A stretch of 64,000 bases of DNA from Branchipolynoe longqiensis (Eukaryota > Annelida > Polychaeta > Phyllodocida > Polynoidae). Position 1 is the first letter of the stretch, and each line of letters starts with the position of its first letter. A model generated the notes under the pieces. The model did no database searches. It had not been told where the DNA came from and worked only from the letters and a program-made list of their open reading frames with translations. The stretch covers positions 12,138,963 to 12,202,962 of the forward strand of contig CM059194.1 of assembly GCA_030323885.1 (NCBI GenBank), written 5' to 3'. Made by a program: the position numbers and the translations under genes. Positions 1 to 64,000 of this stretch are shown here, piece after piece.

Positions 1-191
1 CAACAACCAACCAACATAACGACAACTTCCTCACCAATATTCCATTATTTCCTTCGTAAACTAGTGTAATCGTCCAAATGTATTACCAAATAAATCAAAT
101 CAACTTTTAAAATAATGTATTAACAATATTTGTTTAAAGTGATTTCAATGTGGAGTCTAACTTAAGCGTTCCTCTTGTTGACCTACTTCAG

Positions 192-268
192 GGAGCAGGA
201 CAGGGGTGCGAAATTGATCATCAAGATGGTGGGCGCCCAGACCTACATCACCAACCCGGATAACCCCA
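192..268 (+). CDS. KIF28: Kinesin-3 (KIF28-like) exon, N-terminal motor head
   Basis: The acceptor AG at 190-191 follows a pyrimidine-rich stretch, and the donor is gtaagt at 269. From 193 the frame encodes 25 residues beginning EQDRGAKLIIKMVGAQTYIT and ending in NPDNP. This matches the kinesin-3 segment after the RPFN..RE motif, early in the motor domain. The exon enters at phase 2 (last base of a codon) and leaves at phase 1, which fits the 17-nt microexon at 15445. The true N terminus and start codon lie left of the window. The short exon alone is weak evidence; its phase and position relative to the other motor exons make it convincing. Confidence 0.82.
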
Positions 269-465
269 GTAAGTATAAGCACGCTCAGTTAGGCCAAAAA
301 GAACAATATTTATGTTTCAGGTTGCAGGGGGAAATTGTTTTGGGTCGGTAGGTAAGGTTTACATTCTTTTGTTTCAAATTGGTTAAATTGTTTGTCAAAC
401 TGAAACTTACACTGGGGTCACCTAATATAGTACTTAACAAACTCTGTCTAGATGAGTAGTATGTA

Positions 466-1133
466 ATGGCCCTGTCACACTATGATGTGACGACCTCAGT
501 GTAGGGAGAACGTGAAAAACGTTGAACTTCTCGGCGTAGTATGCACATTTGGGCACGAGTTGAACGTGGATGCAGCGTAGTGGACGAGAGCGTAACGTCG
601 GTAAAGCGTAGTGATACCGTCATTCAACGAGAGAGGACAACATCAATATGCTCACAGAACGTTATGAATGTTATTCCATCGCCAGAAGAACGTTACGTGA
701 CGTTACTTACGTCATGAAACGGTGGCAAAACGGTAAACGTACGTTGGACATCCGTTAGGCGTCCATTATCCTGACGTTTTCACTACGCGGACTGCACGTT
801 CCCACCTCCTTTAATGTGGGTCAACATAATGCAACGTAGTGCAACATAGTGACCAGCATTTGACTAACGTCTGTTTAACGTCATTGACGTTCGCCGAACG
901 TGTACAGAACGTACGGCGAACGTAAACCCTTACGTTCTCGTTACGTTGAAAGTTTTGAGCAGGTTCAAAACTTTGACGCGTGCCGATGTAACACGACGTA
1001 ACGTGACGTAGCTTGATGTCAGTCTAACGTCATTCTGACATCAGCATAACGTAACCCAACGTACGTCAACGTAATGACGAAATGTGATCACGTCAGGCTT
1101 ACGTTTGCTCGTTACGTCGTAGTGTGACAGGGG
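466..1133. mobile_element. Fold-back element F1 (ACGT-word type)
   Basis: The ends are inverted copies: ATGGCCCTGTCACACTA on the left and the complement of CCCCTGTCACACTACGACG on the right, flanked by TA at 464-465 and 1134-1135. The interior is packed with the self-complementary word ACGT in variants such as AACGT, TTACGT and GTAACG. No transposase is encoded. The element at 55376-56299 has the same ends in opposite orientation and the same vocabulary, so these are two copies of one family. Confidence 0.75.
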
Positions 1134-1136
1134 TAT

Positions 1137-1548
1137 AAGCCATTCATTACGAGACATGCTGGTGCATGTGATTTTTTCTTCTCTTTTTGCTTTAAACCAA
1201 TATCATGTCTTAATGTGCCTTTGGATCTTGATCACCCTCTGTACCATGCCTGCGTGGTTAATAAGGCCAACAAGAAAAATATCATGTTTCCGGTTGTGGA
1301 GGGGGCTGAGGAATATTGTTCTGGTCGGTAGGTAGGATTGTGTTTTTTAGTGGGGGCGGGGGGGGGGAGGTTCTCAAAGCGGGGGCTGGGGGGGGGGGGA
1401 TCGAATCCGGGGCTTCCAACAGGGTCGGTCGGCAACCGGAAACTTCTTCTTTTTTTTGTAGGCCTTAGCAAAAAAAAAGAGTTTCCTGTTATAGGCAAGC
1501 AACAACAAATAAGGTATGGTGGGTAGGTAGATAAGGATTTAATTTTTC
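1137..1548. other. Unassigned intron segment with G-runs
   Basis: No gene or known repeat was recognised. G-runs occur near 1354-1370 and 1387-1400, and short pieces around a GGTCGGTAGGTA motif recur at about 344 and 1324. The overlapping short open frames are low-complexity products. Confidence 0.4.
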
Positions 1549-1705
1549 ATATTTATTCATTTATGCTATATTTACCCTGTCCATGACACATGTAGTCATC
1601 ATAACAATTGTTTTCAATGCTGAACAGCTTTTCGCCTTTAGTCATTAGTTTGTGGTTTATTGTCTTGTCCGGCTTGTTAGTAATTTATTAGTGTGTTGGT
1701 ATTCA
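1549..1705 (-). repeat. Interspersed repeat R, partial copy
   Basis: This is the reverse complement of part of the repeats at 5330-5645 and 58990-59345. Shared features are the stretch around CTGTCCATGACA, GCTGAACAG and GTTTGTGGTTTATTGTCTTGT. Its class is unknown. Confidence 0.55.
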
Positions 1706-2135
1706 GGTATTGCAATACCTCAGGAGTTTGACGCCCCTGCCCTGCAGAGTTGTAAACCCCTGCCTTGTGGTACAGGTTCTTGACAGAAACAAGGGCTACG
1801 GGAGCAAACCCTGAACAGAAAACCATGTCACTGTGGCAGCATTAAGGGCGGTTGATGTATGGAACTCCCATCATCTCCCGACCAGCTACTGCAGGGACAA
1901 ATAGTTTTGCGCCTGTCTGGACATGTTCTTGCCGGTGTGAAACCTCTATTTGCTCCCCGAGAGAGTGCCGCTGGTAACTTGCAAAAGCCAGCAGCACTTC
2001 AACACTTTTGCAGGCAGCTTTCATGAAATGTACATCACTCTCACAGCAGAGAGCTAAATGGAGAGCGGCAGTCAAGTAATGAAAGCAGTCTTTGTCGCAT
2101 CGCGACCGACAGCATGATGATGATGATGATGATGA
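1704..2135 (+). mobile_element. Retroposon-like repeat U, copy 1, with (GAT)n tail
   Basis: It is nearly colinear with 44531-44941 from the CAGGTATTG start through TGCGACCGACAGCATGATG. It ends in a (GAT)n run at about 2113-2135. A simple-repeat 3' tail and the 8-bp duplication around the other copy point to a retroposon. No intact reading frame is present. Confidence 0.6.
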
Positions 2136-2167
2136 GTGTGTTTATCTCAGAGCTACCTAGGAGAGGG

Positions 2168-2210
2168 TTTTGAAAATGTGATACTTTAATCGGACTATGC
2201 AGCTTTAAAC
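2168..2210. repeat. MITE T2 end fragment
   Basis: The GATACTTTAATCGGACTATGCAGCTTTAA stretch matches the terminal part of the T2 family found complete at 3822-4174 and 61087-61443. Only one end remains. Confidence 0.6.
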
Positions 2211-2230
2211 TGTGAACAGCTTTGTAAACA

Positions 2231-2561
2231 ACGGTTGGTTGGTTGGAGTTTTACATCCTGGCAACATTTAAGGTCAAATCAGGACAAGTACTGATTTGTG
2301 ACATCGTGCACTCATGGCAACTTTACAGTGCTGCCCCACTGGGAAATCTGGCCGTCCACACCATGACCCGATATCATACTCAGCCACGTTATCCTGACAC
2401 TGAACTAACTAGTCCTTGCCCTATCCTATTAATGCCGAACACCAAGCTAGGAAGCTACAAGTATAAATTTGATAAGTCATTGGTTTGACTCGACCGGGAA
2501 CCAAACTCCCAACCTTCTGCAACGCGAGGCCCGCGCTGTATCGATTAGGCCACCGCACCCA
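2231..2561 (-). mobile_element. tRNA-derived SINE (V-SINE/RUDI-like), type A head
   Basis: On the minus strand it reads tRNA-like head (A box near TGGCCTAATCG, B box GGTTCCCGGTCGA), conserved body, then tail ending at the CAACCAACCAAC repeat at 2231-2245. Nearly full length, about 330 bp. Confidence 0.85.
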
Positions 2562-2756
2562 GTGTCTAAAACAATATCAGATAACACAATCAGTGCTTTA
2601 TTTGTACAAGCATCACTAGTGAATTGTCAATGTGAGATAAGACTAAGGAGTGCCATTGGTGTCGGCCATTGATGTCAGCTAATGAGTCCAAGGTGTCAAG
2701 GTCACTGCCACAAGCTCGTTGAGAGGTGGACGCCGGGTGATTTGTCTGAGTTTGGT

Positions 2757-3090
2757 ATAGGTTGTTGGAGTGTATCGTCCTAGAGACATCTGAGGTCATA
2801 TCAGGACAGATACCGATTTGTGACAGTGCACATTCATGGTGACTTTATAGTGCTGCCCCACTGGGAAATCAGGCCACCAGCACCATGACCCGATATCCAT
2901 TTAGTTACATTATCCTGACACTGAGCTAACCACTCCTTGCCCTATCCTATTATAGTATTAACGCCAAGAGCCAGACTAGGAAGCGGAAGTATCAATTTTG
3001 TAAGTCATTGGTTTGACTCGACCAGGAACCGAACTCCCGACCTTCTGCACGCGGGGCCTGCGCTCTACCGATTAGGCCACCGTGGTCGGT
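2757..3090 (-). mobile_element. tRNA-derived SINE, type A head
   Basis: Second minus-strand copy of the same SINE, about 200 bp from the first. The B box region (complement of TCGACCAGGAACCGAACTCC) and the body with the GGCAGCACTATAAAG-type block are both present. Confidence 0.85.
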
Positions 3091-3216
3091 TTGCGCTTTG
3101 GATGTATTTAAGGTTAATTAAGTAGTTTTGTTGCCGGGACAGTAATAACATCTGGATCTAGGAGCTTTAATTTATTATCTAATACAATTGTGCCACCTGT
3201 CTAAATTATTTACTGG

Positions 3217-3548
3217 ACGATGTGGCAGAACACAGTTGAACGCAGGCTTTCTGTGCGGCAGGTCGGGATTTGGTTTCCCGGTCGAGTCAAACCAATGACG
3301 TACAAAATTATATTGTCGCTTCCTAGCCTGGCGCTTTGCATTAAAAAGGATAGGGCAAGGACTGGTTGGCTCAGTGTCAGATTAATCTGAGTGGGATATC
3401 GGGTCATGGTGCCAGCGGCCTGATTTCCGAATGGGGCAACACTATTAAGTCACCATGAGTGTGCACTGTCACAAGTTGGTACCCGTTCTGATATGACCTG
3501 AGATGTTGCCAGGACGTACAATGGTCAATGCCAACAGCCAACCAACCT
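3217..3548 (+). mobile_element. tRNA-derived SINE, type A head
   Basis: Plus-strand copy with a decayed A box, the B box GGTTTCCCGGTCGAGTC, the full body, and the tail GACCTGAGATGTTGCCAGGA ending in an AACCAACC repeat. Confidence 0.85.
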
Positions 3549-3821
3549 GTCTAAATTATGAGTTTTGAGTGTTCACCCATTTCCTTTGGATTGTTAGTTG
3601 CGCAGGTTCATCTAATTCCAGAACTATGGTATCCTGTCATAGTTCCAAAGGTTCTACGATACTGTAGTAGTATGTTGGTAATTCATCCTATGTTGGTAAT
3701 TCATCCTACTTCTAGTGAGGTACAAGTTAACCATACCTTTAGAGAGGGAAACGACGTGAAGGGATTTTCTGTTTTTAAATATTTTTAAAGTATGTTTTTA
3801 AGTATGCTTTCTTTGTTAAGT

Positions 3822-4174
3822 TAAAGTTGCATATTCCGATGGTTTTGAGTTTCTGAAATTTTCTGAGATAAATACATTAGGTTGATTGTTATTATGTACC
3901 TTACTTTAGCTTAAAGTAACTTTTATTTTAAGTGGCTAACTTTTGAGATATTTGAAGTGGAACCATGCAAAATTAATTTTGGCAAGCACGCCAAAGCTCT
4001 GACCCCATAGGCTTCTGCAGTAACCAGTTATATTCAATTGCCTCAGTATTCCCTTATCTGTGGTGACAATGTTTAATAAGTGCACCAGTATCTAAGTTAG
4101 ATATGTAGAATCACATTTAGATAGTTGTTTTGGTTTTGAAAATTTGATATTTTCATCGGACTACGCAGCTTTAA
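3822..4174. mobile_element. MITE T2, full-length copy
   Basis: About 350 bp, bounded by inverted ends: TTAAAGTTGCATATTCCGATGG on the left and its near-complement ATCGGACTACGCAGCTTTAA on the right. The interior is non-coding, with the same order of blocks as the copies at 43951 and 61087. It is a non-autonomous DNA element by structure; the superfamily is not identified. Confidence 0.75.
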
Positions 4175-4467
4175 GTTCACAGTTATTTGCAATTGAGTAA
4201 TTTAGTAATTGTGGTAGATGCATTCTAATTAGATCTAACTTCCTTTTTATAAACTTTGCCTCTTCGGTAGATATTCTTGGTCTATTTGTGATTATTTGCT
4301 CAACTACATTCCCTCGAAAGGTTAAACGTTTATATTCAGTGGTACTTCTTGGGGTAATGAGGTAACTATGTCTTCTCTATTTTTAATGTCTCTTCTAGTT
4401 TATTTTATCTACGACTGACTATATATCACATACAATGACAGACAGTTTATCCAGTCAGCCCTGACTC

Positions 4468-4800
4468 AGACGGGATGGCCTAATGAGTGGAGTGTTCGTC
4501 TCCCGTTTTGGTAGATCGTGGGGGTTCGAACCCTGGTCGAGTCAAACCAATGCCTTAAAAATTTATACTTGTCACTTCCTAGCGAGGCGCTCGCCAATAT
4601 TAGAATAGGGCAAGGACTTGTTGGGTCAGTGTGAAGATGTGACTGAGTGGGATATCAGGTCATGGTGCTGGTGGCCTGGTCTCCCAGTGAGGGAGCGCTG
4701 TAATTGTAAAGTCGCCATGAGTGCGCACTGTTAAAAATCGGTACCCGTCCTGATATGACCGTAGCGGTTGTCAGGACATAAAACTCCAACAACCAACCAA
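4468..4800 (+). mobile_element. tRNA-derived SINE, type B head
   Basis: The head is the B type: CAGACGGGATGGCC.., a short arm ending TTTTGGTAGATCGTGG, then B box GGTTCGAACCCTGG. The body and tail are the same as in type A copies. It ends in CAACAACCAACCAA. Confidence 0.85.
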
Positions 4801-5329
4801 TCCAGCCAGCTGTGGGCCTAAGCAATTAACAATATGTTTATTATAGTTATTGATTAAGCGGTGGATAATTCAACTGCGGATAACTGGTCTTAATCATTTA
4901 GTAATTAGTGGCCAGGTTGTGTCAAAGACCCTATAATACTAAGACAGCTCACTCAGCCTGTACTGTGTAATCAAAATGATCAAACCCACCACTTGGTGCG
5001 CTGGCTGTCCTCTTGGTTAAACAGTTGCTATATTATATGTATAAATGTATATATGAATGTGAAAGATGTGTGATGATGGTGATGATGATGCTGCTGCTGC
5101 TGATGATGTGTATTTGTTCATAGCAATTTCATATTGATATGTATTCATACTTACCTATCTCATGTATAATATAATTGTATGTGTTTACATGTGAAACACC
5201 AACCAGCAACTGGGCTGATCAAAGCCACCATAAGGTGGCACTGCAAAATTTACATTACCATGGGAGACATAGGGAGTGAGCCATCTTAGTATTATAGGGT
5301 CTTTGGTTGTGTGGATGGCATGTATGCGA
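4801..5329. other. Unassigned intron segment
   Basis: No gene was recognised. It contains a mixed GAT/CTG microsatellite at about 5071-5107. The phrase CAGCTC..CATAG..ACCCTATAATACTAAGA around 4930 recurs in inverse orientation near 5280-5300, giving a loose fold-back of about 370 bp. Confidence 0.35.
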
Positions 5330-5645
5330 AAAGAAGAAATAAACAACCGAGCACAACCAGAAACATCAAATCCATTGAAGCGTACACAAAACATATACAT
5401 AAAATGACCTACCGCAGGAACTAATGGAGAACACAGCCATTAGAGGGTTGCTGTGTGTTGATATATTACCCATCAATAATGGTAATTGTGGAGCAGGAAG
5501 CTCATTGGTAGCGCTGAGATAAATGCACTTGCAAATTACTAACAAACCTAAAGCTGTTCAGCATCGAAAACAAGTTCTATCATGAACTTAAATGTTATGA
5601 ACAGGGTAAATAAAACCATCATTACAAAATAAATAAATAACTAAA
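5330..5645 (+). repeat. Interspersed repeat R, copy 1
   Basis: It is colinear with 58990-59345: both carry the blocks CGAGCACAACCA, AATCCATTGAA, GGTAATTGTGGA and GCAAATTACTAACAAACC in order, then a GACAGGGTAAATAAA-like end. Class unknown, no reading frame. Confidence 0.65.
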
Positions 5646-6540
5646 AACTGTCTGCGATATTGAGTTGACCGTTCTGTCGGGATGGCCGGTTTTGCTGGGC
5701 TACACCGTGCGTGCTGTTCAACCCGGAAGTGGCTTGGGATCACAGTGAACTTTGTACCGGGTTGCCATGGTGAGGTCAATAATAGTTAGATGTGCCGGGT
5801 TCAATGGACAGGCAGGGAGCTTTGTAGAACTGACAATAGGGTTGGTGTGTTGCCAGGGTCGGGAACTCGCGAAAACACCACGTGAGTTCCTGGTCTCCCT
5901 GTTTGTGCAGTATCTATTTGTAGATTGTATGTGCAGTGCCTTAACATATCTGTTTGTGTGATATCTGTTATTGATGAAACTGTTAGCAAAGTGACTGTTT
6001 ATGCACATACTGTTTGTGCACATACTGTTTATGAAATGACTATGACATGACTGTTTTCCCGATTACTGTAAAGCCACTATTTGTACCATACCTTTTATGA
6101 AGGGAGTGTTTGCACAGTGACTGTTAACGTAGTGCTACAGCAGGGTTGCCAACGTTGGAACATTAACAACTTGAAGATCTTAAGGAATGCTATTTTGGGG
6201 AGTCTAGGAGTAGGCTAGTCCCCCAGAAAAATTGTTTAATCTTTCTGAGATGCTCTGTGGTGCATTTTGCACACAATAATCCGTAATAAAAAACCGGATG
6301 GTGATGATGGCGGACATAAAATATTGTATACCTTACGGTAAAACTGTTAGGGTTGGCACCCCGGGGAAGAATAACTGGTTTGGCCGCCCAGTTACTCATC
6401 TTCATACTCACTACTATCAGGCGGATCCTGGCAACTGCCTGCCAGTCTCCACCCACTAAATACCAAAACAGCTCATAAGCAAGAAAGGGAAGACAAGTCA
6501 CGCAAGATTGACAGTGATAAGGTTGAGCTTTATTGCTACA
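5646..6540. other. Unassigned segment with word repeats
   Basis: No gene was recognised. From about 5900 to 6130 the phrases CTGTTTGTGCA, CACATACTG and GACTGTT recur irregularly in one orientation. The remainder has no feature I can name. Confidence 0.35.
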
Positions 6541-7998
6541 CCACATAGTTGAAACCTGACTTCTGGCATTTTCCTGCGATTCCTTGACAGTGCTAATCCT
6601 ATGGGGAGGGGCGTATAAGGTGTAGCAAGGATAGTTGAAACCTGACTTCCGTCATTTTCCCGCGATTCCTTGACAGGGCTAATCCTATGGTGGGGGGGGG
6701 GGGGGGGTACGTATAAGGTGTAGCAAGGATAGTTGAAACCTGACTTCCGTCATTTTCCCGCGATTCCTTGACAGGGCTAATCCTATGGGGGGGGGGGGGG
6801 GGGGGGGACTTATAAGGTGTAGCAAAGATAGTTGAAACCTGACTTCCGTCATTTTCCCGCGATTCCTTGACAGGGCTAATCCTATGGGGGGGGGGGGGGG
6901 GGGGACATATAAGGTGTAGCAAAGATAGTTGAAACCTGACTTCCGTCATTTTCCCGCGATTCCTTGACAGGGCTAATCCTATGGGGGGGGGGGGGACTAT
7001 AAGGTGTAGCAAAGATAGTTGAAACCTGACTTCTGTCATTTTCCCGCGATTCCTTGACAGGGCTAATCCTATGGGGGGGGGGGGGGGGACATATAAGGTG
7101 TAGCAAGGATAGTTGAAACCTGACTTCTGGCATTTCCCCGCGATTCCTTGACAGGGCTAATCCTATGGGGGGGGGGGGGACTTATAAGGTGTAGCAAAGA
7201 TAGTTGAAACCTGACTTCCGTCATTTTCCCGCGATTCCTTGACAGGGCTAATCCTATGGGGGGGGGGGGGGGAGGGACATATAAGGTGTAGCAAAGATAG
7301 TTGAAACCTGACTTCCAGAATTTTCCCACGATTCCTTGGCAGAACTAATCCTATGGGGGTGGGGGGGGGGGGACATATAAGGTGTAGCAAAGATAGTTGA
7401 AACCTGACTTCTGGCATTTTCCCGCGATTCCTTGACAGGTGCTAATCCTATGGGGGGGGGGGGGGGGGGGACATATAAGGTGTAGCAAAGATAGTTGAAA
7501 CCTGACTTCTGTCATTTTCCCGCGATTCCTTGACAGGGCTAATCCTATGGGGGGGGGGGGACTTATAAGGTGTAGCAAAGATAGTTGAAACCTGACTTCT
7601 GGCATTTTCCGCGATTCCTTGACAGGCTAATCCTATGGGGGGGGGGGGACATATAAGGTGTAGCAAAGATAGTTGAAACCTGACTTCTGGCATTTTCCCG
7701 CGATTCCTTGACAGGGCTAATCCTATGGGGGGGGGGGGGACATATAAGGTGTAGCAAAGATAGTTGAAACCTGACTTCTGGCATTTTCCCGCGATTCCTT
7801 GACAGGGCTAATCCTATGGGGGGGGGGGGGGGGGACATATAAGGTGTAGCAAAGATAGTTGAAACCTGACTTCCGGCATTTTCCCGCGATTCCTTGACAG
7901 GGCTAATCCTAGGGGGGGGGGGGGGGGGGGGACATATAAGGTGTAGCAAGGATAGTTGAAACCTGACTTCCGGCATTTTTCCGCGATTGCTTGACATT
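6541..7998. repeat. Minisatellite M1, 16 units of about 90 bp with long G-runs
   Basis: Sixteen head-to-tail units each contain GTTGAAACCTGACTTC, CATTTTCCCGCGATTCC and TTGACAGGGCTAATCCTATG, followed by a G-run of varying length (4 to about 24). Units differ mainly in the G-run. The unit matches the interior of the dispersed H elements (for example 47500-47560 and 59630-59695), so the array is an amplified H segment. The proline-rich open frames on the minus strand are by-products of the G-runs. Confidence 0.92.
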
Positions 7999-8370
7999 TT
8001 TTAACTTCATCACTCACAATTTCACAGTATCAATTTTGGCTGATATTATGTTCAAGCAGCCATTTGCAATTGAAGCAATGATTAAAAAGAACAGCTCTGA
8101 TTGGCCAATTTTGAAAGAGTATATTTGATTGGGTCCGAACGTAAAGCTGGCATGAGCCACATGCTGTATAGGGGACATTCTCAAACCGGGAACATTCTCA
8201 AACCACAGCAACTGCAGTTTGAAAATGCTGTTTGACTTTGACGTATTCGCATTTAAACCGGGTACAATCTCAAACCGCGACACCAGGCCCACACATAACA
8301 GGCATAGTCCATAGTCCACACTTATATAGGCTGGGTTTACACAGGGTCAGGTGAGGCACATAATGGGTTT
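7999..8370. other. Unassigned segment with a short repeated phrase
   Basis: The phrase ACATTCTCAAACC, with variants ACAATCTCAAACC and complements, recurs at about 8165-8280. This resembles the vocabulary style of the fold-back elements, but I could not define ends. Confidence 0.35.
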
Positions 8371-8692
8371 GCTTGTTGTTGTTTTCCGTTCTGGCAACAT
8401 CTAAGGTCATATCAGGATGGGTATCGAATTATGACAGTGCACACTCATGGTGACTTTATAGTGCTGCCTCACTGGGAAATCAGGTCACCGGCACCATGAC
8501 CCGATATCCCACTCAGTCATATTATCCTGACACTGAGCTAACCAGTACTTGCCCTATCCTATTAATGCCAAGCACGAGGCTATGTAGTGACAAGTATCAA
8601 TTTTAAAGTCTTCGGTTTGACTCGACTGGGAACCAAACTCCCGACCTTCCGCACGCGAGGCCCGCACTAGCGATTAGGCCACTGCGCCCGGT
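8371..8692 (-). mobile_element. tRNA-derived SINE, type A head
   Basis: Full-length minus-strand copy. The tail is at 8371-8410 and the tRNA-like head, with the complement of GGTTCCCAGTCGAGTC, is at about 8615-8692. It stands head-to-head with the next SINE across a 34-bp spacer. Confidence 0.85.
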
Positions 8693-8726
8693 CCACATGA
8701 TCGGTACAGATCATGGAGGGCGGACG

Positions 8727-9006
8727 CGCTGGCCGAATCGGTAGAACGTAAGCCTCCCGTGCGGGAGATCGGAGGTTCGGTTCCCGGTCGAGTCAAACCA
8801 GTGACTCGGTAAATTTAAATACTTGTCGCTTCCTAGCTTGGCGCTCAGCATTAAGAGGATAGGGCAAGGACTGGTTAGCTCAGTGTCAGAATAATGTGAC
8901 TTGGTGGGATATCAGGTTAGGGTGCCTGTGGCCTGATCTCCCAGTGGGGCAACACTCTAATTTGTCATGAGTGTGCGCTGTCACAAGTCGGTCTCGCCCT
9001 GATATG
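8727..9006 (+). mobile_element. tRNA-derived SINE, type A head, tail cut
   Basis: The head reads GACGCGCTGGCCGAATCGG.. and the B box is GGTTCGGTTCCCGG. The body is complete, but the copy stops within the tail at GATATGACCG, where it joins a reversed type B head. Confidence 0.82.
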
Positions 9007-9074
9007 ACCGAATCCAATGATCTACCAAAATGGGAGACGGACACTCAACTCATTCGGCCATCCCGTCTGGTAGT
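9007..9074 (-). mobile_element. SINE type B head fragment
   Basis: It is the complement of a type B head (CCAGACGGGATGGCCGAATG..GTCTCCCATTTTGG). There is no body. It is fused directly to the cut tail of the preceding SINE. Confidence 0.7.
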
Positions 9075-9082
9075 GGGGAGTA

Positions 9083-9580
9083 AAGGCCTGGTGTAACGAT
9101 TTCAATTTCCCCCGTTTTCAAGTTCCCCCGGGGAATCTGAAAACATTTTTAACTTCCCTGGGGGGAAATTAAAAACGTTTTAAGATTCCTTTCCCTATTT
9201 TCAAATTCCCCCCTCCGGGAATTTAAAATTGTTTAACAAACTTTAAAATACTTTAAAAAACGTTTTAAAATTCAGACCTATAATATTTTGTTCTTAGCCA
9301 TCTTGGAGACTTTTTGTGTCATTTGGGATGACATATGTTTTGTTGTACTAGTAATATTATTAGTAATAATTGTCATTATGCTATTCTCTGTGTATTATTA
9401 TATTTGTCATGAAAAATAACAAAAAATAACAAAAATAAAGAAAATTCCCCAAAAATGGAGGGAGGGAAAGTTAAAACGAGGGAGGGAACTTGAAAACGTT
9501 TTCAAATTCCCTGGGATGAATTTAAAACATTTTCAAGTTCCCAGGAGTGAACTTCAATCAGGGAGGAATTTGAAATCTTA
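9083..9580. mobile_element. Fold-back element F2 (TTCCC/GGGAA-word type)
   Basis: The left end is AAGGCCTGGTGTAACGATTTC. The interior alternates TTTTCAAGTTCCC and its complement GGGAATTTGAAAAC many times, and the right end, GGAATTTGAAATCTTA, complements the left inner part. Element F3 starts at its right border, so the right terminus may be incomplete. Confidence 0.6.
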
Positions 9581-10354
9581 AAGGCCCTGTCACACTACAA
9601 TGTTTCCCACCAACGCGCGTCGACGTGTTGCCTTTTTGGTCGAAACGTCGTTACCGGCGCGTCGGTACACGTAGACTGATAGCAACGTGTGATCCAACAC
9701 GTTGGCTCCCGTCGGCGCCCGCTGGCTCGCGCCGATCGTTTTGTGCTTGCACAAAACTTTCGGCAGGCCGCAACGCACGTCAGCGTGTTGGCGGGGGCGT
9801 TACGGACGTGTTAGCAACACGTCGGCACCCATTGGCGGCGCGCCAGCGGAACGCTGGCAGGACATTAATCAACGTCAGTTAACGTTGGCTTTTTTCCCCC
9901 CAAAATGCGACCATTCCGTTGGCGCGTCCGTAATGTCCAATCGACGGGTAGTGGGCACGATATTGGCGTTGCTCCAATGTTTTTCGACGCATTGGACGTG
10001 TTGCCGGCGCGTCTGGGATTGCTAGTGGCGGGTTTGGACGTGTTCTCGGCACGTCTTGACGTGTTGCTGGCGGGTGTGTATGCGTTGACACGGTATTAAC
10101 ACAATACCAACGCGCTGCCTACACGCCAGCGGCGCGCCACTAACACGCCACCAACACGCCACCGGCATGCTACCGACGGGCCAATGACACATTACTAGCA
10201 CGCCAATAACGCGCCACCAACACGCCACTAGCACGCTGCGCCCCATCAAACTTTCTCCCAAATCGCCGAAGAGTTGGACGTGTGTCGACGGGTTGCAAAT
10301 ATTTTGCACGTTGCCGGCACGCCGGTGAGAAACGTCGTCGTGTGACAGGGCCTT
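9581..10354. mobile_element. Fold-back element F3 (CGTGTTGGC-word type)
   Basis: Inverted ends AAGGCCCTGTCACAC and its complement are flanked by TA at 9579-9580 and 10355-10356. The interior is built from ACGTGTTGGC, GGCGCGTC and their complements, and its first half complements its second half. There is no transposase; the short frames inside are by-products. Confidence 0.75.
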
Positions 10355-10486
10355 TACATCGGTCAACATAGTTCAACGTACCGGCATCCGTACTTGTCCG
10401 TCATGCTAACTTGATACTAAAGTGGGTGGGCCGTGAGTTCCGATTTAATCTTTGGACATGTTCAAAAGAGCGCCACGTTAGGGGCT

Positions 10487-10625
10487 GAATAGGGCCACCG
10501 CGCCTGGTCCACATGATCGGTACAGGTCATGCAGGCAGACGCGGTGGCCGAATCCATAGAACGAAGGCCTCCCGTGCAGGAGATCTGAGGTTCGGTTCCC
10601 GGTCAAGTCAAACCATTGACTTGCA
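10487..10625 (+). mobile_element. SINE type A head fragment with copied spacer
   Basis: This repeats the junction at about 8680-8815, including the non-SINE spacer GTCCACATGATCGGTACAG, then the type A head to CAAACCATTGAC, where it ends. It is a duplicated piece of the 8.7-kb head-to-head junction, not an independent insertion. Confidence 0.65.
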
Positions 10626-10809
10626 TTGCAAAACTCTCATCCATAATTCACCGGGTCGGAAAGGTCACACACAGGCACGACGGCTTCTATTTGACGGTCT
10701 CCAGACAGCAGTACATCATTCACAGTTTGTGACAGTCTATTGATCCATGATGCTGACATACTCTAGCGTGCTCGAATGTGCTCTAGCGTACTCTAGCATA
10801 CTTGGACGA

Positions 10810-11077
10810 AGCCCTGGTCACATAGCAATTAGTGGACGTAGGTGAACATAGTGGAGGCTAACGTAGTTTAACGTACTGGCATCCATACCGTAACGCATTT
10901 ATCTGTACCATAACATATATGTCCATACTATAACATATTTATCTGTTCCAAAACCTGCCGTACTTTAACGTATTTCAACGTAGTTCAACAAACTTACACC
11001 ACGTTTGACCCACATTAGCATCCACTATGTTCACCTACATTCAACTACGTTCACTAACGTGTATGTGACTGGGGCGT
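10810..11077. mobile_element. Fold-back element F4 (CGTAGT-word type)
   Basis: The left end AGCCCTGGTCACATAG and the right end TATGTGACTGGGGC are complementary. The interior holds GAACATAGTGGA, AACGTAGTTCAAC and complements such as GTTCACCTACAT. The flanking duplication is unclear. Confidence 0.6.
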
Positions 11078-11206
11078 TAGATTTTGGTGATAGGGATGGG
11101 TGTGTGTGCGGGGTATCCTCTGCAGACTGAGTGCATTCTGTGCGTGATTCGATAATATTTGCTGACGCATTGTTTGGAGCCTACTTCCGCCTGGCAGTCA
11201 TCTGAA

Positions 11207-11345
11207 TCAATTGTCACCTGTAGACAGGTGAGCCAATCAATTGCATGCATCGCCGACACCGCGCCACACTTGAAATAGATAGACCGGTATGTTGTCTGTG
11301 AGCTACAAACAACCTCCTCCCATTGAATGCACTTTTTGTCACTTT
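11207..11345. repeat. Duplicated block D, first copy, part 1
   Basis: It matches 13013-13150, through CAGGTGAGCCAATCAATT, CACACTTGAAATAGATAGA and CCCATTGAATGCACT. The matching second half lies at 12508-12690, so this copy has been split by later insertions. Confidence 0.7.
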
Positions 11346-11382
11346 TTTTCTCCCCCATTCTCTTTGTTGGTACATTTGTTGA

Positions 11383-12294
11383 TTAAAGTTACATAAGCCG
11401 TGTTTACACGGGGAATTGTAAAACGATGTAGACAAACCGATTTATATGAAGCGATGTAGCGGCGCGTTTACACGGACCAAGTTTGAAAGTGTGTCGGCGC
11501 CGGGAACCAGCAGCCTTAGTGGGGAGTCTGTAGCCGGCGAGCACTGCTATTTGTTTAGTTTACACTCGTCGATTCGACAATAAAATAGCTGCTACGTTAA
11601 TATCGCTTCGAATTTAGGGTTAATTTAATTAAATTTCATTATTTGAGTATGTAATTCTGTTAAATATGATCGCATTCAATAGATTTCGGCCTAATCGGTC
11701 CTTAACACTGCTGGGCACCAGCGATAGTTACAGCTGAGCGTGTAGCCGGCGAGCACCGCTATTTTACACTATTGCTGCCCGGGAACGGGCTGAATCGCTT
11801 CATCTATACTACCTCGCAAGGTGGTTTACATCTACCGATTTATATGAATCGATTCAGCCCTAAAACGCCTCAGCATTGCGTTTACACGACAAATGTGAAT
11901 CGATCTAGGCAAGTCGTTTTATATGAGGCGTTTTAAATCGCCCATGTAAACAGGGCTATAGTCTGTTGGTCTTGAGTTTCTGATATTTTCTGAGATAAAT
12001 ACATTAGATTAATCGTTATCAATTACCCTTATTTTAGCTTAAAGTAACTTATTTTAAGTGGCTAACCTTTGAGATATTTGAAGTGCAACCATGCAAAATT
12101 AATTTTGGCAATCTGTCCAAAACTTTGATACCATTGCCTTCTGCAGTAACTAGTTCTATTCAATTCCCTCACTGTTCTCTTCTGTGTGGCAACAAATGTT
12201 TAATAAGTGCATCAATATCTGCATTATAATCAAATTTAGATAATTGTTTTGGGTTTGACAAATTTGATGTTTTCATCGGATTATGCAGGTTTAA
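11383..12294. mobile_element. MITE T2 copy interrupted by F5
   Basis: The left T2 end GATTAAAGTTACATA lies at 11382-11395. The rest of T2 resumes at 11959 (TAGTCTGTTGGTC..) and runs to TTATGCAGGTTTAAG near 12294. Removing F5 and one TA restores the T2 terminal sequence, so F5 jumped into T2. Confidence 0.75.
11396..11958. mobile_element. Fold-back element F5 (ATCGATT-word type)
   Basis: The ends are AGCCGTGTTTACACGG and the complement of TAGCCCTGTTTACATGG, flanked by TA at 11394-11395 and 11959-11960. Internal words are GAATCGATT, CGATTTATATGA and GCCGGCGAGCAC. The insertion sits inside a T2 element with a clean TA duplication. Confidence 0.75.
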
Positions 12295-12328
12295 GCAGGG
12301 GAATTTTCAATCGTGGTCTTCCTCATTC

Positions 12329-12504
12329 CACTGCTCCTTGCCCTATCCTAGTAATGCCAAGCGCCAGGCTAGGTAGTGACCCGTATACATTTTTAAGTCA
12401 TTGGTTTAAACAGGGCCAGGGTTCGAACCTGAGGGTTTGAATCCCATGCCCTACTCAAACGGAATGTTAGGCGGACGCTCAACTCATCGACCATTACGCC
12501 TGGT
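12329..12504 (-). mobile_element. Short SINE variant (GGAGCAGTGGAATG end)
   Basis: A minus-strand SINE whose body stops at ATAGGGCAAGGAGCAGTGGAATG and then continues into GAGGAAGACCACGATTG, visible at 12293-12330. The copies at 15512 and 31757 break at the same base, so this is a subfamily rather than a random truncation. Confidence 0.65.
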
Positions 12505-12507
12505 TAC

Positions 12508-12690
12508 TTGAGATTTCTGTAATCTGAATGCTTTGTTCAGTTGTACCGAGTATTTATTGACAGGAATGAAAGCTAAAACGCGTTATTAAATTTATATTTC
12601 TTCTTTGTTGCTCTCCAATCCCGCGTCTAGTTATCCCATAATGAATGTGTATAGGTCAGCAAAGAACACTATTTGGAATTGTAGTTTTGT
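12508..12690. repeat. Duplicated block D, first copy, part 2
   Basis: It matches 13151-13350 through GAGATTTCTGTAATCTGAA, GCTTTGTTCAGTTGT and TTGGAATTGTAGTTTTGTAT. In the second copy the two halves are contiguous. Confidence 0.7.
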
Positions 12691-12699
12691 ATGTGTGCA

Positions 12700-13008
12700 C
12701 ATCCAACACATCGTGCGGAATGTTGGGAGTTTGAATCCCGGCCGAGTTAAACCAATGATTTATCAAATTGATACTTGTCGCTACCTAGCCTGGCATTCGG
12801 CATTACTAGGATAGGACAAGGACCGGTTAGCACAGTATCAGGATAATGTGACTGTGTGGAATATCGGGTCATACTCATAGTGCTGGCGGCCTGGTCTCCA
12901 AGTGGTGCAGCACTATAAAGTCACCATGAGTGTGCACTGTCACTAGTCGGTACCTCTCCTGATATGATCTTAGACGTTGCTAGGACATAAAACGATAACA
13001 AACAAACT
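12700..13008 (+). mobile_element. tRNA-derived SINE, 5' decayed
   Basis: The head is recognisable from GTGCGGAATGTTGGGAGTTTG. The body is complete and the tail is GATATGATCTTAGACGTTGC, ending in AACAAACAAAC. Confidence 0.8.
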
Positions 13009-13012
13009 CAAT

Positions 13013-13365
13013 TTTCACCTATAGACAGGTGAGCCAATCAATTCCACACATCGCTGACTCAACAGTAAATCGCCGACACCACGCCACACTTGAAATAGAT
13101 AGATCGGTGTGTCGTCTGAGCTACAAACAGGCTCCTCCCATCGAATGCACTTGAGATTTCTTTAATCTGAATGCTTTGTTCAGTTGTGCCAAATATTTAT
13201 TAACAGGAATGAAATCTAAAGCGCGGTATTAAATTTATATTGCTTATATCTTTGTTGTTCTCCAATCCCACATCCACTTATCCCATCACGAATGTCTATG
13301 TTTGACAGCAATCAACACTACTTGGAATTGTAGTTTTGTATACATGTGCGCACATCGAATACGCA
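13013..13365. repeat. Duplicated block D, second copy (intact)
   Basis: It joins the two halves seen separately at 11207-11345 and 12508-12690 without a gap. This shows that about 1.16 kb (F5, part of T2 and a SINE fragment) entered or rearranged in the first copy. Confidence 0.65.
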
Positions 13366-14200
13366 GAACGCGGTGGCCGAATCGGTAAGAAGCCCCAGTC
13401 ACACACACCCGGATCAAGGGCCGGACGAGCCCCGGACCGCCATCCGGGGTGGTCCAGGGCGGTCCGTGGCTCGTCCGTGTGTCGTCTGTGGCGACCCCCC
13501 CTGATCCGGCCTGATCCGTGGCTCATCCGGCGCTGTCCGGGCTCAGCCCCGGATGTTTTAAAATGTTTAAAACATCCGGGGCGGTCCGGGGGATTTTGCG
13601 ATCCGGCTCAATCCGGCATGATCCGGGGGGGGAGGGGGTCCGGGTAATTCAGGGGTGGACCGGGGTGGTCCGGGGTCATTTTGAGCCATGGTTTGACCCG
13701 GACCATCCCCGGACTATCCAGGACTACCCCTGGCCTAGCCACGGACCACTCCCGGACTGTCCGGGGGTGATCCGGGATAGTCCGGGGGTGGTCTGGGGCA
13801 ATCCGGGGGGTGGTCCGGCCTCGTCCGGGTTAGTCAGGGGCCGGTCCGGCCCAGTCCAGGGCCGTTCCGGGGGTGGTCCGGGGCGGTCCGGCCTTTGGTC
13901 CGGGGCTCATCCGGGAAGGTGTGACTGTGAGGCAAAAATCGACGAAAACAGTGATTTTATCCGTGGCGGTCCGGGACAGTCCGGGCCGTTGGTCCATGGG
14001 TGGTCCGGCTCAAAATCCGGGGCTCGTCCGGCTATGTGTGACTGGGGCTAATGCTTCCCGTACGGAAGGTCGGGAGTTCGAATCCCAGCCGAGTCAAACC
14101 AATGATTAAACAAATTGTTAGTTGTTGTTACCCAGCCTGGTGATCAGTAGTCCTTGGATAGGGCAAGGACTCGTTAGCTCAGTGCCAGGATAAGGATAAT
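13366..14200 (+). mobile_element. tRNA-derived SINE, type A, interrupted by F6
   Basis: Head bases ACGCGGTGGCCGAATCGG lie at 13368-13385. The head resumes at 14049 with GCTTCCCGTACGGAAGGTCGG and B box GAGTTCGAATCCC. The body is cut near 14200. F6 therefore landed in the tRNA-like head. Confidence 0.75.
13388..14048. mobile_element. Fold-back element F6 (TCCGG-word type)
   Basis: The ends GAAGCCCCAGTCACACACA and its complement TGTGTGACTGGGGC are flanked by TA at 13386-13387 and 14049-14050. The inside is almost wholly TCCGGGG, GGTCCGG, CATCCGGGG and complements. The long open frame across it simply reflects the absence of stop codons in this GC-rich word. Confidence 0.78.
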
Positions 14201-15361
14201 AATAGTCGGGTCAATATACCACCTAACCCCAAAATATTTGAAAAATAAACGTTGGTGCATGGGAAAGTCTCCAAACATTTTTTTGTTTTTGGTAAATATG
14301 TTTATTCTGCTGAATAAGTCTTTTGTCAGTGCCAAAGCACTGGTCTTCCAGCCATTTTTCAATTCAGGGTTATTTACACAGAAGGTATATAGGATAAGGT
14401 ATACAATAATTGTTGAATACACAATTTGCAGCATGTAACACAATGAAATTCTGTAACCCAAAAGTTTCATAGCAATATGGTAACAGTAGTGTCATATAAG
14501 TAGATCAATATTAGTCAGATCAATGTGAGTATTTACAAAGTATTTAGAATGTAAGCAGAAGTTATCTTCTGTATTCAGTTGGTAAAGTTCTAGTAAGTTT
14601 TAATGTTCAGTTGTTGTTAGGCAAGTGGTATATGAATGTCAGTTTGTTAGAAATATTCTAGTGTAACTCTAGTGTAGTTAGTTATGTGAGTTTTATTTAT
14701 GAATTATGTTGTTGGGGTGGTGTTGTTAATAATACACTGGACCAGCTGTGAGCAGTGAAGCAGTGGGACCAATCCCAGCGCATTTAGGTCTTAAATTTTA
14801 CATCTTTATTTGGACTGTCTCTGTCATTGTATATGATTCACTGGAAATAACAGAGGAACAGCAACAGATAAAAAAGGGGGGAAGGTTCGGTGGTCTGCCA
14901 CTTACGGTATGGTGACGTCATGGAATATACTTTACTGTAACTGCATAAGGGCATGCCCAATCCAATGTACTCTTAGTGAGTTTTTACATTCTAGGTAAGA
15001 GGACGTTGCCCTGGTTCCGGCTGGTAGGTTGTTCCACATCATGCTGCCTTTGTAAATTGGTGTTTTTCAATAGTTTGTTTATGGAAGGCTTGGGGACTTT
15101 GAGTAGAGTGGAATCATCCCATCTGGTATTCCTTTTTGTGTTGTCTATATATTGGGTCTCTCTGGCATAAGTGATAGGAGATGTGAATCTCTTCTAACCA
15201 TTAGGTAATCTAGGTTTACTTTGTCATGCATTCCCTGTACACTTAGTGTTTTTCCCCAATAACTTGTTCTTAACGCCCGGTTTTGGATCCCCCCTGGGGG
15301 GGGAGGGGTAGCTAGCCTGCTGCAGTGCTAGCTGTTAGAATGTTACCTCTTACCAGACTTA
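14201..15361. other. Unassigned intron segment
   Basis: No gene was recognised. The part near 14315-14355 (CTTTTGTCAGTGCCAAAGCACTGGTCTTCCAG) matches short stretches at about 25366 and 38096, so an old dispersed repeat is present. A GC-rich CCCCCTGGGGGGGGAGGGG run lies at about 15290-15308. Confidence 0.35.
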
Positions 15362-15412
15362 CTTCTACGGCCTTTCATGTTGCCAGGACATAAACCTCCA
15401 ACAACTACCCAA
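15362..15412 (+). mobile_element. SINE 3' tail fragment
   Basis: Only the last portion of the common SINE tail is present (CATGTTGCCAGGACATAAAC, then CTCCAACAACTACCCAAC). Confidence 0.6.
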
Positions 15413-15444
15413 CATCTAAGGGTTAATTTTCTTGTCTTTTTCAG

Positions 15445-15461
15445 GGGATGAACCAAAACGG
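15445..15461 (+). CDS. KIF28: Kinesin-3 (KIF28-like) 17-nt microexon (probable)
   Basis: A strong pyrimidine tract and CAG (cttgtctttttcag) end at 15444, and a G|gtaaga donor starts at 15462. The 17 nt add to the phase-1 base left by exon 192-268 to encode R-D-E-P-K-R, after which the frame is phase 0. Kinesin-3 proteins have a short charged stretch here, between the NP turn and the TFxFD strand (KIF1A has a comparable PKETPK segment). Very short exons are easy to find by chance, but acceptor strength, donor, phase and expected residues all agree. Confidence 0.6.
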
Positions 15462-15912
15462 GTAAGAATCAACACGTCTGTGAGAACACCGACATTGTAA
15501 GTATGTAATGGCCAGACGGGATGGCCGAATGAGTTAGAGCGTCCGTCTCCCATGTTGGTAGATCGTGTGGTTCGAACCCTGGTCGAGTCAAACCAATGAC
15601 TTAAAAATTGATAATTGCCGCTTCCTAGCCAGGCACTCAGCATTATTAGGATAGGGCAAGGAGCAGTGGAATGAGGAAGACCAATCGTCCGCGATTGAAA
15701 TTTCCCCTACTTAAACAACTAATCTACCAAAAAAAAGAACACCAATAATGTATGGCTGTAGTTGCACCAACGCTGTAAGTCTGTGAAAACCCAGACGCTG
15801 TAATTCTGTAAAAACACCAACACTGTAAAACACCAATAATGAGAGTCTGCAGAAACACCAACATTCTAAGTCTGAGAGAAGACCAACACTGTATGTCTGT
15901 GAGAACTCTCAC
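15462..15912. repeat. Short tandem array around the microexon donor, split by a SINE
   Basis: The phrase GTCTGTGAGAACACCRACA(C)TGTAAGT begins directly after the microexon donor (15462-15505). It returns as several imperfect units of 25-30 bp at 15735-15912. A short SINE variant (15512-15715) sits between. Many units contain GTAAGTCTG, which looks like a 5' splice site. Confidence 0.6.
15512..15715 (+). mobile_element. Short SINE variant, type B head
   Basis: Type B head (AGACGGGATGGCCGAATGAG), body to ATAGGGCAAGGAGCAGTGGAATG, then GAGGAAGACCAATCG..AATTTCCCCTA. It shares the unusual 3' end with 12329-12504. Confidence 0.68.
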
Positions 15913-15913
15913 T

Positions 15914-16054
15914 CTGGACTAGGTGGTAGAATGTATGCTTGCTGTGAAAGAGATCCGAGGTTCGATTCCCAACCAGATCAATCTCTTGTCAGCTACCTAG
16001 CCTGGCGTTTGACATTTCCGTGATCAAGCAAGAACTGGTTAGCTCATATCAGGA
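15914..16054 (+). mobile_element. tRNA-derived SINE, internally shortened
   Basis: The head contains GAGGTTCGATTCCCAACC. The body is reduced to the CTACCTAGCCTGGCG and GAACTGGTTAGCTCA blocks, then it breaks at ATATCAGGAA. It lies directly upstream of another SINE in tandem. Confidence 0.65.
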
Positions 16055-16055
16055 A

Positions 16056-16409
16056 ACCAGATGCGGTGGCCATCTCGCTAGAGCGCAGGCTTCCCGTGCG
16101 GAAGGTCGGGAGTTTGAATCCCAGCCAGTCAAGGCAATGACTCCCAAAATTGATATTTGTCGCGACCTAGCGTGGCGCTTGTTATTTCTAGGATAGGGCA
16201 AAGACTGGTTAGCTTAGTGTCAGGATAATGTGATTAGTCAGGATAATGTGATTAGGTGATTAGATGTTATGTCATGGTGCCAATGGCCTGGTCTTCCAGT
16301 GGGGCAACACTATCAAGTCGTCATGACTGCACACTGTCACAAGTCGGTACCCGTCCTGATATGACCTTAGATGTTGCTAGGACATAAAATAACAATAAAC
16401 AAACAAAAC
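16056..16409 (+). mobile_element. tRNA-derived SINE, type A head
   Basis: Near full length: GATGCGGTGGCCATCTCGC head, complete body with a small tandem duplication of AGGATAATGTGATTAG at about 16220-16250, and tail ending in ACAATAAACAAACAAAAC. Confidence 0.83.
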
Positions 16410-16649
16410 AGACATTCTGCACATACGATGTGTTTCGTGCCCATTTAGCACGTTTGTAAAGATTGTATGTCTTCTAAAATTGTATAACTTATATGACAGA
16501 ATATCATTATTGTAATTATTAGACCTTACTTGGTCCATTTTTATTACTTGTCGAGATGGGAATTAGGTAAAGAAAAAAACCACTACAAAGCTAAAATTGT
16601 TGCACCGTCTGAATACTACCAAATCAATGCTGATTTACTGGATAAACGA

Positions 16650-16974
16650 TATACCGTATATGTCCAAATAGACGCACTCTACCCAATAGAAGCACACCCC
16701 CCATTTTAAGATTGAAAGCGCGCACAAATTTACGATCATATTCAGACTGAATGCACATAAAATAAGACAATCCCACTTTATTTCAGAGGCACGACAAAAA
16801 CAAATACAAATTTACGATCATATTCAGACTTAATGCACATCAGATAAGACAATCCCACTTTATTTCAGAGGCACGACAAAAACAAATCCATGAAATTCTT
16901 TAACTTAATGCACATCCACGAGTCTGCACTCGCGCAGTGCTTGTCTATTGGGACATATACAGTATTTACTGTAA
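16650..16974. mobile_element. MITE G, copy 1
   Basis: The ends are inverted: ATACCGTATATGTCCAAATAGACG and the complement of GTCTATTGGGACATATACAGTA. Inside, a block of about 85 bp (ATTTACGATCATATTCAGACT to CACGACAAAAACAAAT) occurs twice in tandem. The second copy of the family is at 51272-51676. Confidence 0.7.
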
Positions 16975-17227
16975 TCGTTTTAAGCACCATATAGAAGCCA
17001 TAACCTGTGTGATATAATTTTAACTAGCCAAATATAATTTTATTTGTATGCCCTATGGTAGATTTGCGATGTCTTGAATGTGAGGAAAGAGGAGTTGGTT
17101 ATTTGTGGTAATTGTGTCTTCTCTTTCATGTCGATGGGTGCAGTTTGCCTTCGACTACTCCTACCAGTAAGTCCACCACTTGTCGCTTTTTCATGTCCAC
17201 ACATGTTGATGTTGTCATGAGGGGGGG

Positions 17228-17745
17228 GGGGCGGTGATGAAAATGGGAAATATTGTGCATAGAGTGGGAATCGAACCCACATCTAGTTGCATTCCGGTCC
17301 AGTTTGCTAACCATTACACCACTTAAGCCTGGTACACACCTCCCATATATGATTCACGCGCTAAAACTGACTGCCCGACGGGACCCGTCACAACCCAACC
17401 CATCCAGTTTCCCGACTGAGTTTTAGTCGGTTTCAGTCTTTAGGTGTGTGACCCCCTAACACACCAGAGCCTTGCGATTGGCAACTTACTGCCCGATTAA
17501 TTTTTCGAATCTTATAAAGCCCCATACATACCTCCCGTATAAAACCTAAAACTGAGTTTTATACGTGAATCAGAAGCCTCAGGTGTGTTAGGGGGTCACA
17601 CACCTAAAGACTGAAACCGACTAAAACTCAAACTTAGTCACAAAACGGGCAGTTTTAGGTTTTATACGGGAGGTGTGTACCGGGCATAAGACCACTAAGG
17701 CTCCATGATGTCGCCACCCTACCCACGCTTACCTGTCTATGTGTC
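17228..17745 (-). mobile_element. tRNA-derived SINE-2, interrupted by F7
   Basis: The minus strand reads a tRNA-like head (GTGGTGTAATGGTTAGCAAAC, B box GGGTTCGATTCCCACTC) and the tail GCACAATATTTCCCATTTTC found in the copies at 18108 and 18448. The head's 5' side resumes at 17697 after F7 (TAAGGCTCCATGATGTC). Confidence 0.65.
17324..17690. mobile_element. Fold-back element F7 (CTAAAACTGA-word type)
   Basis: The inverted ends are TAAGCCTGGTACACACC and the complement of CTTATGCCCGGTACACACC. Internal words are CTAAAACTGA, AAACCGACTAAAACTCA and complements. ACCACT is repeated at both borders (17318-17323 and 17691-17696), and removing the insert restores the SINE-2 head, so the duplication here looks like 6 bp rather than TA. 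Confidence 0.68.
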
Positions 17746-18107
17746 TCCTTACACGAGAGGTCAGTGAATACTACTACACTAGTCCTCCTCGAATTGTATG
17801 TCTTTTGTATTGTATAACATGTTATGCCAATATTATTTAGGCTGTAGGGCCTTCGTGTATGCTAACCAACCACCGTCTGGCGGGTGGGCACTGTGCTGCA
17901 TGTACTCTCCCGGCTGCCGCTACCAGCGCCGCAGCGATCCTCCAATCACAACACAGCTCCCCGGGAGAGCCAACTTCGGGCAGCTAGCACTGTCGGACCG
18001 TCGTAAATAGTTATTTAATCTTTACAATTATATACATGCACACAGTGCACTTATATACATTCACAGGGTAGGTGCAACAACCACAGAGCGCGTAGTTGTG
18101 GTGACAT

Positions 18108-18222
18108 CAGGGTCCCTAGGCGGTATAATGGTTAGCACACTTTCCCGAATTGCAAGCGATGTAGGTTCGATTCCCACTTTAGGAACAATATTTCCCATTT
18201 TCATCACCCCCACAACACTGGT
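18108..18222 (+). mobile_element. tRNA-derived SINE-2
   Basis: The A box region GGCGGTATAATGGTTAGCAC and B box GGTTCGATTCCCACT are followed by the short tail CACAATATTTCCCATTTTCA-like, then CATCACCCCCACAACAC. A mature tRNA gene is unlikely because three more copies with the same non-tRNA tail exist here. Confidence 0.65.
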
Positions 18223-18447
18223 TGCTGTGACCAGGATCCTGTACAAGCTATGACTGTATGGTTGTTGAACCCCCCCTGTGTAAGTATGTGTAACTACTGT
18301 AAGTGCATTGCCTGTATGTGTGTAATTGTAAGCATTAAATGACCATTTAAAAGATGTTCAATTCCAGGGGGGATGAGTGTAGTGGTCTGTGCTGGCCTCT
18401 CAGGCAAGAAGCCGCATAGACAGGTAGGTATAGGTAGGGCGATGACA

Positions 18448-18558
18448 TCAGGGAGCCTAGGTGGTATAATGGTTAGCACACTTGCCCGAATTGCAAGAGA
18501 TGTGGGTTCGATTCCTGCTCTAGGCACAATATTTCCCATTTTCATCACCCCCACAACA
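18448..18558 (+). mobile_element. tRNA-derived SINE-2
   Basis: Second plus-strand copy 340 bp downstream. GACATCAGG precedes both copies and the ACAACAC end follows both, so the two may be a tandem duplication of a larger block. Confidence 0.65.
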
Positions 18559-18631
18559 CATATATAGAAAGATCCCATTGTCTTGGAGTTATTTAGGGCC
18601 TAATAAAGACTGAAGGTCTCTGTGGTGCTCA

Positions 18632-18957
18632 CCAGGCGCACTGGCCGAATCGATAGAGCCCGGGCCTCACGTACGGGAGACCGGGAGTTTGGTTCTCGGC
18701 CGTTGCGTCAAAGCAATGACTTACAAATTTGATACTGGTCGCTTCCTAGCCTGGCGCTCGGTACTAATATGATAGGGCAAGGACTGGTTAGCTCAGTGTC
18801 CGAATAATGTGACTGAGTGGGCTATCGGATCATGGTGGTGATGGCCTGATTTCCCAGTGGGGCAGCACTGTAAAGTCACCATGAGTGTGCACTGTCACAA
18901 GTCGGTAGCCGTCCTGATATGACCTTCGATGTTGCTAGGACGTAAAACAACAACAAA
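18632..18957 (+). mobile_element. tRNA-derived SINE, type A head
   Basis: Full-length copy: GGCGCACTGGCCGAATCG head, B box GGTTCTCGGCCG (decayed), whole body, and tail ending in ACAACAACAAAC. Confidence 0.83.
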
Positions 18958-19012
18958 CATATATGTGACTCCTTGGCCGAGAGGCCAGTGCAGACTACTA
19001 CACGTGCATCCT

Positions 19013-19512
19013 TGTAAAACCTAAGGCTCGAATATGTGGCTGTGTAGGCAGGCTATGGTGAAATCAATACAAAGAGAAATGAAGAGTATAAAGTGTAAAG
19101 AAGAAGAGAGAGTCCAGCCCTCAGGTTTATTATTTATATGGTTACATGGGTTCATTGTAGAGTATCACCCGACCCCTTTCCCCCAATGGAAAACAACCAT
19201 TCTTGGCCCTACCAATAGGGACCCAGCATTCCTGGTGCCCATGGCTACCAGTGGTCTGCCCACCACCACCAAGCTGTATGGCCCCATGGCCACCACCAAC
19301 CTTAACCTTTGAGTGTGGTGATCCCTATCCCAGCAGAGGGGGTAGGCCCTGAGTGCACTCACACCCAGACCTGCCAGCACCACTATGTCTATTTACATCC
19401 CACTCAGGCACCACCAGCCCATACATACATATATATACATACATGCGCCTGGTCATGTACACTGATCAATAATAGAACATTTGCATTCCTCCCTATGCCG
19501 AATATCGGAATA
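19013..19512 (-). mobile_element. Solo-LTR-like repeat, inverted partner of 22722-23235
   Basis: It is nearly the reverse complement of 22722-23235 over about 500 bp. Read on the minus strand it has a promoter-like 5' half and an AATAAT/AATAAA poly(A)-like signal before CTGAGGGCTGGACTCTCTC, as in LTRs. No retroelement protein is beside it. LTR identity is inferred from layout only. Confidence 0.5.
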
Positions 19513-19570
19513 TATTACATCCTGATATGACCTTAGATGTTGCCAGGACGTAAGACTCCCAACAACTAAC
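19512..19570 (+). mobile_element. SINE 3' tail fragment
   Basis: A solitary tail (CCTGATATGACCTTAGATG, then TTGCCAGGACGTAAG and ACTCCCAACAACTAACCAACC), attached directly to the end of the LTR-like repeat with no SINE body. Confidence 0.65.
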
Positions 19571-20572
19571 CAACCTCTCTGTGGTCAAGCTGTGACTATT
19601 ACTAGGGTCAGTCAGCTTGAATGCCCCTTCTCAGCTGTGATTGTAGGCCAGGAATGCTTAGCTAGTTGTATGGGCTTTCTCTATGTAAGTAGAACGGACA
19701 CCTGCTTAGTCCCATGAATCACTAATTATAGAAGAAGCTTATGAATTCAATTCTTTATTTCAGACTCAGGATTATGGTAGTTACATAATAAAGAAGCACT
19801 TCATTGCAATAGAGTCGACCTAAGGAGTCAGTTAGTTAGTGGTGATTGCTTAACGCTGTTTCGGCAAAGGAAGGTAGGCCTATCACAAAGCCTACCATGA
19901 CTAAGGCCAAATATTTAGAAAAGAATTGGTGATCGTCCCCTCCACTGATTTTACAAAAAAGTTGACTTTTTAAGAAAGTTAAAAATGTGCCTGTGCTAGC
20001 AGTAATTCAACTTTCATAAGCACACAATCTGTGCAATATATTTATGTATAATGTCTACGTCATGGTAAACATTATACGTAACTGAAAAAAAATTCAAATG
20101 AAATAGAAACCGCCCACCCAAACCTGATTGTGTGATCAAAAGGACGATCACCAACTTTTTTCAAATTTATTTGGCCTAATAGTAGGGGGGCTTCACAATC
20201 ACTATTGCTAGTAATAGTGAATTTGAAGCCCAGTTTACGTCAAATTATATCAGAACCAAGGGATTCATGGTTTAAACAAAAAATGAAATACAATAACAGA
20301 TATATTTTTTTTAATCCCTACCTACCTTACCATACATTTCAGCTTGCCTGCAACAGGAAACACAACTCTTTTTTTGTTTAGCCCTAACTACTAGTGAGTT
20401 GTATGTGCAGAGGCTTTGAGTATTGCAGGTGGATCAGGGGGTCTTTTGAGCTTTGTGATTCGGTAGTGAAATGCCAGCAGCTTGTTGAGTTCCAAGTGGT
20501 CCTACTTAAGACGGTCATTAATGGGTGGCTGTTTGTGTCTGAGTGATTTAGTGGATTACTCGGTGAGGATTA
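19571..20572. other. Unassigned intron segment
   Basis: About 1 kb, AT-rich, without a recognised gene. The phrase GGTGATTGCTTAACGCTGTTTCGGC at about 19839 resembles GGTTGCTTTACGCCGTGTCGGC at about 20882, so an old repeat flanks both ends. A CCCCTACT../AGTAGGGG-type palindromic trace was not confirmed. Confidence 0.35.
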
Positions 20573-20573
20573 G

Positions 20574-20866
20574 TGGGCGTGGTGGCATAATCGACAGAGC
20601 GCGGGCCTCGCGTGTGGAATGTCGGGAGTTTGGTTCTTGGTTGAGTCAAACCAATGACTTAAAAATTGATACTTGTCACTTCCTAGCCTGGCGCTTTGCA
20701 TTAACAGGATAGAGCAAGGACTGGTTAGCTCAGTGTTGGGATAATGTGACTGAGTGGGATATTGGGTCATGCTGTCAGCAGCCTGATTTTGCAGTGGGGA
20801 AGCACTATAAGTCACAATGAGTGCGTACTGTCACAAGTCGGTACCCACCCTCATATAACCTTAGAT
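20574..20866 (+). mobile_element. tRNA-derived SINE, type A head
   Basis: Head GGCGTGGTGGCATAATCGAC, B box GGTTCTTGGTTGAGTC (decayed), full body, and tail cut at ACCTTAGATTGATTGATTG, where a GATT repeat replaces the usual tail. Confidence 0.8.
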
Positions 20867-21211
20867 TGATTGATTGATTGGTGGTTGCTTTACGCCGTGT
20901 CGGCAGCATAGGCCATATTCACGGCGAGGAATGTTTGTTTTTGTTCAAACCATTGCTTTTACATGTAAAAGCATACAATCAATTTTGTGTCAATGAACAC
21001 TCATGAATTTTGTAAACTCACAATCATATAGTTTCTGGTCAAGGTAAATACAATTCCAAATGATAGTACTATTCACCGATGAAATTTGTTTAAAAACCTA
21101 TATGAGATGGTACAAGCAAGCTGCCCTCAAAAGGGCTAAAATGGTTTCTTGTTTTACTCTAGTAAAAAGGTCATGCATGCTGTTTGCAGTATAAAATTGT
21201 TGGCGCAGGGC
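20867..21211. other. Unassigned intron segment
   Basis: It starts with a (GATT)n run and the GGTTGCTTTACGCCGTGTCGGC phrase shared with about 19840. No coding signal was seen. Confidence 0.35.
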
Positions 21212-21258
21212 CATATGACCTTAGATGTAGCTTGGATATAAAACAGCAACAAACAAAC
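21212..21258 (+). mobile_element. SINE 3' tail fragment
   Basis: Tail only: CATATGACCTTAGATGTAGC, then TTGGATATAAAACAGCAACAAACAAAC. Confidence 0.6.
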
Positions 21259-21805
21259 AGTTTTTCCCTTGAGCAGTGTGTGTGTGCAGTGAAATGCAGC
21301 AACCAAAATGACAAAGGGAAAAAAACACACAGGCAGGAGCAGGGGTTGGGGGGTTGGGGGGGGGAGGTGGTCCGGGCGACGTCCGAGGCCGAAGTGGGAT
21401 CCAACCCAGGTCTGGGATCAGGAGGGAGGGGTCGGGGGCGCCACCTGGTGGATTCGAACCCAACGGGGGAGCCAATAACTCAGGTACCTATTGAGAACAC
21501 CAGGGGGAGGCACTGCGCTTCACCTACACCGGCATATCAGGGATATACGCGAGTATATATTTGAAATTCGACTAAGAAATGAATGCCTGTTGTCCCGCGT
21601 CCCACCGCAAATGGCCGCTGGTGGCGCCCCGATCGCGACCGATATGGACTAAAGTAGATGCAGGGCAGCGGTTGAAGCATAATAATATACAAATATATTT
21701 TGTAATATTTGTTTTAATAATTTCTACAATTTCCTTCCGCCGATTTATATATGCATAATGTTTTATGCGTTATATGTAGATCTATATATATATATGGCTA
21801 GTGGC
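21259..21805. other. Unassigned segment with GC-rich part
   Basis: A G-rich stretch at 21345-21370 leads into a GC-rich block. The minus strand there has a B-box-like GGGTTCGAATCCACC at about 21447-21461, so another tRNA-derived element is possible. A second copy was not found, so it stays unassigned. Confidence 0.35.
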
Positions 21806-22144
21806 GCAGGACGTAGCTCAGGCAGTAGAGTTTCACGCTGTGAAGGTGTGGATCATCCTATCGATCCTGCTCAGTGGACCCATTTGCAGTTTGGGCTCAT
21901 TTCTGTTCCAACGAGTGGTCCACAACTGGTTCATCAAAGGCTGTGGTATGTGCTGTCCTGTCTGTGGTACAGTGCATATAAAAGACTGCTTGCTGCTTAT
22001 CGGAAAGAGTAGCTTATGTGGCAGTAGCGGGTTTCCTCCAAAGAAATATGTCAGAATGACCATATGTTAGATGTCCAATAGCCGACGATAAAAATCAATT
22101 TGCTCTACAGGTGTCGTTAAATAAAACAAACTTTCTTTTTTTCT
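21806..22144 (+). mobile_element. tRNA-derived SINE-3, full length
   Basis: Head CAGGACGTAGCTCAGGCAG is a typical tRNA A-box region. The body includes CACAACTGGTTCATCAAAGG and CTTGCTGCTTATCGGAAAG, then GGGTTTCCTCCAAAGAAATA. The 3' end is GTCGTTAAATAAAACAAACT followed by a T-rich tail. Copies or parts are at 25087 and 37608. Confidence 0.82.
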
Positions 22145-22721
22145 TATTATATATGGATAGTGATAAGACCGTTGAATAGGTGTGGAGGGGCCAGGTGTTC
22201 TTTGGTTTTTTGTGATGAACTTATTTAGCCTGCTCATAATGGATAAGTGTGTTAACACTAGTTTTCAACGCTTGGCAGCACGAGTCCAATTTGATTCAAA
22301 TCTTTAGAATTTTGTTTTGGTAAACATTTAGGTTTTCTTGCTTATTGTTTATGGCTTGTAACTGTTTGTAGATTGCGAACAGTCAACTATCCAGCTTTCA
22401 CTATACTTTGTATTAATCCATTTAAACATCATCTGTATTTCTAGGTTACATTATTTTTTAGTAGTTTCTTAAAAACTGATATGTTTTCTGCATTTCCTGT
22501 TGCAGTTGGCAGTTTATTCCAAATGTTAATGTTTATCCACCTAAGCACAATTAAGCAAAGCGGTACAGGTAACACAGTGTTGACATGAGAGAGAAATGCG
22601 ACATTCTCACTGCTGGACCACGCAGAGCTAAGTTAAGGTGGTCAGCTGTAAATAATTGACAATACTGCACTCCACCCAGCTGCTAATAATTCAGTAGCTT
22701 GAAAGGTGTTTGGATATAGCC
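22145..22721. other. Unassigned intron segment
   Basis: AT-rich, with no reading frame or known repeat recognised. Confidence 0.35.
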
Positions 22722-23235
22722 TAGTGTAGTATATTCCGATATAGGGCATAGGGAGGAATGCAAATGTTCTATTACTGATCGGTGTACGTGACCAGGCGCA
22801 TGTCTGTATATATATATATATATATGTATGGGCTGGTGGTGCCTGAGTGGGATGTAAATAGACATAGTGGTGCTGGCAGGTCTGGGTGTGAGTACACTCA
22901 GGGCCTACCCCCTCTGCTGGGATAGGGATCACCACACTCAAAGGTCAAGGTTGGTGGTGGCCATAGGGCCATACAGGTTGGTGGTGGTGACCAGACCACT
23001 GGTAGCAATGGGGAACAGGAATCCTGGATCCCTATTGGTAGGGCTAAGAATGCTTGTTTTCCATTGGGGGAAAGGGGTGGGGTGATACTCTACAATGAAC
23101 CCATGTAACCATATACATAATAAACCAGAGTGCTTGACTCTCTCTTCTTCTTTACACTTTATGCTCTTCCTTTCTCTTTGCCTGTATTGATTTCACTATA
23201 GCCTGCCTATAAAGCTACAGATTCGAGCCTTAACC
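22722..23235 (+). mobile_element. Solo-LTR-like repeat, inverted partner of 19013-19512
   Basis: It runs from ATATTCCGATATAGGGCATAGG to ACAGATTCGAGCCTTAACC. It differs from its partner by point changes and a longer (TA)n at about 22803-22825. AATAAACCAGAG at about 23119 could serve as a poly(A) signal. No internal genes. Confidence 0.5.
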
Positions 23236-23458
23236 TTTTTACACGAGGTAGCCAGGTGTATACTTTCTTGAATATCTTCACTTTTTTTTTCTTCCTTTTA
23301 ACATTTTTATTTTGTTTGTTTGTTTATGGCCGCTTGTAATATTTCCTTTTAATTATGTTTAAATAGACGAATATCTCACAGGCCGCTCAGTGTCCAATTA
23401 CATATCATTATCAACAAACTCCCCCAACATCTTACGAGGTACATAATCTGACAGTTTG

Positions 23459-23546
23459 GGTTTTCTGCCAAGCACTTGAGAGATAATTATATTAAGTTAA
23501 TCTGTATAATGTACCTCACTTTACTTTGAAGTGACTTACTTGTTAA
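23459..23546. repeat. MITE T2 fragment
   Basis: GAGATAATTATATTAAGTTAAT, then GTACCTCACTTTACTTTGAAG and GTGACTTACTTG match one half of T2. The rest is replaced by a SINE starting at 23553. Confidence 0.5.
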
Positions 23547-23552
23547 ACACCG

Positions 23553-23888
23553 GCCAGACGGGATGGCCAAATGAGTTTGAGCGTCCGTCTCCCGTGCTGG
23601 TAGATCGTGGGGTCGTGGTTTCGAACCCTGGTCAAGTCAAACCAATGACTTTAAAATTGATACTTGTCGCTTCCTAGGCAGGCGCTCGGCATTATTAGGA
23701 CAGGGCAAGGACTGGTGTGCTCAGTGTCAGGATAATGTGACTGAGGGGGATATCGGGTCATGGTGCCGGCAGCCTGGTGTCCTAGTGGGACAGCACTATA
23801 AAGTCTCCATGAGTGCGCACTGTCACAAGTCGGTACCCGTCCTGATATGACCTTAGATGTTGCTAGGACGTAAATCAACGAATAAACT
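23553..23888 (+). mobile_element. tRNA-derived SINE, type B head
   Basis: Type B head GCCAGACGGGATGGCC, complete body, tail GATATGACCTTAGATGTTGC. It is directly followed by another type B copy in tandem. Confidence 0.85.
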
Positions 23889-23900
23889 TATAAGCACCGG

Positions 23901-24227
23901 ACCAAGCGGGATGGCCGAATGTGTTGAGCGCCCGTCTCCCGTTTTGGTAGACCGTGGGATTCGAACCCTGGCCGAGTCAAACCGATAACTTAAGAATTGA
24001 TACTTGTCGCTTCCTAGCCAGGGGCTCGGCATTATTAGGATAGGGCAAGGACTGGTTGGCTCAGTGTCAGGATAACATGACTGAGTGGGATATCAGGTCA
24101 TGGTTTTGGCAGCCTTAGTGGGGCAGCACTATAAAGTCACCATGAGTGCACACTGTCACAACTCGGTACACGTCCTGATATGACCTTCAATGTTTCCAGG
24201 ACGTAAAACTCCAACAACCAACGAACC
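23901..24227 (+). mobile_element. tRNA-derived SINE, type B head
   Basis: Second tandem type B copy (ACCAAGCGGGATGGCCGAAT), full body, tail ending CTCCAACAACCAACGAACC. Confidence 0.85.
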
Positions 24228-24258
24228 ATATCTTCACATGTGTATGGACCCTGCCCTG
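24228..24258. repeat. MITE E end fragment
   Basis: ATATCTTCACATGTGTATGGACCCTGCC is the terminal piece of the E family seen complete at 41349-41586 and 52128-52386. Confidence 0.5.
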
Positions 24259-24609
24259 TGTACACCATGCAACCTGTGTACGCAGTGCTGCCACATTATA
24301 CTTTTTTGAAAGGATTATACTTTTTGAAAGGAAAACACACTTTTTATACTTTTTTTCAGATGTAAATACTTTTTTTCTGCCAAAAATTGCCAATCTGGTC
24401 ATTGAAAACTCTTCAGACTTAGAATTACGAAATTGATGAGATTGAGCGATGTACTTTGCTAGTCTCTTTGCAGGAGTGGTGTGCGTTCTGTTCAATAGGG
24501 CTTTTGCTAAGCTCTCTGCTGTCAGTGACCCAAGTGACAGTGCACTGAACTATGCAAAACTGACGGCTCAACAGCCACAACTCCTCACAACACTGCATTC
24601 ATCAATCCT

Positions 24610-24665
24610 GGCTGTCTTAACATGACCTCAGATATTGCTAGGATGTAAAAACAACAAACAAACAA
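24610..24665 (+). mobile_element. SINE 3' tail fragment
   Basis: Decayed solitary tail (TAACATGACCTCAGATATTGC, then TAGGATGTAAAAACAACAAAC). The stretch 24259-24609 before it is T-rich (CTTTTTGAAAGG repeats) with nothing recognisable. Confidence 0.55.
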
Positions 24666-24916
24666 TCATTCCTGAAGCGTGTTCACAAGCAGCACATGCT
24701 AGCTTAACAAGGTAACAAATGGTCAAAAAGCAGGGTAAGTTTACCCTTTTTTATACCTTTTAAATAATTTTCTTTAGACAATTTTGATACTTAAAAAAAA
24801 AGAAAGAAATGTTATACTTTTGTTTGTAAAACCCATAGTGGCAGCACTGTATACGGCACTAGAGTCTCCTCATAGAGTCATAGCCGACAGTCACTAGAGT
24901 GCGCCTTGTCCGACAG

Positions 24917-25041
24917 GTCCCATGACGGGTTCGAGGTGGACGCTGACGGCATCAGTGTGGCGACCCCGGGCAGCACGTACGCAGGACAGCGGACGGTGTT
25001 CGACGACCTCGGGCAGGGCGTGCTCGACAACGCCTTCCTGG
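24917..25041 (+). CDS. KIF28: Kinesin-3 (KIF28-like) exon, motor segment before the P-loop
   Basis: The acceptor is gacag at 24912-24916 and the donor is G|gtgagt at 25042. It encodes (W)SHDGFEVDADG, then YAGQRTVFDDLGQGVLDNAF and LG, the alpha1 region where kinesin-3 motors carry W-S-H near the start and a V..D(L/I)G..(V/M)L..AF pattern. It enters with the last base of a codon (W, TG|G, expected) and exits at phase 1, matching the P-loop exon. GC content rises sharply compared with flanking DNA. The exon coding the strand just upstream (TFxFDxxY-like) was not found between 15462 and 24916. Confidence 0.9.
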
Positions 25042-25086
25042 GTGAGTCATCCCAGCCGCAGTCAATGTATGGATGCCGCGCAGAGC

Positions 25087-25195
25087 GGGACATAGCTCAG
25101 GCGGTAGAGTGTCCACCTTGTGATGGTGTCAATCATCCTATCGATCCTTCTCAGTGGACCCAATTGCAGTTTGGGTTATTTTCCGTTCCACAACT
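25087..25195 (+). mobile_element. tRNA-derived SINE-3, 5' part
   Basis: Head GGGACATAGCTCAGGCGGTAG and first body block to TTCCGTTCCACAACTT; the rest is missing. It lies only 45 bp after the preceding exon's donor. Confidence 0.75.
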
Positions 25196-25339
25196 TTAAT
25201 TTACATTCACAAAAAAAAGTGGTCTGTATTATAAATTGTTTGCAGTTGAGTTTGATGTAGGGCTTAATGTTTTACCATCTCATATATTCACGGTCTCTGT
25301 GGCTTGTTGTGAATGTTATTTTCTTTAATTACTAAAATG

Positions 25340-25430
25340 TATTTTATTCATTAAATAATATCTCTTGTCAGCGCCAGAACACTGGTCTTCCGGTCGTATA
25401 GTACTATTCATTGCTACATAGATGAAACTA
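25340..25430. repeat. Dispersed repeat V fragment
   Basis: AATATCTCTTGTCAGCGCCAG, then AACACTGGTCTTCCGG matches the stretches at about 14315 and 38085. Class unknown. Confidence 0.45.
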
Positions 25431-25449
25431 GCCATTGTAATAGTAACTG

Positions 25450-25731
25450 CACATGAGTTTGTGGGTTCGAATCCTGGTCGAGTCAAACCAATGACTTAAA
25501 AATTGATACTTGTTGCTTCCTAGCCTGGCGCTCAGCATTATTAGGATAGGGCAAGGACTGGTTGGCTCAGTGTCAGGATAATGTGACTGAGTGGGATATA
25601 AGGTCATGGTGCTGGTGGCCTGGTGTCCCAGAGGGGCAGCACTATGAAGTCGCCATGAGTGCGCAGTGTCACAAGTCGGGACCCGTCCTGATATGACCTT
25701 AGATGTGGCTAGGTCGTAAAACAACAACAAC
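25450..25731 (+). mobile_element. tRNA-derived SINE, 5' truncated in the head
   Basis: It starts at the B box (GGGTTCGAATCCTGGTCGAG), has the complete body, and has the tail GATATGACCTTAGATGTGGC ending in ACAACAACAA. Confidence 0.82.
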
Positions 25732-25972
25732 AATAGTAACTGCATGCAAATCCTGTTTGATACTAAAAGTGATATACATAATATAAATAAAATATCAGCT
25801 GTAGTAGTAACTGTGTACAATTCCAGTTCAATAGAAGCATAATGTATTCGGTGAATAGGGATATGGTATTGCATGGTTCTGGAATTTCTTTAAACATTTT
25901 TTCATTGGCACCAACGTTCATCGCTGTCGCTTTACTGCGCGTGCACCACTTTGATATTGTGGGTCCTTCCAT

Positions 25973-26003
25973 GATCTGATCTTAGATGTTATTAGGATCA
26001 ACT
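25973..26003 (+). mobile_element. SINE 3' tail fragment
   Basis: GATCTGATCTTAGATGTTATTAGGA is a short, decayed tail. No other SINE part is near. Confidence 0.45.
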
Positions 26004-26382
26004 AGCAAAGAATTGATATCGGGGAGTTGTCTGCATGGGCGAATGGCACTAGTGTCGAATGAAATAGTTTTCTAAGTTCTAGCTCAGTCTATGCGAAGGG
26101 GGGACATGATCTATTTTTCATACATGAAATACAAGTTGTAAGTGAGTGAATGGATCAACTTTTAAAGTGTTCTAATCTGCAGTTTTGAAGCCACTCCACC
26201 TACTCAATCAGATAGTTCCGTGTGTCTGCTTCTTCGTAAAACCATGTCTTCTGCTTGTGAAGAGCCATGAAAACATAGTTATTTATTTTGCTGTGTATTA
26301 TTATTATTATTTGGTTTCGCACATGTGTTGCACATTTGAATTGATAGTGGTTGAAAATTTAACAATTTCTTCATCTTTACAG

Positions 26383-26461
26383 GCTACAACTGCTCCCTGT
26401 TTGCCTATGGACAGACTGGTTCTGGAAAGTCCTACTCCATGGTGGGATATGGCCCTAACAA
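26383..26461 (+). CDS. KIF28: Kinesin-3 (KIF28-like) P-loop exon
   Basis: The acceptor (ttcatctttacag) ends at 26382 and the donor gtaagt begins at 26462. It encodes GYNCSLFAYGQTGSGKS, then YSMVGYGPNK. GQTGSGKS is the Walker A/P-loop that binds the ATP phosphates, and the FAYGQTGSGKSYSMVG context is typical of kinesin-3. It begins at phase 1 (completes the G codon) and ends with AA of a Lys codon finished by G at 30326. The last 25 nt of the exon and its donor are the first unit of minisatellite M2, so the true donor is followed by 16 copies of itself. Confidence 0.95.
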
Positions 26462-27660
26462 GTAAGTTATTTAAGTCACTGGTACTAATAACACATTCTG
26501 TTTGTCCTACTGCATGGTGGGATATGGCCCTAACAAGTAAGCTATCTAAGTCTCTGGTACTAATAACACATTATGTTTGTCCTACTCGATGGTGGGATGT
26601 GGCCCTAACAAGTAAGTGTACTAAGTCTCTAGTACTAATAACACATTCTGTTTGTCCTACTCCATGGTGGGATATGGCCCTAACAAGTAAGTTTACTAAG
26701 TCTCTAGTACTAATAACACATTCTGTTTGTCCTACTCTATGGTGGGATATGGCCCTAACAAGTAAGTTATCTAAGTCTCTGGTACTAATAACACATTCTG
26801 TTTGTCCTACTCCATAGTGGGATGTGGCCCTAACAAGTAAGTTTACTAAGTCTCTAGTACTAATAACACATTATGTTTGTCCTACTCCATGGTGGGATGT
26901 GGCCCTAACAAGTAAGTTTACTAAGTCTCTAGTACTAATAACACATTCTGTTTGTCCTACTACATGGTGGGATGTGGCCCTAACAAGTAAGTTTACTAAG
27001 TCTCTAGTACTAATAACACATTCTGTTTGTCCTACTACATGGTGGGATGTGGCCCTAACAAGTAAGTGTACTAAGTCTCTAGTACTAATAACACATTCTG
27101 TTTGTCCTACTACATGGTGGGATATGGCCCTAACAAGTAAGTGTACTAAGTCTCTAGTACTAATAACACATTATGTTTGTCCTACTCCATGGTGGGATGT
27201 GGCCCTAACAAGTAAGTTTACTAAGTCTCTAGTACTAATAACACATTCTGTTTGTCCTACTACATGGTGGGATGTGGCCCTAACAAGTAAGTTTACTAAG
27301 TCTCTAGTACTAATAACACATTCTGTTTGCCCTACTACATGGTGGGATGTGGCCCTAACAAGTAAGTGTACTAAGTCTCTAGTACTAATAACACATTCTG
27401 TTTGTCCTACTCCATGGTGGGATATGGCCCTAACAAGTAAGTGTACTAAGTCTCTAGTACTAATAACAAATTATGTTTGTCCTACTGCATGGTGGGATGT
27501 GGCCCTAACAAGTAAGTTTACAAAGTCTCTAGTACTAATAACACATTATGTTTGTCCTACTCGATGGTGGGATGTGGCCCTAACAAGTAAGTGTACTAAG
27601 TCTCTGGTACTAATAACGCATTCTGTTTGTCCTACTGCATAGTGGGATATGGCTCTAATA
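26437..27660 (+). repeat. Minisatellite M2: 17 x 75 bp copies of an exon end plus 5' splice site
   Basis: The phrase TGGTGGGATATGGCCCTAAC, then AAGTAAG recurs every 75 bp exactly from 26441 to 27641 (17 positions). Each unit has the last 25 nt of the P-loop exon, its gtaag donor, and about 45 nt of intron including CTAGTACTAATAACAC. Only the last unit has a damaged donor (AAGTACG). Read in the kinesin frame, the donor includes an immediate stop (AAG TAA), so only the first donor is productive. The long open frame through the array is in a different frame. Confidence 0.97.
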
Positions 27661-27857
27661 AGTACGTTGACCCAGTCTGTATATGGTACTGACAGCACAT
27701 TCTCTGTGCTCGTATTTACTACACCACATCATACCAACTCAACTACAATATTAGATAAAAGATTCATCTTTGCCTCTGTTCAGAAGTGAATAACAACCCT
27801 ATGTAACAGTTGGGAGAAATGTGTCTCACTGTTGATGGTCTTAGTTTGGCATTCCTA

Positions 27858-28585
27858 CCTGGGCCTATATGTATGTGTCCGGGTTAGCGGTGCGAAGCTT
27901 GTTTTCGGCGGGTTTACCGGGTTAGCTGCGAAAACTGCGTATGTATGTGTCGGGGTTAAACTAACTCAGCGAGCGTAAAGTCGCCTCCACTAACTCCAAG
28001 CGAAAGGAGGGTTAAAGGTCGGGTTAGGCACCGACTCAGCCCAATCTATTCAATGCGACCATATTTAACAGAATTAGATACGCAATAAGTGATATTTATT
28101 CAAATTAACCATAAATCAAACCGTTATTATCGCTGCCGCTGCATTGGCGGCGTTATTCATATTGTCGAATCGACGAATGTAAAGTAAACAAATCGCCGCC
28201 TCCGCAGCGACGTCGATATCCATACTGTCGAACGTCAAATAAAAATGGCCATCGCCGCCGAATCGGCGGGAATATATTAGGCCCAAATCTATTCAATGCG
28301 ATCATATTTAACAGAATGACATACTCAAATCGTGAAATTTCATTAAATTAACCCTAAATTTGAAGCAATATTAACGTAGCAGCTATGTCGGCGGCGTTAT
28401 TCATATTGTTCAGTCGACGAATGTAAACAGGCACAGAGGGATTTCCCAAATCTATAAATAACTGAAACGTTAGCTAACCCGCGCGCTTTGTCCCCCGTGA
28501 CACATTTGGAACCCCGGGGTTAGATAACCCAGCACCCTCCTTTAACCCCGGTGCGGTTAAAAAGTGACACATACATATGGGCCCT
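27858..28585. mobile_element. Fold-back element F8 (GGGTTA/TAACCC-word type)
   Basis: The ends GGGCCTATATGTATGTGTC and GACACATACATATGGGCCC are complementary. TA occurs at 27856-27857 and 28586-28587. Internal words are CGGGTTA, TTAACCC, GGCGGCG and AATCGGCGG. A pair of similar blocks (CCAAATCTATTCAATGCGA near 28042 and 28285) is repeated inside. Confidence 0.68.
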
Positions 28586-29642
28586 TATGTTGATTAAAAT
28601 CCAATAGCTACAATCTGATTGTATAGTTTCCATCCACATATACTCTCCAGAGTGTTCAAATCACATAATATCAAGGCATAATGACACAAAATCAGTTTGA
28701 ATTGAATGATAGAATTTGTGAAGTTAATCTGCTACGTTTGAATGAACTGGTTCGCCACTTGACTACCTCAGCCAATGAAAATGACTGCTTCCTGACCGAG
28801 GATGGATTATTACCCAGGAACCTTCCAACTTCCTACCAATGGCCACCATGTGGATATGTGGGTTCTGTGAATTCAAACTTTAAAGTTAATTTATCTACCT
28901 GTCTACGCGATTTAATATACTCATTGCAGCTATGGCACACAGGACGAGGAGGCATGAGTGGGGTAACATGGTATTTATTCCGGGCAGCCCCCGGTGGCCT
29001 TACATGAGTGGTTTTATGGTCAGCCTGTACTCCGAGTGCTGCAAGGAAGAGTGTCATGTGGTGATCATAGTGGGGAGATGGGAATGGGATGAGTGAGGTG
29101 CGGCATATGAGGAAGGCGCAGCGAGGTGATAGCATGTCAACTAGCGGGTAGCAGTAGTTGATAATTGTAACATGTTATAATATCATCAAATATCGTGAAT
29201 TAATTAATTAATGGTTAATTATGGTAATGACATTGTTTGTCGTTAATCAATGTCTAATTAGGTAATGATAATTTTAAAAATGATTGATAGCAAGTTATAT
29301 GTTTTTAAGCCATTTTTCTCGTGGTGAGGGTGGGTGGGTAAAAGTGAGGAGTGGTCAGTCCGGATGTGTGATGCGGAGTGACCAGAGTGGTGTAGCAGTT
29401 GGTGCTTGTGAGCTGTGAGGGGCTGTGATTGGCTGGTGAGCCCTGAGTGATAGGGAGGGGAGGGGGCAGTGAGTGAGAGGCCCGCTGCAGTGAGTGGCAG
29501 GTTGTATGTGAGCCGCCCCCCCCCCCCCCCCCCTACCCGCGGCCGTTGGGGGGGGGGAGAACCTCGCGGCCCTGCACGCCGTGCAATGACCCCGAATGAG
29601 CACTTGCTCATTCCCAACAATTTGTTCAAAATATAACAAGGC
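28586..29642. other. Unassigned segment, possible minus-strand LTR-like part
   Basis: On the minus strand, GGAATAAATACCATG (about 28967-28981) could be a poly(A) signal preceded by GC-rich sequence. A C-run (29517-29533) and G-run (29547-29556) face each other as a short inverted repeat. An open frame at 28681-29007 has no family resemblance I recognise. Nothing firm. Confidence 0.3.
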
Positions 29643-30050
29643 ATTGAAGCTGTTCAGAGAAGGTTAACTAAGCTAGTGCCACATCTGAAGGACCTTAGTT
29701 ATCCAGACAGACTCAGGAGACTCAAGTTACCAAGCCTCACATACAGAACATTTCGTGGGGACATGATCAACACATGGAAGTTCCTGAATGCTGAGTATAA
29801 TGTGGATGAGGCCTTGCTATTCAGATGCATACAGGGAAGCAATACCAGAGGTCACTTCAAGAAGCTTTTCAAGCCAAGGTACAACAGCTCACTCAGAGGG
29901 GCCTTCTTTTCACAGCGAGTGATAAACATGTGGAATGAGCTAGCGGAAGAAGCGGTGGAAGCAGCTACCATGAATCAATTCAAGAATGCGCTGGACAGGG
30001 CCTGGGCCAGAGAAACATTCCTGTACGATTTTGAGGCTGCATACCATTAG
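29643..30050 (+). pseudogene. LINE (CR1/L2-like) reverse transcriptase C-terminal fragment
   Basis: Open from IEAVQRRLTKLVPHLKDLSY through the TYRTFRGDMINTWKFLN segment, NTRGHFKKLF and FFSQRVINMWNEL, to a TAG at 30048. The order QRR..L..L..YP.RL..L.LP..TYR..RGD, then TRGH..KL and FF..RV...WN.L, is the usual tail after the polymerase of CR1/L2/Jockey-type ORF2. The catalytic core is absent. After the stop comes a short 3' end finishing in an AATAATAATAAAATAA tail at about 30105-30122, typical of a 5'-truncated LINE insertion. Confidence 0.75.
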
Positions 30051-30325
30051 AGCTGAGAGCTACAAGCTTTGTATAGGCTACCACAAGCCTGCATCAAAGA
30101 AGAGGATAATAATAATAAAATAATTTGAAAAATATTTTGCTTCTTAGATTAAAAATTGATGTGCTGATTTCAATTACCCACAATTTTACAACTTTTTCTA
30201 ATGAGTTGTTCTTCACCGCTACTCGGGCTACTGTAGTACGGGGTGGATCTTTTACCTGTAGCAGTACCTGGTTAGATTCCCATGTAACACAAATTATAAT
30301 TGTTTTTTTCTATTCCAATTTTGAG

Positions 30326-30392
30326 GGGAATTGTGCCGATTACGTGCGATGAACTATTTAAAACGATGGTGAAGAACGAGGATCCTAACAAG
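30326..30392 (+). CDS. KIF28: Kinesin-3 (KIF28-like) exon after the P-loop (alpha2)
   Basis: The acceptor region TTTTTTTCTATTCCAATTTTG ends AG at 30325 and the donor gtaagg starts at 30393. It encodes (K)GIVPITCDELFKTMVKNEDP, then NK. The GI(V/I)P..C..LF pattern follows the P-loop in nearly all kinesin-3 motors. Entry phase (completing AA|G) and exit phase 0 match exons 26383 and 32521. Its position was inferred from phase and motif. Confidence 0.9.
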
Positions 30393-30476
30393 GTAAGGAC
30401 AGCATAACTTACACACATCCATACTTACCTACTTACCTACACACATACTTTCACCACCTCTTTTTTTAATAGATGA

Positions 30477-30778
30477 GACCAGACGGGTTGGCCAAATAAG
30501 TTGAGCGTCCGTCTCCCATTTTGGTAGATCGTGGGATTCGAACCCTGGTCGAGTCAAACCAATGACTTAAACATGTATACTTTTTGCTTCCTAGCCGGGT
30601 GCTCGGTATTATTAGGATAGGGTAGGGACTGGGATATCAGGTCATGGTGCTGATAGCCTAGTCTCACGGTGGGGCAGCACTATAAAGTAACCATCAGTGC
30701 GCACTGTCACAAGTCGGTGCCCGTCTTGATATGACCTTAGATGTTGCTAGGACGTAAAACTCCAACAACCAACAAATC
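30477..30778 (+). mobile_element. tRNA-derived SINE, type B head, small deletion
   Basis: Head CCAGACGGGTTGGCC, B box GGATTCGAACCCTGG, body lacking the GGTTGGCTCAGTGTCAGG block, tail intact. Confidence 0.82.
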
Positions 30779-31756
30779 ATAGTTGAGAATTTTCCAGATT
30801 TATCCGGAATTCCACCTTTTCTTTTTATCTGCCCGATTTTGTCCAGATATGACCAAATTTGCGACCATTCCGGCTTCTCCCATCACTTTAGAAGTCCCAG
30901 AAATCCATAACATATTTTCCTGATTTTTTTTTGTCAGGCCATTCTCGATCTATGCTTTTGACACTACCATCAGAAGTGATAGAGGAGATCGTCATTCTGA
31001 CTGCGCATGCACTGAAAACGGCGTCGAGAGCAAAACATAGGCGTCTGGCTATTGAATTTGTCGATACACATAGGGCAAAACTTTGATTTTATTCAAAATT
31101 AATAGAAATACATAACAATTTGGCATAAATATGGATGCACACATGAAATATAAAGATATAATGAATATATTTAAGACAAAACTAGTCATAGCTAAGCATT
31201 TTGAGCTAAGAAACATACAATTCCACACAAAACAATCAGTCACTTTAAGGCTGATATCCACATCAGCATTATTAATTCTTGTCTTAAATATTAAAATGCC
31301 AAATGTGTCAACATACACTTGTTTCAGAGAAATATATAACCAATGTCTGATTAACCCTAGCTCTACATATCTCATTAACCATAGGATATAAATAAAAACA
31401 TGAATAAAATAAGTAAAACTGACTCTGGCTATGGCTCTAACACTAGTCTGAGTGACCAGATTTGTCTAGATGTGCAGATTAGATTGATGTAAATGCAATG
31501 CTGGATAAAAGATTAACATCTTAATTTATTATATATATATTTTTAGTTGGTGTTCTATGTTTCAAACAAGAGCTGAGATGAGCTGAAACTAGCAGCACCC
31601 AGTGTATTAGCATGTGCCATGTGCTTCGCACATTTTTTTTGCTTTGACGCATCCCACAATGCACCACACCGCTGGAATGACGAACTAGTCTATTGACAGA
31701 AGTGATTGCATTTGGTACTACATATGTCACACCTAGACACTGTCAAGGTCGCAGCA
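30779..31756. other. Unassigned AT-rich intron segment
   Basis: No coding signal. The phrase TTTTATTCAAAATTAATAGAAAT at 31087 also occurs at 39727, inside F9, so a dispersed repeat is present. The 31049-31390 part has overlapping open frames on both strands without recognisable content. Confidence 0.35.
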
Positions 31757-31960
31757 ACCAGACCGGATGACCAAATGAGTTAGGAGCTCACTTCCAGTGC
31801 AGGAGAGCATGGGATCAATCCCTCGTTGTGTCAAACCAAATACTTGCATAATTTATACTATTCGCCAGGCATTCAACAAGGAGCAGTGGAATGTTAGAGA
31901 GAAATATCCACTGTTAAAATATTCCTCTTTAATCAATTAATGCAAAAATCAACTAGGGCC
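31757..31960 (+). mobile_element. Short SINE variant, decayed type B head
   Basis: Head CAGACCGGATGACCAAATGAG, short body (ATTCGCCAGGCATTCAACAAG), then GGAGCAGTGGAATG and a non-SINE 3' part. It breaks at the same point as 12329-12504 and 15512-15715. Confidence 0.6.
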
Positions 31961-32095
31961 ACAGTTAATGTAGTGCCACAACTGTGTCAGGCCATAGCTA
32001 AAGTGGGGTCACATATATTGTAGGTCCACATCTAAAGTAGGGTCATGGCTAAAGTAGGGTCATGGCTAATGAAGGGTCATGCCTAAAGTAGGGAA
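31961..32095. repeat. Short tandem repeat (GGGTCATGGCTAAAGTA)
   Basis: Five to seven imperfect 17-20 bp units around GGTCATGGCTAAAGTAG, grading into TAAAGTGGGGTCACA forms. Confidence 0.6.
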
Positions 32096-32102
32096 ACACT
32101 GA

Positions 32103-32481
32103 ACTAAATTAGTCAGAAATCGCCATTCGTCATTGCTGTTTTCCCCCCCCTGAAATCCAGATAAAAATAGTATTGAATTCCTATCAAAAACAGCCTTTAA
32201 AAGCCTTGAAAAGCCTTGAAATAGCCTTGAGTTGTATAACTTACAGTGTCATCAAAGGCCAGTTGCTCTCATCCCATGTCTTCTGTGTTGTGGGAGGTTA
32301 AAAATCCCTTGGGTTGATAAAAGTGTAGGCTCCGGCTTTCTATAGAAAACTGTCTAATGGTGAAAACAAGACTATTCAAACTTATCCATAATACTTGATA
32401 GGCAGTATAAATCTTCAAGATAAAACAACAAAATGAAAAAATCCAAAATATCCATATCTTCACATGTGTACAGACCCTGCA
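32103..32481. mobile_element. MITE E copy interrupted by a SINE-4 3' part
   Basis: The left part (CTAAATTAGTCAGAAATCGCC to AAAGCCTTGAAATAGCCTTG) and right part (ATCCATATCTTCACATGTGT, then ACAGACCCTGC) are halves of the E family, and 32245-32440 is foreign. The E end lies 39 bp before the exon at 32521. Confidence 0.6.
32245..32440 (+). mobile_element. tRNA-derived SINE-4, 3' part
   Basis: CATCAAAGGCCAGTTGCTCT, then GTGGGAGGTTAAAAATCCC and CCTATCAAG..GCAGTATAAATCTTC match the complement of 47872-48060 and 56764-56945. The tRNA-like head is missing. Confidence 0.6.
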
Positions 32482-32520
32482 ATACACGCTAATTGCACCT
32501 CGTTCTTTGCACTTTGACAG

Positions 32521-32707
32521 CGGTACCAGGTGACGTTCTCCATGATGGAGATCTACAACGAGCAGGTCCGAGACCTGCTGTCCAAGGACCCCCCGAAGGG
32601 AGGCCTTGCTGTGCGGCAGAACCCCAAGCTGGGTCTGTTCTACGTGCAGGGCCTGAAGCTGGTACCTGTTGGCAGCTACAAGGAGATTGACAAGCGCACG
32701 CAACAAG
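32521..32707 (+). CDS. KIF28: Kinesin-3 (KIF28-like) motor exon with MEIYNEQVRDLL
   Basis: Acceptor ctttgacag ends at 32520; donor G|gtgaac follows at 32708. Sixty-two codons starting RYQVTFSMMEIYNEQVRDLL, through GLAVRQNPKLGLFYVQGLKL, to YKEIDKRTQQ. This is the central motor strand and helix (S..EIYNE.V.DLL) present in all kinesins, followed by the R(E/Q)(N/H)P..G.YV.GL segment of kinesin-3. It exits at phase 1 into exon 34725. The donor is weaker than the others (gtgaac), and a SINE tail starts 20 bp downstream. Confidence 0.94.
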
Positions 32708-32726
32708 GTGAACAGCACAGCCACTG

Positions 32727-32778
32727 TCCTGATATGACCTTAGGTGTTGCCAGGACGTAAAACGCCAACAACCATCCA
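32727..32778 (+). mobile_element. SINE 3' tail fragment
   Basis: CCTGATATGACCTTAGGTG, then TTGCCAGGACGTAAAACG and CCAACAACCATCC, with no SINE body upstream. It begins within 20 bp of the exon donor. Confidence 0.68.
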
Positions 32779-32855
32779 AATAGTAGCCCGGTAGATATAC
32801 ACAATATTTGAGGGAATTGAGGCACAGCCACCACCACTCTTAGTGGTCCACACCG

Positions 32856-32908
32856 TCCTGATATGACCTTAGGAGTTGTCAGGATGTAAAACTCCAACAG
32901 CTAACCAA
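32856..32908 (+). mobile_element. SINE 3' tail fragment
   Basis: A second solitary tail 130 bp on (GATATGACCTTAGGAGTTGTC, then AGGATGTAAAACTCCAACAGC). Both tails may stem from one duplicated segment, since GTAGCC(C/A)GGTA follows each. Confidence 0.65.
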
Positions 32909-33415
32909 CTAGTAGCCAGGTACACACACATATCTACACATATCTACACACACACACACATATATATATATGTGTGTCTAATATTTTAACGAATTGTGCC
33001 TTTGACGATACAAGCATGAGTTTGAGCACACTGTTAGAACATGCCTAAAGAAAGATTACATTTTTCTTTTTAGCTATAGGACTATCGCAGATCTGTCCTA
33101 TTGTAAAAATATACGGATTTTCGGTTTAGATTTATATATTGGTAAAGAGCATGATTATTCTTGGGTGACAGAATAAGTAAGGGGTTATGTAATCTAATGA
33201 GCAATGAGGCCGACTCACATTATGACATGTAATAGACTATGTGAAATATATGTGCATGCATGGTGCCTAGAGATTAATGAAGAGATGTGGTATATCAAAA
33301 GTAGTTTAAGGTTGAAGAAATGTTCCTCTATGTATTCATAAAGAATGCAATTGGAGAAAAAGGACATTTTAGTATATATATATATTTGTAACTGTTTGCA
33401 ACTGTCTGTCACCAG
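32909..33415. other. Unassigned segment with CA/TA microsatellite
   Basis: A mixed (CA)n(TA)n(TG)n run at about 32926-32977 is self-complementary. The rest is AT-rich without recognised features. Confidence 0.4.
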
Positions 33416-33990
33416 GGTGCCGAATGGCCTAGCACACCAGCCTAATCAACATATACACTGAGGCGCCGCCTGCAGCTGGGGATGAGTCACCATTACTCAA
33501 ATGGGGTGGTGCCGCCTCCCCGGCTGTGGGGGGGGGGGTGTTTTGATTGGGGGGTTGTGGAATGGCCAGTCGCTCTCTCCCCCCGAGCCCCTGACCACAC
33601 GAGCAGCATAGGATTAATTATTAATGAAAAACAGACCGATGCTCCCGTCACACTGGACATCGGCACTCTTCTCCTGCCTCTTGAATGAGACAGACCTATT
33701 CTTGAGCAGGACCCCAGACACTCTGTCTGATGCTAGCAAAATTCACCTATTCCAATTGAGTGTGTGCAACAACCCTGGGGCTCTGGTTCCATGGGCTGTA
33801 GGCACTGATTTTGAGACTAACTATAGAGACCAATGAGTTGCTGTGTGGACAGAACAGGAGGGGTGAGGGTGATAGGTCACTGATAGGTGAGCAGGAGTTG
33901 TTGCCAATAAAGCACAACATCCTCACTGTCTATCTTTGTCCTTGTCTTCCTTTCTTCTTTAGAATGGTTAATGTGTTAGTAATCTGGGTT
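33416..33990. other. Unassigned segment, weakly LTR-like
   Basis: GC-rich and ordered: a G-run at 33528-33539, then GTTGCCAATAAAGCACAACA at about 33899, where AATAAA could be a poly(A) signal. No partner copy was found. Could be a solo LTR; equally could be unrelated. Confidence 0.3.
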
Positions 33991-34193
33991 TGAATAAAAG
34001 CATCACAGGTGATATGAAGGGGGAAGAGTCTGTTGGTATCATCTGGTGTCCAAAACGTGGCCGGGCATCCAGAAATATCACACTATGACCATAATGGCAG
34101 CCATTTCACAACATGGCTGCCACCAGCTATTATTTTACTAGTAGCCCAGGTATCTATTTTGTTGCATATAAATCACAGAATATCAAAATAGCC

Positions 34194-34745
34194 ATGGAAC
34201 CGGCTAACAGACAGTTACAATAAATTGTTACTGTTGTGTTTTATGCATCGCCAACAGAACAGTTACAATGAACTGCCATTGTTATATTTTAGGCATTGCT
34301 AACAGAAGAGTTTCAATGAACTGCCATTGTTGTATTTTAGGCATTGCTAACAGAACAGTTACAATGAACTGCCATTGTTGTATTTTAGGCATTGCTAACA
34401 GAACAGTTTCAATGAACTGCCATTGTTGTATATTAGGCATTGCTAACAGAACAGTTACAATGAACTGCCATTGTTGTATTTTAGGCATTGCTAACAGAAC
34501 AGTTACAATGAACTGCCATTGTTGTATTTTAGGCATCGCCAACAGAACAGTTTCAATGAACTGCCATTGTTGTATTTTAGGCATTGCTAACAGAAAAGTT
34601 ACAATGAACTGCCATTGTTGTATTTTAGGCATCGCCAACAGAACAGTTTCAATGAACTGCCATTGCTGTGTTTTAGGCACAGCTAACATAACAGTTACAA
34701 TAAACTGTCATTGCTGTGTTTTAGGCACCGCTAACAGAACAGTCG
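34194..34745 (+). repeat. Minisatellite M3: 48-bp copies of a 3' splice site plus exon start
   Basis: Ten units carry TTGTTGTATTTTAGGC, then ATTGCTAACAGAACAGTT and CAATGAACTGCCA with a 48-bp period. A degenerate eleventh (TTTTATGCATCG, AG lost) and a partial one lie at the left. The final unit is the real acceptor and the start of the exon at 34725. Because 48 is divisible by three and no stop occurs, the reading frame of the exon stays open leftward through all units back to 34268. Confidence 0.96.
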
Positions 34746-34874
34746 CTTCAACGAACATGAACGCGACAAGTAGCCGCGCCCATACAGTCGTCACAATTAC
34801 ATTCGACCAGATCATCAAACAAGATGGCAATGAGACCAAGAAGAGCTCAGTCATCAACCTTGTGGACCTGGCAG
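34725..34874 (+). CDS. KIF28: Kinesin-3 (KIF28-like) motor exon with switch I region
   Basis: The acceptor AG is at 34723-34724 and the donor G|gtgaga at 34875. It encodes GTANRTVASTNMNATSSRAH, then TVVTITFDQIIKQDG and SSVINLVDLAG. The NRTVA.TNMN..SSR.H block is the kinesin switch I region that senses ATP gamma-phosphate; here the usual SSRSH reads SSRAH, which may be a subfamily feature. NLVDLAG begins switch II. It begins at phase 1. The first nucleotides are part of M3, so ten further candidate acceptors precede this one in the same frame. Confidence 0.94.
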
Positions 34875-34879
34875 GTGAG

Positions 34880-35505
34880 AAGATCACATGATCAAGTTCA
34901 CAACCATGTCACCAACACATGGCTCACACTGCAACACAAGGAGTCACATGGCTCGCGCTGCAATATATATATGGGTCACATACTGTGAATTAGCTCACAC
35001 TGCAATATAAATAGGTCACCATGCTCACCCTGCAATATATATATGGGTCACATACTGTGACATAGCTCACACTGCAATATAAATGGGTCACAACTCACAC
35101 TGCAACACAAGGAGTCACGTAGCTCACACTGCAATATATATGGGTCACATAGCTCACACTGCAATATATAAGCATCACATAGCTCACACTGCAATATAAA
35201 TGGGTCACATAGCTCACACTGCAACACGGGGAGTCACATAGCTCATATTGCAACACAAGAAATCACATAGCTCACACTGCAATATGAATGGGTCACATAG
35301 CTTACACTGCAGTACATATATGGGTCACATACTGTGACATAGCTCACACTGCAATATAAACGGGTCACATAGCCTGCACTGCAATATAAATGGGTCACAG
35401 CTCACACTGCAACAGAAGGAGTCACATAGCTCACACTGCAATACATATATATGGGTCATATATAGCTCACACTGCAAATTATATAGGTCACATAGCATTA
35501 ATTGA
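34880..35505. repeat. Minisatellite M8, about 30-bp units
   Basis: Roughly 20 imperfect units of the type CTCACACTGCAATATAAATG, then GGTCACATAG, with a sister form CTCACACTGCAACACAAGGA, then GTCACATAG. It begins soon after the donor at 34875. No splice-site copy is contained. Confidence 0.85.
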
Positions 35506-36041
35506 ATACAATCCTATCTGATGGTACCGCAGTGGATATCTCAATGGAGAATGTGATAACCATTATTTGAACATTTGTTGAAGTGTATTTGCTGAGATGT
35601 CAGTGTTGGTCTGTTGCTGTACTAGATGTCTGTCCTCACTGACACTCAACCACATTATTAAACTGAGGTAAATAATTGTACAAGGCAAGCAGTATCCATG
35701 ATCTTTTTATTAATGTAAAGCAAGACACAATCTTAGCCTGCTTGAGGGCAGCAGGACTATGACCTCATATAGTTTATTAATTTTGTTTTCCAATTTACTG
35801 ACTTAAATATCTAGATTTTTATTTTCCTTGGCCACAATTATTATAATTGTGAGCATTTTTTAACGTCATAAGTGTCTTTTGACACATTTGATTGTATAAT
35901 TTTACACTCTGTGTAAAAGCGATGGTTAGAGGAAAATGGACAGAATACAAGTTGAACACTTCTCGCCCTGAATATGGCCTTTGCTACTGACATGGTATAA
36001 GAGACAAACACCAATCAATTGATCAATAAATTGTCGCTCAG
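35506..36041. other. Unassigned AT-rich intron segment
   Basis: No repeat or gene was recognised apart from the acceptor region of the next exon (AAATTGTCGCTCAG, ending at 36041). Confidence 0.35.
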
Positions 36042-36139
36042 GTTCTGAGCGGGCTGACAGCACCGGGGCTACGGGAGACCGTCTGAAGGAAGGCGCCAAC
36101 ATAAACAAGTCGCTGTCAGCCCTAGGAAATGTCATCTCG
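36042..36139 (+). CDS. KIF28: Kinesin-3 (KIF28-like) exon with switch II/alpha4
   Basis: It encodes (G)[20 protein letters not shown], then [12 protein letters not shown]. Together with the previous exon it gives DLAGSER, the switch II motif that couples ATP hydrolysis to microtubule binding, and the [13 protein letters not shown] relay helix start. It enters at phase 1 and ends at phase 0 with a S|gtaagt donor. Confidence 0.96.
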
Positions 36140-36171
36140 GTAAGTGTGCAGCTTTCACTACATGGCGACTC

Positions 36172-36369
36172 ACCGGGCGTGAGTGGACAAATCGGTAAAG
36201 CGCGGGCCTCTCATGCAGGAGATCGGGAGTTTGGTTCCCGATCGACTTAAACCAATGACTTATAAAAATTATACTTGTCGCTTCCTAGCCTGGCACTCGG
36301 CATTAATAGGATAGGGCAAGGACTGGTTGGCTCAGTATCAGAACGATCTGATTGAGTGGAATATCAGGT
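36172..36369 (+). mobile_element. tRNA-derived SINE, type A head, 3' truncated
   Basis: GTGAGTGGACAAATCGGTAAAG head, B box TTGGTTCCCGATCGA. The body stops at GAGTGGAATATCAGG. It starts 33 bp after the exon donor. Confidence 0.78.
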
Positions 36370-36809
36370 AGTAGCTGGGTTAGGGGGTAGGATTTTGTGT
36401 GCTTTTTTTTCTTATTTAGGCCTATCTTTTTATTTATTATAATATGCTGTATAAGAATTATACGAGTATAATAACCCGGAATATCCCTCCTTTCCCCCCA
36501 TCACCTACTCAGTTTCATGGACTGATGGGGTCTGTCCTAGTCATCTACTGCTCCAACCTCCCCAACCCCAGCTCTGATGGTGGCGCCACCACCCCTGCAC
36601 ACTGTAACCGCCACTGACTTTATTTGTTTATTCACAATGTTGAATGCTTTGAACAGACACACCCAGTGACAAAACACACGCTTAGCTGAGATTCACTGAT
36701 TCAGTAGGTTAGCCAGCTTGCTAGTTTTTAAAAAATAGGCTTTTTCCTAATCTGGCTTACTCTGTTATGGTGTTACTTACTATCTTACTGTGTTATGTGT
36801 TGCTTGCAG
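36370..36809. other. Unassigned intron segment
   Basis: Nothing recognised except the strong acceptor tract TTATGTGTTGCTTGCAG at its end. Confidence 0.35.
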
Positions 36810-36907
36810 GCCTTGGCTGATCTCTCGATGGGAAAGAAGAAGATCATGGTTCCTTACCGAGACTCTGTGCTCACCAAGCTTCTCCAGAACGCGCTTGGTG
36901 GTAACAG
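36810..36907 (+). CDS. KIF28: Kinesin-3 (KIF28-like) motor exon, VPYRDSVLTKLL segment
   Basis: It encodes ALADLSMGKKKIMVPYRDSV, then LTKLLQNALGGN plus AG of the next Ser codon. VPYR(D/N)S.LT.LL...LGGN is the hallmark loop 12/alpha5 microtubule-contact segment. Kinesin-3 motors often carry a lysine-rich K-loop here; this protein has only GKKK. Donor AG|gtaagg. Confidence 0.96.
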
Positions 36908-36956
36908 GTAAGGACCTCCTGGAAACCAGCGGAACGCCGCGCAAGACTGACCAGCT

Positions 36957-37209
36957 GGATTCGAACCCACGAGTTCGAACGCTGGTCGAGTCAAACCAAT
37001 GACTTAAAAATGTATGCTTGTTGCTTCCGAGCCAGGCACTGGGGATTATTAGGACTGGTTGGCACAGTGTCAGGATAATGGGACTGAGTGGTCATGGTGT
37101 GGAGAGGTCATGGTGTTGGTGGCTTGGTCTCCCAGTTGGGCAGCACTATAACGTTGCCATGAGTGCGCACTGTCCCAAGTCGGTACCCATCCTGATGTGA
37201 CCTTAGATG
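36957..37209 (+). mobile_element. tRNA-derived SINE, 5' truncated
   Basis: It begins at a B-box-like GAGTTCGAACGCTGGTCGAG. The body is complete with an inserted duplicate of GAGTGGTCATGGTGTGG, and it is cut at CTGATGTGACCTTAGATGG by a reversed SINE. Confidence 0.78.
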
Positions 37210-37484
37210 GTTGCTTGTTGGAGTTTTACGTCCTGGCAATATCTAAGGTCATATCAAGACAGGTACCGACTTGTAGCAGTGCTCACTCATGGTGACTTTA
37301 TAGTGCTGCTCTACTGAGAGACCATCCTGCTAGCACTATGACCTGATATCCCACTCAGTCATATTATCCTGACACTGAGCCACCCAGTCGTTGGCCTATC
37401 CTAATAATGCCGAGCGCCTGGCTAGGAAGCGACAAGTATCAATTTTGTAAGTCACTGGTTTGACTCGACCAGGGTCCGAACCCG
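37208..37484 (-). mobile_element. tRNA-derived SINE, inserted in or joined to another SINE tail
   Basis: Minus-strand copy from tail (TTGTTGGAGTTTTACGTCC) to B-box region (CTCGACCAGGGTCCGAACC). It lies tail-to-tail with the preceding copy, and a new tail continues at 37485. Confidence 0.78.
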
Positions 37485-37538
37485 TGATATGACCTTAGAT
37501 GTTGTCAGGACGTAAAACAACAGCAAACAAACAAACTC
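37485..37538 (+). mobile_element. SINE 3' tail fragment
   Basis: GTGATATGACCTTAGATGTTG, then TCAGGACGTAAAACAACAGC, which could be the displaced tail of the copy at 36957. Confidence 0.6.
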
Positions 37539-37607
37539 CATATCACTTTATCAGACCCATTCACTACAGGTGGGCTGCAGGAAGCGAACTCAGTGCCTTG
37601 TGTCTTG

Positions 37608-37846
37608 CAGTGCAATCCGTCCACAACTGGTTCATCAAAGGCTGTGGTATGTGCTCTCCTGCTGTGGGAATGTGCATATAAAAGATTCCTTGCTGCTTAT
37701 CGGAAAGAATAGCTTATGTGGCGACAGCGGGTTTCCTCCAAAGAAATATGTCCGAATGACCGATATGTTTGGCATCCAATAGCCGATGACACGAAAATCA
37801 ATGTGCTCTAGAGGCGTCACTAAATAAAACACGCTTTACTCTTTGT
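37608..37846 (+). mobile_element. tRNA-derived SINE-3, 3' two thirds
   Basis: It starts in the body at CCGTCCACAACTGGTTCATC and runs through GGGTTTCCTCCAAAGAAATA to GTCACTAAATAAAACACGCT and TTACTCTTTG. Its T-rich 3' end directly borders the acceptor (tttgcag) of the next exon. Confidence 0.82.
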
Positions 37847-37856
37847 GTCTTTGCAG

Positions 37857-38007
37857 TAAGACCATCATGATTGCAGCGCTGTCTCCGGCAGACATCAACT
37901 ACGATGAGACACTGGGCACACTGCGCTATGCTGACCGGGCGAAGAAAATCAAGAACAATGCTGTCGTCAATGAGAGTCCTGTCGAGAAACTCATTCGCGA
38001 ACTTCGG
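37857..38007 (+). CDS. KIF28: Kinesin-3 (KIF28-like) exon, end of motor head and neck
   Basis: It encodes (S)[20 protein letters not shown], then [20 protein letters not shown] and [10 protein letters not shown]. The KT.MIAA.SP....[19 protein letters not shown] sequence is the last strand and helix of the kinesin head, followed by the neck. It enters at phase 2 and ends at phase 0 (CGG|gtatgt). A SINE-3 copy supplies the sequence right before its acceptor. Confidence 0.97.
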
Positions 38008-38084
38008 GTATGTGGATTTTCTCATGTAAAACCCTTTTCTTTCTTTTTCTTTTTTTTCTTCTTTTTCAATTTTTTGTATTCCAG

Positions 38085-38160
38085 TTGAATAATATCTTTT
38101 TTCAGCACCTAGGTCTTCCGGCCTTATCAATTATGGTGCATATGAACTATTTATGGATGA
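38085..38160. repeat. Dispersed repeat V fragment
   Basis: TTGAATAATATCTTTTTTCAG, then CACCTAGGTCTTCCGGCC matches 25360-25410. Downstream 38161-38556 has no recognisable feature except a C-run at 38301-38311. Confidence 0.45.
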
Positions 38161-38556
38161 GATGATGAAAAATGTAGACAATAACAGTTTGAAATCAGGC
38201 ATTACAACTATAATGGGAATCTTATTTTGTAGATGTAGACTGGAGAATAGCCATTTACCTCTAGTCAATGTCATTGATTTACTGATCATTATATAGTGAA
38301 CCCCCCCCCCCTCCGAAAAAAAACCTTATAATGTGCCCCGCCCCGATTTAAAGTGAATTCTGATATAATAATACGATAATATATTGGACCCAGAATTCCT
38401 TAAATCAAAGGTAATTCGATGAACTAAACCCTGATTTAGTACGACCCCGCTGTTTTCGTGACAACATTTCATGGACCGCAATGATCGCCTTATAACGGTA
38501 GATTCATAGTATGACTTAACCCATCTGCACCTATGCTCAGTACACCCTGAGGACCA

Positions 38557-38598
38557 GGTATGACCTTAGATGTTGCCAGGACCAAAACCGCCAATACC
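38557..38598 (+). mobile_element. SINE 3' tail fragment
   Basis: GGTATGACCTTAGATGTTGCC, then AGGACCAAAACCGCC. Solitary. Confidence 0.6.
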
Positions 38599-38706
38599 CT
38601 GAGGTCCTGTCCAATGCTGGCCTTGGAACCAATGTAAAGGAGAAACCTTTTTAAAAAAATATTTTTTGTAATAGTTCATAAGGACAATCAGACAGCCTCT
38701 TGTAGT

Positions 38707-39033
38707 TCTAGAAGGGATGGCCGAATGAGTTGAGCGTCCATCTCCCTTTTGATAGATCATGGGACTTGAACCCTGGTCGAGTCAAAAAAATTATTTAAAA
38801 ACTGATACTTGTCACTTCCTAGCCAGGTGCTCGGCGTTATTAGAATAGGGCAGGGACTGGTTGACTCAGTGTCAGGATAATGTGACTCAGGCCATGGTGC
38901 TTGTGGTCTGGTCTCCCAGTGGGGGAGCACTATAAAGTCTCCATTTATGTGCACTGTCACACAAGTCGGTACCCGTACTGATATGACCTTTGATGTTGCC
39001 AGGACGTAAGACTCCAATAACCAACCAACCAAA
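38707..39033 (+). mobile_element. tRNA-derived SINE, type B head
   Basis: AGAAGGGATGGCCGAATGAG head, body with a small deletion at GTGACTCAGGCCATGG, and tail GATATGACCTTTGATGTTGCC ending CCAACCAACC. It ends 58 bp before the next exon. Confidence 0.84.
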
Positions 39034-39091
39034 CCAACCTGTAGTTTTAAGCTATATCTTGAGAACCAGTTTTGTTGGGTTTTTTCTTCAG

Positions 39092-39164
39092 GCAGAGAAT
39101 GAGAAACTAAAGAAGGCGATGGAGGGAGGACTGATGCCCGGTGGCGCCGGTCTGAGCCCTGACG
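39092..39164 (+). CDS. KIF28: Kinesin-3 (KIF28-like) exon, neck coiled-coil start
   Basis: Acceptor ttttttcttcag, donor G|gtgagt. It encodes AENEKLKKAMEGGLMPGGAG, then LSPD. The AENEKLK sequence continues (I)RELR into the neck coil as in other kinesin-3 proteins, and the Gly-rich part is a linker. It starts at phase 0 and leaves at phase 1. Confidence 0.93.
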
Positions 39165-39664
39165 GTGAGTGACGTAGTGCCGGACACCTCTGGGCATTTT
39201 CTAGTTCATGGACCGTATTTAGTGTCCACCTACGGGATGTTTTTTCTGAATTCCCGGTTTGTCTGGCACTTTATACAATGTCATTACTAATACTAACCTT
39301 CTATTTGATACGAACCCTCAGTGGGATATAATCTAGCCCTTCCTGATACCCAGATAGCACACATTCGTCGGCCCGACGGCGGCCGCTCCGGCAGCCCGAC
39401 GGTGGAAAACGCCGTCGGGCCGACATTGTTTTGTCCAACCTCCCGCCGTCGGGGTGACGGCGGCTGCCGCCGTCGGGGCGACGGCGGCTGCCGCCGTCGG
39501 GGCGATGGCGACAAACGCCGTCGGGCCGACGTTGTTTTGTCCAACCATCCACCGTCGACTCGACGGCGGCTGCCGCCGGCGGCCCGACGGCGACAAACGC
39601 TGTCGGGCCGACGTTGTTTTGTCCAACCATCCACCGTCGACTCGACGGCGGCTGCCGCCGTCGA

Positions 39665-39824
39665 CCCGAGAAGACACTGTCACTGTAGTGTCAGTACGTA
39701 CAGCCTACAGGTGCAAAAATATTAGTTTTATTCAAAATTAATAGAAATCGAGAACCCATACCTTATAAATTTAATATAGTCTGTACGTATTGACACTATA
39801 GTGACAGTGACAGTGTCTTCTCGG
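39665..39824. repeat. Inverted repeat inside F9
   Basis: CCCGAGAAGACACTGTCACT..GTCAGTACGTACAG (39665-39703) is mirrored by CTGTACGTATTGACACTATA..GTGTCTTCTCGGG (about 39780-39824). This gives a stem of about 40 bp with a loop of about 75 bp. Confidence 0.75.
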
Positions 39825-39867
39825 GAAAAAACAAGATGACGGTTCTTGGTCAACCTTCCGTACATGG

Positions 39868-40262
39868 TAATTCAAATCGCATTAACACGAATAATTCCAT
39901 TAATACTTCGTAATAAATTACAAAACTTTTACAAAATAATCTAAACATATTAATAAACAAACCTGGTAAATGATTCCTTAAAATTCCTGGGATTTCTGGA
40001 GTTATTGGTAGAAAAAGAACACTGATCAACGATCGCACGTGTTCCGGTCGCGATTCGAAGTAAACAAACCGTATCGGATAATTCAAATCGTATTAACACG
40101 AATAATTCCATTAATACTTCGTAATAAATTACAAAACTTTTACAAAATAATCTAAGCATATTAATAAACAAACTGGTAAATGATTCCTTAAAATTCCTGG
40201 TATTTCTGGAGTTACTGGTAGAAAAAGAACACTGATCAACAATCGCACGTGGTCCGCGGGCG
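39868..40262. repeat. Two-unit tandem duplication inside F9
   Basis: A block of about 211 bp starting at AATTCAAATCGCATTAACAC (39870) is repeated at 40081. Both contain AATAATTCCATTAATACTTC and GAACACTGATCAAC, with few differences, so the duplication is young. Confidence 0.8.
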
Positions 40263-40882
40263 ACTCGAGCCGGAATGCAAATTTAAAGAACTGCGCATGC
40301 GCGGCGCACCACCGTCGGCTCGACGGTGGCTCGACGGTGGACCAGACGTGGAAAATGAATGCACACCTGCGGCGGCCCACCACCATCGAGTCGACGATGG
40401 CCCGACGGTGAATCAAAAGTGGAAAGGGATTGAACCCTAACGTCGGAACACCACCGGCGGCCCGACGGTGGCCCGACGGTGGCTCAAAAGTGGAAAAGGA
40501 TTGAAACCTAAGGTCGGGACACCACCGTTGGGGCGACGGTGGCCCGACGGTGTACCAGACGTGGAAAAATGAATGCAAACCTGCGGCGGCCCACCACCGT
40601 CGGGCCGCTGGAGGCCCGACGGCTCAAAAGTGGAAATTTGGATTGAACCCTAACGTCGGAACACCACCGGCGGCCCGACGGTGGCCCCATGGTGGCTCAA
40701 AAGTAGAAAGGGATTGATTCCCAACGTCGGAAATCCACCGGTGGCCCGACGGCGGCCCGACGGTGGAAAGTCGATCGCGACGGTGCGACCAATAGCCGAC
40801 GTCGGCCCGACGGCTGTGTGCTATCTGGGTATGACCTTAAATGTTGCCAGAACGTAAAGCTCCAACAAACAATCAACCAACC

Positions 40883-41200
40883 GGACGCCGTGTTCGAATC
40901 AGTAATGCGTAGACTTCCCATGCAGAAGTTTGGGAGTTCGAATCTCAACTGAGACAATTCAATGTTTTATAAAGTTGATACTTGTCGCTACCTAGCCTGG
41001 CGCTCGTCATTAATAGGATAGGACAAGGACTGGTTAGCACAGTGTCATGATAACGTGAGAGTGTGGGATATCGAGTCATGGTGCCAGCGGCCTGGTCTCC
41101 CAGTGGGGCAGCACTGTAAAGTCACCATGAATGCGTACTGTCACAAGTCGGTACCCGTCCTGATATGACAGTAAATGTTCCTAGGGCATCAACCCAAACA
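40883..41200 (+). mobile_element. tRNA-derived SINE, type A head
   Basis: Head CCGGACGCCGTGTTCGAATC, B box GGAGTTCGAATCTCAACTG, full body, decayed tail (GATATGACAGTAAATGTTCC). Confidence 0.82.
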
Positions 41201-41348
41201 AATAAATATCTTGCTTGGGAAACATTTGGACCTAGTTGAAGGTGCTGTCACCTGGAGAATGAGTCTTCACGGATTCCCTCATTCGATACTTGCTAAACTC
41301 ATGGTGTGCTAATTGTTGTACACTGAGCCGGCCGGGCTATGTCTGAGG

Positions 41349-41586
41349 CAGGGTCTGTACAGGGCCTGGACAGTCTTGAAAGGTCTTGAACTTCAGTTTC
41401 CCCATTTCAAGGCCTTGAAAATCCTTGAAATTCCACTAAGAGTCCCTACTGATTTAAATTAGTCCGAAATCACTATTCGGAATGGCAATTTCGGACTAAA
41501 TCCAAATGAAAATAGTCTTGAATTCCTATCAAAACCAGCCTTGAAATAGTCTTGAATTCCATATCTTTGCGTGTTTACGGACCCTG
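41349..41586. mobile_element. MITE E, full copy
   Basis: The ends GCAGGGTCTGTACAGG and the complement of GCAGGGTCCGTAAACACG face each other. Inside are CTTGAAAGGTCTTGAACTTC, CCTTGAAATTCC and a small palindrome around AGTCCGAAAT/ATTTCGGACT. The repeated CTTGAA word recalls the fold-back elements. Confidence 0.65.
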
Positions 41587-41643
41587 CTGATGTGCTCTCT
41601 GTTCTGTACTTCATGTCTCGCTTTGTTATCCTCTGCTTTGCAG

Positions 41644-41655
41644 TGTCTCCAAAAG
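41644..41655 (+). CDS. KIF28: Kinesin-3 (KIF28-like) 12-nt microexon (probable, likely optional)
   Basis: The acceptor tctgctttgcag ends at 41643 and the donor gtaact starts at 41656. The 12 nt enter and leave at phase 1 and encode V-S-P-K between SPD of exon 39092 and the coiled-coil exon 45612. Because entry and exit phase are equal, skipping it leaves the frame unchanged (D then E). Residues SPK fit a serine/proline linker. The acceptor is strong; the small size keeps confidence moderate. Confidence 0.55.
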
Positions 41656-41944
41656 GTAACTATAGCTCGGAGAACTAGTCCGTGGTTCATGCTTTATTCT
41701 TAGGTCAGCCTAGACGCTGCCTAAACTTAGGCCTCCTGGAAACAATGGTCTTACATTGAAGCCAAACTCACATACGCAAGATACCCCTGACAGTTCACCA
41801 TGAAACAAGTCTCTTACGTTGAAGCTAAACTGACATTCAAATAATACTATGACAAGTAACCTTGAAGTAAGACTCTTACATTGAAAACAAAATCAAATTG
41901 AAATAATAGTCTTGCATTCAAAAGTAGTCCCCTAACATGCCGAC

Positions 41945-42714
41945 ATTCTGTTCAAGCACCACTCACCTAAAAACAACACTCACCTAAAAACAACACTCAC
42001 CTAAAAACAACACTCACCTAAATGCAACACTCACCTAAAAGCAACACTCACCTAAAAACCACTCACCTAAAAATAACACTCCTGTTTAAGCATCACTAGT
42101 ACATCCAAACAACATTCCTACATCCAAACAAAGCTCACATATCCAAACATCACTCCTACATCCAAATAAAACTTGTGCATCTAAACAACATCCCGACATC
42201 CAAACAAAGGTCACACATCCAAACATCACTCCTACATCCAAATAAAACTCACACATCCAAACAACATTCCGATATCCAAACAAAGGTTACACATCCAAGC
42301 ATCACTCTTACATCCAAATAAAACTCACACATCCAAACAACATTCCGACATCCAAACAAAGCTCACATATCCAAACATCACTCCTCCATCCAATAAACCT
42401 CACACATCCAAACAACATTCCTACATTCAAATAAAATCCATACCCAAACAAAACAACATCCAAACAAAGCTTACATGTCCAAACATCACTCCTACATCCA
42501 AACAAGATTCACACATTCAAACGACGTTCCGACATCCAAACAAAGCTCACATATATCCAAACGTCACTCTTACATCCAAACAAAACTCCCCTATCCAAAC
42601 AACATTCCTACATTCAAACAACACTCCTACATCCAAGCTAAACTCACATGTCCAAACAACACTTCTACATTCAAAGATACATTTACATCTAAGCGACATT
42701 CCCCCATCCAAACA
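41945..42714. repeat. Minisatellite M7 (CATCCAAACA-type units)
   Basis: It first shows about six units of 20 bp (CACTCACCTAAAAACAA). From 42096 there is a higher-order array of 18-bp units (CATCCAAACAACATTCC, CATCCAAACAAAGCTCACA) grouped by four into periods of about 72 bp. Non-coding. Confidence 0.85.
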
Positions 42715-42772
42715 TCACCCTTCCTGATATGATCTTAGATGGTGTCAAGACAAAACTCAAACAAACAATCCA
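42714..42772 (+). mobile_element. SINE 3' tail fragment
   Basis: TTCCTGATATGATCTTAGATG, then GTGTCAAGACAAAACTCAAAC. Solitary. Confidence 0.6.
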
Positions 42773-42877
42773 AACAGCACTCCCACATCTATCGTTACTA
42801 TTCATTTAATGGTTTTTATGTTAAATTTAGAGTTATGTATATATAGAATTATCTTATTGTTAAACTGTGCGACAGAA

Positions 42878-43580
42878 CGGGAGTTCGATTCCCGGGCGAG
42901 TCAAACTAATGACTTAAAAAATTGTTACTTGTTGCTTCCTAGCTTTGCATTCGGCATTAATAGGAAATTCGGCTCACGAGGCAAAGAAGTCAAAGTCAGA
43001 GTTGGATATAACAAAAGTTTATTATAACAACATTAATCAATACTCAAGGAGCGTATCAGACTAGTGGCTACAGTGCCGTAACAAAGCGGGTAGATCAAGG
43101 ATTTTTTGTGCGAGGATCAGGATAACAGTCAGGATAGTTGTTGGCATCGCGACAATCAGATGAGGCGATCAGTGTGCGCAGTCGACCAAATCTTTGGCCT
43201 GAGACAAGGAATAGGTAAGATAAAATGGTACATGTTAACAACGAGTTAAAGCATCATACTACATCAAACTATTCTTAATTAAACTAACTAGAAACAGCAC
43301 TCAAACCCCAGGGAGGGTGGGTGGGAGAGCGAAGTTGCTTGGTTGGAGGGCAGGTGCGGAATGAGCAGAGGGAGGGCTTATGCTAATGAGGAAAACTCTG
43401 TCTCCGTTGCCTCGTGGCCAAATTACCCATGTTGATCTCGTCAACATATCCTAGGACAAGGACCGCTTAGCTCAGTGTCAGGATAGTGTGACTGAGTGGG
43501 ATATTGGGTCATGGTGCTGGTGGCCTGATTTCCCAGTGGGGCAGCACTATAAAGGTGTTATGAGTGCACACTGTCATTCC
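42878..43580 (+). mobile_element. tRNA-derived SINE split by an LTR-like insert
   Basis: The B box GGGAGTTCGATTCCCGG and body to GGCATTAATAGGA lie left of 42966. The body resumes at TAGGACAAGGACCGCTTAGC (43452) and ends near 43580 without tail. Confidence 0.78.
42966..43451 (-). mobile_element. Solo-LTR-like insertion in a SINE
   Basis: 486 bp bounded by TAGGA on both sides (42961-42965, 43452-43456). On the minus strand it has TGTTGACGAGATCAACATG near one end and TATAATAAACTTTTGTTATA, then CTGACTTTGACTTCTTTGCC near the other, like the poly(A)/U5 part of a Gypsy-type LTR. The uninterrupted SINE contains TAGGATAGGA, so the 5-bp repeat could be either a target duplication or the native sequence. 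No internal genes. Confidence 0.5.
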
Positions 43581-43950
43581 AACAACCATCTTTTAAAAAA
43601 TAATTGCAAATTGATATTTAGAGATGAATAGAGAAGCATTGATTTAAATCACCACTCTGGCTTTGCTTTTCTGGGTGTGCTATCTATACTATGCAATCAG
43701 TTGCAGCTATCATTTGGCTGATATTTGAACCATTTCGCCATAATAATTCTAAAAATAACTATTTAATGAAATGATATAGCCTAGTTAATTTACTTTTAAG
43801 ATTAAATATATTTCTGTATAACACCAAAAAGGAAAACCTGAATGTTTTATCCTTGTGTTCTGGGTTTAGGGATATGCAATGCTATGTATGCAATTATAGA
43901 TATAGCAATCAGAAATTTAAATAAAAATCACATCAAATTGTATTAGTATT

Positions 43951-44285
43951 TTAAAGCTGCATAGTCGGATGAAGTATCAAATTTCCAAAACTAAAACAAT
44001 GATCTAGAATGTATTCTACATATGTAAGTTAGATACCGATGCACTTATCTAGCTTTTGTCACCACCTATAGAAGGGAATTCTAAGTCAATTTAATAGAAC
44101 CTGTTACTGCAGAAGCCTGTGGTGCCAACATTAATTTGACATGTTTGTGCTTCAAATATCTTAAAAGTTAGGCATGTAAAATAAAAGATACTTCATACTA
44201 AAGTATGGTGGATTACAGCGATCAATTTAATGTATTTATCTCAGAAGAATTACAGACACTCAAAACCATCGGACTATACAACTTT
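43951..44285. mobile_element. MITE T2, full-length copy
   Basis: Ends TTAAAGCTGCATAGTCGGATG and the complement of AAAGTTGTATAGTCCGATGG. Opposite orientation to 3822-4174. Confidence 0.78.
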
Positions 44286-44424
44286 ACTGTTTGTCTTCCA
44301 TAAATCAGCTGCTGATACATTCGTGCATATATATCAATTATACTAAAATATTAACTTCAATACTAAACTTTATTGCCGGTGGTTTCCTATATGCAACATT
44401 ACTTCCTATACTTACGGTACATTA

Positions 44425-45065
44425 ATTAGTGCTAGCTTAAGAAGGTACACTGATTAGTACTGGGTTAAGAAGGTACACTAATTAGTAATTGATTAAGAAG
44501 ATACACTGATTAGTAATGGGTTAACAAGATGTGCAGGTATTGCCCTGCACAGTTGTAAACCACTGCCTTGTTGTACAGGTTCTTGACAGAACCGAAGGCT
44601 AAGGGAGCAAACCCTGAACAGAAAACCATCTCACTGTGGCAGCATCAAGGGCGGTTGATGTATGGAACTCCCAACATCTTCAGACAAGCCACTGCAGGGA
44701 CAAATAGTTTTGCGCCTGTCTGGACATGTTCTTGCCGGTGTGAAACCTCTATTTGTTCCCCAAGAGAGTGCTGCTGGTAACTTGCAAAAGCCAGAAGCAC
44801 TTCAACACTTTTGCAGGCAGCTTTCATGAAATGTACAACCGCTGGACTCATGAACATCACTCTCACAGCAGAGAGCTAAATGGAGAGCGGCAGTCAAGTA
44901 ATGAAAGCAGTCTTTGTCGCATTGCGACCGACAGCATGATGAACAAGATACACTGATTAGTAATGGGTTAAGAAGATACACTGATTATTAATGGGTTAAG
45001 ATGCTACACTGCTTAGTGTTGGGTTAAGAAGGTACACTGGTTTGTGTTGGGTTAAGAAGGTAAAA
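44425..45065. repeat. 26-bp tandem array split by repeat U
   Basis: Units like GATACACTGATTAGTAATGG, then GTTAAGAA occur four times at 44440-44530 and about four more times at 44945-45065. The interruption is repeat U copy 2, so the two parts were once continuous. Confidence 0.8.
44531..44941 (+). mobile_element. Retroposon-like repeat U, copy 2, with 8-bp duplication
   Basis: Flanked by AACAAGAT at 44523-44530 and 44942-44949. It contains the same sequence as 1704-2117 without the extended GAT tail. The 8-bp direct repeat inside a regular array shows a genuine insertion. It could be a SINE or the 3' end of a LINE. Confidence 0.7.
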
Positions 45066-45300
45066 CCTCGTTAACATGATACAACTCCACCTAACCTTTC
45101 ACAGTCTGTCATCAAAGAACAGGAAATATCACTTGGTCAATCTTTCCAGAAGCATTTGAAGAATAAATCCCATGGGGGACTCTCAGCATTTCTGTGTTCA
45201 ATCTAAGGTGACTTTACTAGCATCTGAATATGTTAGTAAGATGTGATGAGGAATATTGTTAGAGTGAATACATATTGGAATCATGTGGACCACATCGTTA

Positions 45301-45571
45301 AAGCCCCAGTCACACCACAGCTTGCAATTACTTTGCGACCTCTTTGGACCAAAGAAGCCACCTCGTTGCAACCCCCTTGCAACCAAAGCAATGGTTGCCT
45401 ACATCTGGGTGATCATTTTGGTCGCAAGGAGGTTTTTAGTGCAGTAGCTGCAACCTCCTTGTGACTAGTTCGGTGACCACTGATGACCACATGACAATCA
45501 CTTGCGACCTCATTGTGGCCACCCCTTTTTGTGGTCGCAAAGTAGTTGTAAGCGGTAGTGTGACTGGGGGT
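45301..45571. mobile_element. Fold-back element F10 (TTGCGACC-word type)
   Basis: Ends AAGCCCCAGTCACACCAC and the complement of CCCCCAGTCACACTACC, with TA at 45299-45300 and 45572-45573. The interior consists of TTGCGACC, GGTCGCAA, CAACCTCCTTG and variants. It lies 40 bp before the exon at 45612. Confidence 0.78.
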
Positions 45572-45611
45572 ATGAGTAAGCCGGTTAATAAACATTTTTT
45601 ACCCCAAACAG

Positions 45612-45700
45612 AGCTGGAGAAGATGCGGCGTGAGATGGAGGAGGAGGTGAAGGCCCAACTGATGGCAAACCAGGAAGCCATGGGCAGCTGGGACGACCGG
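45612..45700 (+). CDS. KIF28: Kinesin-3 (KIF28-like) exon, coiled coil
   Basis: It encodes (E)LEKMRREMEEEVKAQLMANQ, then EAMGSWDDR. The Glu/Lys-rich heptad-like stretch is the first coiled coil between the motor and FHA domain, and the W(D/E)(E/D)+ motif is usual at its end in kinesin-3. It enters at phase 1 from 39092 or from the microexon 41644 and ends at phase 0 (CGG|gtaagc). Confidence 0.93.
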
Positions 45701-45719
45701 GTAAGCACAGCCTGTGAGA

Positions 45720-46390
45720 ATGTTTTAAAGCTGCATAAGCCAATGAAAGCCTTCGATAGCAGTATTGCTGTTGCGTCTTCCCATGGGCCCACTGTCATAT
45801 CTTACGTCACTGTCTGCTGTCAAGCCATATTGCTCTCTTCTCTCTGCTGTTACTCCCTTCTGACCCACCGTCACAGATTACTTCTAAGTTCAGCGTCTTC
45901 CTACAGGCCCGCTGTCATATCTTACATTGCTGTCTGGTGTCAAACCCTATTGCCCTCTTCCCTCTGCTGTTACACCCTACTCCCGACCCACCATCGCACA
46001 CACTGTTTTGCTGTCGCATCTTCCCATTGGCCCCCGTCCTGATATGACCTTGGATGTTGCTAGGACGTAAAACAACAACAAACAAACAAATCCCACTGGC
46101 CCACTGTCATATCTTTCATCGTTGTCTGCTGTCAAACCCTCTTCCCTCCGCTGTTAGTGTTACACCGTACTCCCTACCCACTGTCACACATTACAAATTC
46201 AGTTTTGCTGTCACACCTCTCCACTTGACAACTGTCATATCTTCCATCACTGCCTGTTGTCAAACCCTATTGCTCTCTTCCCTCAGCTGTTACAGCCTAC
46301 TCGTGACCCACCATCACACACACACGACTTGCTATTCGGGCCGCACTTCATCCACACCTCTTCTATCGCCTCTCTGCTGCGTCTCACTCC
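45720..46390. repeat. Pyrimidine-rich tandem array M12, split by a SINE tail
   Basis: Four or five imperfect units of about 120-135 bp share CCCACTGTCATATCTTACATC, CTGTCAAACCCTATTGC, CTCTTCCCTCTGCTGTTAC and GACCCACC(A/G)TCACACA. A solitary SINE tail lies at 46033-46092. A trace of the unit (TTTTGCTGTCGCGTCTTTCTC) reappears at 46925, just before the next exon. Confidence 0.7.
46033..46092 (+). mobile_element. SINE 3' tail fragment
   Basis: CCGTCCTGATATGACCTTGG, then ATGTTGCTAGGACGTAAAAC, ending in ACAACAACAAACAAACAAAT, within the M12 array. Confidence 0.68.
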
Positions 46391-46919
46391 TTGATTATAT
46401 CTGAAAAGAGTTCCAGGATGGGGAGCCGGCCAGCATTTCACTTTCTACCTCTTACTTCATCCGTGTCTCCGACTCGCCGACTAGTCACCAGAGAGCAAGG
46501 AGACGCGGCCCTCTCAACTCTCCTCATTTCTCTAGTCTTTCTTTTTTTTCTCCTGGGCTTATGCCTCCCCCTGATCAAGGGAGTTGTTTGGTTGGGTGGG
46601 GCCCTTTCCTTTTTCACTGTTTTGCTTTCTTCTTGCTGCAGAACCCACCTTTTCCTGTCCCTTCCTCCTGAACCCCCAACTGCTGGATGGATACGAGTGC
46701 ACTGCTACCGCCAGGCCGGAGTGCTCCAGGTCCGCCCCAACGACTCTTCGTTAAATTGTTGTAAACAAATCCCCTCTTCTACAACCGCCCCCACTGAAGT
46801 TTACTCTTCAACCAAGGAACGGACCGATTTATCGGGGCCGATTCCCTAAATGCTGCAGTTCTGCAGCTGGTAACCATCATAAAGTTATGAACCACCCAAG
46901 AGCGGAGCACAGACACACA
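46391..46919. other. Unassigned insertion-like segment
   Basis: It separates the M12 array from its last trace before the exon, so it may be an inserted element. It contains an open frame at 46391-46849 with no recognisable domain and a pyrimidine-rich run (TCTTTCTTTTTTTTCTCCTG). An LTR is possible, but no partner copy is in the window. Confidence 0.3.
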
Positions 46920-46987
46920 TTATGTTTTGCTGTCGCGTCTTTCTCGTGGCCCGCTGTCACAATGACAGCGCCTCCTTGTCGCTACAG

Positions 46988-47181
46988 TTGAAGGAGTCCC
47001 GAAGGGAGGGAGACGCGCTGAACCCGGATGTGGCTGAGCGTGCCCGGACAGCTCACCTACAGAACCTGAATGAGGACCCCATGTTGTCAGGTGTCGTCTT
47101 CCACATGTTGCGCAACGAGGAGACGACATTGGGCCGGAAGGAGGCCGACCCCGCACCCCACGTGACCCTCAGCGGGCTCAG
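46988..47181 (+). CDS. KIF28: Kinesin-3 (KIF28-like) exon, start of FHA domain
   Basis: Acceptor ccttgtcgctacag, donor AG|gtgaga. Sixty-four codons beginning LKESRREGDALNPDVAERAR, then HLQNLNEDPMLSGVVFHMLR, ending near VTLSGL. HL.NLNEDP.LS is the signature that opens the kinesin-3 FHA domain, and the following T.(L/I)GR(K)..AD sequence is its first strands. It ends with two bases of the Ser codon completed at 51070. Confidence 0.95.
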
Positions 47182-47199
47182 GTGAGACCAGCAGCTTTG

Positions 47200-47864
47200 T
47201 TTTGTTTGTAGGAGTTGTATGTCCTGGCATCTTAGATCAGGGATGAAAGATCTCCGCGATTTCGCGAATTTCCGTGATTTTTACTGTACTGCCATCCCAC
47301 AGCACGATTAGCATATACTAATACATTGTTCAAACTCTGCACCACTATCACAGTATCAGCGTGTACAAATACGTGATGCAAACGCCACAGCACTATCAGC
47401 GTGTACTACTAATATGTGGTTTAAACACTGCAGCACTATCAGCACTAATACATGGTTCAAATGCTGCAGCACTATCAGCATATACTGATATGTATGAAAC
47501 CTGACTTCCGGGAATTTTCTGCGATTCCCTGACAGTGCTAAGCCTATGGGAGAATATCCGCATTTCCGCATTTTTTGCCGGAGACCACTTTCATCCCTGC
47601 TCTAAGGTCATATAAGGATGGGTACCGACTTGTGACAGTGCACACTCATGGGAAATCAGGCCGCCAGCACCATGACCCGATATCCCACTCAGTCACATTA
47701 TCCTGACACTGAGCCAACCAATCCTTGCTCTATCCTATGAATGCCGAGTGCCGGGCTAGGAAGTGACAAGTATCAATTTTAAAGTCATTAGTTTGACTTG
47801 ACCGGGAACCGAACTCCCTACCTTCCGCACGGGAAGCCCGCGCTCTATCGATTAGGCCACGGTG
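47200..47864 (-). mobile_element. tRNA-derived SINE interrupted by MITE H
   Basis: The tail part (GTAGGAGTTGTATGTCCTGG) is at 47208-47236, and the body plus head resume at 47603 (CTAAGGTCATATAAGG) and end at the complement of the A box at 47864. H sits within the tail. Confidence 0.75.
47236..47602. mobile_element. MITE H, full copy
   Basis: Ends CAGGGATGAAAGATCTCCGC and the complement of GCAGGGATGAAAGTGGTCTC. Internal short units GCACTATCAGCGTRTACTAC occur in tandem. It carries the ATGAAACCTGACTTCCGGGA..CGATTCCCTGACAGTG block that is amplified as M1. Confidence 0.75.
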
Positions 47865-47871
47865 TTCTTTT

Positions 47872-48195
47872 TGTTTTTTTCTTGAAGATTTATACTGCCT
47901 ATCATGGATAAGTCTGAATGCACTTTGTTTTCACCATGAGACAATCGGTTGATAGGAAGCCTGAGCCTACACTTTTACCAACCCAAGGGATTTTTAACCT
48001 CCCACACCGCATAGACATTGTATGACCATGACAGTATGAGAGCAACTGGCCTTTGATGATGTTGCTTATACACAGCAGTGAAAATCCAAATTGGCAGAGG
48101 TGATGGCATGGGGAATCGAACCACCAACCTTCATATTAGGAGTCCAAACTAGAAAAAAGTCAAACACTCTAACCACTCTGCCACAGAGGACACCA
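47872..48195 (-). mobile_element. tRNA-derived SINE-4
   Basis: The minus strand reads GGTGTCCTCTGTGGCAGAG, then TGGTTAGAGTG (A box), a tRNA-like arm and GTGGTTCGATTCCCC (B box). A body with CATCAAAGGCCAGTTGCTCT and a 3' end with GCAGTATAAATCTTCAAG and a poly(A)-like run follow. The second copy is at 56764. Confidence 0.78.
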
Positions 48196-48220
48196 CAACT
48201 GTTACTCTTAGCGACGCTAT

Positions 48221-48241
48221 CCTGAGGACAGTGTCCTCAGG
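48221..48241. repeat. Short palindrome
   Basis: CCTGAGGACA-G-TGTCCTCAGG is a perfect 10-bp stem around one base. No neighbouring feature gives it a role. Confidence 0.7.
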
Positions 48242-48349
48242 GTAGGACAGTAACTTGTATTCCCACTTCACCAATCGGGCAAGTAACTGAATTTTCTACT
48301 TGCCCGAGTGGAAAAACTACTTGCCCAAACCCAAGTCAACTAATTGAAA

Positions 48350-48518
48350 CTGAAATCTTGAATTTAAACTATTTTGGGTAATTTAGTCTTGAAACACCTT
48401 GAATTCTATTAAACTGTTCTCACTGATCTAAATTAGTCCAAAATTGCCATTCACCATTGTTTTTTTCCACCTTGAAATAGCCTTGAATTCCATATCTTCA
48501 CATGTGTACGGACCCTGT
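48350..48518. mobile_element. MITE E, partial copy
   Basis: TTAGTCTTGAAACACCTTGAA through CTTGAATTCCATATCTTCAC to GTGTACGGACCCTG; left end missing. Confidence 0.6.
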
Positions 48519-48591
48519 TATTTGCACTACTAACTATCCCGGGAGCAAGTGTCAGTTGGTTCAATTTGATATATTGGGTCATGATGTTATA

Positions 48592-48856
48592 TCCCAGGCA
48601 CACTACTGTTTGGGATCCCTTCCGATCCCTTTGCAACCACAAAAAAAGGGTTGGTCACAAAATGGTCCTCACTGGTCGCCACCTCCTTGTGACAATTTTA
48701 GTCGCAAGAAGGTTACAGCTACTACACTAAAAATCTTCTTGCGACCAAAATGGTCGCCTGGAGGTTGGCGACCATTGCTTTGGTCACAAGGAGGTCACCA
48801 GTGACTGTGGATTCTTTGTTCCAAAGTGGTCGCAAGCCATAGTGTGACTAAGGCTT
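48592..48856. mobile_element. Fold-back element F11 (GGTCGC-word type)
   Basis: Ends TCCCAGGCACACTACTG and the complement of AAGCCTTAGTCACACTATG, with TA at 48590-48591 and 48857-48858. Internal words are GGTCGCAAG, CTTGCGACC and GGAGGTTGGCGACC. Related in vocabulary to F10 and F14, probably the same family. Confidence 0.7.
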
Positions 48857-48867
48857 TAGTGGCACAG

Positions 48868-48945
48868 TATCACAGTGGGGCAGCACTATAAAACTGTCAT
48901 GCGTGCATCCTGTCACAAGTCAGTATCCGCCTTGAAATGGTTTCT
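48868..48945 (+). mobile_element. SINE body/tail fragment
   Basis: CAGTGGGGCAGCACTATAAA, then CACAAGTCAGTATCCGCC and a decayed tail. Confidence 0.6.
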
Positions 48946-49095
48946 TCCTATGTTGCTTAGATAAGAGCAATCAGTCAATCGTCCTGACCAGTTATGAGTT
49001 CATCCAATATTTTCTGACTCATAATTTATTATAAGCTCAATTTACTTCTTTACAATCGTTGATTAAACAGTGACAATCTCAATCGTGGACAATTA

Positions 49096-49622
49096 AGCTA
49101 AGATTCCTTACACGTGGCATGCGGTATGCGAATGTGGCAACAAATCGAAATGCCTTGAAGTCAATGGGCTACATTCCTTACACGCGGTATGCGAATGCGG
49201 CAACTCGATCTGTCCCTGTAGCGATCGGTGCGGTATGCGAATAGAAACCTCAGTCGCACGTGTCCATTAGTTTTAGACGAGGAGAGGCGACTGATCATTA
49301 CGGAACGGTCACACACAGGGGTACGGAGTGGTGGTGGTGGTGGGAAGACGGACGGTAACGGGTCGGTAAAAATGATACCATATCCACAGAAATATGAATA
49401 CTTATCTATAATTTGGTAATTATAAAGGTAGGAATCCCCATGTGACGTATCAAGACGTACATAGATATAAACACCATATTAGGTCATATACAGTGCATTA
49501 TGGAGTATACTTGTTTATTTTTATTTTTAAAATGTAGCCAGTCGTGTGCCACATGCCGCATACCGCGTAGAAGGAATCCTCCCATTCGCATGCCGCATAC
49601 CGCGTAGAAGGAATCCTAGCTT
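49096..49622. mobile_element. Fold-back element F12 (GCATACCGCAT-word type)
   Basis: Ends AGCTAAGATTCCTTACACG and the complement of AAGCTAGGATTCCTTCTACG, with TA at 49094-49095 and 49623-49624. The words GCGGTATGCGAATG, GGCATGCGG and complements fill the outer parts. The centre is non-repetitive and contains a GGTGGTGGTGGTGGG run. Confidence 0.75.
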
Positions 49623-49982
49623 TAGTCTTCCTCATTCATCAATGCAGTTGCAAGTTTCAGGATTTTATTATTTCCTTTAGCTATAGAATATTCCTTCAAG
49701 GAACAGATGCTGAAGTCAAACTCACTTCATTTGTTTGATTGCTGGATAGATTACTTGTATTTGAATTGCAGAAGGGGGATAAGAAACAGAGACATCGGGT
49801 CAAGACACAACATCTGAGGTGACGGGTCATGTTGGTTTAATCAAGCTCTGTTCTTGTTTATCAGTTAATGTTATTTTCCTTATTATATTTCTTAAAGTTG
49901 CATAATCTGATGAAGCCATAGCATTTTCCAACCTAAATCAAACTTAGGTACGTGTACACTTATGTAACATTGATTGCTACAT

Positions 49983-50585
49983 CAGGGATGATATTTTTCC
50001 ATTTTTAAGCGGATTTTGTCGCAGCCTTTTCTTATATCGGTATAAATTTGAAGAGAAATAAAAACGATGGGGCTATGTTTCATGTAGTACTCTCCAAGCA
50101 TAGGTTTTGCACAATGCACATGACCAATCGTTATGAGGTCTGCATGGAGAACATTCTGCTGTCATTAATGGGTCTGTATTAATATTATGGTCCACCTCAC
50201 CGTTGGTTTCCACTTTTCCTCCCACACCACTATTATCCGTGTACACACCAGCCAAAATGGCCGAATGAGTTAGAACGTCCGTCTCCCGTGTTGGTAGACC
50301 ATGGGATCGTTGGTACGAACCCTCGTCGAGTCAAACCAATGACTTAAAAATTGATACTTGTTGCTTCCTAGCCAGGCGCTCGGCATTATTAGTATAGGGC
50401 AAGGACTGGTTGGCTGTGTCAGGATAATCTGACTGAGTGGGATGTCGGGTCATGGTGCTGGCGGCCTGGTCTCCCAGTGGGGCAGCACTATAAAGTCCCC
50501 ATGAGTGCGCACTGTCACAAGTCCGTACCCGTCCGGATATAACCTTAGATGTTGCTAGGACGTAAAACAACAAGAATCATCCCTG
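49983..50585. mobile_element. DNA element with CAGGGATGAT ends and 5-bp duplication, carrying a SINE
   Basis: Inverted ends CAGGGATGATA/AATCATCCCTG are flanked by TACAT on both sides (49978-49982, 50586-50590). Joining at one TACAT restores the T2 sequence. Its right half is a complete SINE (50251-50574). The ends resemble those of MITE H. Confidence 0.72.
50251..50574 (+). mobile_element. tRNA-derived SINE, type B head
   Basis: CAGCCAAAATGGCCGAATGAG head, body complete, tail GATATAACCTTAGATGTTGC ending ACAACAAG. The third level of nesting here. Confidence 0.84.
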
Positions 50586-50820
50586 TACATAGAAGGAATA
50601 TTAAGTCAATTTAATAGAACCTGTCTCTGATGCAAGTCATACCAGCCTATGGCCACAAGCATTTCAATTGCCTCAGCACAATTACTTAGCAACTTTCCAC
50701 TTCAAATATCTTCACTTAGTTAGCCATCTTAAATCAAAGTTACTGCAAGCTGAAGTAATATAGGTTATAACAATCAACATGATATATTTATGCTATTTTT
50801 TACAACCTCTAAACCATCGG

Positions 50821-50935
50821 TAGGGATGAAAGATTTCTGCGATTTGCCGGATTTCCGTGATTCAGCGGATTTCCGCGATTTAGCGGATTTCCGCGATTTA
50901 GCGGATTTCCGCGATTTAGAGGATTTCCGCGATTT
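50821..50935. repeat. MITE H fragment with 18-bp expansion
   Basis: GGGATGAAAGATTTCTGCGAT is the H start. Then GCGGATTTCCGCGATTTA is repeated about five times before the sequence joins a SINE tail. The word is self-complementary in part (GCGGATTTCCGC). Confidence 0.7.
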
Positions 50936-51016
50936 CTGTCACAAGTCGGTATCCGTCCTGATATTACCTTAGATGTTGCCAGGATGTAAATCTCCAACAG
51001 GCAACCAAACCAACCA
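50936..51016 (+). mobile_element. SINE 3' tail fragment
   Basis: GTCACAAGTCGGTATCCGTCC, then GATATTACCTTAGATGTTGCC, ending CAACCAAACCAACC. It ends about 53 bp upstream of the exon at 51070. Confidence 0.7.
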
Positions 51017-51069
51017 TTCTTACTGTGTCTCGTCAAACCTGTGACATTACGCATGCACGTTCCTTGCAG

Positions 51070-51212
51070 CATCGTTAAAAACCACGCGGTGATTGTGAAT
51101 ACGGGAGGACAGTTTGAAATCAAACCCGGGTCTCCTGGTGCCAAGATCAAGGTGAACGGAAACCCAGTCACCGGGTCACATGCCCTAGAGAACAAAGACC
51201 GGATCTTGTTTG
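51070..51212 (+). CDS. KIF28: Kinesin-3 (KIF28-like) exon, FHA domain core
   Basis: It encodes (S)IVKNHAVIVNTGGQFEIKPG, then AKIKVNGNPVTGSHALENKD and RILF. The I...HA.I.N..G....I.P......VNG..V.....L...DRI.FG layout is the FHA fold, a phosphothreonine-binding module, with the conserved H and the NG turn. It enters at phase 2 and leaves at phase 1 (G|gtaagt) towards GSNHMYLF. Confidence 0.96.
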
Positions 51213-51271
51213 GTAAGTTTGTTTAAAAATCAGATTTGCTACAGTGTAGGGTTGCTAATTAGGGTTTAGTA

Positions 51272-51676
51272 CTTGCCATATATGTCCCAATAGACGTGCA
51301 CTGCACGAGTGCAGACACATGGATGCGTGTCTATTCAATGTTAAAGAATTTCATGGATTTGTTTTTGTTGTGCCTCTGAAATAAAGTGGGATTGTCTTAT
51401 TTTATGTGCATTAAGTCTGAATATGATCGTAATTGATGTGCATGCCTGAATAGTGGATTGTCTTATTTAGTGCATCGTCTGAAATGATCGAATTTGTTTG
51501 CTTTTGTCGTTCCTTTGAAATAAAGTGGCATTGTCTTATTTTATGCGCATTGAGTCTGAATATGATCATAGATGTGTGCGTGCTGTCAATCTTGAAATGG
51601 GGGTGGGTGGGTGGGGGGGGGGGGGGGGGGGGTGCTTCTATTGGGTAGCATGCTTCTATTGGGACCTATACAGTAT
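51272..51676. mobile_element. MITE G, copy 2
   Basis: Opposite orientation to 16650-16974, with ends CATATATGTCCCAATAGACG and the complement of AATACTGTATAGGTCCC. About three copies of the inner block (AAATAAAGTGGGATTGTCTTA) are present, plus a G-run at 51617-51632. Confidence 0.7.
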
Positions 51677-51864
51677 TAACTATTATGTGGATTGATTGAT
51701 GTCAGAATGCGCAGAGATCGTTCAGATTCATCTAATCTTTACATCGGTGTTGCTTATTAGCATAGTTGAACCTAATCAGTGTATAATACGATGATAAAAA
51801 TGCACAAGCAGAACTTACCAATTACATCCCACAAATACAAAATCAAACAAAAACACAAATAAAC

Positions 51865-52085
51865 AACTATCTGATTGTAGAACGAACAAACTCACAGAGG
51901 TTTGGGGGATGTGGGAGAATGCTTACAAACAGAGAAAGAATGCATGCAGTAGATAGCTACACAACAACTGAAAGTCATAAAAACAAGGGGCGTCACAAGA
52001 CTATTACTGTCTAGCGGCGAAAATAAGTCATTAGACATAACCGTTATGGGCAGCATAAATACACCCATCACAAAAAAAAAGAAGA
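51865..52085 (+). repeat. Interspersed repeat R, distant copy
   Basis: The end GACATAACCGTTATGGGCAG, then CATAAATACACCCATCAC resembles the R end at 59283-59320. Upstream similarity is weak. Confidence 0.4.
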
Positions 52086-52127
52086 AAGAAAGTGTGCCAG
52101 CACCCACAGCTCAGCCTCCCCAGAGTC

Positions 52128-52386
52128 CTTATGGGGCCTGGAAAGTCTTGAAAAGTCTTGAACTTCATTTGCCCATTTCAAGGCCTTTGGATAATTAGTC
52201 TTGAAAAGCCTTGAATTCCGTTAAACTGTCCCCACTGATCTAAATTGGTCTGAAATCGGCATTCGCTATCGTCTTTTTTCTCCTCAAACCCAAATGAAAA
52301 TCGTCTTGAATTCCTGTCAAAAGGAGCCTTGAAAAGCCTTATAATAGCCTTGAAGTCCATATTTTTACATGTCTACGGACCCTGCA
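52128..52386. mobile_element. MITE E, full copy
   Basis: GAGTCCTTATGGGGCCTGGAAAG to ACATGTCTACGGACCCTGC, colinear with 41349-41586. Confidence 0.62.
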
Positions 52387-52526
52387 CCCCCCCCCCCCTC
52401 CAAAACAATCCAATCATTAACTGATCAGCCCTGGTCCCCTGTTAAGTGGTACCAGTTGGATCCCCCCACACTTACTGTAGTATCTCTACATAATGCCACT
52501 TTACTATATGCCATAACACATCATCG

Positions 52527-52800
52527 GATGCGGTGGCCAAATCGGTAGAGCGCAGGCTTCCCGTGTGGAAAGTCTGGAGTTCGAATCCCAGCCAAGTCAA
52601 ATCAATAACTTATAAAATTGATTCTTGTCGTTACCTAGCCTGGCACTTGGCATTAATAGGATAGCGCAAGGACTGGGTAGCACCGTGTCAGGATAACGTG
52701 ACTGTGTGGGATATTGTGTCATGGTGCTGTTGCCCTGGTCACCCCAGTGGGGCAGCACTATAAAGTTGCCATGAGTGTGCACTGTCACTAGTAGGTACTA
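52527..52800 (+). mobile_element. tRNA-derived SINE, type A head, tail lost
   Basis: GATGCGGTGGCCAAATCGG head, B box GGAGTTCGAATCCCAGCC, full body. It stops at GTAGGTACTATCC and joins an H end (GAGACCACTTTCATCCCTG, about 52806-52827). Confidence 0.82.
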
Positions 52801-52924
52801 TCCTATCCAGAGACCACTTTCATCCCTGTAATTGTGAATAAGGTGTTTTAGTAATTAACATATAGATTAACTTACAGATCCTCTTCTGGCTGATCTTGGG
52901 CCTTTAATGCCAACTCGTTATGGT

Positions 52925-53341
52925 TATAAAGAATTATTTTTGTGCACACATATGGAGGTCGACTGAGCCCTGAAGTCATATAATTGTGGGTGTTCTCTCC
53001 GATGTCTATCCAGCCTTCTCTCAAATGCTTCAACCACTTGATCTGGGAGACTGTTCCATGGATCTGTCACTCGAAAGAAAGGTGAATGTTTCCTGACTTC
53101 AAGTCTGAGCCTGTCCTTGAAGATCCTATAGCACTGGCCTCTGGTGTTACTATTTATTCTTAGGTTGAATAAACCTGTTGTGATATCACTGTCAAGTCTC
53201 TATCATATCTCCCCTGAAGCGATGATATGACAATGTTGGTAGCTTAAGTGTCCTCAGGCGATCTTCATATGCCATTGCTCCCAATCCTGGGATCATCCTT
53301 GTCACGCGACGTTGTACATGTTGTAATGTTACATCCCGCTT
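52925..53341 (-). pseudogene. LINE (CR1/L2-like) reverse transcriptase C-terminal remnant
   Basis: On the minus strand VQRRVTRMIPGLGAMAYEDR, then LKLPTLSYHRFRGDMIET is readable to a stop. After a frame change NTRGQCYRIFKDRLRLEVRK, then FFRVTDPWNSLPDQVVEAFE continue. Same order of motifs as the fragment at 29643 but broken by stops and shifts. It ends 28 bp before the exon at 53369. Confidence 0.78.
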
Positions 53342-53368
53342 TAACATGGCTTTCAATTCACACTGCAG

Positions 53369-53512
53369 GGTCCAACCACATGTACCTGTTTATCAACCCC
53401 CTGAAGCCGACACCGCCCGAACTTCCGGCAGAAGTGACGTGGGATTTTGCGCAGAAAGAGATCGCGCAGGCCAAGGGCTTCGCGACCGGAAGTGGATCAG
53501 GTCTCTCTAAAG
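53369..53512 (+). CDS. KIF28: Kinesin-3 (KIF28-like) exon, end of FHA domain and linker
   Basis: It encodes (G)SNHMYLFINPLKPTPPELPA, then EVTWDFAQKEIAQAKGF and a GSGSGLSK linker. FGSNH.(Y/F).F..P is the last FHA strand in kinesin-3 proteins, and WDFAQ.E(I/L)A follows in this family as the next helix. Phase 1 in, phase 1 out. Confidence 0.94.
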
Positions 53513-53532
53513 GTAATCATTTTTAATTAGGC

Positions 53533-53861
53533 ACGGATGAAAGAGCTCCGCGGTTTCGCAGATTTCCCTGATTAAAAAGAATTAATTAACTATTAACGTT
53601 AAGCAAAATGCCATGGAATCAATATGTTTCTGACAACAATTGGTTTTGCTAGGACATAAAACCCAAACAAGATATAGTTACGTGTGGATGCTAATATAAC
53701 CACCACAAGGACAGTCAAAACCTGACTCCTGGCATTTTTCTGCGATTCGCTGACGGTGCTAATCCTATGGGAGAATATCCGCGTTTTCGCAGAAATTGTC
53801 GGTCGGTGTAATAATCTCAGGTTGATTTCAGCGATTTTTGCTGGAGACCACTTTCATCCAT
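53533..53861. mobile_element. MITE H, copy 2
   Basis: CACGGATGAAAGAGCTCCGC start, CCTGACTCCTGGCATTTTTC block, and end GAGACCACTTTCATCCATG. It lies 20 bp after the exon donor. Confidence 0.7.
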
Positions 53862-54100
53862 GGTTAGGTGATTAAGCTCAATTAGGTAATTGGTCAAACT
53901 CATTGCGAGCAATACTCTCAGCATGCATTGTACTTTGCTTTGTTTGACAATGAACACCATGAATTTGTTCAGGACTTTATTTATTTGGGTTGGACTGGGG
54001 TTTGAGGTGCCATTTATGTTTTGCATATATTATCTTTTGCCCCGAGTCGCATAGTCTGGGCTATATAGATAATACTCTGTATCCAACCTCCATTAGCAGA

Positions 54101-54424
54101 CCAGACGGGATGGCCGGATGAGTTTCGCATCCATCTCCCTTTTTGCTCGATCGTCGAACCTGGGTCGAGTCCAACTATTGACTTAAAAATTTATACTTGT
54201 CGCTTCCTAGCCAGGCGATCAGCATTATTAAGATAGGGCAAGGACTGGTTGGCTCAGTGTCAGGATAATGTGAGTGAGTGGGATATCAGTTCATGGTGCT
54301 GGTGGCCTGGTACTACAGTGGTAGCACTAGAAAGTTGCCATGAGTGCTCACTATCACAAGTCGATATCTGTCCTGATATGACCTTAGATTTTGCCAGGAC
54401 GTAAAACTCCAACAACCAACCAGC
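54101..54424 (+). mobile_element. tRNA-derived SINE, type B head
   Basis: CCAGACGGGATGGCCGGATG head with a damaged B box, complete body and tail. Confidence 0.84.
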
Positions 54425-54521
54425 CTCCATTACCTACATAGGGCAGGTTCGTGAAATATACAGTATCCTGGTCATGGAACCAATATCATGTGGGGTGGGG
54501 TGTTTTTTTATCAAACAAATA

Positions 54522-54625
54522 TAGCATTATGCATAGAATGGGATTCCAACCCACACTTGTGCTATTCCAGAGTTAGCGTCCAAACCATTAAACTATCTAG
54601 GCGGCCTGATGCAATCAAACTACCC
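54522..54625 (-). mobile_element. tRNA-derived SINE-2, decayed
   Basis: The complement of the SINE-2 head (CTAGATAGTTTAATGGTTTGG) and B box region GGGTTGGAATCCCATTC, with GCATAATGC in place of the usual tail. Confidence 0.55.
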
Positions 54626-55373
54626 TCACTTACCTGTGTATGTGGCATTTCACCAGTCAGTGAAACTCTTTACAATAGCATAATACAGCTAGCACCCCAG
54701 TAATATCTGAACTGACTCCCAGCAACCAGACTATAGAGCAACAGGAGGCCACATTATTACCAAAGACAATGTACACCAAGATGCGCCACTCAGCGCTTTC
54801 ATATAGGAATTTCTGAAATAATCATGCAGTGGCGCCATCCCTCGGAAAACAAGGTGCATTATCTTTATTCAGGTGTAGTAGTAGTTTTCTTACTAAGACA
54901 TAACCACAAATTGTATTTATGTATAGCACAGATTAAAGCGCTTAAAGTATGTTTGACCTTTACTATACTATAATATTGTTTTCATTATTAATATTAGGAA
55001 ATAAAACATTGCCTTTGATGGTACATCAGTCAGGGTGGGCGAGGGAACATGTCCCCTTGTTTCAATGGTACAACAGTCAGGCTGGGCTGGGGAACCTGTC
55101 CAATTACTTTGTTTGCTGTATTTCATGGGAAAGCACGGAGTGGCGCGTCTTGTCGTATTTTGACTTTGGAATTACCGTCCAAAGAGTGGAAGTCATATAG
55201 AGTATGCTAGATCTGGTAGTTAACCCCGAACCACACCACTACTTAAAAGTCACATATCACTGCATGTATTCCACTTCAACCAGACGCCACAGGCAATCAC
55301 AATGCAGCACACTGCAGCACACATACAGGCCTAAGTAGTGCAGAGTCCAGCATCAGCAGCACACTCAAGCTTA
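54626..55373. other. Unassigned intron segment
   Basis: No gene recognised. Two short similar phrases (GTACATCAGTCAGGGTGGGCG and GTACAACAGTCAGGCTGGGCT, about 55020 and 55068) suggest a small tandem repeat. The open frame at 54949-55200 is unremarkable. Confidence 0.35.
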
Positions 55374-55375
55374 TA

Positions 55376-56299
55376 CCCCTGTCACACTACGACGTAATGA
55401 GCCAATGTAAGCCTGACGTGCTCACGTTTCGTCATTACGTTGACGTACGTTGGGTTACGTTATGATGATGTCAGAATGACGTTAGACTGACGTTGAGCTA
55501 CGTCACGTTACGTTGTGTTACGTCGGGGCGCGTCAAGGTGTTGCATGTTCAAAACTTTCGATGTAGCTTGACGTGAAGCTGTTACGTTGGGATGACGTCA
55601 CGCTGACGTCACCCCGACATTAGGCGACCGTCACAGCTGCGTTGGTGACGTTAGATCCACGTCCCGCTACGTCAGAGCGATGCACAGTTGGGGAGGAACG
55701 TGTGGCCAGTGTTAAGTCAACGTTGCTCTAACGTCAGGCGAACGAGTCTGTGGCGCATGGTGAATGTCGCTCCAACGCTTTGATAACGTGTCCCGACGTC
55801 GTTGACGTCGTCGACGACCCTTTAGCGCGTGCGTAACGTCGATGAGGTCAATGGAACGTGTTCTGAACGTGGTGTGAACGTACATACACAAGGTGCGGGT
55901 GGGTCGGGTGCTTTGACTGACGTCGGCCCACGTTCCCGTTACTTCGAGCGCGTCAGCCACACGCTGTGATCACTCTGACGACTTTGGCGTGACGTCAGGG
56001 CGACGTTAGGCTATAACGGTCGAGTCGGACGTCCCAACGTTCGAGCGAACGTGATCACGCTAGGCCGACGTTAGAGCACCGTTGGAGTCACGCTAGCCCG
56101 GTGTTGAGCGCGCTGGAGTGCCGCTACTCTGACCTTGACACAATACGCTAGCCTGACGTCACGGTGATGTCACACCCATGTCAACTACGCTGCGTCCACG
56201 TTCAACTTGTGCCCAAATTTGCATACTACGCTGAGAAGTTCGACGTTTTTCACATTCTCCCTACGCTGACGTCGTTACGTCGTAGTGTGACAGGGCCAT
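55376..56299. mobile_element. Fold-back element F13 (ACGT-word type)
   Basis: The ends CCCCTGTCACACTACGACGT and the complement of ATGGCCCTGTCACACTACGA are flanked by TA at 55374-55375 and 56300-56301. It is dense in GACGTCA, TTACGT, AACGTCA and complements. Reverse-oriented sibling of F1, longer by about 250 bp. Confidence 0.8.
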
Positions 56300-56462
56300 T
56301 AAGCAGTAACAAGTCAGAACTAAGCCGAGCCTGGACCGTGCGGAGTCGGGCCTAAGCAGTCAATGTTCAGTTTTCTTGGAACACATTAAACTTAAAGCAG
56401 CCTTTTAAACATAGTCATTTATTTGAAGTCTAGATAACCTATCATTGTATGAACTGTTTAAG

Positions 56463-56761
56463 CACCGGACACGGTGGCCGAATCGGTAGAGTGCAGGCCT
56501 TCTGTGCCGAAGGTTGGGAGTTCAATTCCCAGTTGAGTCAAACCAATGACTTTCAAAATCAATACTTGTCACTTCCCAGCCAGGCGCTCTGTATTATTAG
56601 GATAGGGCAAGGACTGCTTTGCTCAGTGTCAGGATAATGCTGGTGGCCTTGTCTCCCAGTAGGGCAGCACCATAAAGTCGGCATGAGTGCGCACTGTCAC
56701 AAGTCGGTTCCCGTCCTGATGTGACCGTAAATGTTGCCCGGATGTAAAACTCCAACAACCA
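56463..56761 (+). mobile_element. tRNA-derived SINE, type A head
   Basis: CCGGACACGGTGGCCGAATCG head, body with a deletion after CAGGATAATG, tail ending CCAACAACCAAC. Confidence 0.83.
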
Positions 56762-56763
56762 AC

Positions 56764-57081
56764 TGTTTTTTTGTTTTTTTTGAAGATTTATACTGCCTAT
56801 CATGGATAAGCCTGAATAGGCTTGTTTTCACCATTAGACAGTTTGTCGATAGAAAGCCCGTGCCTACACTTTTACCGACCCAGGGGATTTTTAACCTCCC
56901 ACACCACATAGACATGGTATGAGAGCAACTGGCCTTTGATGATGCTGAAGGTTATACACAGTGGTGGAAATCCAAATTGGCAGAGATGGGGGCAGGGGGA
57001 ATCGAACCACCGACCTTCAGATTCGAGTCCGACCTAGAAAAAAGTCAGATACTCTAACCACTCCACCACAGAGAACACCAC
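56764..57081 (-). mobile_element. tRNA-derived SINE-4
   Basis: Very similar to 47872-48195. On the minus strand the head TGTGGTGGAGTGGTTAGAG, B box GTGGTTCGATTCCCC and full body are present. It directly abuts the tail of the previous SINE. Confidence 0.78.
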
Positions 57082-57480
57082 TGTTTAACCTATATATATC
57101 ACTCATTTGAGATGAGAGCAAATGAACCACCAATTTCCTGATGTAAAAGCAGAAGAATGAGGAAAATCAATTACAAAAATTTATAAATTGAGATTTCGCG
57201 TAGACGTTCAATAAATGAATAGAAATGAAACAAATACTATGCTTCCATCGGTGATAGCTAATTGCGATGTACAAATTACAAGTGATGCTTATCGGTGATT
57301 AGAGTCTGTCTGGTGTTTAATCGGATAACCCGACATCCTTTCCACAGAGTTACGGAAAGGTTAGTTGTCCCACTCGGTATACGCACGTGGAACGTGGATG
57401 CCAAGCTTTATTAGAGCATAGATGCAAATGCTTTGTTATTAGATCACATGCACCATGATTTATTCATAGGCTATGTACAC

Positions 57481-58075
57481 ACCACCATTTGTTCTTAGAG
57501 CATGGACAGCATGATTTGTTCCTAGACTAGAGTCTATGATTTGTTCTTATACTAGAGTCCGTGATTTATTCTTATGTTTAGATGATTTGTTCTTAGACTA
57601 TAGAGTCCATGATTTGTTCTTTGAATATAGAGTCATTGATTTGTTCTTAGACTATAGAGCCCGTGATTTGCTCCTAGACTATAGATTCCGTGATTTGTTC
57701 CTAGACTAGAGTCCGTGATTTGTTCCTACACTAGAGTCCATGATTTGTTCCTTTACTATAGATTCCATGATTTGTTCCTAGACTAGAGTCCATGATTCGT
57801 TCCTAGACTAGAGTCCATGATTTGTTCTTAGACTATGGAGTCCGTGATTTTTTCTTAGACTATCGAGTCTGTGATTTGTTCCTTGACTATAGACTCTATG
57901 ATTTGTTCCTAGAAGTAAATAGTAGTAAAATAATTGTCTGAATATCCCATGATTTGTTCCTAGACAGAAGTCCATGATTTGTTCCTGGAAGTAAATAGTA
58001 GTAACATAATTATAAGAATATCCCATGCCTTGTTCCTAGACTAGAGTCCATGATTTGTTCCTAGACCATGACCTG
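57481..58075. repeat. Minisatellite M9, 25-29 bp units
   Basis: About 18 units of GATTTGTTCCTAGACTAGAG, then TCCAT with variants. Each has TTTGTTC(C/T)TAGA, which looks like a weak 3' splice site. No exon was recognised next to it. Confidence 0.85.
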
Positions 58076-58157
58076 ATCTCTTCGGTCACATGACTAACTT
58101 CAGTTATTTACCAGCTTGCGTTGATTATTTGTCATGGTTTGTGTTTCATCGGAGGCA

Positions 58158-58489
58158 CACCGGACGCGGTGGTCCAATATATAGAGCGCAGGCTTCCGTG
58201 AGGAAGGTCAGGAGTTTGATTCCCGGTCTAGTCAAACCAATGACTTACAAAATTGATACTTGTCGCTTCCTAGCCTGGCACTCGGCATTATTAAGATAGC
58301 GCAAGGACTGGTTAGCTCAGTGTCAGGATAATGTGACTGAGTGGGATATCAGGTCATGGTGCTGGTGGTGCTCTCCCTGTGGGGGAAGCACTATAAAGTC
58401 ACCATGAGTGTGCACTGTCACAAGTCGGTATCAGTCCTGATATGACCTTAGATGTTGGCAGGACGTGAAACTGCAACATGCAACCAAAT
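58158..58489 (+). mobile_element. tRNA-derived SINE, type A head
   Basis: CCGGACGCGGTGGTCCAATA head, B box GAGTTTGATTCCCGG, full body and tail GATATGACCTTAGATGTTGG. Confidence 0.84.
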
Positions 58490-58614
58490 AAATGATTGGA
58501 GCCACACAGTCTAGTCACGCGTTTAGACTTGACGACAGTGGCTGTAACAAAGGCTCAAAGTTCCTAAGGTTCACGCTCATACTGACATCTTTAGCCCGCA
58601 TCTCCCAGCTTATA

Positions 58615-58765
58615 CCCCAGTCACACTACTGCATGCTTGCAACGATTTTGCGACCATAAAAAAGGGGTGATCGCAAAATTGTCGCAACTGCTTGTTGCCA
58701 ACCTCCATACAACAATTTTAGTCACAATGAGGTTGCAGCTACTGCACTAAAAACCGCCTTGTTAT
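58615..58765. mobile_element. Fold-back element F14 (TTGCGACC-word type), right part missing
   Basis: The left end CCCCAGTCACACTACTGC is preceded by TA and followed by GCAACGATTTTGCGACC and relatives. It stops near AAAACCGCCTTG. Same family as F10/F11. Confidence 0.6.
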
Positions 58766-58989
58766 TTCATGTCATGTAATATATTATGGCATTTCCTGTC
58801 ATCTAATATATTATAACAGGTCATGTTGGATAAGTCTGTGCCAGCCCTACTCCTTTAACAACATGTAGCCAATGTGATACCTGTCCAATGTTTCTCTAGG
58901 CTACTATAAAATTACTAATAGTACATACGCCTACAATAACCCATAGCAGACCTACTATGACCTAGCTATGACAGAAGCATCATATCTAT

Positions 58990-59345
58990 AGCAGCACACC
59001 TGGAATGAACAAACGAGCACAACCAAAAACATAAAATCCATTGAAACATACAAAAATAACATACATAAAACAAAACGACCTATCAAAGGAAGCAATGGAG
59101 AATTTAGCGATTGGAGGGTTTTGGTATGTCAACATGTCACCCATCAAGAATGGTAATTGTGGACCAGGAAGCTCCCAGGTATCTCTGAGATAAATACACA
59201 AGCAAATTACTAACAAACCGTACAAGACAATAAACCACAAGCTAATGACCGAAACTGTTCAGCATTGAAGACCAGTTATATCATTAACGTATACGTTATG
59301 GACAGGGTAAATAAACCCATCAATAAAATAAAAATTTTAAAATAG
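58990..59345 (+). repeat. Interspersed repeat R, copy 2
   Basis: Colinear with 5330-5645, and it extends further into GACAATAAACCACAAGCTAA. Confidence 0.65.
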
Positions 59346-59430
59346 AAGTCAAGTTAATAAAGCCTGTTATTGTTGATTAAAGCCCCTTAATGTTGAAGAC
59401 AATAGGGTAAAGTATTTGATTCTAATATCA

Positions 59431-59733
59431 GGGATGAAAGATCTCCGCAATTCCGCGGATTTCAGGGATTTTTCAATCCCGCAGCACCATCAGCATATAG
59501 TACTATGTGGTGCAGACGCTGCAGCACTATCAGCGTATACTACTAATAAATGCTCCAAATGGCACAGCACTATCAGCGTATACTACTAATACATGCTTCA
59601 AACAACGCAGCACTATCAGCATATAGCAATATGTATGAAACCCGACTTCCGGAAATTGTCCGCGATTCTCTGACAATGCTAAACCTATGGGAGCATTTCT
59701 GCTTTTTTTCCCGCAGACCACTTTCATCCCTGT
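59431..59733. mobile_element. MITE H, copy 3
   Basis: CAGGGATGAAAGATCTCCGC start; three GCAGCACTATCAGCRTATA units; ATGAAACCCGACTTCCGG block; end GACCACTTTCATCCCTG. Confidence 0.76.
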
Positions 59734-59819
59734 AATGTACATTGTAATGAAATTATCGGAGCAAATATTTTACGTGAAATAAAATACTGGGTATTCACCA
59801 CGACTTTCTGCCTTGTAAG

Positions 59820-59857
59820 CTGAAGCTGCGACCTGGCATGTTGGGTCGCAGCTTCAG
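59820..59857. repeat. Perfect hairpin, 14-bp stem
   Basis: CTGAAGCTGCGACC (59820-59833) is exactly complementary to GGTCGCAGCTTCAG (59844-59857) across a 10-base loop. The role is unknown; the stem is short for a microRNA precursor. Confidence 0.8.
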
Positions 59858-60089
59858 TCTTTAATGCAGAACCAGCGGGACTCAAAATATCCAAATTAAG
59901 AGAAGATGCTCGAGGCAACTACAAACCCACAACCCAACCTACACATGAAACAACTGCACACAGACACTGGCAATGAGCATCACTGTACTAATAATAACCC
60001 TAAACATCCATCCTACTCACCTTAACCAACCAAATCCTCCCGTACATCACTTAGCATTTTACCAAAATCCAGACTGTCCTATACTGATG

Positions 60090-60600
60090 CGCGAAAAGGA
60101 AGAAAGCAAGGCGGGGGTGGGAAAAAAGGCGCTTTATTTAACGCCTCATACAACAAGGAAATAAGCAGCTATATACAACAAGTCAAATGTCAAGGTAATC
60201 TGAGAGTAAATGAGCTCGGGGGAGCTTGAAATGTTCGGGTGAGGGGCGCCGAAGAGCCCTCCATGTAGGGAGAGTTGGGTGTGTGGGTGGAGAAAAAAGA
60301 GAGCTTGTGTAGGGAGGACGGCGGGAAGGCAAATGGCTGAAGGAGGCCGGCGGGCGGCCTTATAAGGGAAGGAGCGGGGAGGCGTGAAAGCGGGGGAGGT
60401 GAGAAAGCCGGCGGGCAGGGAGAAAGGGCGATGCGGGAGAAAGCTGAGGGCGGGGTGACAGGGAAGGCGAGAAAGCCGGGCGGCGGCGGGAGAGAGGTGG
60501 GGGGAGGGTCTCTTCCTTCCCTCGCATCAAACGCAATGCGAGCATTACGACCAATGCACACACTGAAAGCGTGCTACAAACTAGATACATTGCAACCACT
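60090..60600 (-). other. GC-rich promoter- or LTR-like segment
   Basis: On the minus strand a TATA-like CCTTATAAGG (about 60357-60366) lies in a GC-rich stretch. Some 220 bp downstream comes TTAAATAAAGCGCC (about 60130-60143), an AATAAA signal. TATA box then AATAAA is LTR layout. No second copy is in the window, so an independent promoter cannot be excluded. Confidence 0.35.
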
Positions 60601-61086
60601 TAGTTAGCTAAATTTGGATTATACATAAAACCAGACATAATAACCCTTCCTATAAAACTAACGTAAACACGGCCGACATTAAATAATGCCTTTACTTAAT
60701 TTATGCACTGATTAGGGATACCGCAAGCTCTTAATTAGCTGAATGTAATAATAATATTTTATTACCTTAAAATTGTTCTTGTAATTAAATAATGTAAATG
60801 ACCAAAGTCACGCCAGGACAGAATACCAGTGCCTTGGCGCTGAAAAAAGATTACTCAGATGAATAAAAAATATTTACCAGCAAAAAAAGAACAAGCAGTA
60901 ACTACGTGATGGTATCTTTATGCTGCTATCATTTTTCCGTCACATGACTTGTTACATAAATAGATCATTATTTTATCTATTTTAATTTAATTTTTTTAAT
61001 AAATAATTTTAATATGAAAGAACTTAATCTGGTGAAAGTATTTGTCAGGAGAACAGAACATACACATCTAGTCCCCATCCAGTACC

Positions 61087-61443
61087 TTAAAGCTGCATAG
61101 TCCGATGAATCAAATTTTGAAAACAAAAACGATTATCTAGATTTGATTCTACATATCTAACTTAGATACTGGTGCACCTATTAAGGATATGTTGCCACAT
61201 AGAAGGGAATACTGCATCAATTTAACAGAACCTGTTACTATAGAACCCTTAGATGTCAGAGTTTTGGCGTGCTTGCCAAAACTAATTGTACAGGTTTACA
61301 CTTCAAATATCTAAAAAATTAGCCATTTAAAAATTGTTTTAATATCTTCAAACTAAAGTAAGGTAGATTATAACAATCAATTCAATATATTTATCTCAGA
61401 AAAATGACAGAAACTCAAAACCATCGGACTATGCAACTTTAAG
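61087..61443. mobile_element. MITE T2, full-length copy
   Basis: Perfectly formed ends: CTTAAAGCTGCATAGTCCGATG and CATCGGACTATGCAACTTTAAG. Ends 61 bp before the exon at 61505. Confidence 0.82.
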
Positions 61444-61504
61444 AAAGACAAGGTGTGAATGGTAATCTGTTAAAATGGACGCTGACCCCGTGTTTGACCT
61501 GCAG

Positions 61505-61661
61505 ACCAGCAGATCGCCCAGGAGCAGGTGCTGGAGCTGCTCCCCATGGTGTCGGAGGTGAACGCAGTGTCGGAGGAGCTCGACAAGCATCGAACCTTTG
61601 AAGTGGTCCTTCTGTCATCCATCGCACAGGACCCACACTTGAACCGCGAGAAGAGCACCAA
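61505..61661 (+). CDS. KIF28: Kinesin-3 (KIF28-like) exon, post-FHA stalk
   Basis: Acceptor gtgtttgacctgcag, donor AA|gtaaga. It encodes (D)QQIAQEQVLELLPMVSEVNA, then VSEELDKHRTFEVVLLSSIA and QDPHLNREKST(K). The LLPMVSEVNA.SEEL.K...FE(V/I) pattern after the FHA domain is what made me choose KIF28 over KIF1/KIF13/KIF16. Phase 1 in, phase 2 out. The exon's end is the seed of array M4. Confidence 0.93.
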
Positions 61662-62082
61662 GTAAGACGTTAAGACATTTGTATTTACAATTTCCATACA
61701 TACTACACAAACATAAGTTAACCTGTTCACAATAGCAAATTGCAGGAACAGTGTAACCGTTAATGGTTGTCTTCCGACTGCCCCTTATAATTGAATATGT
61801 AATGCAACGTCATGAGACCTGAAGCTGATATACGGGTAACCTACAGATTTATGTTTAAGGAAACAAACACATGTTAGAAAAAGATATGATGAAATACGGA
61901 TATGTTCATTGACAGACAAATTATGTGGTTTAAATTGTAAATGTTTTTTCATTATTCATTGGGTCTATATGGCCTAGGGTAACAATCGCGGCACCGTTTG
62001 TTGTTACAGTTGACTGTATCTGCATATTCACTTAATAGGACAGATGTTATTCCGTGTTTAAAACATGATCGTTAAACGTTAC

Positions 62083-62640
62083 TTAGTACCCGTAGCAGGG
62101 TACCAAGTGGGTCCTCACTTATTTCACATAGAAGAGCACCAAGTGAGTCCTCACTGAGTACAGTGAGAAGAGTACCAAGTTAGTGAGTCCTCATTTAGTA
62201 CAGTTAGAAGAGTACCAAGTGAGTCCTCATTTAGTACAGTTAGAAGAGTACCAAGTGAGTCCTCATTTAGTACAGTTAGAAGAGTACCAAATGAGTCCTC
62301 ATTTAGTACAGTTAGAAGAGTACCAAGTGAGTCCTCATTTAGTACAATTAGAAGAGTACCAAGTGAGTCTTCATTTAGTACAGTTAGAAGAGTACCAAGT
62401 GAGTCCTCATTTAGTACAGTTAGAAGAGTACCAAGTGGGTCCTCACTGAGTACACGTAGCAGAGTCCAATCGAGTACACATACAAGAACATGAAGTGGGT
62501 CCCCATTTAATAGAGTGAGAAGAGTATCAAGTGGGTCCTGATTTAGTACATTTAGAAGATTACCAAGTTGGTCCTCATTTAGTAAAGTTAGAAGAGTACC
62601 AAGTGAGTCCTCATTTAGTATAGTATGAAGAGTAAAGTAA
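62083..62640 (+). repeat. Minisatellite M4: 36-bp copies of an exon end plus 5' splice site
   Basis: About 14 units of AGAAGAGTACCAAGTGAGTC, then CTCATTTAGTACAGTT. The best unit (62131) has AGAAGAGCACCAAGT identical to the last bases of the exon at 61505-61661 and its donor, about 470 bp upstream. Every good unit keeps CAAGTGAGT, a usable-looking donor. Confidence 0.9.
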
Positions 62641-62689
62641 GTACTCATTTAGTACAACGAAAGCACAGCGCTCTGTGGACCCCTGGCGG

Positions 62690-63425
62690 CCCCCAAGAGA
62701 ACTAGAGTATGTCCACCTTTGGGGGTGGGGGTGGGGGAGGCAACCCTCATAGAGAAGTAAGCAGTGGTCTGCCCACCTTGGTGGGGATGGGGACATCCCC
62801 CTAGAGAAGTAAGCAATGGTCTGCCCATCTTGGAGGGTTGGGGGGGGGGGGGCATCCCCCTAGAGAAGTGAGCAATGGTCTGCCCATCTTGGAGGGTTGG
62901 GGGGGGGTCATCCCCCTAAAGAAGTAAGCAATGGTCTGCCCAACTTGGGGGGGGGGCATCCCATTAGAGAAGTAAGCAGTGGTCTGCCCACCTTGGTGTG
63001 GGGGGCATCCCCCTAGAGAAGTAAGCAATGGTCTGCCCACCTTGGCGGGGAGGGCGGCATCCCCCTAGAGAAGTAAGCAGTGGTCTGCCCACCTTGGTGT
63101 GGGGGGCATCCCCCTAGAGAAGTAAGCAATGGTCTGCCCACCTTGGTGCGGGAGGGGACATCCCCTAGAGAAGTAAGCAATGGTCTGCCCACCTTGGTGG
63201 GGGGGACATCCCCCCCTAGAGAAGTAAGCAATGGTCTGCCCACCTTGGTGGGGGGGACATCCCCCCTGGTTATGTAAGCAATGGTCTGCCCACCTTGGCG
63301 GGGAGGGCGGCATCCCCCTCGAGAAGTAAGCAGTGGTCTGCCCACCTTGGGGGGTTGGGGGGAATCCCCTAGAGAAGTAAGCAGTGGTCTGCCCACCTTG
63401 GTGGGGGGCGGGGGGGACATCCCCA
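62690..63425. repeat. Minisatellite M5, 13 units with G-runs
   Basis: Thirteen units of 44-60 bp share AGAGAAGTAAGCAATGGTCTG and CCCACCTTGGTGGG, followed by a G-run and CATCCCCCT. The unit is partly self-complementary (GGGGGATG/CATCCCCC, CCACCTTGG). Ends 60 bp before the next exon. Confidence 0.92.
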
Positions 63426-63485
63426 CTCGTTTCCTTTTCACAACCAGCTGTTTAATTGTCTATGTGTCCGTTTGTCCGTGCTCAG

Positions 63486-63573
63486 GGTGATGGTGAAGAT
63501 GAAGAACCTGCTGAATGGAAACACATGGCTCTGGGAACGTGGCAAGTTCATGAACCGGCGCTTCTTAATCCAG
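63486..63573 (+). CDS. KIF28: Kinesin-3 (KIF28-like) exon, stalk
   Basis: Acceptor tttgtccgtgctcag, donor CAG|gtgcgt. It encodes (K)VMVKMKNLLNGNTWLWERGK, then FMNRRFLIQ. The V.VKMKNL.N.N.W.W...KF.NR(R)(F/Y)..Q sequence continues the KIF28-type stalk. Phase 2 in, phase 0 out. The gene continues beyond the window; no stop codon is reached. Confidence 0.92.
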
Positions 63574-63762
63574 GTGCGTCCCCTCATTGGTCACAACTCC
63601 TCGAACCCTATAACTATGAAGTGTTGGCGACATTGTGTCTTAATCTTATTCAAAACATTATATTATATTGTATGCCGTGCTGGGTGCATTCAGTTCATTA
63701 CAATACGTAAACGGCAAAGTCCAATAGAGGTATCAAATTTTCGAAAATCAAAACCATTATCT

Positions 63763-63879
63763 GGTCTTCCAGTGGGGCAGCACTATAAAGTCGCCATGAG
63801 GGCGCATTGTCACCAGTCGGTACCCGTCCTAATATGACCTTATATGTTGCTCGGATGTAAAGCAAGAACAAACAACCAA
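63763..63879 (+). mobile_element. SINE body/tail, 5' truncated
   Basis: It starts at GTCTTCCAGTGGGGCAGCAC and runs through CACCAGTCGGTACCCGTCC to the tail and ACAAACAACCAAG. A T2 scrap (ATCAAATTTTCGAAAATCAA) precedes it. Confidence 0.75.
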
Positions 63880-64000
63880 GAGAAACTGCATTGTCAGACC
63901 TCTGTGCTTGCATGTAACTTGCTCCGGCTCATGTTTGGTTATGTGTATGGCTTCAATCATGTGTACACAAAGTGTTACATACAGGTCAAAAATCCAAATT

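Follow-up and report, generated by a model that had tools for sequence, protein, structure and literature searches.

Fold-back elements with common TA-flanked ends and family-specific words, some near-helically spaced, in Branchipolynoe longqiensis

The window, the whole 64,000-nucleotide (64-kb) stretch of Branchipolynoe longqiensis DNA analysed here, contains fourteen fold-back elements (F1 to F14) that a sequence-only reading had treated as one set. That grouping held for 8/14, the core group F1, F3, F4, F6, F10, F11, F13 and F14 (about five families), which carry common ends, and failed for the other six. F5, F7 and F9 share only a looser end plan with the core group, and the ends of F2, F8 and F12 differ from it. 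The elements, and the palindrome that serves as an internal landmark in three of them, are as follows.

F1: 466..1133, minus strand; ACGT-word element in reverse orientation of F13, TA at 464-465 and 1134-1135
F1 landmark: 952..971, minus strand; palindrome GTTTTGAACCTGCTCAAAAC, with the CCCC-type end about 164 bp away
F2: 9096..9578, no strand; TTCCC/TTTTAA words, different ends, pair-spectrum peak at 10.5 bp
F3: 9581..10354, plus strand; CGTGTTG/ACGCG-word element, AAGGCCCTGTCACAC at both ends
F3 landmark: 9738..9757, plus strand; palindrome GTTTTGTGCTTGCACAAAAC
F4: 10809..11076, plus strand; ACGTAG-word element, left end with 2 mismatches and without TA
F5: 11396..11958, no strand; ends GCC[GC]TGTTTACA, words without 10-11 bp phasing
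F6: 13388..14048, plus strand; TCCGG-word element, TA at 13386-13387 and 14049-14050
F6 landmark: 13555..13573, plus strand; palindrome GTTTTAAAATGTTTAAAAC within a hairpin of 17-bp stem
F7: 17326..17686, no strand; ends GCCYGGTACACACC, strong fold-back, without 10-11 bp phasing
F8: 27842..28580, no strand; GGGTTA words, other ends, without 10-11 bp phasing
F9: 39349..40829, no strand; ends CCCAGATAGCACACA, arms of 24-bp and 71-bp tandem repeats with CCGTCGGGC
F10: 45301..45570, minus strand; TTGCGACC-word element, placed by its ends and homology to F11
F11: 48590..48856, plus strand; F10/F14 family, TA duplication backed by paralogous empty sites
F12: 49094..49617, no strand; GCATACCGC words in short arms, other ends, without 10-11 bp phasing
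F13: 55374..56299, plus strand; ACGT-word element, 39 further long genomic matches among 40 scored candidates
F14: 58615..58760, plus strand; F10/F11-type element of which the left half alone is present

The core ends are inward-facing, TA-flanked copies of SCCCWGTCACA(C). Exact copies of SCCCWGTCACA number 12 in the 64 kb, against about 0.12 expected by arithmetic, and every one lies at an element end: both ends of F1, F3, F6, F10 and F13, the right end of F4 and the left end of F14. The right end of F11 and the left end of F4 match with two mismatches. Paired copies were recovered when 200 kb elsewhere in the genome was searched with these ends: 8 of the 11 exact motifs found there form four inward pairs.

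TA on both sides, claimed for all fourteen elements, was seen by eye in 12; F4 has TG at its left flank and F14 has lost its right half. The TA evidence is weak for F2, F5, F8 and F12, where the end base was freely chosen. The right TA of F2 is also the left TA of F3. At the empty sites of F11, a 2-bp duplication is exact in 10/19 alignments with the outer left TA and in 0/10 with the inner one; for F5 it fits 2/2, the other choice of right TA fitting 0/2. No exact 2-bp duplication was found at the empty sites of F6 (0/12, eight of which differ by 6 bp) or F7 (0/2). The TA duplication expected of Tc1/mariner elements fits F11 and F5, for the better of two TAs, and not F6 or F7. Among 13 copies of F13, TA precedes the CCCC-type end in 13/13 and follows the other end in 12/13. 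By eye, the three bases preceding TACCCC are TTA in six copies, TAA in six and CCA in one; with the right side read as TTA (12/13), an identical 3 bp stands on both sides in 6/13. The typical PIF/Harbinger target duplication is a 3-bp TWA, and a consistent duplication of that kind was not seen at these elements.

Fold-back structure was confirmed by DNA folding energies below those of dinucleotide shuffles in 14/14 folded stretches (z -3.0 to -17.1), which represent 13 of the elements, F1 to F13, with F9 as two arms. Word repetition was likewise upheld, canonical 6-mer pair counts exceeding shuffles in 12/12 stretches tested, while several of the words originally named are scarce as exact strings in the window (CGTGTTGGC occurs once, CTAAAACTGA twice, and ATCGATT six times against about eight expected). 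By sequence comparison, F1 and F13 are one family and F10, F11 and F14 another; F10 is homologous to F11 (z 39), and F1 and F13 are not alignable across their interiors, though ACGT words build both.

In F1, F3, F6 and F13 the word returns at intervals of 10.5-11 bp, close to the helical repeat of DNA, with steps of 10 and 11 bp intermixed. The best pair-spectrum period (6-20 bp) was 10.6 bp in F1, F6 and F13 (z 7.3, 14.6 and 10.3), 11.0 bp in F3 (z 6.9) and 10.5 bp in F2; z ranged over these five from 5.7 to 14.6, the highest shuffle z being 3.8-5.0. All seven stretches beside the 11 new ends of the 200 kb, whose word families are partly those of the window, have best periods of 10.5-10.9 bp (z 5.0-18.1, shuffle maximum 3.3-4.1), and a second F3-family copy on C4 gave 10.7 bp (z 13.4). 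Lattice fits place F1, F3, F6 and F13 at 10.53-10.62 bp and the 13-copy F13 consensus at 10.76 bp; short-range period intervals are 10.42-10.61 (F13), 10.55-10.87 (F1) and 10.38-10.77 bp (F3). The best periods of F4 (9.7 bp, z 5.4), F10 (14.1 bp) and F11 (9.8 bp) lie elsewhere, with merely a secondary peak at 10.8-11.3 bp (in F4 10.8 bp, z 3.3). F14 has no significant period in the pair spectrum, and a 10.5-bp lattice of single words was not found in F2 (TTCC/TTTTAA), F10 or F11. Lattices as coherent as those observed arise from independent 10/11 steps, and coherence is gone beyond 650 bp in F13 and F3. The dominant period of about 10-11 bp is not private to the core ends, since 16/39 such 400-bp windows of the 64 kb lie outside core elements. 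In the 200 kb, only 16/39 merged regions of this period have an end (at most 1 mismatch) within 700 bp, and many of the end-less regions are microsatellites or tandem arrays.

The landmark is a palindrome of 19-20 bp common to the ACGT, F3-type and F6 elements and to one new element. The pattern GTTTTN4-5TGNNNAAAAC, derived from F1, F3 and F6, occurs in the window only in these three (3 against 0.04 expected), where it forms perfect hairpins centred 174, 167 and 174 bp from one end (0/500 shuffle sets). It is a perfect palindrome in the ACGT consensus, another F3-type copy and the new element; it was looked for and not recognised in F4, F10, F11, F14, the second TCCGG-type copy and the GCGCC element. 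Both the near-helical period and the landmark had been overlooked in the sequence-only reading.

The elements are short and non-coding, with inverted ends and high copy number, as MITEs are, and like Foldback elements carry short tandem units arranged as long inverted repeats, the arms of which pair. A genome search with F13, in which 40 of 6659 first-look candidates were scored, returned 41 matches, 40 of them long (F13 itself included); the 39 further long matches, at 81-90% identity, inherit its interior. F1 is identical to a copy on C4 at 545/639 positions, with the interior common over the whole length, and shares its interior with two part copies over the portion present. This inheritance speaks against the earlier model in which interiors of Tc1/mariner-type elements were rewritten copy by copy through strand switching or hairpin repair, a model to which the TA flanks, the strong fold-back and the unalignable ACGT-built interiors of F1 and F13 had lent support.

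The enzyme points elsewhere as well. One 1.3-kb stretch combines a similar end (1 mismatch), a phased CCGGA array (10.1-10.6 bp, z 10-14), a landmark-like sequence (TGTTCAAAACTT, 12/15 match) and a Harbinger-type transposase fragment. With 335 protein matches (best E 1.6e-22; the 120 listed carry PF13359), the fragment is a decayed PIF/Harbinger-type (DDE_Tnp_4) transposase, at 22.8 bits in Pfam against a cut-off of 24.8; its pieces searched alone gave no Pfam match. This is a single degraded case, at which a right end was looked for and not found. No Tc1/mariner-type DDE/D transposase was found in the limited sample of 118/173 window ORFs and 91/113 ORFs from the 200 kb, and the 118 matched no transposase family; Myb/MADF domains occur in the 200 kb. 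Tc1/mariner and strand-switching origins are disfavoured, and the model joining them is very improbable. The best reading places the eight core elements in a single superfamily of MITE-like, non-autonomous DNA transposons whose TA-flanked ends are conserved, as is an inner palindrome in several families. The broader claim of non-autonomous TA-flanked inverted-repeat elements with common ends and differing words, presumably mobilised in trans, is supported, the ends within 8/14.

The organization of the arrays bears on what the words are. In the ACGT families a conserved 4-bp core alternates with spacers that are free to vary. Under an unanchored cyclic model the core/rest information is 7.9, where 18 minisatellites simulated with uniform decay give 1.15-2.36; it is 5.3 in the F13 consensus, so that the free spacers date back to the source sequence. 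The contrast in F6 (2.72) is barely above simulations (17/18 at 1.19-2.59, one at 6.6), and the F3 array, with no core/spacer contrast (1.38; simulations 1.2-2.2), looks like a degenerate minisatellite. The CpG-decayed words ATGT and ACAT fall on the ACGT lattice with mean cos 0.24 (4/77 control 4-mers are equally high), those of F6 with 0.25 (controls as high, 0/16), and all one-mismatch ACGT neighbours average just 0.08.

A rather unlikely account is that 10-11 bp tandem arms expand by replication slippage and decay, the word being a unit remnant with no binding role. Uniform decay fits F3, copies on C4 from both the ACGT and the F3 family contain fresh 11-bp tandem units, and 9-11 bp periods are the commonest among all repeat-rich windows of the 64 kb. 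Unit-length deletions predominate in the 13 F13 copies (14/20 distinct deletions are 9-12 or 18-20 bp). In non-CpG columns of these copies, words and remainder are equally conserved (0.978 each), giving no sign of post-insertion selection. Against slippage stand the ACGT contrast, which lies outside all 18 simulations, the differing words between the same ends and, in several families, the same landmark alongside; and at least three word families (ACGT, F3, F6) lie at 10-11 bp, whereas tandem arrays in the window have units of 9 to 97 bp.

We give about even odds (roughly 0.5) to the reading that these are Harbinger-like non-autonomous elements whose per-family word supplies helically phased sites for a family-specific mobility protein, gained and lost one turn at a time. 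A family-specific word about once per helix turn suggests a docking site for the family's own mobility protein. The word would be the recognition core of that DNA-binding protein, most plausibly a Myb/SANT/MADF-like accessory protein, or the transposase DNA-binding domain, of PIF/Harbinger-type autonomous relatives. Precedents are the subterminal motif of Harbinger3_DR and the inner repeats of Galileo, described below. One-turn spacing would set the sites on one DNA face, and the protein could occupy neighbouring sites in a row and mark the ends or bring them together, after which the enzyme would cut at the common termini. Arrays would lengthen and shorten by one-turn units, in line with the F13 deletions and against the mixed lengths (1 to 49 bp) of the well-flanked gaps that the other three family pairs show. 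A shift in binding specificity within a lineage would replace the word across the array, with ends and landmark kept. The common ends, the period, the core and spacer contrast of the ACGT families, the landmark, the one-turn indels, the high copy number and the one transposase remnant are observations; binding by a protein, its loading in a row and word replacement by co-evolution are inferred.

Selection might instead act on structure, phased steps bending DNA, placing nucleosomes or offering a CpG per turn to the methylation machinery. CpG occurs in 8/11 of the words first named, its observed/expected ratio is 1.70, 1.42 and 1.50 in F1, F3 and F13 while the remainder of the window has 0.54, and in F1 the CpG dinucleotides by themselves show phasing (R 2.96, shuffle maximum 2.54). 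In F3, F6 and F13 at least one shuffle matches the phasing of CpG by itself, and the ratio is lower in F6 (0.82) and in F10 and F11 (0.40-0.45). The period of nucleosomal DNA is about 10.2 bp, and the short-range periods of F13, F1 and F3 are above it, the interval of F6 being too wide for the comparison; moreover, a single bending motif would suffice, yet each family has its own word. We regard selection on structure as improbable.

More tentatively than the docking of a mobility protein, a possible extension is a word-switching superfamily with fixed ends, TA target and central palindrome, in which the one-face array word is replaced whole in each family, tracking a fast-evolving element-encoded DNA-binding protein by co-evolution. 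If so, each family would be a private mobility address on a common chassis, resembling plasmid iterons or VANDAL/VANC motifs but set in an animal genome and on a helical lattice, and one genome would hold many natural experiments with the same scaffold, different words and equal helical pitch. The escape of transposon families from cross-mobilisation, and the turnover of DNA-binding specificity along with a whole site array, would become directly testable, and pairs of proteins and their sites would be at hand for study.

Among known systems, the iteron-bearing replication origins of plasmids and of small DNA viruses repeat a word particular to each family at helical intervals, next to a palindrome that is conserved; the present arrays are transposon interiors, and the likeness is analogy only. 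The sequence-only reading knew no named family with per-family words, but precedents exist in Arabidopsis VANDAL/VANC and in Foldback elements such as Tm1, with their composite inverted repeats. Drosophila FB has 10/20/31-bp repeats. In the available parts of the sources, Tm1 has a 9-bp target duplication and units of about 14 bp, its end motifs being asymmetric and an inner motif conserved (PMC3169594), Tetris has an 8-10 bp duplication and units of about 220 bp (PMC4079207), and Galileo inner repeats contain extra transposase sites (PMC3688188). Composite inverted repeats built from tandem units are common to these and our elements; as described there, theirs have one word, whereas here a set of families has different words between the same ends.

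VANDAL elements are related transposons whose different non-coding motifs, from tandem repeat formation, are bound by a family-specific protein, as passages of PMC5735166 and PMC10398659 describe. Related elements with differing short motifs occur in both systems; the bound protein is VANDAL's. That shared evolutionary pattern favours anti-silencing, in which the family word would be bound by a protein that the element encodes and that clears silencing marks. No candidate for such a protein came up when window and sample ORFs were scanned against Pfam, and the words helical, periodic and spacing are absent from the main texts of both papers; we consider this role quite improbable. VANDAL elements, as characterised in those texts, differ in being plant elements with a known anti-silencing protein. 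We know of no shared palindrome among them. PIF/Harbinger offers another close likeness: in the sections available, a Myb-like protein binds a 9-bp subterminal motif of zebrafish Harbinger3_DR (PMC9710019), and MITEs of this group are moved in trans and have TIRs mostly beginning with A or G (PMC9710019, PMC4482050). Here, too, mobilisation in trans is presumed, and a Harbinger-type transposase fragment lies behind a similar end and array. Relative to those descriptions, the duplication here looks like TA with no consistent TWA, and the elements add a long array at about one turn, a word for each family and a palindrome common to several families.

The motif SCCCWGTCACA occurs in 12 exact copies in the window, against 0.12 expected by simple arithmetic, and 12/12 are element ends: both ends of F1, F3, F6, F10 and F13, the right end of F4 and the left end of F14. 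Degenerate versions stand at F11 and at the left end of F4. By these end-motif counts, the common ends that the sequence-only reading had ascribed to all 14 fold-back elements (F1-F14) hold for eight core elements (F1, F3, F4, F6, F10, F11, F13 and F14), representing about five families, but not for the remaining six: F5, F7 and F9 have a looser end plan (CCC or GCC close to TTACA, TACACAC or GCACAC), and F2, F8 and F12 have ends of other kinds. Several of the 14 elements were recovered by a scan of the window for inverted TA-flanked ends. The ends of F1, F10 and F13 are asymmetric, with A[AT]GSCCC at one and CCCC after the TA at the other. At 9578-9581 one TA is common to F2 and F3, and F3 may have inserted into the TA that flanks F2.

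The TA duplication proposed alongside these ends is a possible fit for F11 and F5. Empty-site alignments gave exactly 2 bp in 10/19 cases for F11, using the outer left TA, and in 2/2 for F5, using one of two right TAs; 8 of 12 F6 alignments were off by 6 bp, and those of F7 gave no clear duplication length. Judged by eye in 13 F13 copies, TA stands before the CCCC-type end in all 13 and after the other end in 12, and the three bases preceding TACCCC are TTA (6), TAA (6) and CCA (1); a strict 3-bp TWA duplication is compatible with 6 of the 13.

The fold-back character was confirmed: single-stranded DNA folding energy is lower than that of shuffles in 14/14 stretches (z -3.0 to -17.1; F9 entered as two arms, F14 left out). 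Repetition of 6-mers exceeds shuffles in 12/12 stretches tested, and the vocabularies described for the interiors, a short word repeated within each family, are real in a looser sense, but some of the exact words are rare. Local alignment of families with different words exceeded all 60 shuffles for F1-F3 (z 3.6, at the landmark, an inner palindrome of 19-20 bp) and for F13 against reversed F4 (z 5.8); the other 18 of 20 cross-family pairings failed to do so.

Equal words are spaced 10/11, 20-22, 31-33, 41-45 and 53-55 bp apart. Pair spectra (6-20 bp) peak at 10.6 bp in F1 (z 7.3), F6 (z 14.6) and F13 (z 10.3), at 10.5 bp in F2 (z 5.7) and at 11.0 bp in F3 (z 6.9), where the largest shuffle z is 3.8 to 5.0. 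The near-helical period is merely a secondary peak in F4, F10 and F11, and is absent from the pair spectra of F14, F5, F7, F8 and F12. In F9, whose arms are built from tandem units of 24 and 71 bp, the left arm peaks at 8.2 and the right arm at 10.1; in the middle of this element (39669-40300) lies a nested inverted repeat (GAGAAGACACTGTCACTGTAGTGTCA), together with a partial tandem duplication. Among six control inverted repeats, one (16659-16957), which contains a tandem repeat of 82 bp, had a peak of z 9.1 near 10.3 as one of several. Over the whole window, 39 of 636 400-bp segments are dominated by a period of 10.1-11.3 bp at z of at least 5; 23 of these overlap a core element by at least 150 bp, while F2, tandem arrays, part of F9 and a few repeats rich in words account for the remaining 16. 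Conversely, 18 of the 31 segments with at least 250 bp of core-element overlap are so dominated. At 52130-52360 and 32190-32240, CTTGAAAAG/AGCCTTGAAA words lie about 10 bp apart without the common ends.

Word positions fit lattices of 10.56 bp in F1 and 10.53 bp in F13 (both ACGT), 10.62 bp in F6 (TCCGG) and 10.61 bp in F3 (CGTGTTG/ACGCG), a fit matched by 2/972, 0/991, 0/967 and 7/1000 shuffles, respectively; no 10.5-bp-type lattice was obtained from single words fitted in F2, F10 and F11. Because randomly drawn 10/11 steps fit equally well and lattice coherence does not extend past 650 bp in either F13 or F3, phase across the whole element is not proven; the data fit a whole-element lattice and accumulating 10/11 steps alike, and the two are not separable. 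An explanation of the period by coding sequence (an amphipathic helix with 3.5 residues x 3) is rejected, as steps of 10 and 11 break the reading frame. No frame of at least 75 aa is present in F1, and F13 has one, of 85.

An independent sample of 200 kb from chromosomes C1 and C4 of the same genome, picked blind, contains the exact end motif 11 times; eight of these ends form four inward-facing pairs and three stand alone. In all seven stretches defined by these ends (those with a single end trimmed to 409, 703 and 1500 bp) the best period lies at 10.5-10.9 bp, with z of 5.0 to 18.1 against shuffle maxima of 3.3-4.1. They add members to the ACGT, F3 and TCCGG word types, so that the families are partly the same, and bring in one new word, GCGCC. 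A 2.5-kb pair is the weakest, with a clear helical period confined to its right end. The converse fails: of 39 merged 10.1-11.3 bp regions of the 200 kb, 16 lie within 700 bp of an end (at most one mismatch), and the rest include many microsatellites or tandem arrays. Arrays of 10.2-11.2 bp in the sampled stretches (L numbers) include:

L009:7001-7600, word CATACG, no recognisable end within 700 bp
L017:4601-5000, word CCAAC/CCGAC, no recognisable end within 700 bp
L017:8601-9100, word AACGT, no recognisable end within 700 bp
L024:6501-7200, word AACGGA

The landmark, a GTTTT...AAAAC palindrome, lies 157-165 bp from one end in F1, F3 and F6, and the pattern, itself built from these three, is found nowhere else in the window. 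Perfect hairpins (stem of at least 9) are centred at 174, 167 and 174 bp in F1, F3 and F6, which 0/500 shuffle sets reproduce; the common AAAAC offset by itself arose in 4/2000 shuffles. The ACGT consensus carries the perfect palindrome GTTTTGAACATGTTCAAAAC at 164, and GTTTTGTGCATGCACAAAAC, also perfect, is present in another F3-type copy (at 204) and in the 2.5-kb element (507 from the right end). No good landmark match was found in F4, F10, F11, F14, the second TCCGG-type copy or the GCGCC element; AAAAC lies at 135-141 bp in F4, F10 and F14.

An anchor-free cyclic hidden Markov model recovered ACGT, with four columns of 0.7-1.2 bits and the other seven at 0.03-0.23. The core/rest ratio is 7.9 for ACGT, versus 1.15-2.36 in 18 simulated uniformly decayed minisatellites, 2.7 for F6 (simulations 1.2-2.6, one 6.6) and 1.4 for F3. 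The array-of-sites picture is therefore firm in the ACGT case alone; in F6 it is possible, and F3, whose array may be a younger expansion, lacks it. Fresh 11-bp tandem units are present in C4 copies of the ACGT and F3 families. Words broken by CpG decay sit on the same lattice, and other one-mismatch ACGT words are mostly off it; between the end modules of F1 and F13 (190 and 140 bp aligned) there are 31 transitions, of which 22 fall at CpG, and 12 transversions.

F13 returned 41 matches, 40 of them long (itself included), from 40 scored of 6659 candidates, and the long matches other than F13 itself are 81-90% identical. A 950-bp consensus of F13 and 12 of its matches contains 55 ACGT versus 30-43 per copy, with a lattice of 10.76 bp (0/500 shuffles), a spectrum peak at 10.7 (z 13.8) and a core/rest ratio of 5.3; from these counts and this ratio, the source had more words and its spacers were already free. 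Post-insertion selection on the words was unseen in 13 F13 copies, where non-CpG conservation is 0.978 for words and other columns, as expected of dead copies. Searches of viral_contigs and genome_contigs for element copies gave 0 matches in each.

Among 20 distinct deletions in F13 copies, 11 are of 9-12 bp and 3 of 18-20 bp. F1 and its C4 copy are identical at 545/639, with well-flanked gaps of 10, 10, 20, 9 and 11. Mixed gaps were obtained for F3 and its C4 copy (well-flanked: 11, 49, 10, 1, 4, 1), for F10-F11 (well-flanked: 10, 2, 16, 3, 5, 11) and for F6 paired with a stretch of TCCGG type (well-flanked: 2, 5, 1, 4, 23, 1, 1, 2, 11). Gap placement in periodic sequence is biased toward unit lengths, and the gaps therefore show unit gain and loss, not its cause. 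Comparison of F1 with F13 had hinted that the interior is rebuilt in every copy, an idea rejected in view of the C4 copy of F1 and the long matches of F13.

The genome holding the window is 1.85 Gb. The window has 173 stop-to-stop frames of at least 75 aa, of which 118 entered a Pfam scan (tandem arrays and most in-element frames omitted). Matches among the 118 were limited to kinesin (2), FHA (1) and, weakly, a single RNase J model, with no transposase; from the kinesin matches, a host kinesin-type gene crosses part of the window. Also present is an interspersed repeat of very high abundance, which contains GTGCACTGTCACAAGTCGGTACCC and a tRNA-like part, GGTTTGACTCGACCGGGAACC, and often forms inverted pairs; 89 genome matches were reported for 8400-9000. 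Repeats of the window and the one locus with a transposase remnant are:

window 2240-4800, 8450-8960, 36220-39030 and many more places, interspersed GTGCACTGTCACAAGTCGGTACCC/GGTTTGACTCGACCGGGAACC repeat
window 6545-7996, 26429-27668, 34203-34743 and 62093-63408, minisatellite arrays (97, 75, 48, 36 and 51-bp units)
C1:50016656-50017960 (L010:6656-7960), end, array, landmark-like sequence and transposase fragment

The C1 locus reads, in order, an end TTTAAGCGCCTGTCACAC (1 mismatch), a CCGGA/ACCGG array, a landmark-like GAATGTTCAAAACTT and a decayed DDE_Tnp_4 fragment at L010:7425-7724; the right end of the locus was not found. The array, which another repeat interrupts, gives best periods of 10.6, 10.5 and 10.1 bp (z 10-14) in three segments. 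The fragment scores 22.8 bits in Pfam, below the cut-off of 24.8, and its pieces alone have no Pfam match. It matches 335 proteins at E of at most 1e-3 (best 1.6e-22, 60% identity), the best 120 of which carry PF13359; among the listed matches with names, three are ALP1-like and the others uncharacterised or hypothetical. Solved structures gave just two weak matches, none useful. Tc1/mariner mobilisation, as earlier suggested, is disfavoured, the single linked remnant (one degraded locus) being DDE_Tnp_4, and this fragment favours PIF/Harbinger over Tc1/mariner.

Single parts of this architecture have precedents in other systems. The combination of common ends with words that differ between families, a near-helical pitch and, in several families, a palindrome in common was absent from the open-literature titles and abstracts listed. 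Searched as text in open papers, the end sequence returned no transposon title among the matches listed, and one match, in a satellite paper, is a PCR primer; for helical word arrays in transposons, no such title was among the open-literature matches listed. On the precedents of Harbinger, Galileo and VANDAL, the best reading is that the word array represents a family-specific, helically phased array of putative protein sites. A mobility protein would bind the family word in the phased array, and the word could be replaced through co-evolution with that protein. Harbinger elements depend on two proteins, a transposase and one of Myb-like type, and in zebrafish the latter binds a subterminal motif of 9 bp (PMC9710019). 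The long repeats of Galileo hold additional transposase sites (PMC3688188). VANDAL elements are related transposons whose tandem-repeated motifs differ and are bound by proteins that co-evolve with them (PMC5735166, PMC10398659), resembling the different words per family observed here.
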